Origin: Heterotrichella gracilis
Taxonomy: Eukaryota; Sar; Xanthophyceae; Tribonematales; Xanthonemataceae
Direction: 5' to 3'
Assembly: GCA_032358255.1 (NCBI GenBank)
Contig: JAULBX010018858.1
Coordinates: forward strand, 19,898-83,897
DNA: 64,000 nucleotides
Shown: one piece after another, positions 1 through 64,000 of the stretch
How positions within the stretch are numbered: the stretch's first letter is position 1
Layout of the letters: each line of letters starts with the position of its first letter
The notes under the pieces: generated by a model
What the model was told of the DNA's origin: nothing
The model's input: the letters and a program-made list of their open reading frames with translations, nothing else
Database searches by the model: none
Program-made: the position numbers and the translations under genes

Positions 1-1782
1 GCACAGCTGGCGTTATGTCTGCCAATGCGCCAATAGCGGCTTTGAATGGGGTCCCAGTACTGGCCATACATCCGTACCCAACCACACCTAAAAAGCAGGG
101 AGCCACCCCTCAATATAATTGCTGCTGGCAATGCCCCAGCGAGCTGTGATCACGCTGACGCGCGGGGTGTGGGGTGATGATGGGCGCAAATGCACCTAAG
201 CCCTAGGAGAGGGATGTGACTGCATGCGCCTGTGAAAAACTGGGCCCTTGCGCCCCGCAATGCTGCCCAAAAAGCAGGCTTGTACTTGTTGCAATCCGAG
301 GGTTTTATGGGTTGTGTTGGATACCTTGCCCTGCCCTGGGATGACGGATACAGGAGCGCGTCTTGAGCCACTATTGCCGCCCGTACAGATAGGGAGTGGA
401 AGTCAGCAGGCCTCAGCACGATCGTCCCCACGCTCGCATCTGTCGCTTGGTTTGAAGCAGATCACACCGCACGTGGTGACACGAGGTAGACAGGCAGAGG
501 GGTCAGGCCCGGTTGGAAGACAGCGAGGCGTTGTGGGCAGAATGGGGGCGCAGGCTGAACTTTCACTAGCTATAGGCTGGCTCTCGTCAACAGCACGAGT
601 GCACTCTGCTGAGTTGAGTAACCACCATACCACGGGTTTACTTGCCTCGGCGGAATCTTTTGAAACAGTGTGCTGCAATTGCAGCGCCAGGACGAGACAG
701 GCACTCGAGTAACACCAAAATTCCTCCCCGTTTGGCATTCGTGACTTGCCTCTGCTTGCCCCAAAAAAGGCTGGTCCATTTCGTGTAAACCCTCAATAGA
801 ATACAGCAGCGTTGGCAAGCGCAACACGCAGCACGGAGAGCACCTGCCCCTGTTGCGACCAACACACTTGACGTTGCCAACGGGCTCAGCCCGAGGTTTG
901 GTGCCAGCGTGGTTGCTGCTCTGCAAGCTGTAGGCACACCCATCGCCCACCTGAGAGCGCTCCTGCAAAGGCATGGGCCCACGCAGGAAACCCACCAAGG
1001 CAAAGCCCGTCGAGGAAATGCCAAGTCACGATGGCGCTTCCGCACTGGAGCAATCGTCCGCTGGTGGGTGACAGTTGCAAGAATGCATGCATGCAAGCAT
1101 AGGAGCAGCTGGGCACACAGCTATGCTGAGAAGTCCACAGGTCGCGGCTGTAGTAGCGTCCGAAACTATTCAAAACCATATCCTTGCAACGTTGTATACG
1201 TGCATGCCTCGCGCCCTGGGTTATTGAGCACACAATGGCAGCCATGCGTGTGCATGCTGGGTGCATGTTTGATTGCCAGGAAACAAGATGTGTCTGCAAT
1301 GGAACGGGAAAGGACCTTTATTGGTTGCACCTCATCCAACGGGTTAGCCTCGATATTTAAAAAACGAAGTTGAGTATCTCCGTTTACCTTAGAGTCTAAG
1401 GTATTGCCGCTCCACTGCCTCCAGCGCTGGCGGCCAGGCACTTGCCCGAGACGCACACACAAGTGCACACAGTGCTTGCATGGTAGTCAGCTTATCAGGT
1501 TGATTTGGCAAGTGCAGTAGAGCTGTCTGGACATTGCCGGAGGTTGCACAGCGTGCACAGCATGAGGTCCTTGGCGCTGCAAGGTGCACCACCTTGTGCG
1601 GTGTCTGTGACAGGTAGAAGCACTCCAACCTTTGCTGGATGTTGAAATTACCATCCATTGTTGACAAGCAACAGCCCACAGCTTTTCACATCAGGGTCTT
1701 AGCCATGTGCATCTTGGGCCACCCCTCCCGATTGCCACCGAACAAACCCTAAACCCTAAACCCTCAACCCTACCCCGCGCAG
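1..1782. other. Spacer with no recognised gene
   Basis: No open frame here resembles a known family, and none continues convincingly into the XPC exon that follows. The last 40 bases carry a short CCCTAAA tract directly before the first assigned XPC exon. Upstream XPC exons could lie here but I could not identify them. Confidence 0.5.
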
Positions 1783-4700
1783 GCGTCGGAACCCTAGCCG
1801 AAGCGAGTGGCCGGGGGGTGGATGGGTTGCTGCAGCGCACAGGGCGGAGGGGCGGCGGCCGGCATGGCGCGCCATCGGGCCCGGGCTCCGCCACTGCCAT
1901 GCCATCAGCGGCATCATTGATTCCCGGGCTGGCGCCCCCGCCCCGGCAGCATGCTGAGCTGGCGGGCGCATGCGGCGCACCCGCACTGGCCAACATTGAT
2001 GCCGAAAGGGTGGCGCCAGGTGGCGTCGCGCCAGAGGACGAGGGTGATGGCGTGGAGGGCGGCAGTGATGCTGACGTGGCGTCTGATGGCAACATGGAAT
2101 GGGAGGTGGGTAGTAACACTGCTTGCAGGTGTCTGTGCATCCCTGTTTTGTTACATATTGCAGCCAATTGCCGCACCCTTTTCAAGTGATTTTCGAAACC
2201 TGTAAAAGGTTCCGGTTCCATTGTGCCTAACATGCCAGCACAGGACACACCCATTGCCACAGCCTTCGGTCCCATGGCATGTATTGAAATTGCATATGGT
2301 GAAATGGCATGTACCATGTGCAAGTGCCGTTGTTGGTAAGGGATTATATCATATCATCATGTATGCATGCAGGAGGAAGGAGAGGAGGAGGATGGGGCAG
2401 GGGAGGAATTGCAATCTACTGCCAGTGGTGCAGAGCTGTGGGTAACTTTTGAGCACGGGCAAGGTACTTCATTCACTTTACAATTCGCCCTGGGTATACT
2501 TCTCTGCCACCAAAATACTCAAATATGTAAACGCAGTTACACCATCATGGTTCTTTTGTGGAAATTTCTGAAGTCTACAGTACATGCCAGCCTCGTGGGA
2601 CAGGATGCATCCACCACGCTTTTAGGGTTTTAGGGTTCGGTGTCCCTACATCGTCCATGCTCTGCAGCCTTTGGCAAGGGTTTAGGGTTTCAGGGCTTAG
2701 CGTTAAGGTGCACCACAGTCAGCACATGGTGCACGCCCCGCAGGCTCTGGCGGGGGTTCAGGCGCCAGCACCACCCCTGGCCCCAAGAGAAGGGGGGTGA
2801 CTAGGCGCCAGCGGGAGCACGCCGCGCTGCTGCACCGCACCCACACGCTGTGCCTGGTGGCCCGGGGGAAGGCGCTGGATGCGGCTGCCGATGGGGAGCA
2901 GCTGCAGGTGAGGGCAACGGGGGGGTCTCAGCTGTATTGCCAGGGGGACTAGAATAGTCCTATTCTAGTCCCCCTGGTATTGCGGTCTTGGTTGGGTCAT
3001 CTGGCACCGCCTGGGGTATGTCATATGTGGTGTGTGGCAATGGGTGGGTGGGTGGTGGCGACACAGGGTACCGGTGCTGTTCTGCAATGCTGTAGTACTG
3101 TATTTACCCGATGACAACGCATTTTATTGTATAATTTGGAAGAAACATTTGCAATTAATATACTACAGAGCATGCTGCATCAAACTCCCCACCTAATGAC
3201 ACCTGCACCTTTTGCGGCAGGCAGTGGTACTGTCCCTGATGGAAGACAAATTGCTGCCAAATGTGCACCCCCAGCAGGGGGTCACCCCCGAGGACATTGC
3301 GCCCCTGGTGCAATGGTTCCATTCCTCCTTCACAGTCACCCCCCCTCGCGATGCCCCCCTTGAAGGGGAGGAGGACAGGGCCCTGCTGGGCATGGGGGGG
3401 GTGGTGGAAATGCTGTCAAATGTGGCCATCTCGCGCAAGGGCACCGCGGAGCAGGTGGCCGCTGTATTTGCGGCCCTGGCTCGGGCGCATGGCCTTGTTG
3501 CTAGGTTTGTCAGGTGAGGGACAAACCTAAAACCCCAGGCAAGGGAGGTAAATTACCTCAGGGAATCTGCACATCGGCTGGCGAGATGGGTCCTGCCATG
3601 CACCGTACCTGTTCCTGCAATGAGCAGGGATTGCTCTCAATGTCGTGGAGAGAAGGGGGGGCGCGGCAGCACACCTACCGCTGAATTGCCTATGACAGCG
3701 CTCGAGCTCCACTATGCGTAATACATCCCCGTTGGCCATCATGTCTTTGTCTGCCCTGTACTGTCAATTATCCGCATGCCTCATTCCTCCTACTCCTATG
3801 CCTTCCAGTCCGATTTTTTTGTTTTTCCTGCAGCTCCCTGGACCCCATGCCGCTCAACCCTAGCACAAAACCCCAGTCAGGGCTGCGGGCCGCCAGGAGC
3901 ATGGCCAGCATCAAATCCCAGCTGAAATCCGCGAAGTCCCAGGGGAGTGCCCCTGAGCAGACCCCCAGCAGCAACCCCAAGGGGAGGAAGAGGAAAAGTT
4001 CGGAGGGTGAGGGAGCAGCTAAGCAGGCAGCTGTGCGGAAAGGGAGAGGCAAGGGGGGCAAGGGTGGGGTTGAACGGGAGGAGAAGGCAGGTGCCAAGGG
4101 GGTAAAGCGCAAAAGCGATGGTGGGGAAGGCAAGGAGACGGGTGGCGCCACCAATGAACCGGACCCGCAACCTCAACGGTAGGGTTGCAACTAGGGTCAT
4201 GGCCATGGTTGGCTTCCCGTTTGTGCATGTTGCTCACCATGTCCCCTGCTGCGTGCCACATTGCCACCTCTCCAGAAGCTGCTAGAATCCCTGAAATGTC
4301 TTTGGCGCCCCTGCAGCCATCCATTGCTAGGTCTGATGTGTGCGAGTGCATCGACAGTATGTCTCGTCTGATTGTGTTATGTCTTCTTCCCCACAGAGTG
4401 CGCAAGGGGGATGCTGAGTTTGAGCAGCAGCTGGCGATGGCCATGATGGCAACAGCTGCAGGTGGGTACCTCTCCTGTGTGCATGATGCTGTTGCACAAC
4501 CCTGGTTGATGAGCTGCGTTTCATGCATTGGATGTTTCCTGCATGCGCGTGCTCCCATCGCTCTTGATCCAATGGGGAATGCAGAGCGACACGTGGGTTC
4601 TTTCTGTACACACCGTCTCAGGCGCCTGCGGGTTGATGTAACCCTAATGCACACACTGGCACCGCAACCCTAAACCCTGAACTCTGAAAAAGCCCAGGAG

Positions 4701-7700
4701 CAGTTTTGGAGTTGCACCCTGGCATGTGGGTCCAGATCTTGGGCTGCAAGCAACATAGCACCACATGGATGAAACACGGGCACGTGGCTTTGTGTGTGCA
4801 GGGACAGGGGGCGCCTCCGGCGGCGCCCCGCCACCCACCCCCATCCCCACCTCCGCCACCGGGAGGGCGAGGGGTGCTGCGGTGAGCTTGGTGCGGCAGC
4901 GCATGGATCGACCCGCAGCAGGTGGGTGCATTACGAGTATAGGGGCAGGCGCATTGGATGTTCAGCGGACAGATGTTTCTACGAGTGTTAACCTCTTTAC
5001 CCCTGCACGGAGTGTGGTTTGATGAAGCTCCAGTAATCTGGGTCATGGGATCGTGTGATTCATATAGAAAAAGAGGCGCATATTGAATTGGATTCATGAT
5101 GCTGCCATGTAGTTAGGTGGATCATGACATCATGTGGTCGTGCTTGCCAAGTGGTCATGTAGTCATGTTATCATGTAAACCATCTGATCATGTGGTAGCT
5201 CGTCCACTGCAGGAGGTGTGGCGTGGTCCAAGCAGCTTGAGCAGAGCGGTGCAGGGTGCCACTGGGCCGAGGTGTGGTGCGGCAGCGCCGAGGTGGGGCG
5301 ATGGGTGCACGCAGACCCTGTGCTGGGGTGGGTGGATGCGGCGCGGGCTGTGGAGGGTGTCAGGGGGGGCGTGAGCTATGTGGTGGCATTCAACGGGGGG
5401 GCGGTGAAGGACGTCACTGCAAGGTGGGTTTCCACCCATATGTAGCCCATGTGCAAGCCATGTCAATTGCGAGGTAGCTTTCATGGGGACAGCAATGGCA
5501 AACCGGCTTGATTGTGCACCCACGTTGTGAACCCCATGGGAAACTCTATGAAAAAAACCATCAGCCTAGCCACAGCTGGGGTGTGACATTAAATATGCGA
5601 AGTCATCATTGCTTTTGTGTTGGATGGCGTTGTCGGATATGAGTTACAAACAAGGTATCAAGTCAAAATGCCTGATGCTCCTTTCTTTTCCAGGTATGCG
5701 CACAGCTTCCTTGCAGCTGAGAAGCTGCGCGACTCCCAGTGGTGGGACCAAACCCTAGCAGGGTTCATAATCCCGGAGCAAATGGCCTTCCATCCCCAGG
5801 AGCAGCGGGCAGGCCCCACCACCCCTGGAGCACCAAACCCAATTACAAACCCTACAGCAGCCAGTCAGGGTCCCAGCCGGCAGCAAGTCCCTGCCGCAAC
5901 CCCAAAGTCTACAACATCCCCGTCGCCAGCCCAAACCCCATCCCTGGGAGCTACTCACACGCCATCCTTAAGGGGAGGAAATTCTTCTCACAAGCATGCA
6001 GCTGCAAGGGAGGATGCGGAATTAGAGCAGAGGGTGCTTGCTGAGCGCAGGGGTTTGCCCACCACCATTGAGGGGTTCAAAAGCCACCCTCTGTACATTT
6101 TGGAGCGCCACATTGGGCGGTATGAGGCCATGAAGCCAGGGGCGAAAAAAGCGGGCCTGCACAGGTGAGCATTGCACATGCCAATCCCAAGCGCTTTGCC
6201 TACAATCTTATCACTCAATATGAAGAAATTTTGCTGCTAGGTTTGCTGGAGGTTTCCTGCACAGCGTCTGCATTAGGTTACTTGCTTGGGCTGGGCCAAA
6301 GTGCACAGGCGGTATGTCGAGCGCAAAATCTTCAAGGTGCAATGTGTATGACTTTGTGTCCTAATACGGAACAAAAGCGTGGAATTTTGGTGGTTTTGTG
6401 GCAGGGGCGAGGGTTACTACCTGCGCGCGGATGTTGCTGAGCTGCACACCGCCTCCCGCTGGCTCAAGGAGGGGAGGGAGGTGGTGGAGGGGCAGGTGGC
6501 CACACCAGCAAAGGAGGTGGCGCAGAGGGGCCAGAAGCAAAAGGGGGGGAAGTCACCGGCGGCTGCCGAGAAGGTGAGAGAGGATGAATTTAAACCCGTA
6601 GTGGTAGATGCAGGAGGACATCAAGGAGTGGGTCAGGGTACTTGGAGATCCTTGATATTTGAGTGTGGTTTCATTTCTAGGCTTCACTTTCTTGTCTTTC
6701 TTGCAGATAAGGCGCCAGTTGCCCTTGCATGCCTCCCCGGGTTTGTCAATTGCACTTCATGGAAGTTGCTTTTGATGTTAGGGACAAGTCCAGGCTGTCA
6801 TTATTGCTATTATCTAGCTGTTACGTAAATCTATGTGCGGCTGGTTACAATCGTGGATGACACGTGGCACGTGGCTGATTTGCGCGCACCCTGCCCCAGG
6901 TGGAAAAGGCAGCAATCGATGAGGAAGAGGAGGAGGGTTCTGGTCCCATCACCAAGCTGTATGGGGAGTGGCAGACGCAGCCCTGGGTGGCACCCGTTGC
7001 CAAGGGGGGCATTGTACCCAAAAACGACAGGGGGAACGTGTTTGCACCCCCTATGGCCGCCTCAGTGCCGGTTGGAACAGTGCACCTGCAGATGCCCCGC
7101 CTGGGTGTGGTGTGCAAGCAGGTAGGATACACATGGGTCTGGAGGGTTTTTCAGGAAGGGTTGTTGCTTGGCAGTCTGGATTCGACATCCTCTGGGGTTG
7201 TGTCGCATACACACACGCAGTGTTGTGAGGTACATCGCATCATTGGTCCACCGTTGATTTTTTTCTCCCTTCTGTTACTTAATGTTGTTGTTAATTACCG
7301 GATGTTTACATGGGGGGAACTTCTTTGTAAATCCCAGAGAGCGTGAACATTCATGCACACGGCGTGTTCCAACCCTTGCTTGCTCCTTTGCCCCACTGAG
7401 AGCGCCATTCCTCCCATTGAGAGCTATACTTCTGTCCTGTTGCAGCTGGGCATCGACTACGCAGTTGCGGTGGTTGGTTTTGAGATTCAAGGGGGGCGCA
7501 ACACACCCATGATGGACGGGGTGGTCATTTGCGAGGAGCACCAGCAGCAGGTGGGGATTAGGGTTAAGGGTTAGGGTTTAGGGTCAGTGTGGTGGAGAGG
7601 ATAAATCCACCAGACGGCAACAAGAAATGAAGTGCCCTGATGTAGATCAACACCTGTTTTACTGCTTTTTAAAACAAACCTATTACCTGTACCGGCATTA

Positions 7701-8053
7701 TAGATTTCCCCCTACCGCAGGTGTTGGATGCATATTTGAAAGAGGAGGCTGCAAGGGAGGCGAGGATTATGCAGAAGAAGGCCGAAGCAGCCGACGCATT
7801 CTGGCGCCAGCTGCTGCGGGCTGTGTGGACCCGCATGCGCCTGGAGGGGGCCTATGGGGAGGAGCAAGAAGGGGGCGGAAACGGAGAGGGCAGGGGTGGC
7901 TTGCCAGTGGGAGCGCGCAAGGGGAGTGGCGCCATCAGGATAGACATGGAGGAGGAGGAGGAGGAGGGTGAAGGGGAGGGTGAAGGGGCGCAGGATGATG
8001 GGGGTGGGGGGGATGGCTTTGGGGGCATGCCGCTGGATATGGAGGAGTTTTGA
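1783..8053 (+). CDS. XPC: XPC/RAD4 DNA damage recognition protein (multi-exon)
   Basis: Nucleotide-excision-repair damage sensor that opens DNA at helix-distorting lesions in the nucleus. Assigned exons: 1783-2105, 2373-2441, 2744-2907, 3221-3513, 3834-4178, 4397-4461, 4802-4921, 5213-5423, 5694-6164, 6405-6573, 6900-7121, 7446-7550, 7721-8053 (stop TGA). From 2744 onward every junction keeps phase. The N-terminus is acidic and low in complexity. The Rad4 transglutaminase-like fold follows (LHRTHTLCLVARG, ALARAHGLVARFV, HWAEVWCG, GGVSYVVAFNGG, KDVTAR), interrupted by a Lys-rich segment (3834-4178). Then come the beta-hairpin domains: GFKSHPLYILERHIGRYE (BHD1), YYLRADVAELHTASRWLKEG (BHD2), LYGEWQTQPW, VPKNDRGNVF and DYAVAVVGFEIQGG (BHD3). 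The C-terminal tail is acidic. The length of about 950 residues fits the family. The true start and the join between 2441 and 2744 are unresolved: phase does not match there, so a small exon is probably missed. A TGTAA motif typical of algal polyadenylation lies near 8502. Confidence 0.93.
2940..2977. repeat. Near-perfect short palindrome in an XPC intron
   Basis: Two perfectly complementary 18-bp arms (CCAGGGGGACTAGAATAG and its reverse complement) are separated by the two bases TC. It lies in the intron between the exons ending at 2907 and starting at 3221. No coding role is visible. Confidence 0.85.
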
Positions 8054-9790
8054 GCTACAGCATATGTATATTGCGGATATCGGATATCTGCTGGGTTTAG
8101 GCACTGGCCAGTGGCCCGTACCTGTAGTGTCGCACTTGTCTAATTGGAGCGTAGGGTCCGCCGAACGCTTCGCCAGTCAACAGGCTGCCTTAAAGTACTA
8201 TCTATAGGTCTATGCAGAGCTCTCAGAGGTTTATACATTAAGCTAGCTTGCAGGGCTCCTGGTTTGACTTTTGTGACATTTTCCCACAGCCGCTATTGTA
8301 TTCTTAGTCTGTTCATTGCCGCTTTCTACGCATTAATTCGTCCAATGTGGCGAACCCATACCAACCTGGTACCTGGTCACGCACACCATGGCTGTCACAG
8401 TGCCGTGGCAGCCGCCACCTTCCCATGAACATGATCTGCCCATCCCCCGACCCCGTTGGGGATGGTGTGCGGTCCGCATGACACATGACATCGCATTTGT
8501 ATGTAATGCAAAAACCTATCAGAAAGAAAGGCAACAGGCAAGTTGCATGCTCATTTGGCTTTAAGGTAAGTAACCAATGTCATAAATTTGTGGTACTACT
8601 GTTGCAGTCAGTGGTCCCACCCTGAGGAACAGAATTGATAACCCAAAGCACTGGGCCATTGGCAAGCAGCATTGCATACCTGGTGCACGCAACAGTGTAT
8701 AGATGCAACTGGATAGTATCATGTAGATGTTCACCAAAAATATGTGCACTGGCGTACATACAAGCCTAATAGAATAGGTAATGACGGACCTGTGTACGGT
8801 GCAGCCCAGCCTGGATACAAGTACGCAGTTTTGTCCAAACCATGCAGCAAATTGAAAACTTGTGCTACTTTCTGCGAGTACATGCATGTATAAAAGGGAT
8901 TTTAATTAATGCGCAATTGGCATTGCAGCCTGCAGAAGGTCAAGCGCATGATGCGCCCGCCTGCCTCCTGCTGCGTTGGTGGCAGGCAGGCATGCGCATT
9001 GATGCAACAGCATCACCCAGTTATCACTACAATGCTGTCAGCAAGTAACATGCTCAACCAGTGGGTATGCCGACGTGACGTGAAAACCTTTGCAGCAGTC
9101 ACCCATTGCCTGTACCACATGAGACCCCGCATCACAGCGACAGCACCAGCCAACTGCATGCCCTGTCGATGCAATGCAAAGAAAAAAGCCAACGCCAATC
9201 CCAACAAAAACAACACAAATGGTGACTGGACATCACCAAACCTCTCACACTCACGCGGGAATGGGTGGAGACATGCACACCACTGCCATGCAGCGCCCCG
9301 CACGCTCCCCCTCAATGCATTGTCATGAATAAGTGTTATTACCGTCCTGCACTACTCCAGGCAGTGCCCCTCCATGCACATCCCCTCCCAGCTCTCAGCA
9401 TACCCGGTATGCCCTGCAGCGCTAACCCCCTTTCAGTGCACCTGCTTGCGCGCATGAGCCCTTCAGTGTACCTTCCCCCCAGCGGCTGCATGCTGCACCT
9501 GCCCACAGCGCATATTCTGCGCCAGCAGTAGGGTGCAGCTACGCAAAGTAACAGGACCCACTCCACCATCCCACTCCCCTCAGTGCATGCCCGATACAGC
9601 GGTTGCGTGTATGCCCCAAAGCAGGCCCTGTCGCGGCTGCACGCCCTGCCCTGCCTCAGTGGCCCATGCTGGACCCGCCCTTGGTACACCTGGCAGCAGC
9701 TGGGCGCACAACCCCCCTTCACTGCATGCCCTGCTGTGGTAGGCTGGTCCTGCCTCACCACAAGCCCTGCCTCAGTGGCTCACCCCCCCG
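8054..9790. other. Intergenic region between convergent XPC and BAH-PHD genes
   Basis: It lies between two convergent 3' ends, so it should hold both 3' UTRs. No coding frame was recognised. From about 9350 the plus strand has repeated CAGTGCATGCCC-like phrases; the pair nearest 9720 copies the end of the neighbouring coding sequence (see separate entry). Confidence 0.5.
9718..9761 (-). repeat. Copy of the final coding segment of the BAH-PHD gene
   Basis: The stretch resembles 9790-9836, which encodes the last residues and stop codon of the BAH-PHD protein. It shares TGCATGCCCTGC and GTGGTAGGCTGGTCCTG and is offset by about 72 bp. It lies just downstream of the stop codon on the minus strand, so it is a partial tandem duplication of the gene end. 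Confidence 0.7.
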
Positions 9791-11624
9791 TCAGTGCATG
9801 CCCTGCAGTGGTAGGCTGGTCCTGCTCTCCTCCAGGCGCGGCCGCTTGGAGTTGTGCAGCAGCGCGGTGCAGTCGGGGCAGCAGAACGCGTCCATGTGCT
9901 CCACGTCGTGCTGGCTGTAGCCGATGCACTTGGGGTGGTACCTGAGAGGAGAGGGGGTTACATGCTGAGGAGCGGAAGAGGAGAGTTTAGGGTTTGCAGT
10001 TTAGGGTTTAGGACATGAGGAGGCGAGGAGGGGAGCTGTCCATTCTCAAGGTTGGCTTTGCACTTGCAAGTGGCATTGCAGCAAAGCATAGCACATGGGC
10101 TTAACCAAGGGCCAGCCAATGGGGGCTTGAATGGCCAGCTATGCATGGGCCAGGTAGAATGCGCGTCAACGTTTGACAGGGTTCTGTGTGCATGACGCAA
10201 GGAAGATGTGCATAGGGTACTATATTCACAAGGTCCTTTATGCGCTCTGAAGGGTTTCAAGCGTGCATAGAGTTGGCCTGTGGGCACGCACCACTCCTCG
10301 CACTGCTCGCACATGACCATGAACAGATCGGGGTTGTAGGGCATCTCACACACGCAGTACCTGCACACGCACACGGGGACAATCAAGGGGGCATCCAGCT
10401 TGGGGTTGGCATTGTGCAGAGCTGTAAGCAGGACGACACATCATGCAAAACAAGTCAGCAACTGTCGCAAAGGGGTGACAAGGGAGCGTTTACTGCTACT
10501 CCCGAGGGATGGAAGGTATATACACGGTAAAACACATGAAATAGAATATAACGTGAATGCTGAAGAAGTATTGTCAACAACAATACATGTCCACTTACAC
10601 AGGCACCCGGTCTGGCTGGAACTCCTTGGTTGAGGGCTGCGGGGGGAAGAGGGAGGAGGTCAGAGCCAGGGAGATACAAGCATGACACGGAGTGGGGGCA
10701 GGCCATGCGCAGTGGGTGGTCACGTGCAGCCATGTGAGCAGGGGGACCGCATGCATTGGGAGTGGGAAGTCACGCGCCATCACATGCAAGCGGATGCCAT
10801 GGCCATCCACCAGCATGTGCGCGTATGCAAGGCACACATGCGGCCCATGCGTGGCTCCGCCGTGTGGCGCAGCAATAAAGCCCACATGCACAGTATTGTG
10901 GCCGGAGGAAATAGCCACGTGGCACCAGCGGACATGTGGCTGCCAAGGACGTATGTGTCAGACATGTAGTAAGCTCCTCCGCCCACACCCCACCCACCCA
11001 CCTTGTACGTGAAGCGCGAGAAGTAGTCGATCTCTGCCACCTTGTTTAGTTGCTGCAGCATGAGGAGACCATCGTTGTGAGGGGTTCCACTGAGGCCACA
11101 TGGTGTATGCGCCAATGCTTGATCTAAGCTCACCTAGCCGGGCAACTTGTATATGGCCCAATGCGTGCAGAGGCATTGCATGCAGCAACATTCCCGTGGG
11201 TACCGGAGCAAGGGAAGTGTCCTTGACCCTCAAGGATCCAATCCCAACATGCACCTCCCCTCCCCATGCCCACCACCATCACCTCAACCCCTCACCTGGT
11301 AGACCTTGAGATTGTGCACGCGGCACTTCCCGTCTATGGTCCCAGCGTGACACCAGTCCATGTGGTCGCTCTTGAACAGCTCCTTATCGCCGTGGAATTG
11401 CTGCACGCACAGAGGGGGTTTAACCCACAGGGCACGCATCGGGCCCTGCAACTGAACCCAGCAACACAAGACCACACAGGATCACACAGGGGCGCACAGG
11501 AACAGATATACCGCCCCAGGAACATGGGGTCAATGTGGTTCCGCACCATTGAGTACAAGAGGATCACACCGCGAACGAGGTCACAGGCGTGCAGATGTGC
11601 ACTACCATGCAAGCACGTGCACGT

Positions 11625-11658
<34 letters not shown>

Positions 11659-12619
11659 CGTATGAAGAACCTATGAGGAAAGACAATACTTACTACACTT
11701 GGCACAAGACAAGCCTGCCCACCTCCCACCCACCCACACCTCGCCCCTGCCCCACACACCCACACACACCTTTCGCCCCCCTGCTGCCTCCTCCGGTCGG
11801 TAGTACCATGACACCAGCACCTGTGTGGCGCCCCCTGCCGCAGCAACTATTTCGCGCACACGCCCAATCTGCGCAAGGGGGTGTTGCACTTTCAGCGGCG
11901 TAGGCCAGGTACTGTAAGCAATGCATGCATATGCAGCGCGCTACACTGCATGACTGTAACTGCAACCCGTATACTGCCAACTGCGCAAGCCAGTACTCTG
12001 AAACAACACAAACAACCGCTTTGGACACTGTCAAATAGCAAGGATTGGTGCCGTGTGATGCAAGGCTGACCCCGTAACTGACTGAATTGCTGGACTGCAT
12101 ATAAGTTGTATAAGAAATAATGTACTGCACGACAGTCAATGGTGCATGGGTAGTTACTTACATATGGCTGTTCAGAGTTCTCCCCTCGCACAAGCACACA
12201 GTCGTTCACTGCACAACACACGCATGCAGGTCCAGGTCAGCACACAAAAAGTAGTCCAGGCCAGCGCACATATAGGTGAGGGGGGTTCGGAGGGACAGGC
12301 TGCAATGGTGACTGCCAACAGCTGCAACCCCCACAGGCATTGCACCAAGCTGTTTGCAGTGCCTAGGCAGCATACAAGGCGCCAAGGTTTGGGCATGTTG
12401 CACAGCTGTTGTCACACGTGTGATCTGGGGAACGGCAGTGTCCAAAAGACACAGCCCGGGTGGGTGGGATGGGGTGTGTGGATGGGGGGCGTACAGTTGG
12501 TACAGAGTCAAGGGGTGGGGGTGCTATCGCGGAAGGTGGGTGGGGTGCTTACAGTTGTATTCCGTTGGCCCTAAGAAGAAGCTCTGCAGATTGGTACCCT
12601 TCACTCCCCCCTGGGTCAT
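9791..12619 (-). CDS. BAH-PHD chromatin reader, EBS/SHL-like
   Basis: Nuclear histone reader of the plant EARLY BOLTING IN SHORT DAYS / SHORT LIFE type. In plants these proteins bind H3K27me3 through BAH and H3K4me2/3 through PHD. Exons (minus strand): 12619-12553, 12208-12162, 11868-11770, 11400-11296, 11052-11002, 10636-10599, 10360-10292, 9941-9791. All phases agree and give about 208 residues, close to plant EBS/SHL (about 230). BAH pieces seen: [78 protein letters not shown]. The PHD finger has complete C4HC3 ligands: [29 protein letters not shown]. The start at 12619 gives an N-terminus ([10 protein letters not shown]) like that of EBS; an in-frame ATG at 12793 is an alternative. One intron holds a CA dinucleotide run. 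The short tail after PHD is basic. Confidence 0.92.
11626..11656. repeat. (CA)n microsatellite
   Basis: An uninterrupted run of CA dinucleotides of about 31 bp, in the intron between the third and fourth exons of the BAH-PHD gene. Confidence 0.95.
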
Positions 12620-14469
12620 CCTGGCATCAGACTGCGCACCCAGCGCGGGTCTGGGCAGTGGAGGGACGCCAGCACCAGCTGGGCAGGTGGTGGTCAAGGG
12701 GGGTTGGGCCAGAAGCTGGGCCACAGAGGTTAGTCCCTCGCCAAGCACAGCTGCATGCAATATACAGTAGGTAAAAAACGGTGCTTCGCACAAGGTGCCA
12801 TGTCTTGTACCCTCATTATTTCAAGTCAAGACAATTTGCAGCTGAGGTGGTTCTTTAAGTTGTTTGCCTCGACTGTCCGTCGCATTCGAGGGTACAAGGA
12901 TATAGGTTTGTCTGACCCTAAGTGATGGAGGGATAGTTGGTGTGACACACACAGCCTTAAAAAGGTGAAAGTAGTGCAGCAAGAGCCATAAACTAAGGAA
13001 CAACTGCAGGGCCAGAGACAGCTATGCAGGGTTTGTTGCTCCAAACAAGTCACATGACAAATTTGGGACATGATAAGTGGTTAGTTTATTTCAAATTGGA
13101 TGAGAACTGCTAAAGTTGCCAACGACGCTGATAAAACAAGGTAGTGCCTCAAGAAGCGGTTCCACCTATTCACAGTAGATACTCTGGGAAGTAGAAGCAA
13201 CGAAAACAAGGCCACCCCTCCCATTACCAGCTGCAAGCAACATAAAGCAACCCCACGAACGCTGGCATTCTCGTACGCTGTGCTGCAGCACGCTGGCACT
13301 GCGAGTTGCGAACAAGTGCTTGGTGGGGCCACCTAGCTGCAAACTGTTGGCACAGTACACGTCCTTTGCGCACACGTCCTCTTCCCATTTTGCCTAGTGT
13401 GCCATGGTACCATCCCGTACCTGATTCAAGGTCCCTCTGCGTGCTGCACCCACCCTGCACGGCACGGCAAAGGACGGTAGCACACGGAGAAAGGCTGCCC
13501 CACTCAAAGTGGCTTTCCACGTCTGTGAAGGGATTTCAAGGTACAGCTGTCCTCGGGTTGTAGACTTGCAGGGTCGATCCACACGGAGGTGGCTTGGTGA
13601 AGAGTTGAGTAATGGTTCAGTTTAGGCGTACAAGGTCACCGTCAGCGTCCACCTTGACAAACGCATATTGCATGCATTCAATTGTCGTCCTAAAACTTCC
13701 ACACCACGTCCTTTTTGAACGCTTTGACCAGGGTTTTGGGTGAGGTACGATTTTGTCATTCCCGCTTCCAATAACCGTAACATGCATTTTTTGAAAACTT
13801 GCCCTCTTTTCAAAAGTTGACCTGCTTTTGTTGACGAAAGCCTCGCCGCAACAACAGAGACCTGTTTGCGGGCCAACTGTGCCTCTTTGGTGCGGTTTTC
13901 TGCTGGTATAAGCCCGACAGCCTTTCGTCAGGTGGGTAGGTCCCAGAGTTTGGCCCCACCCCCCAGATTGTTACATCGCATCGCTATGTGACACAGCACG
14001 CCCAGCACGAACCCCGCTGCACCTCGCAAGGTTTTCACACAGAACGAACCAGCTTGCACTGGAATACTGTTTAAATCCGCTATCCATTTGTGTCGGTGGG
14101 CTATCTGTTTTGCGTTGTGGCCTCACTACCTGCGACACTTGCAACAGCTCCTGCCCAGTTGAAAACTCTGCTATTGAACTTGTTTGAGGTTTCACTCCAC
14201 CCGCTCCTCGTTCCGTAGTCAAATAGCTGTTGCCTGAACGACTGCAGTAGTTGTAGAAACCATTAAGCGGCCTGTGCGTTGCCCAGTTGGGGGTGGCTCC
14301 TTCACCTGCCCAACCTTGTTCCACCCTGTAGGTGAAGAACTGCACAAGCCACTGCAGCTGACACACACCGCTTCTCCTACTCTATTCCTACAACTTACGA
14401 CAGAAGCTGGCAACCAGGAACCCCCACCCAACCTCCTACTGTCCTGGGGCAACCCCATTGTCTCTCCCC
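12620..14469. other. Divergent intergenic region between BAH-PHD and FHA genes
   Basis: The two flanking genes diverge, so both promoters should lie here. No TATA box or known element could be assigned. Several open frames of 60-130 codons occur on both strands, but none shows a family signature, and I do not call them genes. Confidence 0.5.
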
Positions 14470-17400
14470 ATGGTGCGCCTGCTGCTGGTTGCTGAAAGCG
14501 GCCTGGCCAAGAGCTTCAAAGGCCCTCACGGGGCAGACCTGCTGCTGGGTCCCAGCACCGACGTGGGCAGGGTGGTGTCTGGCAACAACTGCTACCGCCT
14601 GCCTCACAACTGGCTGCAGGTCTCCTCCAGACACTGCAACCTGTTCTACGATGAAGTCAAGGTACGGCTGTGCACAGGATTGCTACATGCATCCAAGCAG
14701 ACAGTGAGAGACATGGTAGAAGATTGCAAGCCTGCACTGCACTGTACAGCTGGTGGCCGTGTCACTGCTGGTGGCTTGAACCAGCAAGGTTTGACCTTGC
14801 TCGTGAGTGGTCATAACCGCCAACCTCAGCAACCCTCTTAGCCTCACCACTACCCTTCTGCCCACCCAGGATGGCTACTTTGTGGAGGATTTCAGCACCA
14901 ACGGCACCTTTCTGAACGGCAAGCGGCTGCCGAAGCGCACCGCCACCCCCCTGGTGCCGGGTGACAAGCTGTGCCTGTGCCCGCCGGTGGCCAACTCTGA
15001 GAACCTGCTCGAGTGAGTGCCGTGGGCTGGCTGGGGACTGTGGATGTTTGTATAGCACCAGGGCAATTAGCATGGGCAGCGCTGCTTGGATCAGGGAACG
15101 GGCGTGCAGCAAGCCTCGTGGAGTTCAAGCGGTTCATATTGGGATTTGTAGTGCCATGGCACTTGTTGAGCAGGCCTCAAAGAGGCGTGCAGTTTGCAGG
15201 CGGGCAAACCCTACACACAGACCTTAAAACAGCCTTCCTGCAGGAGGTGCCTGGTGCCCTCGCTGGACTCAAACCTCGCTCCTAAACCCTACATCCCAAA
15301 CCCTAAACCCTCAACGCTGCTGTGCAGGTACCTGGTGACCAAGGTGGATGACTCCCTCCCCAGGGCGGGCGACTGCCTCACGCCAGGCAAGCGCCAGCTG
15401 GAGGGGCCGGGGGCGCAGGGGGGCGCAGCCAAGCGGGTGCACATGAGGGACGAGGGGGGGGCCAGTGCCTTGTCCGAGTCGGGGGGGGGCGTGTCGTCAA
15501 CCGTGCTGCAGCAGCTGGAGAAGGCAAACAAGGTGGGTAGGAAAAGGTTTAGGGCTAAGAGTTACCAATACGTTACCGCCGCAGGGGAAGGCACATATTG
15601 TAGTTCTTCCAGCACTGCACGGTCCCTTGGGCTGTGTGGCAAATGTGGACGGGCATTCAGCGCTGGGGAAGGGGCTCTGACACTCTTAGGGTACGCCACC
15701 ATGCGCTGCGCCTCCGCCATTGTCGCTCCATCACAGCAAGGAAAACCCGCATTTCTGTCATCCAAAGTACATCCCTGTCCGCACCCACAGCCTACACCCC
15801 TGCCACACACCCCAGCAGTGGCGACTATGCATTTGGCCCTTCTGCTGCACTGAAAACCCCGTGTAAACCCTAAACCCTCGACTACCCTGCCCCAGGACCT
15901 GCGTGCCTGCACCCTAGCGTATGGTGTCGACTGATTTTACCCCCTGTAAGCCCTAAACCCTAGCCTGTCCTGCTCCAGGACCTGTAACCCTTAACCCCCG
16001 GTCTCCCCTGGCCCATGCAGGACCTGCGTGCCAAGGTGGATGAGCAGCGCAACCGCATAGAGGAGGTGGAGGGGCTGGTGGAGCAGGCGCAGGCGGAGAA
16101 GCGCGCGGCGGTGGCGGAGGGACAGGCAAGGGAGGCGGCGGTAAAGGAGGAGGTGGGTGGGAAGGGGAGGGAGGGGTGGGAATGGTGACTGTTAAGTAAC
16201 TAAATTTAAAATGACAGGATAAACTTTATGGTCCCCCTGGGGTGGTATGGGTGTCAACAGGCCAGGAGACCCAGGCTTTGTGCACATTGTGAGTGTGTCC
16301 ATTGTGGAAGACCCTGAAAATAAGGTGTGCAAGTGTGTACTTGCCCGTGCGCCATCGACAGCTACCCAACACTCTGACCTGCCTGGCATGAAATTGCTCT
16401 CATTGCCATGAATTCACCAGCTGCAAGTGAGCCTTATATGAAACATATTCAAATGTTATGAGTACCATGAATACACCCAGACTGCTTGCTGCCTTTTAAG
16501 CATCAAAAGCATTCAAATTGACCAACCTAACAACGTACACCAACCCTCTGTTGCAGCTGTTGGCCAAGACTGTAAAGGTGACGGAATTAGTGGCAGCGCT
16601 GGAACAGGCGGAGGCGGCGTCAGCTACTGTGGCGGAACAGGCAGCGGCAGCGCAGGCTGCTCAGAGCGAGGCGCTTGCTGCTGCTGAGGCTGCAGTTGCG
16701 CAGGCGCAGGAGCTGGAGGTGAGGGGCCGGCTAGGGTTTTAGGGTGAAGTGGCGGGGCAGGTGGGGGGTGGGGGGGGTACCTTATCTTGGCCGCGTGGCA
16801 GGCAACTGCGGCAGAACATGCGTAAACGGGGCAGGCTGTGAAGGGCTAAGGAGGGTTTAGTGGAGGGTTCTTTCCTGCATGCGTGTGGACATGGTTGGAG
16901 GCGGGCAATGTGCGGATCCATGCGTGGTCTTAAGCGCATGCACTGTGCACATGGAAGGATAAAACGCAGGGAACAGAATTAAAACTAAATTATGTAGTAT
17001 AAGGTATACAGCCAGATATGAACCCCTCCGAAACCACTTATCGGTTTCACAGGACACGATGAGAATCCTAGTCTCTATTTCACAGGATGACTTATGACCC
17101 AATGTTCTACAATTCTTATTCCCAATCTATTGAAAAAATCATTTCGCAGGATGCGCTTGCCGGCGCCCAGGTGGCGGCTGCTGATGCACAGGCTGAGGCC
17201 AGGCAGGCCAGCGCTGAGCTGGCGGCACTGACGGGGCAGCTGGCTGAGTCAGCTGCTGACCTACTGGCAGCGCACGGGCGGGTGGAGGAGGCGGGGGCGC
17301 AGCGGAGGGAGGTGGAGGTGCAGCTGGAGGCGCTGCGGGCACAGCTCGAGGTGGGTGGATGGGGGCAAAGCAAATGTGTTTCTGCATCAATATAGATGTA

Positions 17401-19059
17401 AATACTTGTAATAATGCACAAATAATGACTTGTGATTGTTGCTTGCGAATTTTGTCCCCAACTATGTTTTCTGCATCGCCTTGAGTTCTTTGTTTTTCAT
17501 CACAGTTTTTGTATTTACAAGGGAGTACCGCCCGCCTGATTGCCTCCGATTATATTGTTGCTGTGCTATAAAGACTATCATGGATACATAAATAATAATA
17601 ATATTTAAATATCCAATGGAGAATTAATGGGGAAACAATGGGAACTCATCGCAGGAGGGCGCTGCTGCCCACGCAGCGCTCCTGGCACAGAAGCACCACC
17701 TGCAGCAGCAGCTGGAGACCAGCACCACCGCCCTGGCAGCCGCCACCCAGTCCGCCAACACCCTGGGCCAGCAGGTGGAGGAGCGCGAGGGGGCTGTGCG
17801 CGTGCTGCAGCGGAGCAATGAGAGGCTGCGGGAGGAGGTGGCGGGGGTGCGGGAGATGCTTGTGGTGCGGCGCGCGATGATGGCGGGGGTGCGGGCCAAG
17901 GCGGCGGTGGCGGAGGAGAGGCGGGCGGCGCTGGCGGCGGCGCTGGCGGGGGTTATGGGGCTGCAGGTGGGTGGGTGGGGATGTGGTTCATGATGGGCGC
18001 TTGTGGGGGTTTGCTCGTGGACGACTCCCTTTTGTGCCTTGTGATTTTCCTCTTCTGGTACTGGCTTCAATTTACATTTGCTCACTGGGCTGCGAGAGAG
18101 GGGAGGGGGGTGTGGTGCATGCGTGGTACTACCTGGCACTCGGCATTTCTAACTTTTTTCAGGTTCACTGGCAACTGTCGCAACCCACTACCACAATATA
18201 AATCCCTGCGCCCCGCACCCTGGGGCTCCATGTCAAACATCCACCCGCAACGCCGCTCCCGTTCTCACAGGCCAAGATGGATGCCGCCGCCGAGGCGCTA
18301 CTGGATGAGGTGGCGTGCGCGGCGGAGGTGGCGGGGACGCCCTGCGACCCCGATGCCGCGGGCGCAGCCGCCGTCACGCAGCCCGACGCCATGGCGATTG
18401 ATGGCGCGCCCACCGACAGCGGGGCCAATGGCGACGTCGGTGGATCCATGCAGCAGGATAGCGGCGCGGGGCCCGGGGCCCTGATGGCTGCTGGGACAGA
18501 GGTCCAGGAGGGGCTGTTCCCTGCCAGTTACATGTTCTCCCCCCTGGGCCAGCCCACGCAGCTTGTGGCCAATGGTGCCATGCAGTTTGGCGCCCCGGCG
18601 CAGCTGATTGGCGGGGGGTCGGCGGGAGGCGGCGCACAAATTGGCGCCCACACGCAGCTCCTGATTGGCGGTGCGGTTGACTCCCTGCTGGGGGATGGTG
18701 CGGTGGCGGAGGTGGGGTTGGTGGGGGGTGGGAGCCACATGGGGGAGGCAACCCTTGGTGAGGGTATGGCGCTGGCGGAGGGGAGGCAGGGGGATGAGGA
18801 CGAGACGGACGATGAAGGGGAGGGGGTGGGGTCACCTGAGGGGGGTGAGGGGGCGCCAGATGTCACCTTCCCACTGGCTGTGGCTGCGGATGAGGCCACA
18901 CCATTGGCCAGTGGTTGGGAGCACCCAGCCGATGACAGGACGCCTGGTGGTGCGGATGTGGGGGGTGGCGCGCGTGCTGGGGCGGGTGCGCCGCTGGACG
19001 AGGAGGAGGGCAGGGGGTCTGACCACGATGATGATGATGGGGAGGAATACAGCGATTGA
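14470..19059 (+). CDS. FHA-domain, coiled-coil protein with acidic C-terminus
   Basis: Predicted phosphothreonine-binding scaffold; its specific role is unknown. Exons: 14470-14661, 14870-15012, 15328-15532, 16021-16152, 16557-16718, 17150-17350, 17655-17966, 18271-19059. All phases fit, giving 711 residues from an ATG in CCCCATGG context. Residues 1 to about 115 are an FHA domain with the signature pieces GRVVSGNN, VSSRHC and STNGTFLNG, followed by LLEYLVTKVDD, as in FHA domains of DNA-damage proteins. About residues 165-450 are Ala/Glu/Gln-rich heptad-like coiled coil spread over four exons. The last exon encodes a Gly/Ala-rich segment with repeated QLxxGGA-type motifs and a strongly acidic end (DHDDDDGEEYSD). 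The FHA plus long coiled coil suggests a structural or checkpoint protein, but no orthologue was recognised. Part of the last exon is duplicated at 21821-22085. Confidence 0.85.
15896..15990 (+). repeat. Two extra copies of an exon start inside an FHA-gene intron
   Basis: CAGGACCTGCGTGCC, the acceptor and first codons of the exon starting at 16021, recurs nearly intact at 15893 and shortened (CAGGACCTG) at 15976. Each is surrounded by CCCTAAA / CCCTTAACCC tracts. The copies soon reach stop codons. Confidence 0.7.
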
Positions 19060-19655
19060 AGATAGACACTCACGATGATGGAGTTAATGACAGTACAATT
19101 GCAAGAATGGCTTCAGAGCCGAGTGCCTGGGGGGGGATGACTGAAGTATTGAAAGCGTGCACGTGGGGATTTGGGGCATCTGCAGTGTTTTGGTTATTGC
19201 CGATGGAGTTGCAGCTGGACCAGTTGCTGCCGCAATGCTTTCTGGCATGGCTGGCGTTTGCATGCTCTCCACATATTACAATTGGAAGGAGTTGTTGATT
19301 GTGCTGTTTTGTTACAGGAACGATGCAGGACCTACTGTATGAGTTGAGCATAAAACATGGATTATCCACTCCCCTTTTTTCCAACACGGTGACAGCATAC
19401 CAAATAAATCATGCCACCCTTTTTATTGTCGCAAATATCGTTCCTTGTTGCTAATGCTAGAGACCTCCCAGACTGGTTGAAACTGGCATGATGCTCTTGC
19501 TGAGATGCACTGAGTACACCGAGGCTTGAGCAGTCACCCAACAGCGCATTTTTGCATAAGTGGGCTGAGTGTAGTATCATAACAGTGGTCGGTCTGAACA
19601 ATCACTGTAAACTTCATGTCACCAACTGGCTATTCAAGCTGTCACTACACTTGCA
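19060..19655. other. Intergenic, no gene recognised
   Basis: This region downstream of the FHA gene stop has no family-like reading frame and presumably contains its 3' UTR. A foldback element begins at its end. Confidence 0.5.
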
Positions 19656-19825
19656 CAGCAACCAGGATATGGAGTTGGGGCAAGACTTGCTTCCAGCATG
19701 TCAGCGCATACTATTAGTCTAATAGTATGCGCTGACATGCCAAGCCACGCCTTTTGTTTGTTTGTTTTTGTATGCGCTGACATGCTGGGAGCAAGTCTTG
19801 TCCCAACTCCATTACCTGGTTGCTG
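19656..19825. mobile_element. Foldback (MITE-like) element with nested palindrome
   Basis: Arms of about 56 bp at 19656-19711 and 19770-19825 are inverted copies with about five mismatches (CAGCAACCAGG... and ...CCTGGTTGCTG). A second perfect hairpin, CATGTCAGCGCATACTATTA with its complement, occupies 19697-19739. There is no coding sequence inside. It is probably a non-autonomous foldback element or a hairpin-RNA source; target-site duplications were not evident. Confidence 0.75.
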
Positions 19826-19930
19826 CCTAGACTGTCTGTGGGATCGGCACAAGCTAGCTAATGTATTGCTGGCTTGTGGTGTGCCGATGTCTGTGGAGGC
19901 GTTTGGTTTCCTCCATGAGGTTAGCAAACT

Positions 19931-20911
19931 TCACGGCAGGCCCAGCAGCTGGTCCACTTTCTCCCGCACACTCGCCAATGTGCTGCTGCTGGCTCTAGCA
20001 TTATATCCTCCACTGTAGTAAGCATTATATCCTCCACGTGATATCTTCTCAAACGCTTGCGCCAGCATGATTGAGCGCACCGCAGGCGATGTTTTCTCCA
20101 GTTGCAACACAGAAGGCACAAGATAACATCCCAAATCGTTCATCGGCCCCGATTCACAATGTAGTCGATGCATTAAGCCAGCAGGCCTGGCATCTTGAAC
20201 CGCTCTGCCAGCACAACCCAGTCCAAGATCCATTGTGCCCTCAATTTGCAGCGGTCCACTGGATCCATTGTGTTCTTCTCCCCTGGGCTTGACGATGTCG
20301 TGATGAAGTCATGCGTGCTTGGCTCCTCAAGATACGCATGCAGCAGCCTTTGGAAAGGCTTCACGTCTAGGTACTCTGCTGCAGTCAGCAGGTTTGTTGC
20401 CGTAGTGGTGGAGGACATCTGCACGACCGGCAGGAAACCGAGGGAGCAGTGTCAAAAGCAGGTGATACCAGCAATTGCTATACAACGTGGAAATAGGGGA
20501 CCGGGGTATGCAGTTGCTGTGGGTCCTGGACCAGTAGTACTGACCTTGCCCGTCAGAGAAGCAACCAGATCCTTATCATCCTTTGCACGGTACATGTACT
20601 GCAAAGCAGGCAGGAGCACTTCCCTGGTCACAAGCCCGTTGCTTTCCTCGGAGAGGTTCACCCTCAGCGGTTCCCTCTTTTCAGCTGAGGTCAACACCTG
20701 TAGGTCACTGAGCATGCCCTTGAGCAGGCCTGAGAAGCAAGCCAAAACAGAAGCGTGGGCTGGGAACACATACTGCACCACACCCTCCTCAACCACCAGC
20801 TCAACGTTCGCAAAGTCGACCACGTCTGTGTTAGCGTTTTGGGAGCTGAAGTGGGTTTTGCACACCACCACCCGGGGTTCGCTCTGATCCTTTGCAGCCT
20901 TCAGACGTTTA
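19931..20911 (-). pseudogene. BTB/POZ-domain gene, disabled copy 1
   Basis: BTB/POZ proteins usually act as substrate adaptors for CUL3 ubiquitin ligases. Exon 1 (about 20911-20545) encodes a BTB core: VELVVEEG, YVFPAHASVLACFSGLLKGM and VLLPALQYMYRAK. A GTCAGT donor leads to exon 2 from 20418, with TAAEYLDVKPFQRLLHAYLE and QWILDWVVLAERFKM. Three lesions are seen by comparison with copy 2: the start ATG reads AAG, a GAA codon is TAA at 20175-20173 in the segment that copy 2 reads as LMAECIYYIV, and a frameshift follows before VLQLEKTSPAVRS. The downstream frame then runs to a stop at 19931. It is a decayed gene unless unannotated introns remove every lesion. Confidence 0.8.
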
Positions 20912-21820
20912 GGACCCTTGTGCTACCACGTCCAACGAGCCAGGTTCGTACTAAATAGTGTATAGACTATGGAAAAGTTATGACAGCCTTCCATTTTCAC
21001 CAGAGAGTGAGGGTGAAGAAAAGCGTGTGAACCCCAGCTATATATTGTGGCAATGCATGCATATTTCGTGCATGCATGCATTGTGTATTTGTATTTGTAT
21101 TTGTGGGTAATGCATGCATATGCAGACAATGGCATGCAGAACCGCTAGCAGGGTTCCCACTCGTATTTCTGGTACCAATACATATCATCCTAGTTTTAGC
21201 TTAATGGCTAGTTCACAATTAGAGACGAAGAGAAAGACGCACAATGGCGTCGTCAACCGGTAGCCTAATGTCATGACAGGCTATGAGGAGAAGGCTTTGT
21301 TGCACCGAAACTTGATAATTTTTTCAACTGGCAATGGCAACTGATTGTGGTACGAAGCACTTCATCGCATTGTCAGCATCATTGTACACGCGCCATTCCG
21401 CACAGCTCTCCTGGCTGATGGCATGCCACGCATGCCGTCGTCTATGGCAGAGTTGGCAGACATTCTTCAAGCGGGGCTAATTACTGTCTACATGGTCCAG
21501 GCATTATAATGGTCACCGTGGCGTTCTCTGGCGGAAACGTTGCTGGCAGGCAGGAGCTTTTGGACATGATGCTCGAATGTTATGCCGGGCCCATGGCAGG
21601 CGGATGGCTCATTTGTTCAGTATAAATTCTAGGATCTACTCAACGGGCACTGATTGGCTATTAAAAGCACCCAGGTGCACCATGTTGCCCAGCTGTTCCT
21701 AGGTCACATAGTCGCCAGCCTCCATAAATCCATTGTTTATAGGGGATATATGGAGTCGTGAACAGAGATCATCTACCCAGGTGCCGCAATAATACTATAC
21801 TTGCGTAGACTCAGTGCATT
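20912..21820. other. Spacer between BTB copies, no gene recognised
   Basis: AT-richer than its neighbours, with no recognisable coding sequence. ATGCATGCA-type words cluster near 21055-21130. One junction of the tandem duplication involving the FHA and BTB genes should lie at the end of this segment. Confidence 0.4.
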
Positions 21821-22085
21821 CAGGAGGGGCTGTTCCCTGCCGAACATGTTCTCCTCCCGGGCTAACCCACGCAGCTGGTGGCCAATGGTGCCATGCAGTT
21901 TGGCGCCTCAACGCAGCTGATTGGTGGGGGCACACCATTTGGCGGCCCCACGCAGTTGGTGATGCTTGCCGGTGCAGTTGATTCCCTGCCAGTGGATGGT
22001 GTGGTGGCGGTGGGGCCCCCACGGTGGGAGCCACATGGGGGAGGCAACCGTTGGGAAGGGTATGGCACTGGCGGAGGGGGCCATG
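21821..22085 (+). pseudogene. Broken copy of part of the FHA gene's last exon
   Basis: The segment matches 18504-18785 clearly at the DNA level. It keeps the phrases EGLFPA, PTQLVANGAMQFGA and QLIGGG, then drifts out of frame through small deletions. It lacks the rest of the gene. Together with the second BTB copy downstream it repeats the gene order FHA end then BTB, so it marks a segmental duplication. Confidence 0.85.
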
Positions 22086-22539
22086 AGTCATGACTGCAGA
22101 TACCAATCCGTTGGCATTGATAACAGAGCCTTTGCGTTCCATCTATATGATCATACCAGGGAAAGACAAAGGAGAGAAAACGCACAGAGGTGTCCACCTC
22201 CAGACTTAGGAGGCCTGGCCTGGCTTGGGACAGGGGGGTGCACCAGGGCACCAGATAAGTGGAACTATTGCCTACTTGAGGTGCACCATACTGCCTGGAT
22301 ACCAGGTTGCCAAGCTCACTGGCTTGTAACTCCAAACAACCAAACAAAAGGCATTCTAGCCGTCATCGTAGATATTACGCATGATCGACTATGATGCGAT
22401 CGCTAGATATCCCTTGCATCATATCACATCTGTCCGACGTCAAGCCGCTCAGTGAGCTGTCGATCGCGTAAGTCACCGTCACTGTTGCCCCGTGAAAGTG
22501 CCTGGATGCCATCTCTCCATGAGCCTACCCGCTAAAAGC
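22086..22539. other. Short spacer, no gene recognised
   Basis: No coding signature is visible between the FHA fragment and the end of BTB copy 2. Confidence 0.4.
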
Positions 22540-23061
22540 TTAACGGGAGCCTGGGTGGCCAAGCAACTGGTGTATTTTCTCCTGCGCACTCCATAATCTG
22601 CTTGCCAAATTATTGTATGGGTGTGCCCGAGGGTAAGCAGCCCGTTCAGAATCTGCTAACTTCTCAAAAGCTTGCGCCAAAATGAAAGAGCACAGAGTGT
22701 GGTGCCTTTTCCAATTGCGCCACAGACAGCGTTAGGTATTCCAAGTCAGATGGTTCCTGATTCACAATGTAATAAATGCATTCAGCCATCAGGTCTGCAA
22801 TCTTGAATCGCTCTGCCACCACAATCCAGTCCAAACCCACTGCCCTTTCCATGCACAGCTGCCCGCGCTGTCCAAGAGGGGTTGGCCACCAACGTTTGCG
22901 GCTGTTGCTGTCTTTATGTAGTCAATTGTGCTCTCCTCCTCAAGATACGTATGTAGCAACCTCTGGAAAGGCTTCACATCCAGGTACTCTGCTGCAGTCA
23001 GCAGCTCTGTTGCCGCAGATGGGGAGGACATCTGCACAGCAGTCAGGAATTTCAGGGTCTT

Positions 23062-23325
23062 AGGGCACAAGCACCATGCATGGTCACAGCAAGGATTTAA
23101 AAGCAGCAGCAGAGATATGTACCTGATCAAGTACATTTCATTTTTAAGCCATGCTACACAGCCCATGATGCATGCAGGTCTTGGAATCTAATCTCAGGGC
23201 ACAAGCACCATGCATGGTCGCAGCAAGGATCTAATGCAGAATCTGATCAATTGAGAAAGTACATTATTGTATGAAGCCATGCTACACAGTCTATGACGCA
23301 TGCAGCTTCTGGAATCAAAGTATGC
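23062..23325. repeat. Two-copy tandem repeat, period about 134 bp
   Basis: AGGGCACAAGCACCATGCAT starts both units (23062 and 23196). Both units continue with a shared GCCATGCTACACAG segment and a following ATGCATGCAG/ACGCATGCAG. The repeat lies inside the intron of BTB copy 2. Confidence 0.75.
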
Positions 23326-23478
23326 ATTCTGACAGCGGCACCAATCATAGAGTGCAAACCCAGTGCACTGTATTCAAGACAGCAGATTCGTTGGGCCTTG
23401 CTGGAGTACCACAGTGACTGACCTGTCTATTAAGGGAGTGGACCAAAGCCTCGTTATCCATAGCCTGGTACATGTACT

Positions 23479-23598
23479 GCAGATAACCCTCCTCCGGTGT
23501 CTTAGTGGTTGTGTCATACAACAGTCACCCAGCTCGAACGCACAGGCAACGGTCGTTGAAGCGGAAGCCTTCTCGTGCTTTTCGGTAGGGTTGACAAT
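23479..23598 (-). mobile_element. 120-bp insertion flanked by 5-bp direct repeats
   Basis: In BTB copy 1 the codons LLPALQYMY are continuous. In copy 2 the same place is split by about 120 bp, with TGCAG on both sides (23478-23482 and 23598-23602). Precise removal restores the codons I-L-Q-Y-M. The flanking direct repeat looks like a target-site duplication. The insert has in-frame stops and no coding capacity. Confidence 0.6.
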
Positions 23599-24001
23599 GC
23601 AGTATGGGCAACAGAGTATCTTCGGTCAGAAGTCCATTGGTGCCCTTGGTGAGGTTCAACCTTGGCAGCCCAGCGCCTACTGGATCCCCATGCAGGTTCG
23701 GTTCTTGGCCCTTGTCCATTTGCCTTTTCTTCTCCGCTGATGGCAAGACCTGGAGGTCACTTAGCATGCCCTTGAGCAGGCTTGAGAAGCAGGCTAGGAC
23801 CTGTGTGTGGGCTGGGAAAACATACAGCACCTCTCCCTCCTGAACCACCAGCTCAATGTCTGCAAATTCTATCACTTCTGTACTAGTGCTCTGAAAACTG
23901 AAGTGGTCTGTGCACACCACCACTTTGGAGTAGGGCACTTCCTCCTGGGAACCAAACACAGCCTGGTGCCCTGTTGCAGTCTTCTGCCTTTTGGATTCCA
24001 T

Positions 24002-25346
24002 AATGGATTCAATTGAGTGGGGCTGTGTGGCACCAACGTTGCATTCAGTGTCGCAGTAAAACTACACTTGGCAGACTGGCAGTGAGCCTCTCAAAGTGAC
24101 GAGGCACTGGCAACAGCTCATTGGGACAATGCCAACTAGAGTAATAGTCTCTCAGTTCAGCCAGATGTGAAGTTCAGGAAACCGCCCGGGTTCTGTAGCT
24201 GTGCTTCACGATCTGGAGTTGAGGTGCCGACCTGGCCCGACCATTTTAAATTTCTTCCACCCCAAAAATGGGCAAAATTACCTCCTCGTGAGCTACTTCA
24301 ACGGTTTTCCCCTGACACCTGAAAATTCCGAAACCTTCACCTCCGAAACCGAGAACGCCCACATATTACCCACAAACCAGTTGCCAGCAAAGTATATTGT
24401 ACCTTTGGGATTTGCGTCTGACGGTATTGAGCTTCTATCACCTGTATCCAAAGCTTACAAGCTGGTTGGGCATCGTTGGTGGCATGTCATTGTGCCTGTC
24501 AGCACCTAATAGTTTAGTGCGAGCAGCAAACGTACAGCCCTGCCGTACGGTATGCAACTGCGAGTCGTGAAAGCAAAGCCTTTTTCCTACCGGAGTTAAT
24601 TTCAAGCTTAGAGCAGCAGGCCACCCCTACTGTGCAGCTGACTGCTCACTGGGGCTACAGTAGAAGCTACACCATCGCAAGAACGCTTGTGCACACTCAA
24701 AAGCTGCTGATTGCCTTCCACACACAATCAGCGACGAAGTTTATCTCAGAAACCAATAAGAAGGGGCCTAGTCGAACTCTTACAGCTCTTGGAAAACAGC
24801 TTGTTTCCCTCCATCATGATCCTGAGCAAGTTCCAGCGCGGCCCCTCCCTACCCCTCCCAATATGCGCACGCGCCATGGGGTGCAGCGCGTGGGTGGGGG
24901 GTGCCGGTGGGGGGTGGAGGTGGGCGGCTGCCGAGCTGGGCAATATGGAGCACAGCCAGGTGGAGGTGGGGGATCAGGTGGGGCGAGGGTGGGGGGCGGG
25001 GGGTTCCTCGTGCATGATCACTTGCCTATTAAGCTATTGTTACGCTTGGTACTGCAACAAATGGCGCCGTATGTGATGTACATTCACTATCTGCATGCGG
25101 GTATTCAGACCGTCTCATTGGGGGGGCAGGGAAGGAACCATGTGGCGCCTGGGGGGGACGTGGGTTGTGAGGTACCTCCCGGCCAGATTGGCAAGCCCCT
25201 CCCCACCTCGCCAGTGTATGCCACTATGTCACCACCCGCAACACACACTATTATATTTTATTTTAGAGCGGTATGTATATAAAAGCTCACCACCTCACAC
25301 AAAGGTACTGCAGTGCAACCACCCCTTCCACGTCCCTATTCTGCAG
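24002..25346. other. Spacer, no gene recognised
   Basis: A frame of about 216 codons covers part of this region, but its product is Gly/Val/Arg-rich and compositionally driven. One or more 5' exons of the next gene probably lie here, since the first exon I can assign begins in phase 0 after an acceptor rather than with an ATG. Confidence 0.4.
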
Positions 25347-28300
25347 GCCCCACAGCCTGTGCTCCCCCTGCAACCCGTGCGCCCCGCAGCTTCACCGCCC
25401 TCCACACCCATGGGGTCAACCCTCCACACTGTGCTGCCACGGGTGAACCCCTGGAGGTGGGTGTGGTATATTAGGGTTTAGGGCGTTACCCCTCACGAAT
25501 GGAAGGTAGCAGGGGGTTGAGGTACTCCTTGATATACCGCATGACATCAAGGTGTCAGCAAAGTGTGCACATTTGTTAAATGGCATCGTTCTTGCCGTTT
25601 TATCATTTTCCTGGTTGTGGTTGCATGTCGAGGACTTGGCCGCAACGTGCATTTCGTCTTAATACTTTCGTTATCTCTATCTTTTAGGGTGTACGATACT
25701 GCAGGCTGGTTGTGCGCACACTACCCCACCCCCGTCACATTATACCACACCCATGCACTCCCCCCTTGTGGCTGCAGGGGTGGCGAACCTGCCTCCTTCC
25801 AGCAGCGGCGCGTGTACAACAAGATGCAGGACATGTGGGTGGATGGCGCTGGTGCATCGGGATACAACCATTCCAAGGGGAGGGAGGAGGAAGGGGAGGA
25901 GGACATGGACAAGGTGGGTGCAGGGTGGGTGGGGATAGGAGCAAGTTGAACGTATTTTGTGCAATGCTTGATTAATATGAACATCCAACATACTGGACAT
26001 AAATGTTAATTTTATCTTTTATGGTGTGCTTGGGGTACGCACTTGGCTTTTGATGGCTTTTGATCGACCTACTGAATCATCCAAATGCAATCATGCTGCA
26101 CCACCTAAAAAGCAGCCCACAAAGTTTAGCCCATGCATTCGAAATGCACATGTGGTCGTGCCAGTGAAGGTTAAGGGTGAATGGGAGCCCGTTCCTATGA
26201 GGGTTGCCTGGTGGTAACGCCACACCTCACGGCCCATGGCTTGATAAATTACCCAAACAGTGGCAGGACAGGCGGGGCTGGCACACCCTGCTGCGTGCCT
26301 TTGCGCTTTTTCACAGCCCAGCCCTGGCTCATACAAAGAAAAAAAAGGAGTAATCACCCTGCGCGCCTAGTTTTCACTGCATCAATCTCCCTGCATCCCC
26401 AGGTTCGTGAGGTTGTTGGGCAGGCCACTGGCATGGAGGGTCCTGCTGAGGGGGAGAGCGCGGGGGCAGACAGGTGGGGGCGGCACCGGAAGGAGGAGGG
26501 TATTGCACATTGTGTGGGATGGGGTGAAAATGGAAATGGGTGGGCTGTTGCAGGTGTGGTTGATGAAAGTGCCACTACTAGGTTGAGCCTAGCCCTTGCA
26601 ATGCAATTGCCTACTTTGGCAGGTGCATTTACGGTCCATAGGTGCAGATGTTGGCAGGGTTGCATTGCCGAGGATGCAATGGCTCCATGTGAAATGCGTA
26701 TCATCCGTGGATGGACATTCAAGCTGTGAGGCTGGGACGCCTTTGCTGATGCGGTCATTATTAATCTAGTCACTGTGCTGCAAGCGCATGAGTGCATGAG
26801 TGTGTGCAGACCTGCATTGTGAGCGCCCAGTGGGTGGCACCCGGTAGGGTTGAGTTCAAACCACAATGGGCATGTGGTAACACCACACCACAGCATGGGT
26901 GGTACCACCAACCCACGCCAACCCCCATGTACATTCATGCTGGACCCACTTCTCTCCTCTGCAGGGTCCACGCCCCCCACACCCTCTCCCCAGACGACAC
27001 CATCCCCGGCCCCATCCCCTCCCCTACCCCCCCACCCCCCACCGCCTCCGCCACCCCCCCACCGCCCCAGCCCCCCACCCCAGGCCAGGGGGGTACTCTG
27101 CACTTTGATGACCAGGGGAAACAGGTCCCGGTCAAGGGGGATGCGCTTCATTATGATGACAAGGGGAACCAGGTGCCGGTGTTCATTGATGGCCAGTTTG
27201 ATTGGACCCACGGGGATGACGTGGCTCCCAACCCTGATCGGGAGCAGGCTGAGGTGGAGGCTAGGCGCAGGGAGAGGATGATGCGGTGAGGAGGGTGGGG
27301 GATGGGGAGGGAATCATATGCATTTTAAGCAGTGCATGTTGGGATTGGTGGTAGTGGTGGTGGCCGTAATGGTGTGGTGTGGGTGGTGGTGGTCCAATGT
27401 AAAAAGGCCCACGGGGATGACGTGGCTCCCCACCCTGATCGGGAGCAGGCTGAGATGGAGGCTAGGCGCAGGGAGAGGATGATGCGGTGAGGGGGTGGGG
27501 ACTAGGGGGGTGATTCGATTTTGCATATTTAGCAATTCAGCCACATAGCTGTGAGTAGTGGTGGTGGTGGTGGTGGTGGTGGTGGTGGTGGTGGGTGGTG
27601 GTGGCGGGCCCAACTTGATTGGACTCACGGGGGATGATGTGGCGCACAATCCTGGGTGGTAGTAGGCAGGGGAGGAAAGTAGTTGCAGATAAAGGAGGAT
27701 GCGGCGAGGGTGGGATGGGTGGGGGAGGCCAGATTCAAATTCCCCTTCACTGATCCTCCCTCCGTCCCCTGTGCAGCGCCCGACAGCCGGTGTCAGTGTC
27801 CGACCAGTTTGACTGGACCCATGGCAGCGACAGCGACGAGGGGGTGCCGCAGCCACCGCCAAAAGGGGGAGAGAGGGCGCCGCGCAGGTAGGTGGGGGGT
27901 GGCTTGGAAAGGGGGATTGGGCGGGAAATGGTGGGGGGTGGCTTGGGAAGGCGGATGGGGAGGGGAGGGGAGGAGGCAGGGTGGTGAAAATGCGGGGTGG
28001 TGAACTTGCGTGCGTGAGGCGGTAGTGAAAATCATTGTTATTGGTGGAAGTATGTGTGTGGGTGCCACTTCATCCTTTTACAGCAAATTAGCGATATTCT
28101 GGCCTCAGGAGAAATGTTTTAAAACAACCCCACGTAAAAATTGTGAACAATACGACGTGCAGAGTATCACATAGCAGGGTACCCAACTTTATTAACGACC
28201 TGATGGGAGGTTTTCCTGACGGTCTCAGTAAATCTATGCCAAGCTGGGCGGGGATGTGTGGGGGCAGCTAAGACAGCTTGCCAAACGCACAGCTGACACT

Positions 28301-30712
28301 CCAGACGACAGCTGACTGCCTGCTTTGTCATCTGGACTGTCAATTGTGCGGCTGGCACACTGTCTTGGCTTCCCAACAAGTCCCTGCACAGCTTGGTATA
28401 GTATCAGATATTGCAAGGCATATGCTTATTGGACCACCCATCAGTCGTGGGTAAGCAGGGTATCCATAACTCAAATTTCCCTGCAGACCGGCACTAAGGT
28501 TTTGTTTTTTTTGTTTCGTTTTTAGTTCGACTACGTCATCATTGGTATGTGCAGCACATGCAAATACTCCATGCAAGGCCCCATGCTCTCAGCCCATCTG
28601 TGACAGGCTGCCTTTTTTTCTCCTTTTTTCCATTTTTTCCCTTTTTTTGCTTTTTTTTAATTGACTGTACCAGCCCATCTGTGCAGCCTTAGCAACCCGA
28701 TGGGTGGTCCAATGCCTGGCGACATAGTATGCCATTGCCAAACTGTGCAGCAAGCTGTTTGGGAAGCCAAGACAGCTTGCCAGTTAAAGGTTTGGCACTC
28801 CAGATGGCAGCAGATTGTCTGGTGTTTTGAATCTTCACCTGGCAAGCTGTCTTGACCTCCCCCGCAAATTCCTCACAGCACTGCTTTGCAATGCCCTACC
28901 GATGTCGCCAGGCGCTGGGCCACCCATAGGGTGGTGGTAAAGCAGCATATCTCGCACAGCAGTCTACCCAGAATTTGGATCTTCGACGTACATCCGCGCT
29001 AAAGGGCGAGGGAGGATTTGACCTGCGTCATCGGATATGATTCAGTGTATGCATAGCACATGCAAACACTCCATGCAAGGCCCACATTTGTAGGATATCC
29101 CCTCATCGGTGCTCAGCTGTCAAGTAGGGTACAATTTTTAACTGTTACAGCTGGAACGCATGGTTAGTACTGAATTCCCAAGTTGGGTGCGGCGGCAGAT
29201 CAACCCAGATAGTGTTGAAGTAAGGCTACATGAGCCTTTGAGTGTACCGTACCATAGCCGTACAGTACCCTTTAGGGTTTAGAAACCCTGTAGCTATGCG
29301 GAGTTTAGTAATGGGTACTACCTGACGGTTGGGGGGGTGGGGGTGGGGGGCGGGATCTGTGAAGACGGTAACGTCCCTTGTTCAAAAGTAATACCTGTGG
29401 GTAAGGATGGAAACCATGCACGAACAGACCGCAGGCAACTGGCAAAGTTGCTGTCCAGAGTTTGACGTATTGTACGACGCTGGTGTACAGTTTTGCAAGG
29501 GCTGCCACAAGGCACAGCTGCCTGCAGCCATCGCACTCGGCAAGGCTGTTTAATTACATATGCATATTCGTATATATAATTTGGTTAATAACATGTGTGT
29601 GTTTTGCTTACAGGCCCCAGCAGCCGGTGTCTGTATCCGACCAGTTTGACTGGACCCACGGCAGCGACAGCGACGAGGGGGTGCCTCAGGTGCCACCGGT
29701 AGGGGAGAGGGAAGCACCGCAGCGCAGGTGGGGAAGGGGCTGGGGGTTTGGGATGGGGGTGCCGCTTCATCAAATTTGCACAAACACGAATTTCTGCACA
29801 GCCTATCCCTTGCACAGGCGCGTTGCGTAAGGAAGATGAGTTGGCAAAGAGTAGGGGGTTACTCCAGTGTGCATTGTGATCCCCTACCATTTGCAATGGC
29901 ACGTGTCCTCCTCTTCTAATCCCCTCTCCTCCCCTTTGTCCGCAGGCCCCAGCAGCCTGTGTCTGTGTCTGACCAGTTTGACTGGACCCACGGCAGCGAC
30001 AGCGACGAGACCCCCATGCCAACTGCGGACGAGGTGGAGGCGGTAGCTGCGGGAAGGTCAACCAAAGGTGATTTGGACCTCTAGGGATCTAAACCCTACT
30101 GTAAACCCTAAACCCTATACTGGCATCCTCTGTGGAGGTGGGGGAGGCAGCTGCCGCAGCAAGGCGGATAAAGGTGGCCTTGATCTATTTAAGGATTGTG
30201 ATTTGTGATTATGCGTTATGTAGACGATCATTTCCCTTCCATTCGTTCCAGCAGTACAGCCAGACTGGCATTTTCTTGCATTTATTCTATTGTTACAAGG
30301 TATTGCTATTATTACGATATACTAACTGGTTGGGACTGCATGTGACTCATATATACTGGGATCAGCTAGGTTCTCTGCTCTGGCACATGTAGCTCCATAA
30401 CCTAGTGCGTGGTCATGGTCCATCCCCGCATCATGGCATGATTTTTCAACTGTCTCTTATTAATTAAGTAAAAAAGTCAAATTTAAATTAAATTATATCG
30501 CATGGTCACGCACAGCGCTCACTGCCACATCCACGCCGCAGACTAAACCCCACGTCCTTTCAGCGGTTCCCACACTGGCTGCGCAACTGCCGCCCGCCTG
30601 TGCAGGTGGGGCTGGTGTGGGGCAGGGTGTTGGTGGCGGGAGCAAGGGCCAATCAGGCAAGAGCGTTCAGCAGGCACTGGAGGAGGACACGCCAGCACCG
30701 TGGAACGCATAA
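25347..30712 (+). CDS. Proline-rich protein with triplicated FDWTHGSDSDE exon; function unknown
   Basis: I do not recognise this protein. Exons supported by phase and by CAG/GT boundaries: 25347-25456, 25778-25913, 26403-26473, 26965-27285, 27777-27887, 29614-29727, 29946-30067, 30564-30712 (stop TAA). They give about 377 residues plus an unknown N-terminus. Seen in order: a Pro-rich start; QQRRVYNKMQDMWVDG; an acidic stretch; a long Pro/Thr tract; the repeated phrase HFDDQGKQVPV / HYDDKGNQVPV; and GQFDWTHGDD. Three successive exons follow, each encoding QPVSVSDQFDWTHGSDSDE. The C-terminus is Gly-rich and ends in EEDTPAPWNA. The three exons share phase 2 at both ends, so they can be added or removed without a frameshift. 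The product looks largely disordered and acidic. The gene is real on the strength of eight phase-matched exons. Confidence 0.7.
27409..27720 (+). repeat. Decaying copies of an exon end in the following intron
   Basis: The 3' end of the exon stopping at 27285 (CACGGGGATGACGTGGCTCC ... GAGAGGATGATGCG with its GTGAGG donor) is copied at 27409-27492, about 201 bp downstream. A poorer third copy lies at about 27620-27715 (ACTCACGGGGGATGATGTGG). A GGT microsatellite separates the two. Confidence 0.8.
27558..27605. repeat. (GGT)n microsatellite
   Basis: A run of about fourteen GGT/GTG triplets, in the intron between the copied exon ends. Confidence 0.9.
28194..28582. mobile_element. Foldback element copy A
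   Basis: Imperfect inverted arms at about 28194-28310 and 28325-28452 meet at a centre of CCAGACGACAG / CTGTCATCTGG type and contain AAGACAGCTTGCC / GGCACACTGTCTT. A non-palindromic tail ends in AGCACATGCAAATACTCC. It lies in the long intron 27888-29613. Copy B repeats both arms and tail. Confidence 0.7.
28691..29087. mobile_element. Foldback element copy B
   Basis: Arms of about 95 bp: GATGGGTGGTCCAATGCCTG ... CAAGACAGCTTGCCAG and its inverted partner ... CTGGCAAGCTGTCTTG ... CCAGGCGCTGGGCCACCCAT, ending near 28938. The tail ends in AGCACATGCAAACACTCC like copy A. This is MITE-like, with no coding capacity; RNA from it would fold into a long hairpin. Confidence 0.75.
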
Positions 30713-32691
30713 AAGGGCTAAATAGTATCTGATGTGATGGGATTTGAGGGCTGGGCTGCGGTGTGTGTGATGGATGAGTGTGAGGGGGAGTGTTTGGCGG
30801 TGATAGGAATGTGTGTGTGGGGGAGGGGATAATGTCGGGTTGTGTGTGTAGAGGCTGGTGATTGGGTTGAAGGGGTGGGTGGCCAGCCAGTGCTGGCTCA
30901 GGTGTGCACTGGCTGGGTGTGCTGGGAAGTGAGTGATTCACTGTAGCCCCTGGGAACATGTGCGGTCCCCAATGTCAGGGCAAGACAGGGTTTAGGCATG
31001 CAGCAAGAATGATTGGGTGGGACTGTCCCAGGGAGAATGGGCAAAGTTGCAAGGCAAAGGATGGATGGCAGTGTTGACCGACTGCGTGTATAATGGCACT
31101 GTGGTTTAGGGTTTAGAGTTTAGGGTTTAGGGTGTAGTCAGTAGTACGCCCATGTAGCTGTAGCATGCAGCTGTGTTGCGCCTGCTGGAGAAGAAGGCGT
31201 GGTGTTTTCAGTATCCAATTTGGCGGGATCAGTAACACCATGATAAGATCGTTACATGGAGACAATAAGATCGTTACAGAACGTGAGAGAGTGGTCATCA
31301 AGAGCATATGCCATGCGGGCCCTTTTACAGTCTATCTTTAGGGTTCAATTTTCAAGGGTGGCAATTTTTCAAGCATGCCTTAGTCACAATGTCACATGAT
31401 TCATGTAGCAGCCGTAATGCATGGTTTCAGAGTGCAGTCAATACAGAGGTTCAGAGTGCACAGAGTACATGTGTGCTATGATAGTCTGATAGGGAAGCTT
31501 TTCATATGGATGGTGGCAACAATAACCTCAAACAGCCAGAACAAGTTTTGTACAACGTGTTCTTATTTTCTACGGTAGAAAATAATTGGCAATATACTGG
31601 AGTATAAAGCTACGCCGCAAAGCTCATGGCTGAAGCTGCTGCTTGGCATAGCCCTTGCAATCTGCATGGGTTTGATTACATGTGCAACATTTCATAATAT
31701 GGATGAATTGGCTTGTATTGGATTCTGCTGATCATATAATTGCAGCAACTTGAATGACCCAGCAAAACACCGACCCAGCAAAAGACTCAGTCTGAACCAG
31801 GAAAAGACTGACCCAGCAAAGGAAAAGGGCACAAATTCTTGTATCGGGGTCACGGCAGTGGCATGTCGCACGGAGTGCTACAGCCAACGGCATGCCATAC
31901 AGCCAACGGCATACTGCCACAGTAAGATAAAATTTAATGCTTGCAAAGATAATGGTATGCCAATGGGCTTAACAATGAGCAGAGTCTGCACTTCTGCACA
32001 CAATTTGTCAGAGTCCAACACAGAAACTTTCAGCGGCTGATTTTGGCTCTTAGATTTACTATCCAGTCTAGATATATACACAGGGGCACTGCCACCCCTC
32101 CCCCTTTCTCCCCTGCACATCTCTGCGGCTATGATACATGGTGATTCATGTGCGCTGCTTGCAGTGGCGAATGCAAATTGCTGCAGCAGCTCTGCACTAG
32201 CTCGGCTTTTGACCATTGCCTGCAACACAACCCTGCTCACATTTCTCATTCTGCAATTGCAAACACCCCCCTCCCAGGTGCAGCACCAAAAACAGCTGCA
32301 CCGCCATCCTGCTGCGTCAAAAAAGCTGTCCCACCCCTGCCCGCACGCCCCTGCATCCCCTTGCATGCGATTGTCACCCGCACCCCTTGTGCTCACTCCC
32401 CATGCATTTCATTTCACCTAGCACCCCACCCCCCAGTCCCTCCCGCACAATTGCCACATCTCACTCCCCCAGCAGCAGCCTGCATACCGTTGTGGGAAGG
32501 AATCATCCCGTTCCTCCTCCCCACACCCCGCCCCATTTGCTCCACGCCAACAGCAAACCAAGATCAACACCTCCTTCCCGTGTCCCCTCCACCCAGCGCA
32601 CGGCAAGATAATCACCTTCCTCCGTTCACCAGCCCTCCCCACCAAAACTACCGCACATCTCGCTCCATCTGCCTCATCCCCCCCCCCCATG
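30713..32691. other. Intergenic region between convergent genes
   Basis: No recognised coding sequence. A TTTAGGG tract lies at 31104-31133. The final 600 bases are C-rich, with long open but low-complexity frames that I attribute to composition. Confidence 0.5.
31104..31133. repeat. Interstitial telomere-like tract (TTTAGGG)
   Basis: Four consecutive TTTAGGG-type heptamers, one carrying a single change. Confidence 0.85.
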
Positions 32692-35600
32692 TCAGCAGAA
32701 CCAGAAGGACATCTCATTCCAGTGGCTCAGCGCGCACAGCGCAGGCAAGCCATACATAAGCTGGGGCTTGGCCTCCGCAATCGCATGCCGATTATGGCTG
32801 GAAAGCTCCACGCTGCGCCGGTCCCTGGTCCACGCCCCATCCCCAATTGTGACCTCCCGTAGGCCCCGCAGCAGGGAGAGGTGGCAAATGTCGTCCGCCT
32901 CCAGGGCCCCAAATGCGGTGAATGTGAGGGAGCGCAGCGCGGCGGGGGCAAAATGCTTGGCCAGCGCCTGCAGGTGCTCCCCTGATAGGCAGAGCGAAGG
33001 GGAGAGGAGGTAGAGGGAGGTGAGGGTGGTGGGGAGGGCGGCGATGGTGCCCAATTCCACGCATGCCATGTCGGCCACGTGGCGGATCTGGCCCAAATCC
33101 TGGGTCCCTGACTGGCCCAGCTGCTTTTTGAAGCTTTTTGAAATGCGCAGGGACCGCAGCCGGCCCAGGGATGCCAGTGCCCCCAGCCCCGCATCGCTCA
33201 CCGCCCGCACGTCCAGCGTCAGGCACTCGAGCTTGCCCTGACGGGCCGCCAGCTGGCATAGGGTGGCATCCGTCAGCGCACTCAGCTGCCCCCTCTTCCC
33301 TGTCAGCCGCAGCGCCGCCAGGTGGCGCAAGGGGGACACCACCGCTTCGACAAACGCATCGGTGAGGTAGGTGGCCCCGGTGAGGGTTAGGGAGGTGAGG
33401 TTGGCCAGGGCGGGGGTGGGGGATTGGGCTTGGAGCTCAAGGGAGGCGGCCCAGTCGGATTCCAGGGAGAGTTGGACTAGGTTGGTGTAGGGGGAGAAGT
33501 TGAAGGTGTTGGGGCGCTCCCGGGGGCAGCCCCATTGGGGGACCTGCATGGGAGAGGGGAGGGAGGGTTTGTGGAGGGTTTAGAGAAAAGAGCTGGGTGG
33601 GATCGTGGGGAACAGGCGTGAGGCGCGTGCACCAGGGCTTCGACAATGTACTTTCTGTGTGCGCTTGCGTGGGTGGTGTATGGTAATCATGGTGGGAGTG
33701 GGTGTGAAAACACGTACTGTGTATGAAAAACACATACACAATGAACGCTACAACGGCATGTCAAAGCAACAGATCAACCCCTCACAACCTCAACAAGGTG
33801 ATCAATAGACCTATGTTTGAGGGTGGCACGAAGACATGACCTTCCCCCCCCACCCCTTCCTCCACTCCCCCCTACCCCCCGCCCTCACCTCAGTCGCGTG
33901 GTCCCCCACCAGGTACCTCCCCACCAGCGCCAGCCCCCGAACCACCTTGGGCGCATCCCCGCAGTGCGCAACCAGCTTGTGGGCGCCATACTTCTCCCCC
34001 ACCACCTCCACCCGCACGTCCCTCCTCGCCAGGTGGCACCAGGCAGTGATGAGGGCGGCTGTGGGCTGCAGGTTGTGCTCCACGCGCTTGTTCACCACGC
34101 AGGTCAGGGAGGACAGCGAAGGAAGCTGCGGGATGGCGCAAAAATAATGTGAGAATATTATAAAGAAAAAGCATAAAAGTACATAAAAGAGATCGGGCGA
34201 GTTTTACAAAGACGAAATAATATTAGGCACAAAGATACACAGTGGCTGTGGGCTGTAGATTGTGCTCCACGTGCTTGTTCACCACGCAGGCCATAAAGGA
34301 CAGTGCGCCCTAACCCTAAACCCTCACCTGGGGTATCGCCAGCAGCAGCTGGTCAAAACCGCGATGTCCCCTACTACCGCCCAAAACCATAGACCCTAAA
34401 CCCTAAGCCCTCACCTGGGATATCTCCAGCAGCAGCTGGTCAAACACCGCAATGTCCCCCACAATACACCCCAGGTGGCTCAGGCCCCCAAGGGAGTGAA
34501 GGGTAGAGAAACACAGCGGGGAAACAGGGAGCCCAAAAGCCAATCGCAGCTCCCGCAGATGGGTCAAGCATCCCAGGGATGTGAGGGCTGCGTCGCTGAG
34601 CATGTGGATGACTCTGTTTTCGTATATGAGGAGGTGCGGGTCCTCCCCCTGGCGGTGCAGGCCCAGTTCCAGGCGAGTCAGGCTGACACCTGGTTGAGCA
34701 AAGCAGATAAGTAAATTAATAAAGAATTTTGATGAAATAGTAAAAAGTCAACCAGAAACAATGGGAATATATAAATACCTAAATGATTGATAAATCGACC
34801 AAGACACCGATTGATAATGCATACAATATGTAACCCAACAAATGGAGACAAATAACAAACAAAGCGCCTCATCTCCAGGGCATTGGTGGAGGAACACAGT
34901 GCGAGCGCCAGAACGGTAAGGCACGGCACCCACCTGGCAGCGCCTCCAGCATGGCCTCCAGCTGGCGCATGGGGCTGCGCCACATGTGGCTATCCACATA
35001 CAGCTCAAGGTGCGACAAACGCCGCATGGCGCCAAAGGCAGCCTGGATGTCGGGAACCACAATATGATTAAGCTCACAGGGGAAGTCGAGGATGAGCTTT
35101 GAAAGTTGCGGGGCGATGCGGGCTGCAGTGACCAGGCGGGCAAAGTTGGCTGCTGCAAAGTGCGTGTGGGAGGGGTCTGGGGCGTAGCGGGTGGTGGGGG
35201 TGGCGGCTGAGGAGGGCGCCAGGCGGAGGGAGGTGAGGGAGGTGCAGGCGGAGAGGGCTGCAAGGGGAGGGGAGGAGTGGGTGGGTGGGGGGTGTGAGCG
35301 CAGGGAAGGGGGCCAGAGGTGGTGCCGGAAGTGGGGATGGTGGCTGTGACGGTGGGTGATGGGTGATGGTATGTGTACATTCAAGAGCATTGGGGAAGTG
35401 CGATAGGATGGAACAATGCTGGATAACACGTGCAGGGATGCAGGGTGACAGAATAACAGAATAATGATGAAGCCCGCCGCAGTCCGTAGACCATGTGAGC
35501 ATAGGGCCACCCTCTTTGATGAGTCGCATGGCGCATTCCAGGCTCATATGAAGCAGGAGCTGTGGGCACGCACGCACGATGCAGGGTAGCACGTGCATGC

Positions 35601-36966
35601 AATCCCTGCCCTCCTCCCCACCAAGCCGCGCATCCACCCCCACCCCCCACCCCCCACCTGTGAAATACTCCAGCGGCAGCCCCTCCCCCCCCCGCACCAC
35701 CACCTCCGCCACCCCATGCCCCGCCAGCAGCCCCACCACATGTGCCACCAGGGACCGCGCGGCCTCGCTGGGCACGCCCCAGGGCCCCGCACCCCCCTCC
35801 TGACGAAACAAACAAACAATAAGTGGATACGCTCCCCGTGCCATGCATGGGAGTTGGTTGAGGAGGACAAAGAGCAACGCGCGCTGCTTGGGATGAGGCA
35901 CCCACAGGCAAGCAGGACTGGAGGACACACAGTTGTGGTGGATGTGCGCCTCAAGTGGACATACGCGCACTGAACCAGAATGAGACTGCAGCCTGGTGGG
36001 ACAGCCATAAATGGTTGGCCTGAAATGCCTTGCTGCAATTTGCAACTGAAAGACATTCAGGCATGAGAGCCAGCCTCCGAGGCTGGCCACTCCCTAACGC
36101 CCTAATGACATGTGCCCATGCCCCTACCTGTTGGAAGCACAGATGCACGCAGGACAGGCCGGGCAGGCCACTGCGCTGCGCCTTGTTGGCTGCCGACAGG
36201 ATCTCCCGCTCCAGCTTGCGTGTGAGGAGTGGGTAGTCGGGCTCACGGTGGTCTGGGAGGGGAGGGGGGGTGCATAAGTTAATATTAAATGGGAGGTGCG
36301 GACGGTGAATCAGGGGGTATATTTAGCTAATTTGGGAGCTGAGTGTAGGGCTTGGGGAATGATTCAGGTGGTGGGAAGCATGTACGGAGCGCATGTGGCG
36401 CTGTGTGTGTGGGTGGTGGTGTGCGTATGGGGTGCGCAGAGCTCCGGCACCAGCGGGTTTTAGGGTTTACCTGGCGTGCGCAGCGCCAGCACCAGCACCA
36501 GCGGGGGTGCGGCTGGCCATGCGGTGCACCAGTGGTAAAGGGTTTAGGGTTAAGGGTTTACCTGGCGTGCGCAGCGCCAGCACCAGCGGGGGTGCGGCTG
36601 GCCATGCGGCGCACCAGCGGCGGCAGGCGGTGCGCGCAGCGTGGTAGGAGGGGGGGTCAAGGGAGGCGCCGATGACCTGCAACGGGAGGAAAACAGGAAT
36701 GTAAGGGAGGAAGGGGCGTGCAGGGCTTCCCGCCTTGTTTTCACCTGTCAGCAGATGTCATGCAGGCTGTGGGTGCACAAGCACAGGGTACTTGGCACAT
36801 GTATCTGACACCTTGAACAAAATAACACAGAATACATGATGGGTGTCCGCTGCAGCGTATGACGCCTTGCTGTTGCACTGCGTGTTCCCTCCCCACTCGT
36901 GCCTGCCCCCCTTGCCCCCCGTACCCTCAGTAACCCTGGCTCCAGGTCCTCCCAACCGGTACCCAT
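32692..36966 (-). CDS. F-box-like leucine-rich-repeat protein
   Basis: Probable substrate receptor of an SCF ubiquitin ligase. Exons (minus strand): 36966-36925, 36676-36562, 36252-36128, 35799-35658, 35257-34934, 34689-34415, 34125-33889, 33543-32692 (stop TGA). Every phase fits, giving 703 residues. The first two exons together make an F-box-like motif: WEDLEPGLLR, then VIGASLDPPSYHAARTACRR with a following W. The rest contains scattered leucine-rich repeats such as LTSLRLAPSS, LSHLELYVDS, LTSLGCLTHLRELRLAFG, LTSLTLTGATYLTDAFVEAV, LAALRLTG and LGRLRSLRIS, with DAGLGALASL-type AMN1/FBXL spacing. Which target it binds cannot be told. Copies of its exon edges sit in two introns (separate entries). 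The F-box match is by pattern and is weaker than the LRR call. Confidence 0.83.
34242..34378 (-). repeat. Joined partial copies of both flanking exons inside one intron
   Basis: The intron 34126-34414 holds a copy of the 5' part of the downstream exon (34242-34303 matches 34052-34115: GTGCTCCACG, GCTTGTTCACCACGCAGG). Next to it is a copy of the 3' part of the upstream exon with its donor (34321-34378 matches 34409-34467: CACCTGGG, ATATCTCCAGCAGCAGCTGG). CCCTAACCCTAAACCC joins the two, and another CCCTAAACCCTAAGCCC follows. Confidence 0.8.
36436..36538 (-). repeat. Copy of an exon end plus donor in the F-box/LRR gene
   Basis: The last part of the exon 36676-36562 with its donor (TTTACCTGGCGTGCGCAGCG on the plus strand) is repeated about 91 bp away at 36466-36538. 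A shorter trace lies at about 36434-36456. TTTAGGGTTTA motifs lie between the copies. Confidence 0.8.
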
Positions 36967-39027
36967 GGTGCTGGTGCTGGTGCTGCTGGTGGTGCTGCTG
37001 CTGCTGCTGGTGCTGGTGGCTGGGGCTGCGCCTGTCGAGGTGGTGGTGTCTCTAGTGGTGGCTATGGCTGTGGGTGGGGTGGTGGTGGTTGCCGTGGTGC
37101 TCCTTGCAGCACAGTGGCTGCACTCCTGAGCAGACGGAAGGGTGCAAGAGAGTCAGGAGGGTATACTATTTGTGCGGAGAAACCTCCCTGCAAACTCTTG
37201 CTAGTGTGCTGCCTACCCAGTGCATCAGGCACGGCAGCTGGCGCAGGCTGACTGGGCTGTCCCTAGGGTATCGTGAGCACCTCAGGGTATCTGGACCCAC
37301 TGGGTTGCCCACAGTGCACAGGGCACACAGGTGCAGGCAGGAAAATGGCTTTGTAGGATCGTCGTGCGAGTGAAAGCGCCGCCCACTGGCGGGTGTGGGT
37401 GGGGGTGGGGGTGTGGACTGTCCATACAAGGTGCGGATTAGATGTGCACTTGCAAAGGGAGCCAACTGCGGGCAAACAACAAAAGAGGCCTGGCGCCAGT
37501 GGAACACGCAGCATGGGTTTAGGATACACTGGTAGGGGTTAAGCGCAGCGAGGGTTTGGAGCAGGCACGGCGCAGGGCTATGGCAAGGGGTTATCCGGAT
37601 GTGTACATGCCAACCTCGGGACAAACAGCGTCCCAGATGCGAACCGCTGAGGTTCACTCTCACATAGGGCAAAGCAGGAGACAATATTAAGCCAGTGCAC
37701 TTTGAAAACTGACACGGCCCAATGGAACTCTGCTCAAGTAGGGGCAAGCAAGCGCGACCCATCAACACACATGTGCCTCCCGCTCGTGCAACGTGGAGAA
37801 GTCCAGCAGGCCACCCGGGGTGTGCCACCCAAGCATGCGCGCAAGACGGTGCACGGGTGCAGTGGGAGTTTCGCGGGAGGGGTGGTTGGCATAGGGTATG
37901 CGTAGGCACCTGCTCGGCTCGTCCCCCTTGGCATATGTTCGATGTGGGTGCGTGGCGCGTCATGCCCCCCCTCGGATGTGCCACCGCTGTCAGAGTCACC
38001 GAGGAAACAGCAGCAGCACTGAGGACGGATAGACGTGCAGGTGGGTGAAGAGCTGACAATCCCTTGTGGTGGTCCTTTCGTTTGTTGGCAAGTGCCCCTC
38101 AGTGTTGGTGGGGGTTACGGGGATTTTAACATGTTTGCGGGGATCACAATTGAGGAACATGCAGCCCCGTCCTTCACACTCCTTTGGTGGGTGTTTTCTC
38201 GCAAGCAAAACGTTTGAGGCACGCTCGTACTTGGGACCACACCCGGACAGCTAGTTAAGTTGTGTATTAGTCCGTCTTCTACTTCGAGTGCAGTACGCGA
38301 TACCAGGCAGCGACATCCAACCAGACGCAGCCTCCATATGCATGCATGTGCGGTCTGCGCAGCCAAACCACCGCTACTACCTTTTCCGCTGCACGCAACT
38401 GTACACGCCTTCCCTCTGTGCCTGGTTTCTAACCGTTAATAGCACTTCAAGCAGCCTCGTCAGCAGCGCGTTAGTCGAGCACAGCGTGGAGCAGAGCGCA
38501 CCCTCCCCCACAGCGGCTGCACCCCCTGCAGGTTAACACAGCCAACCGCACCGCCCCGTGTTCGCCACAGACACTCGGTGCTGACGGTTACCCCAAGCCT
38601 GTGTGCGATGGTTGTCTTGGGCGGGCAGCGGTGCCCTGCCGGCGGGGCTGTATGTGGCCACCAGCTCTCCAGCCACCACCTCCTCTTCCAGTGCAGGGGG
38701 AGTAACACACGCACACGGTACGGCGTGGCTCCTAGGGGTCCCTGTATGTGCTGCTAATGAGCTGGTGTGCAGAGTCTGCGCAGCACCCTGCGTAGCGGCT
38801 TGTGTGCTGCTCAGGCACGAACCCTGCAGAACCCTTGCGTAGGGTTTGAGGACTTGTAGCTCCGGTCAGCCCTTGCTATGCCATGCGCTACCTGCACCCT
38901 TTTCATGCCCTGTAGTTGCTTGCGGCACAGGCTCCACTTGTAGAAAACCTTGAAGGGGGTTGTGTGCCGGGCCTACTTGTACAGTACCCTAGCTAGGGTT
39001 TTTGACGTTTGGTGCGTGGTGGCGCAG
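36967..39027. other. Divergent intergenic region
   Basis: It lies between the divergent starts of the F-box/LRR gene and the helicase gene, so promoters of both are expected. Near 36963-37110 the plus strand is a CTG/GTG-rich low-complexity run. Unassigned 5' exons of the helicase, including a transit peptide, may lie between 38000 and 39000, but no frame is convincing. Confidence 0.45.
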
Positions 39028-42000
39028 GTCTATGCGCAGGATAGCCCCCACCTCCCAGCAGCAGCAGTACCAGGAACGGAATGCAGGGTGAGTGCGGTGC
39101 TTAGGCCATATCTGAAAAGTCTAAACCCTAAACCCTAAACCCTAAAGAGTGGTTTGCCCTGGGACTGTGCACAACTGTCCCTGGTGCTCTCACGGGTTGT
39201 TGGTTGCCCGCCTGTGCTTGCGCCAGCTGTCATGGGATCATGGTGTTTAGGGTTTAGGGTGGACAAGCTGTAAGATGGGGTCGGTATCACAGGGGCCAAA
39301 TCTGCATGGCCTCAAGTGCTTCTCATCCACGCCTAAGTGCGCTGCTTAGGCCCCCCTGCTTGCCCACCACACGCACAGCCCGCATGCACAGGATTGTGCA
39401 CTGTCACATCCACATACACCCCCACGTGCACAGCCAAACACCCACACGCAATCCCCACATGCGCAGGCACACGCACCCCTCAAGTGCTCAACCACGCGCA
39501 CCTTCATGCACCTGTCAAATCTGGCAACGTGCTCAACCATGTGCACCACCACATGTGAAGAAAAGCTTGCCTTTCACCCACACCCACACCCATGTGCACG
39601 TGGCCCTGCAGGGGGGCTGGTGGATCCTCCCCAGGGGGTGCCAGCCAGGTGAGCCAAGGGGAGCAGAGGCGCAAGCAGCGATACGGGGAGGTGGCGCAGT
39701 CCTACAGGGCGCCACATCAGCGGGGGGCGCCAGGTGGCAGGGGTGGGGGCAGGGGAGGAGGCAGGGGCGGCGGCAGGGGGGGCGCAAGGGAGGGAGGCAG
39801 AGAAGGGGCCAGGGAGGGGGCCAGGAGGTGGGAGGATGCAGGCAGCGGGGACAGGCCACGCGGCGTACCACCCCCCAGGTAAAACCCTACACCCTAAACC
39901 CCAAACCCTTAAGTATACTGCTCATGAGTGAAAACTTGAAGGCCAAGCGGCGTACTGCTTACCAGGTGAAAGCGCCTGCATCTGTTGACCTGTACCCTTG
40001 TAGGGTGTTACACCCCAGCCACCATACCCATGTCACCTCCCCTGCAATGCCCTGACTTCCTACATTCGTACTGCGCACCCAAACCCAAACAACTCCCTGC
40101 CATCCCCTGTGCCCCCAGGGAGGTAGTCCCCATCCTGCACCAGGGCGATGGCCTCAGCGCCACCTCCTTCCATCGCGCATGTGGGCCAAAAAATAAACCC
40201 TAAACCCTAAACTCTAAGCTTCTCCTGTTCCTAGGGAGGTGGTCCCCATCCTAAGCCAGGGCGATGGCCCCAGCGCCACTTTCTTCACATTGCGCATGTA
40301 GGCCAAAAAAAAACCCTAAATCTAAACCCTAAACTCGTGCGTCCCCAAGGAAGGTGGTACCAAGTCTGCGCCAAAGGGTTGGCCTCATCACCTCCTCCTC
40401 CCCGTGCACGTGGGCCAAAATACAACCCTAACCGTAAACCCTAAACCCTGACACCTGCGTCCCCAGGGAGGTGGTCCCCATCCTGCGCCAGGGCGACGGC
40501 CCCAGCGCCACCTTTTTCACGTCGCGCACCTGGGCCAAGCTGGGGCTGGCGCCACCCATGCAGCAGGCATTGGAAAACGTGGGCGCAGCCAGGCCCAGCC
40601 ACATACAGGTGGGTGGTGCATGGTGCGTGGTGGTGTGCGGGAGGGGTGCGTAATACAAGTAGGATAAAAGAGTGCAGTAATGGGACGTGGTAGCCTTGGT
40701 GGAATGGAGTCTAACCCTGAGGCTGTCCTTGACCTGCAACTTTCAGAGCAAGCAGTGGAGTGTTGCAGACATCAAGTTGGGCCGCCATTCGGCAAACTTT
40801 ACAGGCGCAATGGCAAGCGGCACCCTCGTACAGCAAGTTTGGCCCATGCGCAGCTAACTTACCGACCTGCAACTTTTCAGCAAGCAGTGGAGTATTGCAG
40901 ACAGTGGAGTATTGCAGACACCAAGTTGGGCCCCCATTCGGATAACTATTTTGTACCCAGGCGCTGTTATTGCTTAAAAATTATGTTTTTGTTCCTGCAG
41001 TGAATGGATTTTTACAATATGATTCAACACTTTGTTTATTACCTGGCTTTTTTTTGTATATTGCTTTATTTTGCAACCCCTCCCAGGCGCTTGCCTGCGA
41101 CCTCCTCTCCAGCCGCCCCCAGCATGCCATCATGGCGAGCCACGCAGGCAGCGGCACTAAACCCTAAACCCTAAACCCTAAAACCCTAAACCCTAAACCC
41201 TGGCCTACCCAGAAACCCTACTACCAAAAGGAGTCCCCTTTTTTTTTAATTTGTTTACTGTGTACTTGCTGCAGGCGCTTGCCTATGACCTCCTCTCCTC
41301 CCGCCCCCAGCACGCCATCGTTGCCGACCACGCAGGCAGCGGCAAGACCCTGGCCTACCTCATCCCGCTGGTGGAGGGGCTGTGGCGCGAGGAGCAGGAG
41401 GCGGGCAGGAAGATGACCCAGCCATACAGGCCCAGGGCGGTGGTGGTGGCGCCCACGTCAGGTGAGGGGGTGTAGGTTGGAAGCGACAACGTGCCGGGCT
41501 TGCACTTTTTGTCTTTACTGAAGAACCCTCACAAATAAAATAAAACCAGGAACTGTGTACTTGTGGTATTGATAGAAATGGAGCTTGTTGACCCTATCCT
41601 AAACCCTGAAACCCTAATGGGATTTGAGCCCACTGACCCAAGGCCAAACTCTACATTCTACACCCTCAGGGGTGTACATTAAACCTTATATGTACATGTG
41701 TACTGAATCTGATACCATGTGGCCCAAGCATCTCGTCTCACTTGTTTACCCTCCTTACCCCCCACCCCACCCACCACCACCACCCCACCCCTCGCAGAGC
41801 TGTGCAGCCAGGTAGTCCGCGTGGCGCGCGCCCTCTCCACCACCCTCCCCTTCCGCTCCTACGCCCTCACGGGGGGCCACAAGTGGGGGCCACAGAAGGA
41901 GGCACTGGAGTACGGCGTCGACCTGCTGGTGGCGACACCTGGCAGGCTGGCGGAGCACATGAAGGCGGGCAGTGTGGACCTGGGGGGTTGCGGGGTGGTG

Positions 42001-44595
42001 GTGCTGGACGAGGTGGATGTGCTGCTGGATGAGTGGGGGGCAATGGTGGCGGGTTGTGAGGTGGTGGTGCCGACCGAGGTGGGTGTGGCGCTGGGGTGTG
42101 GGGGTGGTGGGCTGTCAACGTAGATGTAGTTGGTGTGCTGTGGCTGTGTGGTTGTGGATTGTGCATGGCCTGTGGGTGGACTGTGGGGGATAGAGAGTAC
42201 ATGTGGGGATGGTCTGGATCAGGGCAGGGCGTGCCACTTGTAGTACCATCCCCTTCCCATCCACACCCCACCCTCAGCCTGAGGAGATGATTCCCTTGGT
42301 CCATGCACTTTGTGTAACCACCCCCACACACCCCACCGCGCACGCTCCCTCACCCCAACCCCCACCCCCCCACCAGGTGATGCGGCCGCCTTTGCAGAGC
42401 AGGTGGCGCCCATCCGCGCCGCCGCCCCCCCCACCACCCGCTTTGTGTTTGTCACCGCCACCCTGCCGGAGCACATGTACCACCAGCTGCAGGAGGAGTA
42501 TGCGGGCCTGGGGGCGGCAATGGGGCCCGGCCTGCACTGCACGGCGCCAGGTGGGTGGTGGGGGATGGTGGTGGTGGTGAGTGGGGTGCGGTGTGCGGGG
42601 GCCGAATTATGCAGGATGTACATGTTGCCTACCCCTTAGCAAGCGGTGTTGTCCTGGAACAAGTCAGTTCACTCCAAGATTACTCCAAGAAATATCCCAG
42701 CTATTTTCTTCTGCCTCCTCAAGTGTCGCCAAGGAGCGCCGCAGCTAAACATCATATCACCTTTCCCAAGCGTGGATTTAGGGTTTTCAAACCTAAACCC
42801 TAAACACCCACGCCCTCTGAGTGTCCTCACACAGAAAATTTGCAACACACTAACCCCTCCCCTGATCTTCTTTAAAGGCGTGGAGGAGCAGCTGATCGAC
42901 TGCAGCGGCGGCGAGGACATCAACGAAGACACCGGTTTTGAGCGCAAGTCCATCGCCCTCATAGCCTGCCTGGAGGAGCACAAGGCGCAGCGCAGCATCG
43001 TGTTCTGCAACAAGATCGAGGCCTGCCGCAAGGTGGAAAACCTGCTGCGGAGGAAGTACGAGGACGGGGGGGTGGAGGTGCTGGCGTACCACGCGGCCAT
43101 CAGGGATGAGCTGCGGAAGGAGAATCTGCAGGTGGGTGGGTGGGTGCGGGGGGTTGGCGGGGGGTTGGGGGGGGAATGATAAGACAATATCATTAGGGAT
43201 GAGCTGACGCAGGAGAATCTGCAGGTGGTGGGTGGTTTGGAGATGGTGGTGTGTGTGTGTGGAGGATATTACCACAAGGGATGAGCTGAGGAACGAGAAC
43301 CTGCAGGTGGGTGTCGGGGCGGGTGGTGTGGTGCTTGTCCTCTGTGAATGGGGGCTGCACGTTTGGCTGTACTGCTGAGGCTATTTCATGGCGCCACAAA
43401 GGGGGGTCTCGCCAGGGTTGACTCGAGTACCTATGCACGTATGGCTTGCAAACCCTTGATAGGGCTCATGCCATTACTAAGCCCTAAAATTTCGCGTGCC
43501 CACTGTCGTTATCTGGTGTGTCTCCGCGTCTGCCACCACCCACAGCCAGAAATTCCACCTTGCCATCCCCCACCTGACACGCACATCCACCCTCCCTCTC
43601 CCCCCCCCCGCAGAACTTCCTGCGCCCCCCTAACAGCCCCAACAGCCCCCGCATGGTGCTGGTGTGCACAGACAGGGCCTCAAGGGGGGTGGACAGCGCG
43701 TGGGTGGAGCATGTGGTGCTGTTTGATTTCCCCCGGGACCCCAGCGAGTATGTGCGGAGGGTGGGGAGGACGGCCAGGGGCGCGGGCGGCAGGGGGGTGG
43801 TGTCGGTGCTGGTGCTGGGGAGGCAGGTGGGTGGCGGGTGGCGGGGAGGGGGGGGCGATTTGTGTGCATGGCGGTTTAGGCCATGCATGTGCTGCAGCAT
43901 GTGTTTTGGTTGTGTGGAACCCACTGTGCATGAGGCGCCCGCCACTCAAATTGACAAGCAGGCAGCCTGTCCTTAAACGGGCGCGTTGGGTACAAGGGTT
44001 TACCTAGGGTCTTGACCAGCGTCCGCAGGTCCGCCTGGCCACCCTGTAGGGTTATACAGGGTATTGCTTTGTTTATTTAGGGTACTGCTAGGGTTTTGAC
44101 CAGGGTTTGTGCAGCAGGTTTGCCTGGACATCCTTGACAGCAACCAGAAGGCCTATGGTTACCTCGGCTGCCATAATGGTTTTCAAGGGTATCACTAGAG
44201 TTTTGACCAGGGTTTTCTGCTGCAGGTTTTCCTTGCCAAGGACATCCTTGACCGCAACCAGAAGGCCTAGGCTTTTCCTAGGCTATCATCAGGGTTCCCT
44301 AAGGATATCGTTAGGGTTTTGACCAGGGTTTCTGCTGCAGGTTCGCCTTGCCAAGGACATCCTTGACCGCAACCAGAAGGGCCTGCCCATACACAAGGTA
44401 CCCCTGGCCCTGCCCAGGAGTGAGGTGCTGTATGCCGGGGATGGGAGCCAGCGGGATCGTGATGGGCGGGAGCCCAGTGGGACCCCGGTGGGGGGGGTGG
44501 CTGGGGTGGGGAGGGGGGTGGGGGTTCTGGGTGGGGAGGATGAGGAGGATGAGTATGGGGTGGGGAGTGGGGATGATGAGGAGGACTGGGATTGA
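39028..44595 (+). CDS. DEAD-box RNA helicase, chloroplast RH50-like
   Basis: ATP-dependent RNA helicase; the plant RH50 relative acts in chloroplast rRNA maturation. Exons: 39028-39087, 39612-39878, 40467-40608, 41275-41461, 41798-42055, 42377-42550, 42878-43131, 43614-43826, 44341-44595 (stop TGA). All are phase-consistent, giving about 601 residues from the in-exon ATG at 39032. Residues 20-108 are RGG-rich. Core motifs follow: [12 protein letters not shown] and RPSHIQ (Q-motif region), ADHAGSGKT (I), PTSELCSQV (Ia), ATPGRL (Ib), VLDEVDVLL (II, DEVD), FVTATLP (III, TAT for SAT), [16 protein letters not shown] (IV), [11 protein letters not shown] (V), [11 protein letters not shown] (VI). [18 protein letters not shown] and [18 protein letters not shown] are the features that point to RH50. 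The tail is acidic. No transit peptide was found, so upstream exons may be missing. TGTAA at 44742 is a candidate polyadenylation signal. Confidence 0.93.
39121..39146. repeat. Interstitial telomere-like tract (CCCTAAA)
   Basis: More than three perfect CCCTAAA heptamers, inside the intron after the first assigned helicase exon. Confidence 0.9.
40119..40466 (+). repeat. Three non-functional copies of a helicase exon start, period about 116 bp
   Basis: Units begin at about 40119, 40235 and 40351; the real exon begins at 40467. Each unit starts with an acceptor-like CAG/TAG/AAG and GGAGGTGGTCCCCATCCTG-like sequence. It runs about 70-80 bases through CCAGCGCCAC to TGGGCCAA, then breaks into AAACCCTAAACCCTAAAC and a short C-rich stretch before the next unit. 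The TAA triplets in the CCCTAAA part close the reading frame of each copy. Confidence 0.88.
40735..40945 (+). repeat. Two-copy tandem repeat in a helicase intron
   Basis: GACCTGCAACTTT...CAAGCAGTGGAGT.TTGCAGACA.CAAGTTGGG..CCATTCGG occurs at about 40731-40795 and again at about 40865-40945. In the second copy a 16-base piece (CAGTGGAGTATTGCAGA) is itself doubled. Confidence 0.75.
41087..41157 (+). repeat. Truncated copy of the Walker A exon start
   Basis: With its CAG acceptor, it copies the first 71 bases of the exon starting at 41275, 188 bp upstream. It encodes [20 protein letters not shown], then GSG. It breaks inside the Walker A motif and continues directly into a seven-unit CCCTAAA tract whose first TAA ends the frame. 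Splicing to it would give a helicase lacking the ATP-binding lysine. Confidence 0.88.
41156..41202. repeat. Longest interstitial telomere-like tract (CCCTAAA)n
   Basis: Six to seven CCCTAAA heptamers, one with an extra A, fused to the broken exon copy before it. Confidence 0.92.
43175..43306 (+). repeat. Two copies of an exon end plus donor in a helicase intron
   Basis: GGGATGAGCTG..GGAGAATCTGCAGGTGG, the end of the exon stopping at 43131 with its donor, recurs ending at 43224 and at 43306 (offsets about 93 and 82). The copies keep the splice donor but carry substitutions. No telomere-like tract separates these copies. Confidence 0.85.
44029..44290 (+). repeat. Three degraded copies of the last helicase exon start
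   Basis: Acceptor-like GCAG followed by GTT..CCTTGCCAAGGACATCC, the start of the exon at 44341, recurs at 44226 (best), 44118 and, weakly, 44029. GGGTTTTGACCAGGGTTT precedes the copies, and TTTAGGG-related words lie between them. Each copy that reaches that far stops after AACCAGAAGG. Confidence 0.82.
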
Positions 44596-45284
44596 TTGTG
44601 TGAAAGAGCTGGGGGTGGTACGTGGGGTGGGGTGGGGTGGGGGTGGAGTTTGGTGGGATGGCGGGAGTGACAGGACTGAGGCACAAGAAAAAGGCCCACA
44701 AGGAATAGGGCGGGGGAAGAACGAACGAGACAAAAACGAAGTGTAATGAGAAGGGAGTACGCCAACATACAAACATCGCATCCCAGATGCCTGACCATGC
44801 CAGCACATGGGTCGGTGCAGCAGCTGCATCGCCAACCCCGTTCTGGCTGCCGGTGGACTGGTGCAGATGCGTGCCACGGTGTTGTGCGCTTTGTCTGCAC
44901 TTGTACGTCACGCTGTTGCTCAGCCAAAAAGGGTGTGTGACGTACGTGGTTTGTAAAGCTCTGCTGGTACAGTTTGTCCGCTTTTGCCAGCATGCCGCTG
45001 CCGCGCAGCTACGGTGCACCTCGTTGGCGCTTTGTTGTGAAAACCCTGATGTAAAGGTTCCTTCATCTCTTGGGAGGAAACAGCTATAGATAGCCGCTGG
45101 AAACTACTTAACCCTCAAAGCCACGGCAACACATCCACCAACTCTTCCTAGTATTGCTCAACCAAGTGGCTGCCACAGTAAGCAACCCAATCCAACTTTT
45201 TTCGCATCCTGCCACTCCTCTTTCGAGTCCAAGACTTATTCGCCCACTACTACTCTGCGACAGAGCCCGAAACACTCGAAAGCC
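44596..45284. other. Intergenic region between tandem genes
   Basis: It holds the helicase 3' flank (GGGGTGG-rich for about 60 bases) and the promoter side of the reductase gene. No additional gene and no clear core-promoter element were seen. Confidence 0.5.
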
Positions 45285-47559
<2,275 letters not shown>

Positions 47560-48379
47560 AGGGGCAGGCGGGTGATGGGGGGGAGGGTGGGATAGATGCA
47601 CCCTCAGGCTGTTTACTGCTCGGAACTGAGTACTAATTTTAATTTTCGTTTGAACCATTACTATACATATGCGCTATTAGCAGCTACCATGCTTGTCCGA
47701 CAAGGTCCTTGAGCAACTGCATAGATGCGTGTTTGATGTTGATCTAGGCTCATGCAGGAGCCAGCGCGGGGCTTGCTTGTATCATCATGTTGACAATTTT
47801 TTCTTGCGGTATCATTGGCGGTCTAGCATCTTTTTATTCCTTCAAGACATTAATATTGCTGATCTTCCCAAGTTCCCCTGTCATTACTATCTTGAATTTA
47901 CAGCGCACGTGTGATTGCAGTAATCGATCCATGAGTGAAGTAAATAGAAAAGTATGATAGCTCAGTAATTGAACATTCTGCAGTTGACCAAGTTTACAAT
48001 CAATTGTAATAATAATAGAAGCTGCTATACAGTATTGTATGACTCAGTTGCCAGCAGATGACAGCATGTAATATGCCGAGGGCCTCTACAGCTTGCAAAC
48101 GTTAGAGGAGAGAAGGAACATTTTCAATGCTTGCAATAAAAGCAGTGGGCGTTTACACACTTCAGTACAATGCCATTGCAATCATGGCCTATGCAGCATG
48201 TTGGGATGCTTGCTGGGGCCCGTTGCGAAAAGAAAGTAGGAGGAAATGGGGTGACAGCCACACACCGATAGAAACTCGTCATGGCAATGCGACGACATAA
48301 CATCATGGCAAACGCATTACGCAACTGATCAATGGCCCAAGATTTTGATCACGCTCCTTTCAGCACAAAATTGCCCTCA
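47560..48379. other. Convergent intergenic region, no gene recognised
   Basis: AT-rich sequence holding the 3' flanks of two convergent genes. TTGTAATAATAATAG near 48004 includes a TGTAA motif, but it is distant from the reductase stop. Confidence 0.5.
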
Positions 48380-50805
48380 TCACCAGCCCCTGCCCCACTC
48401 AAACACTACGTCGCTGCGCAGGATGTACTTCACCCCCCCCTCCACCTCCCTCCCCTCGTGCTCCATGCACTGGTCACCGTGCAAGTGAAGCAGGGCGCAG
48501 CCTGTGCGAGGTGAAACAGCCGCCACCTGGCGCCCACGGGGCCCTGCAGAAGAGGACAGGGGTGTTTAACAAGAGACAATATTATGCGAAATATTCAAGT
48601 GATAAAAAGAAGATGAGCTGCATATTTCTCCCCAAACATGTACATGCTCCCCCCAGTCCCCCACCCACCAGCCGCCAGAAAGTGTGCACTGTTACAGTGG
48701 CAATTACAGCAGCTACCCAGCATCATTTCCCTCCCTCCTCACCATAGAACACCGTCTCCCCCCCTTTGAGCCCCTCTTCCTCCCCCGATAGATACACCAG
48801 TAGGGTGTAGCGGGTGCACTGGCTGGGTCCAAGGGGGACGCTCTCGTCGATGTGGCGCCCAAAGCGCTGGCCCTGGTCGTACCTGTCGTGTTTAGGGTTC
48901 AGTAAGTGTAATGAATTGGCAAGTGATGCTTCGCGTTTGCAGGCAATGGATTCAAAAGGGATGATTGGGAGTGTGCGCCCATTCGCTTGGGAGGGGTGGG
49001 AAAAAGGGCAGTGGGGGATAGCGAGTGCGGCTGGAAGCCCAGGGGCACGCTCTCGTCGATGTTGAGGCCAAAACAATACCAGGGTCATACCTAACCCCTG
49101 ACCCCTAAACCCTAAACCCACGCCCTATACGCGGATTGGCAAACAACGGCCTCCAGAAGCAATAAAATCTTCAGATGCTGCTGTGCATGAGCGCCGCACC
49201 TGTGGCTGTGTATGTGCACATTCAAGACATGCGCTCCCCTGCCTAGATAGGACACAAAGCCCTATAAAAGAATTTCCCCTCCCCATGGCTCACCTGTAAA
49301 AGCGTATGTTAGGGTTGAGCCCCACCGCCCTGCCACTCCCTAGCCCCATCCCCTGAAACACAGCGGCCAAGCCACCACGCACCCACAGCGCAGAGGCCAG
49401 CGCCTGCAAGATGTGGAGGTAGAGGCAGACGGAACAAGCGTAATATAACAATGTCAGGATGATGATCTTAATTTTAATACTGGTTTTCCAACATCTTATT
49501 ACAGGCGTTCTTGCAAGCCGGGTGAATCAAACACCTCCAACAGTCTTGTGAGCCCAAGTTGGCTCCCTGGATTCAACTGTCAAAATATATCTTGTAATAA
49601 TCCTGCAACTACCCTTGCTTAGGAGAGGATAGGTGCCGACCAGCATGTGTCATACCGCCGATGCAACCCAAAAACCCTGACCAAAACCCAAAGGAAACTC
49701 ACCTCATCCTGCACCGCCACTCGAAAGTTGTCCCGATAGGCTTCGCCGTATTTAGGCCCCCTTGACCCCTGGTGGGCAAACCCTAGGGCTTCTGCTGCTG
49801 CAACAAACGCGCGCGCCTCAGGCTGAGTCAGCACACCAGGCACCTGCGGCCAAGAGGGGAGTTACACCAACACAGAAGCAATAGGTGACTATAATTGCAA
49901 TAAACGCAATAAGTTATTGTCAGCAATACCTAATATAATCAGAATCTCATTGGAGGAGATTGTCACCCAGCACAGGGAGTGGGCACACAAGGAGAATGCC
50001 ATACAACAGGGCATGCTCAAAAGACGCAAGTGCAGCAGAACGCATGTGGCCCATCACGCACGCATGGCACATGCCCCACCGAATGTGCCTCCATACATCG
50101 GTTCCTTGGCAACGTGTAATCCAGCATTCCGCCAGATGAATGCTCATGAAACGCAGGGCAGCCCAAGTACATGCTTTGCACCCACCATGAATGGCGCAAA
50201 TCAGATTTAGATCTAATTTGCAATTAGCTTAATTCTGGACATGATAGCACTCCACCTTCTTGCCTCCAGCAGTCGCTACACAAGTAACATCCGAGGACCT
50301 GTGGTACCAGGGAATTGACTACCCTAAGCTAGGGTTTAGGGTCTGCTCACCTCGAACAGTTGGTTCCCCTGGAGCTGGACTGCCGCCAGGCCCTTCTTGG
50401 GTGAGATTTGAGGCAGGGAGGGGGCTGCACAGCAGACATTGAAGCCATTCACATGCTCCATGGGGGTGTATGTGCACATATATATAGCCCGTGGGCGAAA
50501 TATGTACTCTATATTGAGTATCACGTGCGTGCACAGGCACGGTGCATTGTGTGTGCACATGCATGGTGCCGCTCCGCTTCAGCTGCGCTGTGGGCGCTCC
50601 CTCCGTATTGGGTGGGTGCATTTGCATGGCACTGGTGGGTGCAGCTGCAGGGTTCAGTGTTGTCCATGGCCGGATCTACTGGGTGTAGATGCATGGCGCC
50701 AGTAGTTTCTGACTCAGAACCCGAAGTCCCACCTGCGCCTTGCCGCTGTTGCGGCCCTGCGGGCGCCGCCTGCTGGGTGGGCGCTGTGCGGTTCTTGGGC
50801 GCCAT
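48380..50805 (-). CDS. 2-oxoglutarate / Fe(II)-dependent oxygenase (prolyl-hydroxylase-like)
   Basis: Dioxygenase that uses 2-oxoglutarate, O2 and Fe(II); its substrate is unknown. Exons (minus strand): 50805-50733, 50424-50351, 49843-49703, 49403-49294, 48882-48743, 48543-48380 (stop TGA). All phases close, giving 233 residues. The N-terminus is short and basic/Gln-rich (MAPKNRTAPTQQAAP). QLFEVPGVLTQPEARAFVAA starts the core. YRDNFRVAVQDEALASALW and LNPNIRFYRYDQGQRFGRHI follow. The Fe ligands are His143-x-Asp145 in HIDESVP and probably His208 in MEHEG; Arg222 in KYILRSD should bind the 2-oxoglutarate carboxylate. YTLLVYLSGEEEGLKGGETV is the typical strand between the ligands. No signal peptide is visible, so it is probably cytosolic or nuclear. 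A copy of the start of the fifth exon sits in the preceding intron. Confidence 0.92.
49027..49115 (-). repeat. Copy of an exon start plus telomere-like tract in the oxygenase gene
   Basis: GGGGCACGCTCTCGTCGATG and, further on, CAGGGTCATACCT match the start of the exon at 48882 (GGGGGACGCTCTCGTCGATG, CTGGTCGTACCT), offset by about 208 bp. The acceptor side of the copy runs straight into CCCTAAACCCTAAACCC. The copied Fe-ligand codons are partly lost. Confidence 0.8.
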
Positions 50806-52754
50806 GGCGTGGGGTGGGGCGCACCTGCTGGCGGCACCGGTGGGGCGGTGGGGGATCCCGCACAGCCCGTGCCTGGGCAGCGCCACTGGTGGGGGGTGGG
50901 GGGTGGGAGGTGGGAGAGGGTCAGCGACGGCGGCAGTCAAGGGGAAGGGGGTGGAGGGAGAAATTATGCAGGTGCGCCCTTTTAGAGAGGTAGACGTTGC
51001 TGGTTTGTGTAGTGGCATGCGCTCTATTGCCATGTGTTTTGGAATTGCATGCCATGGGGGCCGTGGTGGGTGTTTACCTCCTGCACCTCCAGGTTCAACC
51101 TGGCACAGGCAAGGCAACAGACCACTGCACCTTTTTGCACTGCGCACCTGTATTGGTCACGGGGGCTGTGGACACAGCTAGACTGCCGCCCTAGCAAGGG
51201 TCTTCCCAGTGCGATGACTTGCTCCTGTCCGTCTAGAGGCGACGATACTGCACCAGCGGTGCCAGACTGTGTTTGTTCAAGCTAAGTACTTGAACTATTG
51301 CGTGGTGCTACTGTGGCAAAGCGCCGGGCTGTCCCTAGGCCTGGGGAGGAATGTTGGGAAAAGGGGCAAACAAGGTAGGTGGAAAGACGCCTAGGTATTC
51401 CTTCGAGTCGCCGTGTATAAGGTAGGCCACGTGCTGTGGACGGTGGGCGCAGGAGGTCAAGGTGGCTATGGCGCACATGCATGCATATGCAAGGACCAAC
51501 AGCTACTTTTTCACAGTACAGGGATAGCAAAGGGCGTGGCTTTAGCGACTGTACACAAAGAGTCCCAAAGTGCTGTCTTTGCAGCTGTTGACAGCCATCT
51601 ACCCAACCTTATTTTTGTTTCCGGGGAAAATGTATTATTTTTCAGCATTTTATCCCAGATTTTATCTATTAAATATAGGCAGTTGTTATCGATAGAGTCT
51701 GATCAGGTCTGAGATTTGCCAACCTCGACCAATAATGAAACAAGCAGGAAAAACGGCCAGTACACCAGCAAGCTAGATATACACACTGTTATGTCTCTGC
51801 CATTATGCATTCTGTATTGAGAGTAGGCATTCTGTAGTAGCACCGCAACGCTCAACCATGCCCAGATTACCTCAGTTTCAGTCCAAGCTTGTGCCTGGCT
51901 TGCACAAGGATGCAATAGCTCTTCTTGTTGTGGAAGGCTAAAAGGCAGAGACCGTATACGTAGACAACAATTTCAGGGTTTGATCCAGTGCGTTGACGCT
52001 GGCAAGGTCCTTCCACATCTACGTGCCCCTTCAACATCCCCTTCCACATCCACGCATAGGGCACTGTTATACCACATGTGAAATTACCAAGCACCTCATT
52101 AAACAAGTGGTTGCACCTGAGGGCCTGCAATGCATCTCCTGATTCCTGGGTTGGCCATGCCATGGCCGTCAGCAAACAACTTGTAAGTTACCCATGGATT
52201 GTATGGACCTAAAGCTTGTGCTTCATGTAAGCATTAAATAGCATGAGGTGCACTGTGCTATCTAGAGCATGAAATGCAGTGTACTACCTGAACTTCATGC
52301 TCAAGTGTGTGTTCAGATTTTGCCTAGCGCATGCTGACTAAAGGTTTGGAGCCCTGAAGTATGCCATCGGCTGGCGCCATTGATGCAAACAAATCTTGAT
52401 TTAGGAGTCAATGAAGTGCAACGTGGAATTAGGGGGTAGAAGTGTAAGCCCAAAGGCTTGTACCAAGGCACCACCCAGCGTTGGCGTCATTATGAAATTT
52501 CATGATCCTTGGTTGCTGCGACTTGATGTAAGAATTGATTCTGGTTCAAGAGCTGCATGCGCTAAGAATGCCCTCCTGGAAAGGGAAGTGCACATGGGTC
52601 ATTTAATGCCCTAGGCAAGGGTGTGTGGTCCACCAAGGGAGGGATTATACGAATAAGTTATTTGTAGATGGGCCCAAAGTACAAGTACTAGTACTAGATT
52701 TTGTGGCGGCTGCATGTCGGAGGTACATAAAGGTGCCAACTGCAGATGCGCTCA
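50806..52754. other. Intergenic, no gene recognised
   Basis: Promoter side of the oxygenase gene. A plus-strand frame of about 257 codons at 50408-51181 is antisense to the oxygenase first exon and is not treated as a gene. The rest shows no coding signature. Confidence 0.45.
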
Positions 52755-52871
52755 GGATAAGATAGCTCTAGTACAGAGCAGCACTCTGGCATGTACACGA
52801 GAGTGCCACCTCTAGGTCGGACCTATAAATGGCACTGTCGTGTACACTCTGCACTAGAAACAACCTTATCC
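52755..52871. mobile_element. Foldback element of about 117 bp
   Basis: Outer arms GGATAAG... / ...CTTATCC and inner matches CTCTAGTACAGAG / CTCTGCACTAGA and GTACACGAGAGTGCCA / TGGCACTGTCGTGTAC make an imperfect hairpin over nearly the whole length. Confidence 0.7.
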
Positions 52872-53039
52872 GGGCTGGTTCTGCAACGTTGGGCAATAGC
52901 GTGAGAGGAGTGGGTGGTCTCTCCAAGGACAACGTAGCATGGACCACCTAGGTCCAGGACGAACTGCTAAGGTACTCTAGGTTGGAAACATCCAGATTTT
53001 CAGCGCCTTGCACTGCACCTGTGCTGTTAATCTATTCAG

Positions 53040-53151
53040 AGCAGACTTGGTCAATCAGCTAGGACTATGGGCCGCCCACTGGCAGTGGTCTGGCCGGGCC
53101 AGCGAAGTCCTTTAGGTGGCCCAAGGGCTTCGCTGATAGACCAAGTCTGCT
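53040..53151. mobile_element. Foldback element of about 112 bp
   Basis: Inverted arms of 20 bp with one mismatch: AGCAGACTTGGTCAATCAGC and GCTGATAGACCAAGTCTGCT. An inner pair, CAGCGAAGTCC / GGGCTTCGCTG, lies just inside the right arm. GATAGACCAAG is repeated again near 53190. Confidence 0.75.
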
Positions 53152-54037
53152 GTGGTAGACCAACAGCACAGGTCTTATTACCTGCCTTTGATAGACCAAG
53201 GTACGTGGCTAATATACTCCGTGTTGCTTTTAGCGCTGCGTACCAGTGCAATAGCTGCTCAAGCTCATGAGGCCCTTTTTCAGCCCTCGTTCCAGTTTAG
53301 GCGTAAGGTCGCAGACGCCGCCCATGAGACTGCGCCCTCTGAGACAATTTTGCCAAACTGCATTTGCATATCACCAGCATCGTCAACTTGAAAAGCCACT
53401 GTGATATCCCATGAAGTGCTGCCACAAGCGCCCTCCCACCCAGGCCACCTAGAGCCCTCTCCCTCACCCTCACTTCCTGGACCAGCGACCACTGCCAGTG
53501 ACATCAGGTGAGGAGATTGCAGTCTAGGCAAGAATATGTGGTCACTAGGATGCATGGTCATGCAATTGACTGAATTATGATGGCAGGTGGTTGCACAGCC
53601 CATGCGCATGGATGTCATGTTAATTTCTGCCAATCCCAGTGGCAGCACTGTGTGTTTAGATGTTGCAGTTACGGTACAAGTGTCAACAAGCAACTGCTTG
53701 GGTTTCATTTTGTCCAATGGAGCACCAGGTGCTACTTGCACGCTTCCTAAGGCGTAGGCACGCTTACGAAGGCTTCACTGCCACATGCACTACAGGCATC
53801 AATGCTGTGCAGCATAGGTAAAGACCTGCCCCCTGCTGCAATGGTCACCAATGCCCTGACTCGTGTTCCATGGCCATGCCATGCCATACTCAATTTGCAA
53901 TGCTGTCATAGTGTGGTGCCTCAATATGTCAGTCCATGCTGCGTCCTCGCAAGCCTTGTTAGTTTGGTGTTTGTTGACGATGCTGGCAACTTCGTTGAGA
54001 ATCAATATTCTTTCACAATTGTTTCTGGTTGATAAAG
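53152..54037. other. No gene recognised
   Basis: Reading frames up to about 150 codons occur on the minus strand, with no family signature and low coding likelihood. Confidence 0.4.
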
Positions 54038-54149
54038 CTAGAGAATGGGTGTGACGGTTTCTTTGATGTTCTAGCAAATTTGCCAGCCACCTGTTGCATG
54101 CAAAATTTGCTAGGACATCAGAATGACATCTGTCACACCAGTTCTCTAG
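54038..54149. mobile_element. Foldback element of about 112 bp
   Basis: Arms begin CTAGAGAATGGGTGTGAC and end GTCACACCAGTTCTCTAG. An inner pair, TGATGTTCTAGCAAATTTG / CAAAATTTGCTAGGACATCA, continues the hairpin. Confidence 0.8.
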
Positions 54150-54399
54150 CATCATCTACCAATTATAATTGTGAATGTCACACATCTTAATGGGTCATCC
54201 AGTATTGACAAGAAATACCAACAACCCTTCATCACATCAACAAGGGCGCTGCATGTAGACTCACACACAGGAGCAGGTATTGAAGGCTTAGTATTTTTTT
54301 CTTTGCTCTGACTGAGGAGGCCTTCTCACAACAGTGTGCATTTGGCCTTTGGCCTGTTGCACTGTTGCAGTGCTGGTACTGCAGGGGTGAGAAGTGTCT

Positions 54400-55010
54400 G
54401 CAACTGACATGACTGTGCCCCATGCATGCGCGCAGAGAGCTCTGGCATGCCCATGTGTGCAGCTGCGGCTCAAGGTGAGGAAGGTGCGCACGCCACCCAC
54501 TGACACCACACTGTTTCATGCACAGGGCCTCTGCACTGCCTGCATGTGCGGCAGTGGCGCACCATGCGCAAGGTGCGCACGCAAGCCATTGGCATCACGC
54601 CACTCAATCTACATTGTTTGGTCAACAGGGGGGCTCTGGCACACCTGCAGGTGTGGCGGCAGTGACGCCACATTTGTCGAGGTATTCATGCCTGCCTGCC
54701 GCTGAACACCACTGCTCAACAAACTGGTCCTCCCTGCTATTGTGCACGGTGCAGCTGCCAGGCAAGATGGACAAGGTCCTGCTTGACGCTGAAATCACAT
54801 TGCTGACACCGTGATGTATCTTGCGCAGTGAGATGTGCATGCCGCTGCCATTTGGGTGGGGCAAAAGTTGTGCGCAGCATGAGAAGTGCGCATGCCTGCC
54901 CGCCGCTGACACCGCGCTGTTCCTCGCGCAGTGAGGCATTGCCACGCGTGCAGCTGTGGACCAGCATGGGCAAGGTGGGCATGCCTGCCTAGAAATTCAA
55001 CCACAGTGCT
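54400..55010. repeat. Diverged tandem repeat region
   Basis: Phrases such as AAGGTGCGCACGC, CACTGACACCACACTGTTTC / CGCTGACACCGCGCTGTTCC, CATGCCTGCCTGCC and GCGCAGTGAG recur several times at irregular spacings of roughly 90-130 bp. The units are too diverged to define a consensus by eye. Confidence 0.5.
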
Positions 55011-58000
55011 GACATGGATTCGACATTGTTCCATGCGAGGTGAGCTGATTGTCGGCCAGCGAACTAAACCGTAAATCCTAAAACATTTCTGGTCCTTCCA
55101 CAAGATAGTAACCTTGGCATTCCTCACAATATTGCTTTGCCTGATCGCAGTCTCACTGATTTGCCCAGGGCCAGAACCTGATTGCAGTTTCACTAATTAG
55201 TTCAGGGTCCAGGGCCAGAGCTGTTCTGAGGATACGGAGCAGCGCAAACAACTTCACAGTCTACACATAAATGAATATATATTTCTATTGTGTGTGTGTA
55301 GATTGGAAAGTCGTAGGAGCTGCTCCGTTTCCTCACAATCGTTTTGGCCCTGGACGCACACTTTGGCATTGGACAGCGCTAACCAGGGGTGCTGCACCTA
55401 GATGGCTGCCGGTTGAGCTACGGGGTAAGGATATCCTGGTTGCTCACCTTCTGCACATGAAAGTGGTGATCACTTTGAGGTGCTGAAAGCGGGCGACGAG
55501 GAAAACTTACCCCTTAGCTCAATCTGCAGCCATGGCATGGATGTGACTACACAGGCGTGGTCTATAACTCGCCTTTGCTCTTGATAAGGTGGCGTCCTGC
55601 AGAGTACAGCGGTAGGAGCACTGCCTGGTCTGCTGGGCTGATTGACTTGGCACGAGTTGTGGAGGTTCTTAGCTGACAAGGCTATAGTCTGTGGAAGTGC
55701 CACTCCTAGCCCTGGCCATTTCCACTGCTGAAGCCCGTTCTGCAGGGGTATCAGCCACATTGTTGACTGTAGATTGGGGTGACATTCAACATTGTTGCTG
55801 TCGTCCCTGCAAATTGAGCTTCAGCAACAAACATGGCCAGGGTTAGCAGTGGCACTTTCACAAAAACAGCCTTGTCAAGTGCTCCACTTTTTGCTAGGGG
55901 TTCAGTGCCCTGTTCTGCGGCTTTTGGGTGGCACCACTGCGTAACTCCTGGAACTGCATTCCTGTCGCAAGCTGTGTTTCTGGAACACAGCAAGCTGTCT
56001 CCCCCTTTCTTCTAGCACTATTACGTTTCTGTTCTTGGCTGTAAGGTTTGGTACCGCTGTCCTGTCTGTCACTTGATGCCTGTTGTCCTGGCTTTTGTAT
56101 GCCGCAGGTGAGCTGCAGGCGCTTTTGCTGCCGCAAGGAGCATGTGGTGGAATGACGAAGATGGCGCCATTGTCCTGCAAGGCTTCTTCCTCACGCGCTA
56201 GCTGCCGAAGAGTCCCAGCCACGTCATCTGGTTGGTCCCTGGGAGCTGGATGGCCATGTTGGGGATTTGCTGCGGATACCAGCGGCCCATCGAACGTGCA
56301 GGTGCTGTAGTACTGATTGCTTGAAAAGTGTCAGGCGAATCAGGCGATACACTGTGCGCTAAGTGCTCCACCGCCTTAATATATCTCTAGGTCATCTGTT
56401 TGTGCACCTGGAGGTGCAATTCACTGGAAGCTTAGTTACTTCCTAGTTTGTTTACACTCAATGGGTAGATGATTTAATAATTTGCGCACCCGCAGGCGCT
56501 GTGCCATGGCCCATGCGACATCCTCTGGGGCATGCATAGCGATGCACACGGCATGCAGCAGCAGCTTTGGGACGTATCACATGGCTGCTGTGGAACCAGC
56601 ACCCAGGGCTCCTGGAGGGCTAGTGACCCTGCTCAAGGCACCTGCAGAGCCTGCGTGGGGTTACGAGGTCTGCAGGAGCACCGCCTGTCAGTTCTGCAGC
56701 ATACATGCGGTACCCTTCTGAAGCTGCGATGTGCATAAACTGATGCGCACACCACTGGGTGCAGCTCCTCCAGATGCTCGTCCTTCTGGCGCATTGCCAG
56801 AGATCCGCTGTCTCTCATGAGCAGAGCCCTGGTTAGGGTTTAGGTTTCCTGACCGCTCAGCGCCCTGCTCATCTGGTACAGCATATCTCTGGTAATGCGC
56901 CAGAGGAGCGATCACTGAGCTGCTGTGGCTGACCCAGCGGTGACCCTCCGTTGTGGTGCATGCCCAGCCGTTGGGGCTTTTTGCAAGGGCTGGGCCAGTT
57001 TTGCTTGATGCATTTGTTATCAGGTTTGCAACGTTGAGGACAGTTTTCTCCTATAAGTTTCCACTCAGGCCTGAGTCAGGCAGAACCTTCGTGGGAGCTT
57101 ATGAGGCAGTCGACACTGTACTCATAGGTGCTGATCTGTTGATAATGCAGCAGGTGAAGCAGGCAGCCAGCAGCATACTTCCTGCCCAACCCTAAAGTCT
57201 TAACCCTACAGCGTAACCCCCTGAAATGAAGTCACTCAAGCAGCCTGACAAAGACATCTTGATTGAGACTAGCGGACCATCGAGAATTGTGCCAGGAAAA
57301 CATGACCACTCGTTTCAAGAGGTGAGCATTCACGCATATGAAAGCATGACTGCCTGCACTGTGCCATGTGATGTCCCACATTATTTTAGCCCTTGGCACT
57401 TCTTGATAATAATGTATATTATTTTGGTGCCAGCAGTGGTAGATTTTTAGTAGTGGCAGGCATGCCCACCGTACTCATGTTGCACCACAGCTGCACACAC
57501 TGGCCAATGAGGTGAGCGTGTGGGTGCAGCTGTGGTACAAGGTGGGCAACGTAAGCATCCAGCAATGGCTGTTCATGTTCTACACATTGTTGCCCCTGGC
57601 ATTGCACATGTCTCATATCCATGGCCACCCCCCACCTGTGACAGGGGTGTTGTGGGGCCCTGTTTTCTCACTGCATGCCTCCTCTGTGCTACTATTCTGC
57701 TCTTCCCTTGGCTCTTCCTCGCAAATTTGCCCCAAGGGGAAGGCAGCAACGGGCAAGCCAGGGCAGCAACGGGCAGTTTAGGGTTTTAAATCATCAACCC
57801 TAAAATCTTCCTCTCGTCCCTGGGCCCTGCCTGGCTAGCCCGTCGCTGCCTCCTCCTCCTCCTTAGGGCAAAGTTTAACCCTACACTCGTCCTCTGGTCC
57901 CTTGCCTCCTTCCTGGCTTGCCCTCGGTGCCTCTTCCTGTGGGAAGCCACTTGCACATGTTAACATGTCCTGGGATAGCAGTTGCCTGTATGTTGATGTG

Positions 58001-58680
58001 TGACCCATCGAAAACAAGGCAGCTGCTGTCTGGGACTGTCCATCACGTGCGCATGGGTTGCCTCAGGAAGGAGGCAGCAAAGGGGTTAGCCAGGTAGGCA
58101 ACAGAGACCGAGGGGAAGAGCAAAGGAAATTTTAGACTCCCTGTGGGCCATCTACGCCACAAGGATGAATGCTTTGTCCAGGATTCATTCGTATTAATTT
58201 TAAATGAAAAACAAAGGGGACAGATACCTTTTTTATATATATTTTAGAGCCCAAACGCTTTACTTATATTTTAGCGACTAGTAAAATATTATTACTACAA
58301 TATTCAAATTTTTACAAAAACAAATTGAAGACCTACTGCTTTCGCTATTTTTTTAGCGATTGGTGTTTAGGGGTTTTGGTCACCACAGGCTGTGCCGTCA
58401 GGAAGGGGTTTCCTTGTACGCCATAGAAGACACCTTGCCTGGCCATGCATCTTGAGCTCAAGATCGACCCATCCCCATGGCCGTGCCAGCTTGCGTGCCA
58501 CTGCCACCTGAATGCATGCCCAGACACATGACGTGGCCACTCCTTGCTAGGAACCATGCCTGTGGCACTGTATGAACCCTAGGCGGGTGGGTGTGCAACA
58601 GTGTCTGCCTTGTAGCACCTCCTACCCCACTCGCCTTCGGGGATGATGTTATTGGAGGCTCAGCCTCATAAGACCACTCT
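55011..58680. other. No gene recognised
   Basis: Several short open frames occur on both strands, none with a recognisable domain or a consistent exon series. About 58190-58340 is strongly AT-rich with TTTTAGCGA-type words. It is probably decayed repetitive DNA. Confidence 0.4.
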
Positions 58681-58850
58681 GGACCTTTTCACTGAGAGCT
58701 CCATGAATGCTTCCTAAATAACTCTCACGGGGCTCTCTCTCTGGCTGCACCCAAAGTTTGAATCAAATAATGGCACGATTGGGGCGCAGCCAGGGGGAGC
58801 CCCATGACCGGTGTTCAGGAAGCATTTATGGACCTCTCACTGAAAAGACC
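58681..58850. mobile_element. Foldback element of about 170 bp
   Basis: Inverted arms of about 34 bp (GGACCTTTTCACTGAGAG ... ATGAATGCTTCCT and AGGAAGCATTTATGG ... CTCTCACTGAAAAGACC). An inner pair, GGGGCTC / GAGCCCC and GGCTGC / GCAGCC, extends the hairpin. Confidence 0.8.
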
Positions 58851-60480
58851 CTGAGTCAAGCGCCACCCACAGCATCCGAATGGTCAGTGAGGTGGGCGCG
58901 GGCATGAGACAGAAACTGACTCGGTGTCCATCGTTGCTGGAGGGGCGTCATGCGCAGCTGGAAGATTTTATGGCTTCATGGGGTCAAGGAGGACGAGCGC
59001 AAGGTATGGGTCTTGCTTCTCTACCTGAGGTAGGAAAAACGTGCCTTGTTATAGATGTTGTTAACCACCATTTCCCCTGGCATTTGAAATTACAAAACTA
59101 CTATTTGTAATTTTTACATTGCGTTCTTGTGAAGAATTTGTATTCTTATTATGATTGCTGAGCATCATAATGGCTCCTGTACACTTTCCCTGCAAGTTAA
59201 AATTGGAAATTTTGAAGTGAAAGTGTTCAAGGGATTGCATTTGAAAGCGTCTCGTAAATTAGTGCTGGTACGTCAAGCCTCAACAGGAAGGCAAATTCTG
59301 CTGAACACACGTTTTGGGATTATTTATTATGGTGCTCAGTTTACACTCCGCAGTGAGCCAGAGGGATCTGGCCACTGCTGAGCAGCAAGCAAGGGGGATA
59401 CTTAGAGGCGCAGCAGGGCAGGACAGGTGAGGCAGCGGCAGCCTCTTCATGGGCACAAAATAGCGTAGGGTTTAGGGTGTACGGGCTTTGGTAGGGCGTG
59501 GCAACCTGCTCCATGGGACAGATGGGATTTGGGTTTAGGGTTTTGCGTTGGGGCAGCCGCTGCCTGAGCCACGGGTGCAAATGGGAGTAGGGCCTGCCTT
59601 GCGGCTTTTTGGGTTGTTTGATGTGTTGCAAGGCGGTGCTGCCCCATTTCTTGCGATACCGTCAATCCGCCAAAGCATGCAAGGCAGCTGCTACTCCAGT
59701 TTGCGCCTATGGAACAGCTGTCACTGGGCCGTCAACGCTCCACACATGTATTGAGGCAGGGGCAATGCTGCCAGCACCCACAGCTTCCCTCGAGGTGTTG
59801 GCTCTGGCCGATAACAAACCATGATGCCACTTGCCGCCGTCCTGCACAACACAAGGTAATGCCATGCCTGTCAGGCAAAGTGTTCAAAGCTCACTTGAAG
59901 AGACAAATTAAGTGGAATATATGAATAAAATAAGGTAAATAACTAGGCAGAAGAGAGAAACAGTGGCAGTGAGCCTGGTGATGCTGAGTACCCTGAATGC
60001 CTGTCATTACCTGGCTCAGTGCAGGGCTGAGGAGCTGCGCGGCAAGGAGCGCCAGCACAGGTCCAAGCTGTTCAACATGGGTCGAGTCCCATCCCTGGGG
60101 TGCACCTTGTGTGGGGGCTGCTGAGCACAGGGCGCTGGCACAAGAAAAGGTTGGTGCCTGAATTTTTGCATGCATTGCCAAAGACCTGATGATCAATACA
60201 CAACTCATTACCTTGATTTTGGTTGTTTTTGTTTTGTTGTACTATTGCCACTGCAAAGCCGGACTTGGTACTCGTGGGTTACTCCTCCAAATGTCCTGTG
60301 CAAAGATTGCAAGCAAGCCTGCCTGACCTGGCTTCTCAATCTGGTTGGGCACGGTGCTCAAACATCATGTGTGGTGGCCTGGCATTGACCTTGACCCAAT
60401 AACCCAATGCTCCATTGCAGCTATCTTGTGGCAACAACGCTGCCGAGCACTACAACCAGCAGGGCAGAGGCACATCCATT
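58851..60480. other. No gene recognised
   Basis: A 76-codon frame at 59151-59381 (with FEVKVFKGLHLKASRKLVLV) is the most protein-like stretch, but it matches nothing I know and shows no clear splice partners. Confidence 0.35.
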
Positions 60481-60650
60481 TCAAAACCTTAACCCTAAAC
60501 CCTAAATCCTACACCCTAAACCCTTCCCATGCTGCTGGTGCGGCACCAACAGGGCAGAGCACATCCACCCTAAAACCCTAACCTAAACCCTAAGTCCTAA
60601 ACACTTCCCATGCTGCGGGTGCGGCACCAGCAGGGCAGAGCACATCCCCC
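60455..60650. repeat. Tandem units joined to telomere-like tracts, period about 81 bp
   Basis: CTTCCCATGCTGC.GGTGCGG followed by CACCA.CAGGGCAGAGCACATCC occurs at 60522 and 60603, with a partial unit at 60455. Each is separated by CCCTAAACCCTAAATCC-type sequence. This is the same architecture as the intronic exon-edge copies, but in non-coding DNA. Confidence 0.75.
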
Positions 60651-61293
60651 AGGCTCAGAGGCTCCTGGGCCTGCAGAAACAGCGGGGCTTAAACAAGGCA
60701 ACATCAAGGTGCCTCTCCAAGGTTTTCCTGCAAATACAGGAGATGGCATGGGCATTTGCCGGCATGGTCGCCACTGGCTACATCCTGGCCTGCTTGGGAG
60801 CCAAACCTAGCGGTGGGGGGGGCTGAACCCAACCCAGCTGCCGCCAGGTTGGGCCCCAGGTGACCAGGATGTAGCTAGTGGCGTGGTGTCCTCTACAGCA
60901 CTGGCTGCTGCCCCCAGGGCACCAAGTTGGTTCTGATCCTGGCAGGGCTTCACGTGGCACACTCCATGCCACAGACACTTCATCAGCCACAGCCTCCCAC
61001 CCTTGTGGCGTCGTCAGTGCTTGCTACACCATCAGACCTTCCAAGGCGATACATAGGTTTCACTGGCCAAAGCCTTGGTAGTTATGATGGTGCTGCAGTG
61101 ACTGAAGACCCCACAAGTCCAGCAGGCTGTTGCCATTGAAATGCCTGTGGGCCCTGGAGTATGCCAAGCGGGGATGGCTGCTGCCCTTTCACCTTTGGTG
61201 AATATAAGATTCAATCAGATTCTTAGATTTGCAAAACGCGTTCATACTTCAACCAGTACTTCAACCAAAATATAGCCAGCATCCGCCCTTGGC
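60651..61293. other. No gene recognised
   Basis: No coding signature. TGGGAGCCAAACCTAGC...GCTACATCCTGG near 60780 is echoed in inverted form near 60860 (CAGGATGTAGC), suggesting another weak foldback. Confidence 0.35.
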
Positions 61294-61646
61294 TTTGCAA
61301 CCATCACGGCTGGGCAGTTTCTCGCCAAGCAAGCAGCCCACTCACTGGCAGTCAACCGCGTGACTCCTCATACTGCTCCATCGTCCATGCTGTCCCTGTA
61401 TCCCCCAACGTCCCTGAATGCCTTGGCAAAAGCACTTTTTGCCAGGGCGTGCAGGTACCCCAGGTCGCACGGGGACAGCTTAGGCGCTGCTGTGGTATGA
61501 GGAGTCATGCAATCGACTGCATTGAGTGGGCTGCTATTTTTCATGACCCTCATGCCTTGGCAAAGTACCACACGGCCACAGCCACAGCCACAGCCACAGC
61601 CACAGCCACAGCCACAGCCACAGCCACAGCCACAGCCACAGCCACA
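61294..61646. mobile_element. Foldback module ending in a (CACAGC)n array, copy 1
   Basis: Arms AGCAGCCCACTCACTGGCAG.. (61336) and ..GACTGCATTGAGTGGGCTGCT (to 61535) are inverted partners. About 40 bases later a CACAGC hexamer array begins (61574-61646, about twelve units). Copy 2 repeats the whole arrangement. Confidence 0.75.
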
Positions 61647-61699
61647 AATAAATATATTAATCAATATCTACGCAGCCTGGGGGCAGCAGCAGCTGTTTG

Positions 61700-61989
61700 C
61701 TTTGCAGCCATCAGCATGGCCCACGCCCTGGATGAGCAAGCAGCCCACTCACTGGCAGTCAAGTGCGTGCCTCTTCATCCGCTGCTTGTCTTTGTATCCC
61801 CTGGTGTACCTGAACTCAGATACTTCAGGAACAACAGGGACAGCTTGGGTTTTGCAGCGGATGATGAGGCACGCAGTTGACTGCCATTGAGTGGGCTGCT
61901 TCCTCGGTTGAGTGACCCTCGTGCAATGCTCCACGCAATCACAGCCACAGCCACAGCCACAGCCACAGCCAGAGCCACACACACACACA
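61700..61989. mobile_element. Foldback module ending in a (CACAGC)n array, copy 2
   Basis: Arms GCAGCCCACTCACTGGCAGT (61740) and ACTGCCATTGAGTGGGCTGC (to 61899). The CACAGC array at 61940-61989 is shorter and grades into CA repeats. Its left part (TTTGCAGCCATCA) also matches copy 1 (TTTGCAACCATCA). Confidence 0.75.
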
Positions 61990-63136
61990 GGGTGTCCCTG
62001 TGTTGAAAATTGTAATTTTTTATTAGTATTTAATTGTTTAATATAATTAGTATAAAACAAAACTAACCTTTTTTGGTGTTTGTGGCCCACAGTGACCGGG
62101 GGTGGGACCCGGTGGCACAGTGTCAGGGTTACCGTGAGAGTCACGTGGTGGATAATGGCTCCTGGCTCACTTGCTAATTAAATAACGTATTCAATATACG
62201 TTGTTAGTTTATTTGTTTATTTGCTAATAATAATACTGAAATAAGTAACAGTGAGCCAGCAGGTGATGAGCCCATACAGGGTATTGCAAGCAGTGGCACT
62301 GATCTTCAATATGTAGGATCTCCCGTGGCTGGGTTGGAGCTCGCAACCCTGAAACCCTAGACCCTAAGGCTGCCCCACAGGATTCCCGAAGAAATTTGAA
62401 GGCTGGGAGGATTTTCTATACCAACTGGGTATGGGTATGCATCCAAGAACGTCAGCAAATGAAGGTTAGTGTTTGGAACATGGATTGTAGTGCGCAGGGA
62501 GGTCCAAATGCCCTGAGTGGGTGGAGGGATTGCATGATGGGTGGGCACATGTGCCGGGTATCATTTGGCATTGTCATTTTCAGCTAGTTTCAACGTAATT
62601 ACATGTTATTTTTGTAAGATCCGCACCATTGCTGGCCGTTCAAACATGCTGCATTCCCTTGCGTAATGACTTCTCACAAAGTTTGTCGCAAGGGGTTGCA
62701 GCAAGCATGCCGCTTGTCAGGCTTGGGTTTAGGGTTTAGGGTTTAGGGCTGAGGGTGTGCCTAGCTGTCCTGACCCCCGCCTGCTGCCTGTGCAGGGTGC
62801 CGACACATCCTTTGGTGGTTGGCAATGGCCTCAGCGCCTCCATGTGACGCCAAATTTGTCTGCTCCTGGGTGTGCAGCCTCTCTGTCCTGGTGAACATGC
62901 TGCTGCACTGTAGCAGAGTACTTACGTACTGGAGCAGAGTGCAGCGGGGTGTTGACCAAAACAATGAGGCTTGCACAATCAGGTGCTGACAAATTTGGTT
63001 TTGGGATGGGCTGCTGCTGCGGGACAAGCTTGCAACTTCAGCTGTGCGTGCTGGCAGCACTGCACCTGATAGAAGCGCTTCTATTGCTAGCTATAGCACC
63101 AACCAACGAGGGAGCAGGCGCAGCCTGGGAGCCTCC
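61990..63136. other. No confident gene; one possible orphan exon
   Basis: An ORF-like piece bounded by CAG and GTATGG at about 62382-62430 reads FPKKFEGWEDFLYQLG in one frame and looks exon-like, but it has no partners. A TTTAGGG tract lies at 62725-62748. Confidence 0.3.
62725..62748. repeat. Interstitial telomere-like tract (TTTAGGG)
   Basis: Three and a half perfect TTTAGGG heptamers in tandem. Confidence 0.9.
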
Positions 63137-63320
63137 ATGACTACAGGACTACAGGTACAGTGCTGCCTCCAGGATTAGGGTTTGGGGTGTAAATCTAGGG
63201 ATACGGATTAGGGATAAATTTTAGGATTTAGGGATTAGAGTTAGGTAGCAGGGTTTAGGCTCAGAGGCTCCAGGACCTACAGGTGCAGTACTGCCTCTGA
63301 AATTAGGGTTAAGGGTTTAG
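63137..63320. repeat. Two units joined to degenerate TTTAGGG tracts
   Basis: CTACAGGTACAGTGCTGCCT at 63149 and CTACAGGTGCAGTACTGCCT at about 63277 each lead into ATTAGGGTTTGGGG / ATTAGGGTTAAGGGTTTAGG. The interval is filled with decayed TTTAGGG-like words. Confidence 0.65.
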
Positions 63321-63683
63321 GGTTGGAACAGCACTTGTGGCGTGCGGCGTTGCACCACCCACAGCTGGTCCAGGTCGCACTGCGGCAGAGGACTGGTTGT
63401 GCACTGCTTGAAATTGAAGTTATGGGGTTAGAATTAAGGTTTAGGGTTTATAGTTTAGGGTGCCCTGAATGCTAAACAGTGCACTGTGACAGCTTGCTCC
63501 TGGTGATGGCATGTAGAGCCTGTCCTGGGCCACTGGCCTGGGGCGCTGCTGCACCCACTCCTGCACTCAATGCGAGGGAATCGCTGTGCCACCAGTCGTG
63601 ATTTCCTGAACTCAGGCTCATCCAGGACATGCGCAGTGGAAGTCTAGATCTGCCAGACAAGAACAAAGCTCTTTGGCTTATAT

Positions 63684-63775
63684 CCAATGCAATGCAGGTC
63701 AGTGATCAGCCCTGCCGCTGATCTAGACTTCTACTAGAATCGACAGGACTGATCAGTGTTCTGCACCGCATTGGG
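63684..63775. mobile_element. Foldback sequence of about 92 bp
   Basis: CCAATGCAATGCAGGTCAGT / CACTGATCAG-type left arm and CTGATCAGTGTTCTGCACCG with CATTGGG as right arm. A second inverted pair, AGTCTAGATCTGC (63640) / GCTGATCTAGACT (63717), overlaps it. Confidence 0.6.
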
Positions 63776-63841
63776 TGTGGGCAGAGTTCTAGGGTTTTGT
63801 TGTCGTCCCTCAGGTTTCATGTTACCTCAGAGGGTCTCCAT

Positions 63842-64000
63842 CTGCGTAGCAGTGCTTGCCACTGTGACAGATGGGCGCAGCACACCCTCCATCCTTGCAA
63901 TGACCCCAACCACAACAGCAGGATCCTAGGGTTTGTGGACCTTACCAAAGCCTATGACTCGGTAGATAGGGACACAGCGTGGAAGGTGTTAGAATTGAGA
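63842..64000 (+). mobile_element. LINE-type reverse transcriptase fragment, cut by the window edge
   Basis: An open frame reaching the window end contains GFVDLTKAYDSVDRDTAWKV. This is the F-x-D-x-x-x-A-Y-D-x-V motif of non-LTR retrotransposon reverse transcriptases, upstream of the catalytic YxDD region. The frame stays open back to about 63842, but the first 25-30 residues show no clear homology. The rest of the element lies beyond the window, so it is unknown whether the copy is complete. Confidence 0.8.

Follow-up and report, generated by a model that had tools for sequence, protein, structure and literature searches.

Why do introns in this stretch of DNA (64,000 nucleotides in full, called here the window) carry near-copies of the edges of adjoining exons, and what connects these copies with the heptamer CCCTAAA/TTTAGGG? 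We describe the copies in the window, follow them into other parts of the genome, and then consider which processes may have formed them.

Exon-Edge Copies in the Window

Between 9.7 and 49.1 kb, eight places carry local direct near-copies of exon edges, some of the copy edges being by-eye readings. The preliminary description placed them in seven genes; its eight places stand, while the gene models holding them number five, and one DEAD-box helicase gene holds four places.

9706..9825, minus strand: near-copies 9706-9753 and 9778-9825, spacing 72
15865..16032, plus strand: 3' splice site and exon start, copied twice, FHA-domain gene; units at 15866/15949/16021; splice sites by eye
34057..34303, minus strand: exon start region 34057-34116, copied at 34244-34303; spacing 187
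34308..34462, minus strand: 34394-34462 is an exon end with its donor and TTTAGGG, copied in the intron at 34308-34374 (spacing 86); one place with the preceding line
40106..40538, plus strand: four-unit array, three copies and the true exon (from 40467); units at 40106/40222/40343/40454; splice sites by eye
41084..41344, plus strand: copy of a 3' splice site and exon start (41084-41156), spacing 188; units at 41084/41272
41157..41200, plus strand: CCCTAAA tract within the exon copy, read directly
43098..43310, plus strand: exon end with donor (43098-43139) and intronic copies 43191-43228 and 43273-43310; tract absent
44079..44390, plus strand: copies of a 3' splice site and exon start, 44079-44160 and 44186-44275, true exon ~44341; units at 44079/44186/44302
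48798..49116, minus strand: exon start 48798-48863, copied at 49009-49072 (spacing 211)
23058..23319, no strand: non-coding tandem duplication of 134 bp, gap 0, outside the exon-edge class

In our own reading, a clear CCCTAAA/TTTAGGG tract adjoins five of the eight places (15.9, 34.3, 40.1-40.5, 41.2, and 48.9-49.1 kb). The tract is degenerate at 44.1-44.3 kb, where every unit has TTTAGGG-like sequence and the spacing is ~107-115, and there is none at the copies at 9.7 and 43.1-43.3 kb. What is copied at 9.7 kb is the last part of a BAH/PHD-protein coding sequence and the 3' flank behind it, with no exon-intron edge; the intron at 43098..43310 is supported by a protein alignment spanning the splice. 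The two 15.9-kb copies have exon starts at ~15896 and ~15979, the true one being at 16021, and CCCTAAACCCT sits within the pyrimidine stretch of both. Near 34 kb, the copy of the exon start shares its intron with the copy of the exon end. Each copy in the 40-kb array consists of a 3' splice site and ~85 nt of exon; the splice sites are 115-117 bp apart and successive units are parted by a CCCTAAA tract. The parent of the 41084-41156 copy is exon 41272-41344, which bears the helicase GSGKT motif, and past the tract the exon sequence picks up again at the word ACCCT, a striking case of possible register with the repeat. Both 48-kb units lie close to a heptamer tract (48891-48897 and 49103-49116); the gene model there is without protein support, and its quick translation has seven stops, possibly due to a framing slip. 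Of two paralogous gene pieces, one holds the 134-bp duplication and the other has no match to it.

Recurrence outside the Window

The main sample comprised 244 kb, the window and 18 arbitrarily placed 10-kb stretches; gene-based counts exclude L014 (all N) and L009 (bacterial-looking). A search for the RuBisCO large subunit was negative. The joint-strand gene model was self-trained, has 111 of its 526 exons shorter than 30 nt, and sometimes labels copies as exons. The recurrence noted earlier extends past the window: 35 of 261 introns in the 244 kb contain a copy of an adjoining exon's edge, against 0.3% for mismatched introns. A search of 20 loci for matches within 1 kb found 116 in direct and 5 in inverted orientation; three dinucleotide shuffles per locus gave means of 0.0 for both. 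Copies respect the side of the exon from which they come: among 144 exons, exon ends were copied 12 times into the following intron and never into the preceding one, and exon starts 11 times into the preceding intron and twice into the following one. A further set of loci (L001-L008 and L034-L036) was subjected to the copy scan only and stands outside these statistics; copies were seen at five of eight tract-centred loci (L003-L006 and L008) and in L035 and L036, and were absent from L034.

The homology ends between -3 and +15 nt from the splice site in 11/18 donor-type and 7/17 acceptor-type pairs (three strandless pairs of the 38 being excluded), compared with 15% and 7.5%, respectively, when tandem units are placed at random in simulation. 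A gap above 20 nt parts the copies in 29/35 exon-edge pairs, versus 1% in simulation. Simple tandem duplication with random breakpoints is ruled out by simulation for most exon-edge pairs. The copies differ by 3-32% in sequence and lie within predicted introns that keep their outer splice sites.

Association with the Telomere Repeat

Contigs C70 and C140 start with CCCTAAA arrays, so the interstitial unit is the telomere repeat of this organism. (CCCTAAA)4 matches the genome 209 times if overlapping matches are counted, and its reversed control never does. Interstitial tracts are short, dispersed and non-terminal, numbering 101 in 264 kb (a length that includes 10 kb of N and 10 kb of bacterial-looking DNA), against 1-12 for each of the other 19 heptamers of equal composition. 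Of 131 located tracts, 111 are intronic, 19 intergenic and 1 exonic, which gives 0.84, 0.45 and 0.015 tracts per kb, respectively, in a model that distinguishes introns, intergenic DNA and exons. Genome-wide, CCCTAAACC has the donor word CAGGTG within 25 nt upstream in 746 cases and its reverse complement CACCTG in 381, overlapping heptamers being counted more than once; near donor words both tract orientations are elevated (746 vs 381 and 981 vs 658). The acceptor-side count (1096 vs 1008) is uninformative because its control word overlaps the acceptor consensus.

Tracts occur in 21/35 copy-bearing introns and in 55/226 others (p=4e-5), and outside the window in 17/30 and 35/172. After matching for intron length, 8-mers gave 21 observed against 12.0 +- 2.8 expected (4 of 2000 draws as high), and 9-mers 15 against 9.9 +- 2.5 (71 of 2000). 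The association is strongest at the junctions between copies when decayed telomere signal is scored sensitively: 19/53 junctions are telomeric, compared with 8/60 outer flanks and 29/600 random non-coding pieces (junction versus flank, Mann-Whitney p=0.0003, Fisher p=0.007). With exact words, the difference between exon-edge junctions and outer flanks is not significant, whether for 8-mers (13/34 vs 10/38, p=0.32) or for 9-mers (10/34 vs 6/38, p=0.26).

The enrichment proposed in the preliminary description is thus found both in introns and at junctions, and since it is found, the copies cannot be said to be no commoner near CCCTAAA than tract density alone would give. That most copies are fused to such tracts is true at five of the eight places and does not extend to the wider sample, where the sensitive test scored 14/30 exon-edge junctions as telomeric and 16/30 as lacking the signal. 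As for telomerase adding the repeats, the orientation expected from extension of one chosen end does not appear. Under priming, the left copy would adjoin TTTAGGG and the right copy CCCTAAA; among 25 junction tracts there was no orientation bias, G-tracts being nearer the left copy in 9 cases and the right in 6, and C-tracts in 6 and 4.

Spacing and Filler

The copied length varies from 25 to more than 100 nt, and the spacing of copies has two preferred values, ~104 and ~198 bp, which are common to whole-unit and partial pairs; filler-free adjacent tandem duplications of matching lengths also exist. At fixed spacing, copied length and gap are anticorrelated (r = -0.97 in 18 pairs, -0.95 in 14 pairs), which follows partly from grouping by spacing. 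The ~200-bp class is not a pair of 104-bp steps that has lost its middle copy: for 14/14 pairs with spacings of 186-217 bp, the second-best match has a score of 13-19, and the null 95th percentile is 21. Clear quantisation of intron lengths was not seen by eye.

Filler homology exceeds the 95th percentile of the null in 10/34 exon-anchored pairs and does not do so in 24/34, although simple fill-in would be expected to leave contiguous homologous units. Comparison of the 48 fillers of the sample all-against-all gave 27 matching pairs across loci, of which 23 contain CCCTAA/TTAGGG; of the other four, three look by eye like degenerate telomere sequence and one is poly-C. A local template for the fillers was rejected, with direct matches to nearby sequence (score at least 36) in 7/48 (null 0.0%) and inverted ones in 1/48 (null 2.6%).

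Fate of the Copies

Pooled over 38 pairs, substitutions at codon positions 1/2/3 number 53/46/95, with 60 indel columns in 1693 sites and a copy divergence of 8-9% at positions 1 and 2. The 29 pairs that the gene model calls exonic on both sides were excluded from this total; they gave 86/88/111. Because the substitution pattern is neutral, the copies look dead rather than like alternative exons, and the earlier idea that they could feed alternative splicing is, judged from the pooled pattern, probably to be abandoned in favour of dead DNA. Individual copies may still be used, since in the WD-repeat-like pair L011 3064/3277 the exon part differs at 6/101 sites, five of them at codon position 3. 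By eye, 12/18 donor-type copies have GT at the mapped boundary.

Proposed Mechanism and Alternatives

We suggest, with confidence evenly poised between acceptance and rejection, that the copies are scars of recurrent, error-prone DNA break repair at exon-intron borders. The direct orientation, location, spacing and neutral drift of the copies and the junction excess of telomeric filler are observed; the events behind them may have been the following. The break would be staggered: one of its ends would lie at the intron or a little way into it, the other within the exon. It would be filled in by a CST/Pol-alpha-type activity and rejoined by end joining, giving a direct-orientation duplicate of the exon edge. 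Telomere-type repeats, presumably supplied by telomerase, would often join the open ends before ligation and stay as filler, the added length totalling ~104 or 198 bp. The copy would fall within the intron, be removed by splicing and then drift. Staggered-break duplication as it is known does not predict two preferred lengths. A ruler-based and splice-site-directed duplication, in which breaks return to exon borders at nucleosome-scale steps of ~104/198 bp and are healed by telomerase and a fill-in partner, seems to us rather unlikely; if it were true, telomere maintenance enzymes would, away from chromosome ends, keep lengthening and rewriting the introns of this lineage.

It is possible, though doubtful, that two independent neutral processes, tandem duplications of ~104/198 bp and telomere-repeat insertions, are both frequent, and that selection clears exons so that both pile up in shared fragile introns and mimic coupling. 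Selection predicts exons nearly free of tracts (1/131), and the filler-free duplications of equal lengths, the weak excess of exact words at junctions and the missing orientation signature agree with this; however, the intron-level association holds after length matching, and at higher sensitivity junctions exceed their own non-coding flanks (19/53 vs 8/60). Whole units could instead have been duplicated in tandem by slippage or unequal exchange, the intron half being scrambled later while the exon half stays recognisable through its conserved parent. We consider this improbable: whole-unit and partial pairs do have the same two spacings, length and gap are tightly anticorrelated (partly a grouping effect) and intron-half homology is kept in 10/34 pairs, but at 8-9% divergence simulated intron halves stay alignable, and 24/34 pairs show no homology above the null 95th percentile.

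Insertion of a transposon or introner into exon borders, accompanied by long duplications of the target, is very improbable. Algae have introners, which favour nucleosome linkers according to the available portion of one study (PMC9860276), and the total inserted length is quantised; yet the 48 fillers have in common only telomere-like words and one poly-C run, and the supposed target duplication would range from 25 to more than 100 nt. That the copies are functional, whether as alternative ends of exons, as splice-site decoys or as poison exons kept by selection, is scarcely credible, since the counts 53/46/95 and the 60 indel columns fit a neutral copy facing a constrained parent, against which stand the GT of the 12/18 donor-type copies and the third-position changes of the L011 pair. 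An assembly artefact is almost certainly the wrong explanation: the 68.5-Mb genome is a draft assembly of 903 contigs, one or more of which look bacterial, but copies differ by 3-32% and intact multi-exon proteins are readable through the loci.

If the break-repair reading is true, introns here grow by readable repair, whose scars keep the template (the exon edge), often the filler, and a preferred length. The way in which introns gain sequence then becomes testable, as does telomerase/CST action at internal breaks outside mammals, and the bimodal spacing is a hint at the geometry of breaks in chromatin. There is also a warning for gene finders, as our own model labelled as exons some dead exon ends that carry splice-site words.

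Comparison with Known Systems

The preliminary description has neither the two-step spacing ruler of ~104 and ~198 bp, which is new here, nor the tendency of homology to stop at splice sites in excess of what random breakpoints would give, and our literature searches found no description of the copies' density, splice-site location and ruler. Both halves of the process have precedent in the accessible portions of the reports, namely CST–Pol-alpha duplications and interstitial telomeric repeats (ITS) at breaks.

The short ITS of primates, rodents and horse are likewise short internal runs of telomere repeat, inserted at breaks and sometimes with target duplication (PMC7215372, PMC2246262). In the parts of these papers available to us, a minority of insertions has direct flank duplication, ascribed to staggered breaks, ITS ends are sometimes in register with the repeat, and the ITS share in human introns agrees with random insertion (PMC2246262, PMC7215372). 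Duplication is exceptional there (6/130 rodent and 4/25 primate loci; PMC2246262, PMC7215372), whereas our tracts are concentrated near splice sites and accompany exon-edge copies of preferred spacing.

Plant telo boxes have the word AAACCCTA in common with our tracts, and their authors propose telomerase action at free 3' ends (PMC3022908). These boxes are enriched in 5' UTRs, not in introns overall, and the consulted part of that paper describes no exon-edge copies (PMC3022908).

Introners resemble our case as intron-building insertions with green algae among their hosts and a preference for nucleosome linkers, but, in the portion of the source at hand, they form families of similar elements (PMC9860276); among our 48 fillers, many similar copies at unrelated loci were not found, only telomere-like words being in common. 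Intron gain by tandem duplication also involves within-gene tandem duplication, which, as far as the available text of PMC4974935 goes, creates an intron; our copies sit inside predicted, pre-existing introns and do not supply both splice sites of a new one.

The CST-Pol alpha complex fills in 3' overhangs, leaving small tandem duplications at breaks, and CST fills in telomeric 3' ends too, according to the seen part of PMC8355091. Those duplications and ours are both short, direct and local (here 116 direct against 5 inverted). Dependence on CST, 53BP1/Shieldin and Ku is a further mark of that class. Theirs are described there as tandem without such filler (PMC8355091), while most of our exon-edge copies are parted by unrelated or telomeric filler, and lengths here are bimodal.

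Sample and gene models

The window (bases 19898-83897 of contig 190; whole genome 68.5 Mb, 903 contigs) was analysed together with 20 arbitrarily picked 10-kb stretches of the same genome. Two of these, L014, which reads N, and the bacterial-looking L009, were counted within the 264-kb tract census, and L009 was also included in the self-comparison for near-copies and in the first tract-in-gap test; gene-based counts cover 244 kb, i.e. the window and 18 stretches, without L014 and L009. L009 (G000:C1:20001-30000) belongs to an 894-kb contig, has 36% G+C in the stretch read and carries dense intronless ORFs that look Bacteroidetes-like; this contig is probably a bacterial contaminant of the assembly.

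A self-trained two-strand model, which sometimes called copies as exons, predicted 47 genes and 526 exons. The splice consensus is CAG/GTGNG (donor) and TGCAG/G (acceptor), which together with the CCCTAAA-type telomere may point to a green alga. All 4 of the 4 spliced window proteins submitted matched known domains (BAH/PHD, FHA, DEAD and zinc dehydrogenase); two other minus-strand gene models contained 12 and 7 stops in a quick translation.

Exon-edge copies and their spacing

The near-copies are genuine: when 20 loci (254 kb) were each compared with themselves, 116 direct and 5 inverted ones were detected within 1 kb, the mean in dinucleotide shuffles of the same loci being 0.0. When every exon edge was compared with its own adjoining intron (threshold score 36), a partial copy of the exon end (donor-type) was detected in 17 of 261 introns, of the exon start (acceptor-type) in 21, and either in 35, while identical edges compared with other introns scored at least 36 in 0.3%. 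Of 144 exons longer than 100 nt, 12 have an exon-end and 11 an exon-start copy in the intron on the correct side, versus 0 and 2 on the wrong side. The eight places of the preliminary description were confirmed, although they fall into five gene models rather than seven genes. The product of the gene holding four of them is a DEAD-box helicase (Pfam matches: DEAD 1.3e-24, Helicase_C 1.3e-19); it aligns to a solved helicase continuously across the intron bearing the 43.1-43.3-kb copies, which are therefore intronic.

Homology ends no more than 3 nt before or 15 nt beyond the splice site in 11/18 donor-type and 7/17 acceptor-type pairs of copy and parent, compared with 15% and 7.5% of random tandem units simulated at the observed divergence. 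The gap exceeds 20 nt in 29/35 observed pairs versus 1% of such simulated units. Filler homology surpasses the null's 95th percentile in 10 of 34 exon-anchored pairs, as whole-unit duplication predicts, and lies below it in the other 24. Among the compared fillers, the only similarity between loci was in telomere-like words and a single poly-C run.

Repeated 11-mers lie most often 100-120 or 180-220 bp apart; distances of 140-180 bp form a trough between these maxima, and counts drop beyond 240 bp. When 82 pair spacings were fitted with two components, these centred on 104 and 198 bp (BIC 844.8 versus 883.7 for one component), and the component means are similar for whole-unit and partial pairs. 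Copied length and gap are almost perfectly inversely correlated (r -0.97 and -0.95), which is partly a consequence of grouping by spacing. Near-neighbour spacings read by hand from the first entries of six genome-wide pattern lists, with some loci present twice, fell at 80-120 bp in 23 of 42 cases.

The exon parts of 38 exon-copy pairs, aligned over 1693 sites, differ 53/46/95 times at codon positions 1/2/3 and include 60 indel columns, a pattern that points to a drifting copy beside a constrained parent. In L011, another sampled stretch, a WD-repeat-like exon and its intron are duplicated whole (3064-3514, 213 bp, pair 3064/3277). Since 5 of the 6 exon differences of this pair are at codon position 3 and the intron parts are more diverged by eye, both copies may be in use, as an exception to drift.

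Repeats were also recorded in the window:
40119, 40235, 40350, 40467: four consecutive 3' splice-site copies with an almost exact period of 115-117 bp; the three copies each have a GT-bearing word at the position of the real exon's CTGGG (by eye)
18540-18783 / 21853-22079 and 20296-20871 / 22909-23923: paralogous gene pieces, 80-93% alike; one piece is accompanied by an adjacent tandem duplication of 134 bp of non-coding DNA, with no match in the other
19656-19825: inverted repeat, 56 nt, 93% complementary, loop 58 nt
27207-27733, 27774, 29611, 29943: coding repeats; predicted protein with recurring acidic blocks (QPVSVSDQFDWTHGSDSDE)

Association with telomere repeats

CCCTAAA was taken as the telomere repeat because two contigs start with CCCTAAA arrays. 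Its exact 10-mers form 101 tracts in 264 kb, versus 1-12 for each of the other 19 heptamers of equal composition. By 9-mers, 111 tracts are located in introns, 19 in intergenic regions and 1 in exons; the first and last fifths of introns hold 36/110 and 32/110 (expected 22 each).

An 8-mer tract occurs in 21/35 copy-bearing introns versus 55/226 others (odds ratio 4.7, p=4e-5; outside the window alone, 17/30 versus 35/172). The length-matched expectation for the 21 is 12.0 ± 2.8, reached in 4/2000 draws; the excess is weaker with 9-mers (15 versus 9.9 ± 2.5, 71/2000 draws as high). In a cruder first test, 25/85 gaps between copies contained an 8-mer tract, compared with 9.7 ± 2.7 for random positions and with 14 and 12 for the two flanks, parts of which are coding. 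Tracts make up 6.0% of non-coding bases in junctions (the sequence between two copies), 2.9% in outer flanks and 1.7% in introns. A sensitive score for decayed repeats classed as telomeric 19/53 junctions, 8/60 outer non-coding flanks and 29/600 random non-coding pieces (five permuted heptamers, 4-8 of 53 junctions); therefore the telomeric signal is strongest between the copies. The earlier claim that copies are associated with CCCTAAA is supported by the intron-level excess and the sensitive junction score, but the junction-versus-flank contrast is non-significant at exact-word level for exon-edge pairs, which weighs against a coupled model, in which one repair event adds the duplication and the filler together.

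Proposed mechanism and known systems

Repair of staggered breaks would produce direct, short-range copies that drift neutrally, with telomeric filler between them, and their confinement to introns would represent selection. It does not account for the two preferred lengths, for homology stopping at splice sites or for the length-matched unrelated filler; a nucleosome-scale break geometry behind the spacing is our guess.

Among the matches listed from the PMC literature, beyond which lie many subscription papers, no title or abstract opening mentions copies of exon edges accompanied by telomere filler, or a comparable spacing preference. CST-Pol alpha fill-in of 3' overhangs yields small tandem duplications (PMC8355091), and at mammalian breaks telomere repeats are inserted, with the flank duplicated in some cases (PMC7215372, PMC2246262). 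Both halves of the staggered-break model have already been published for other systems.
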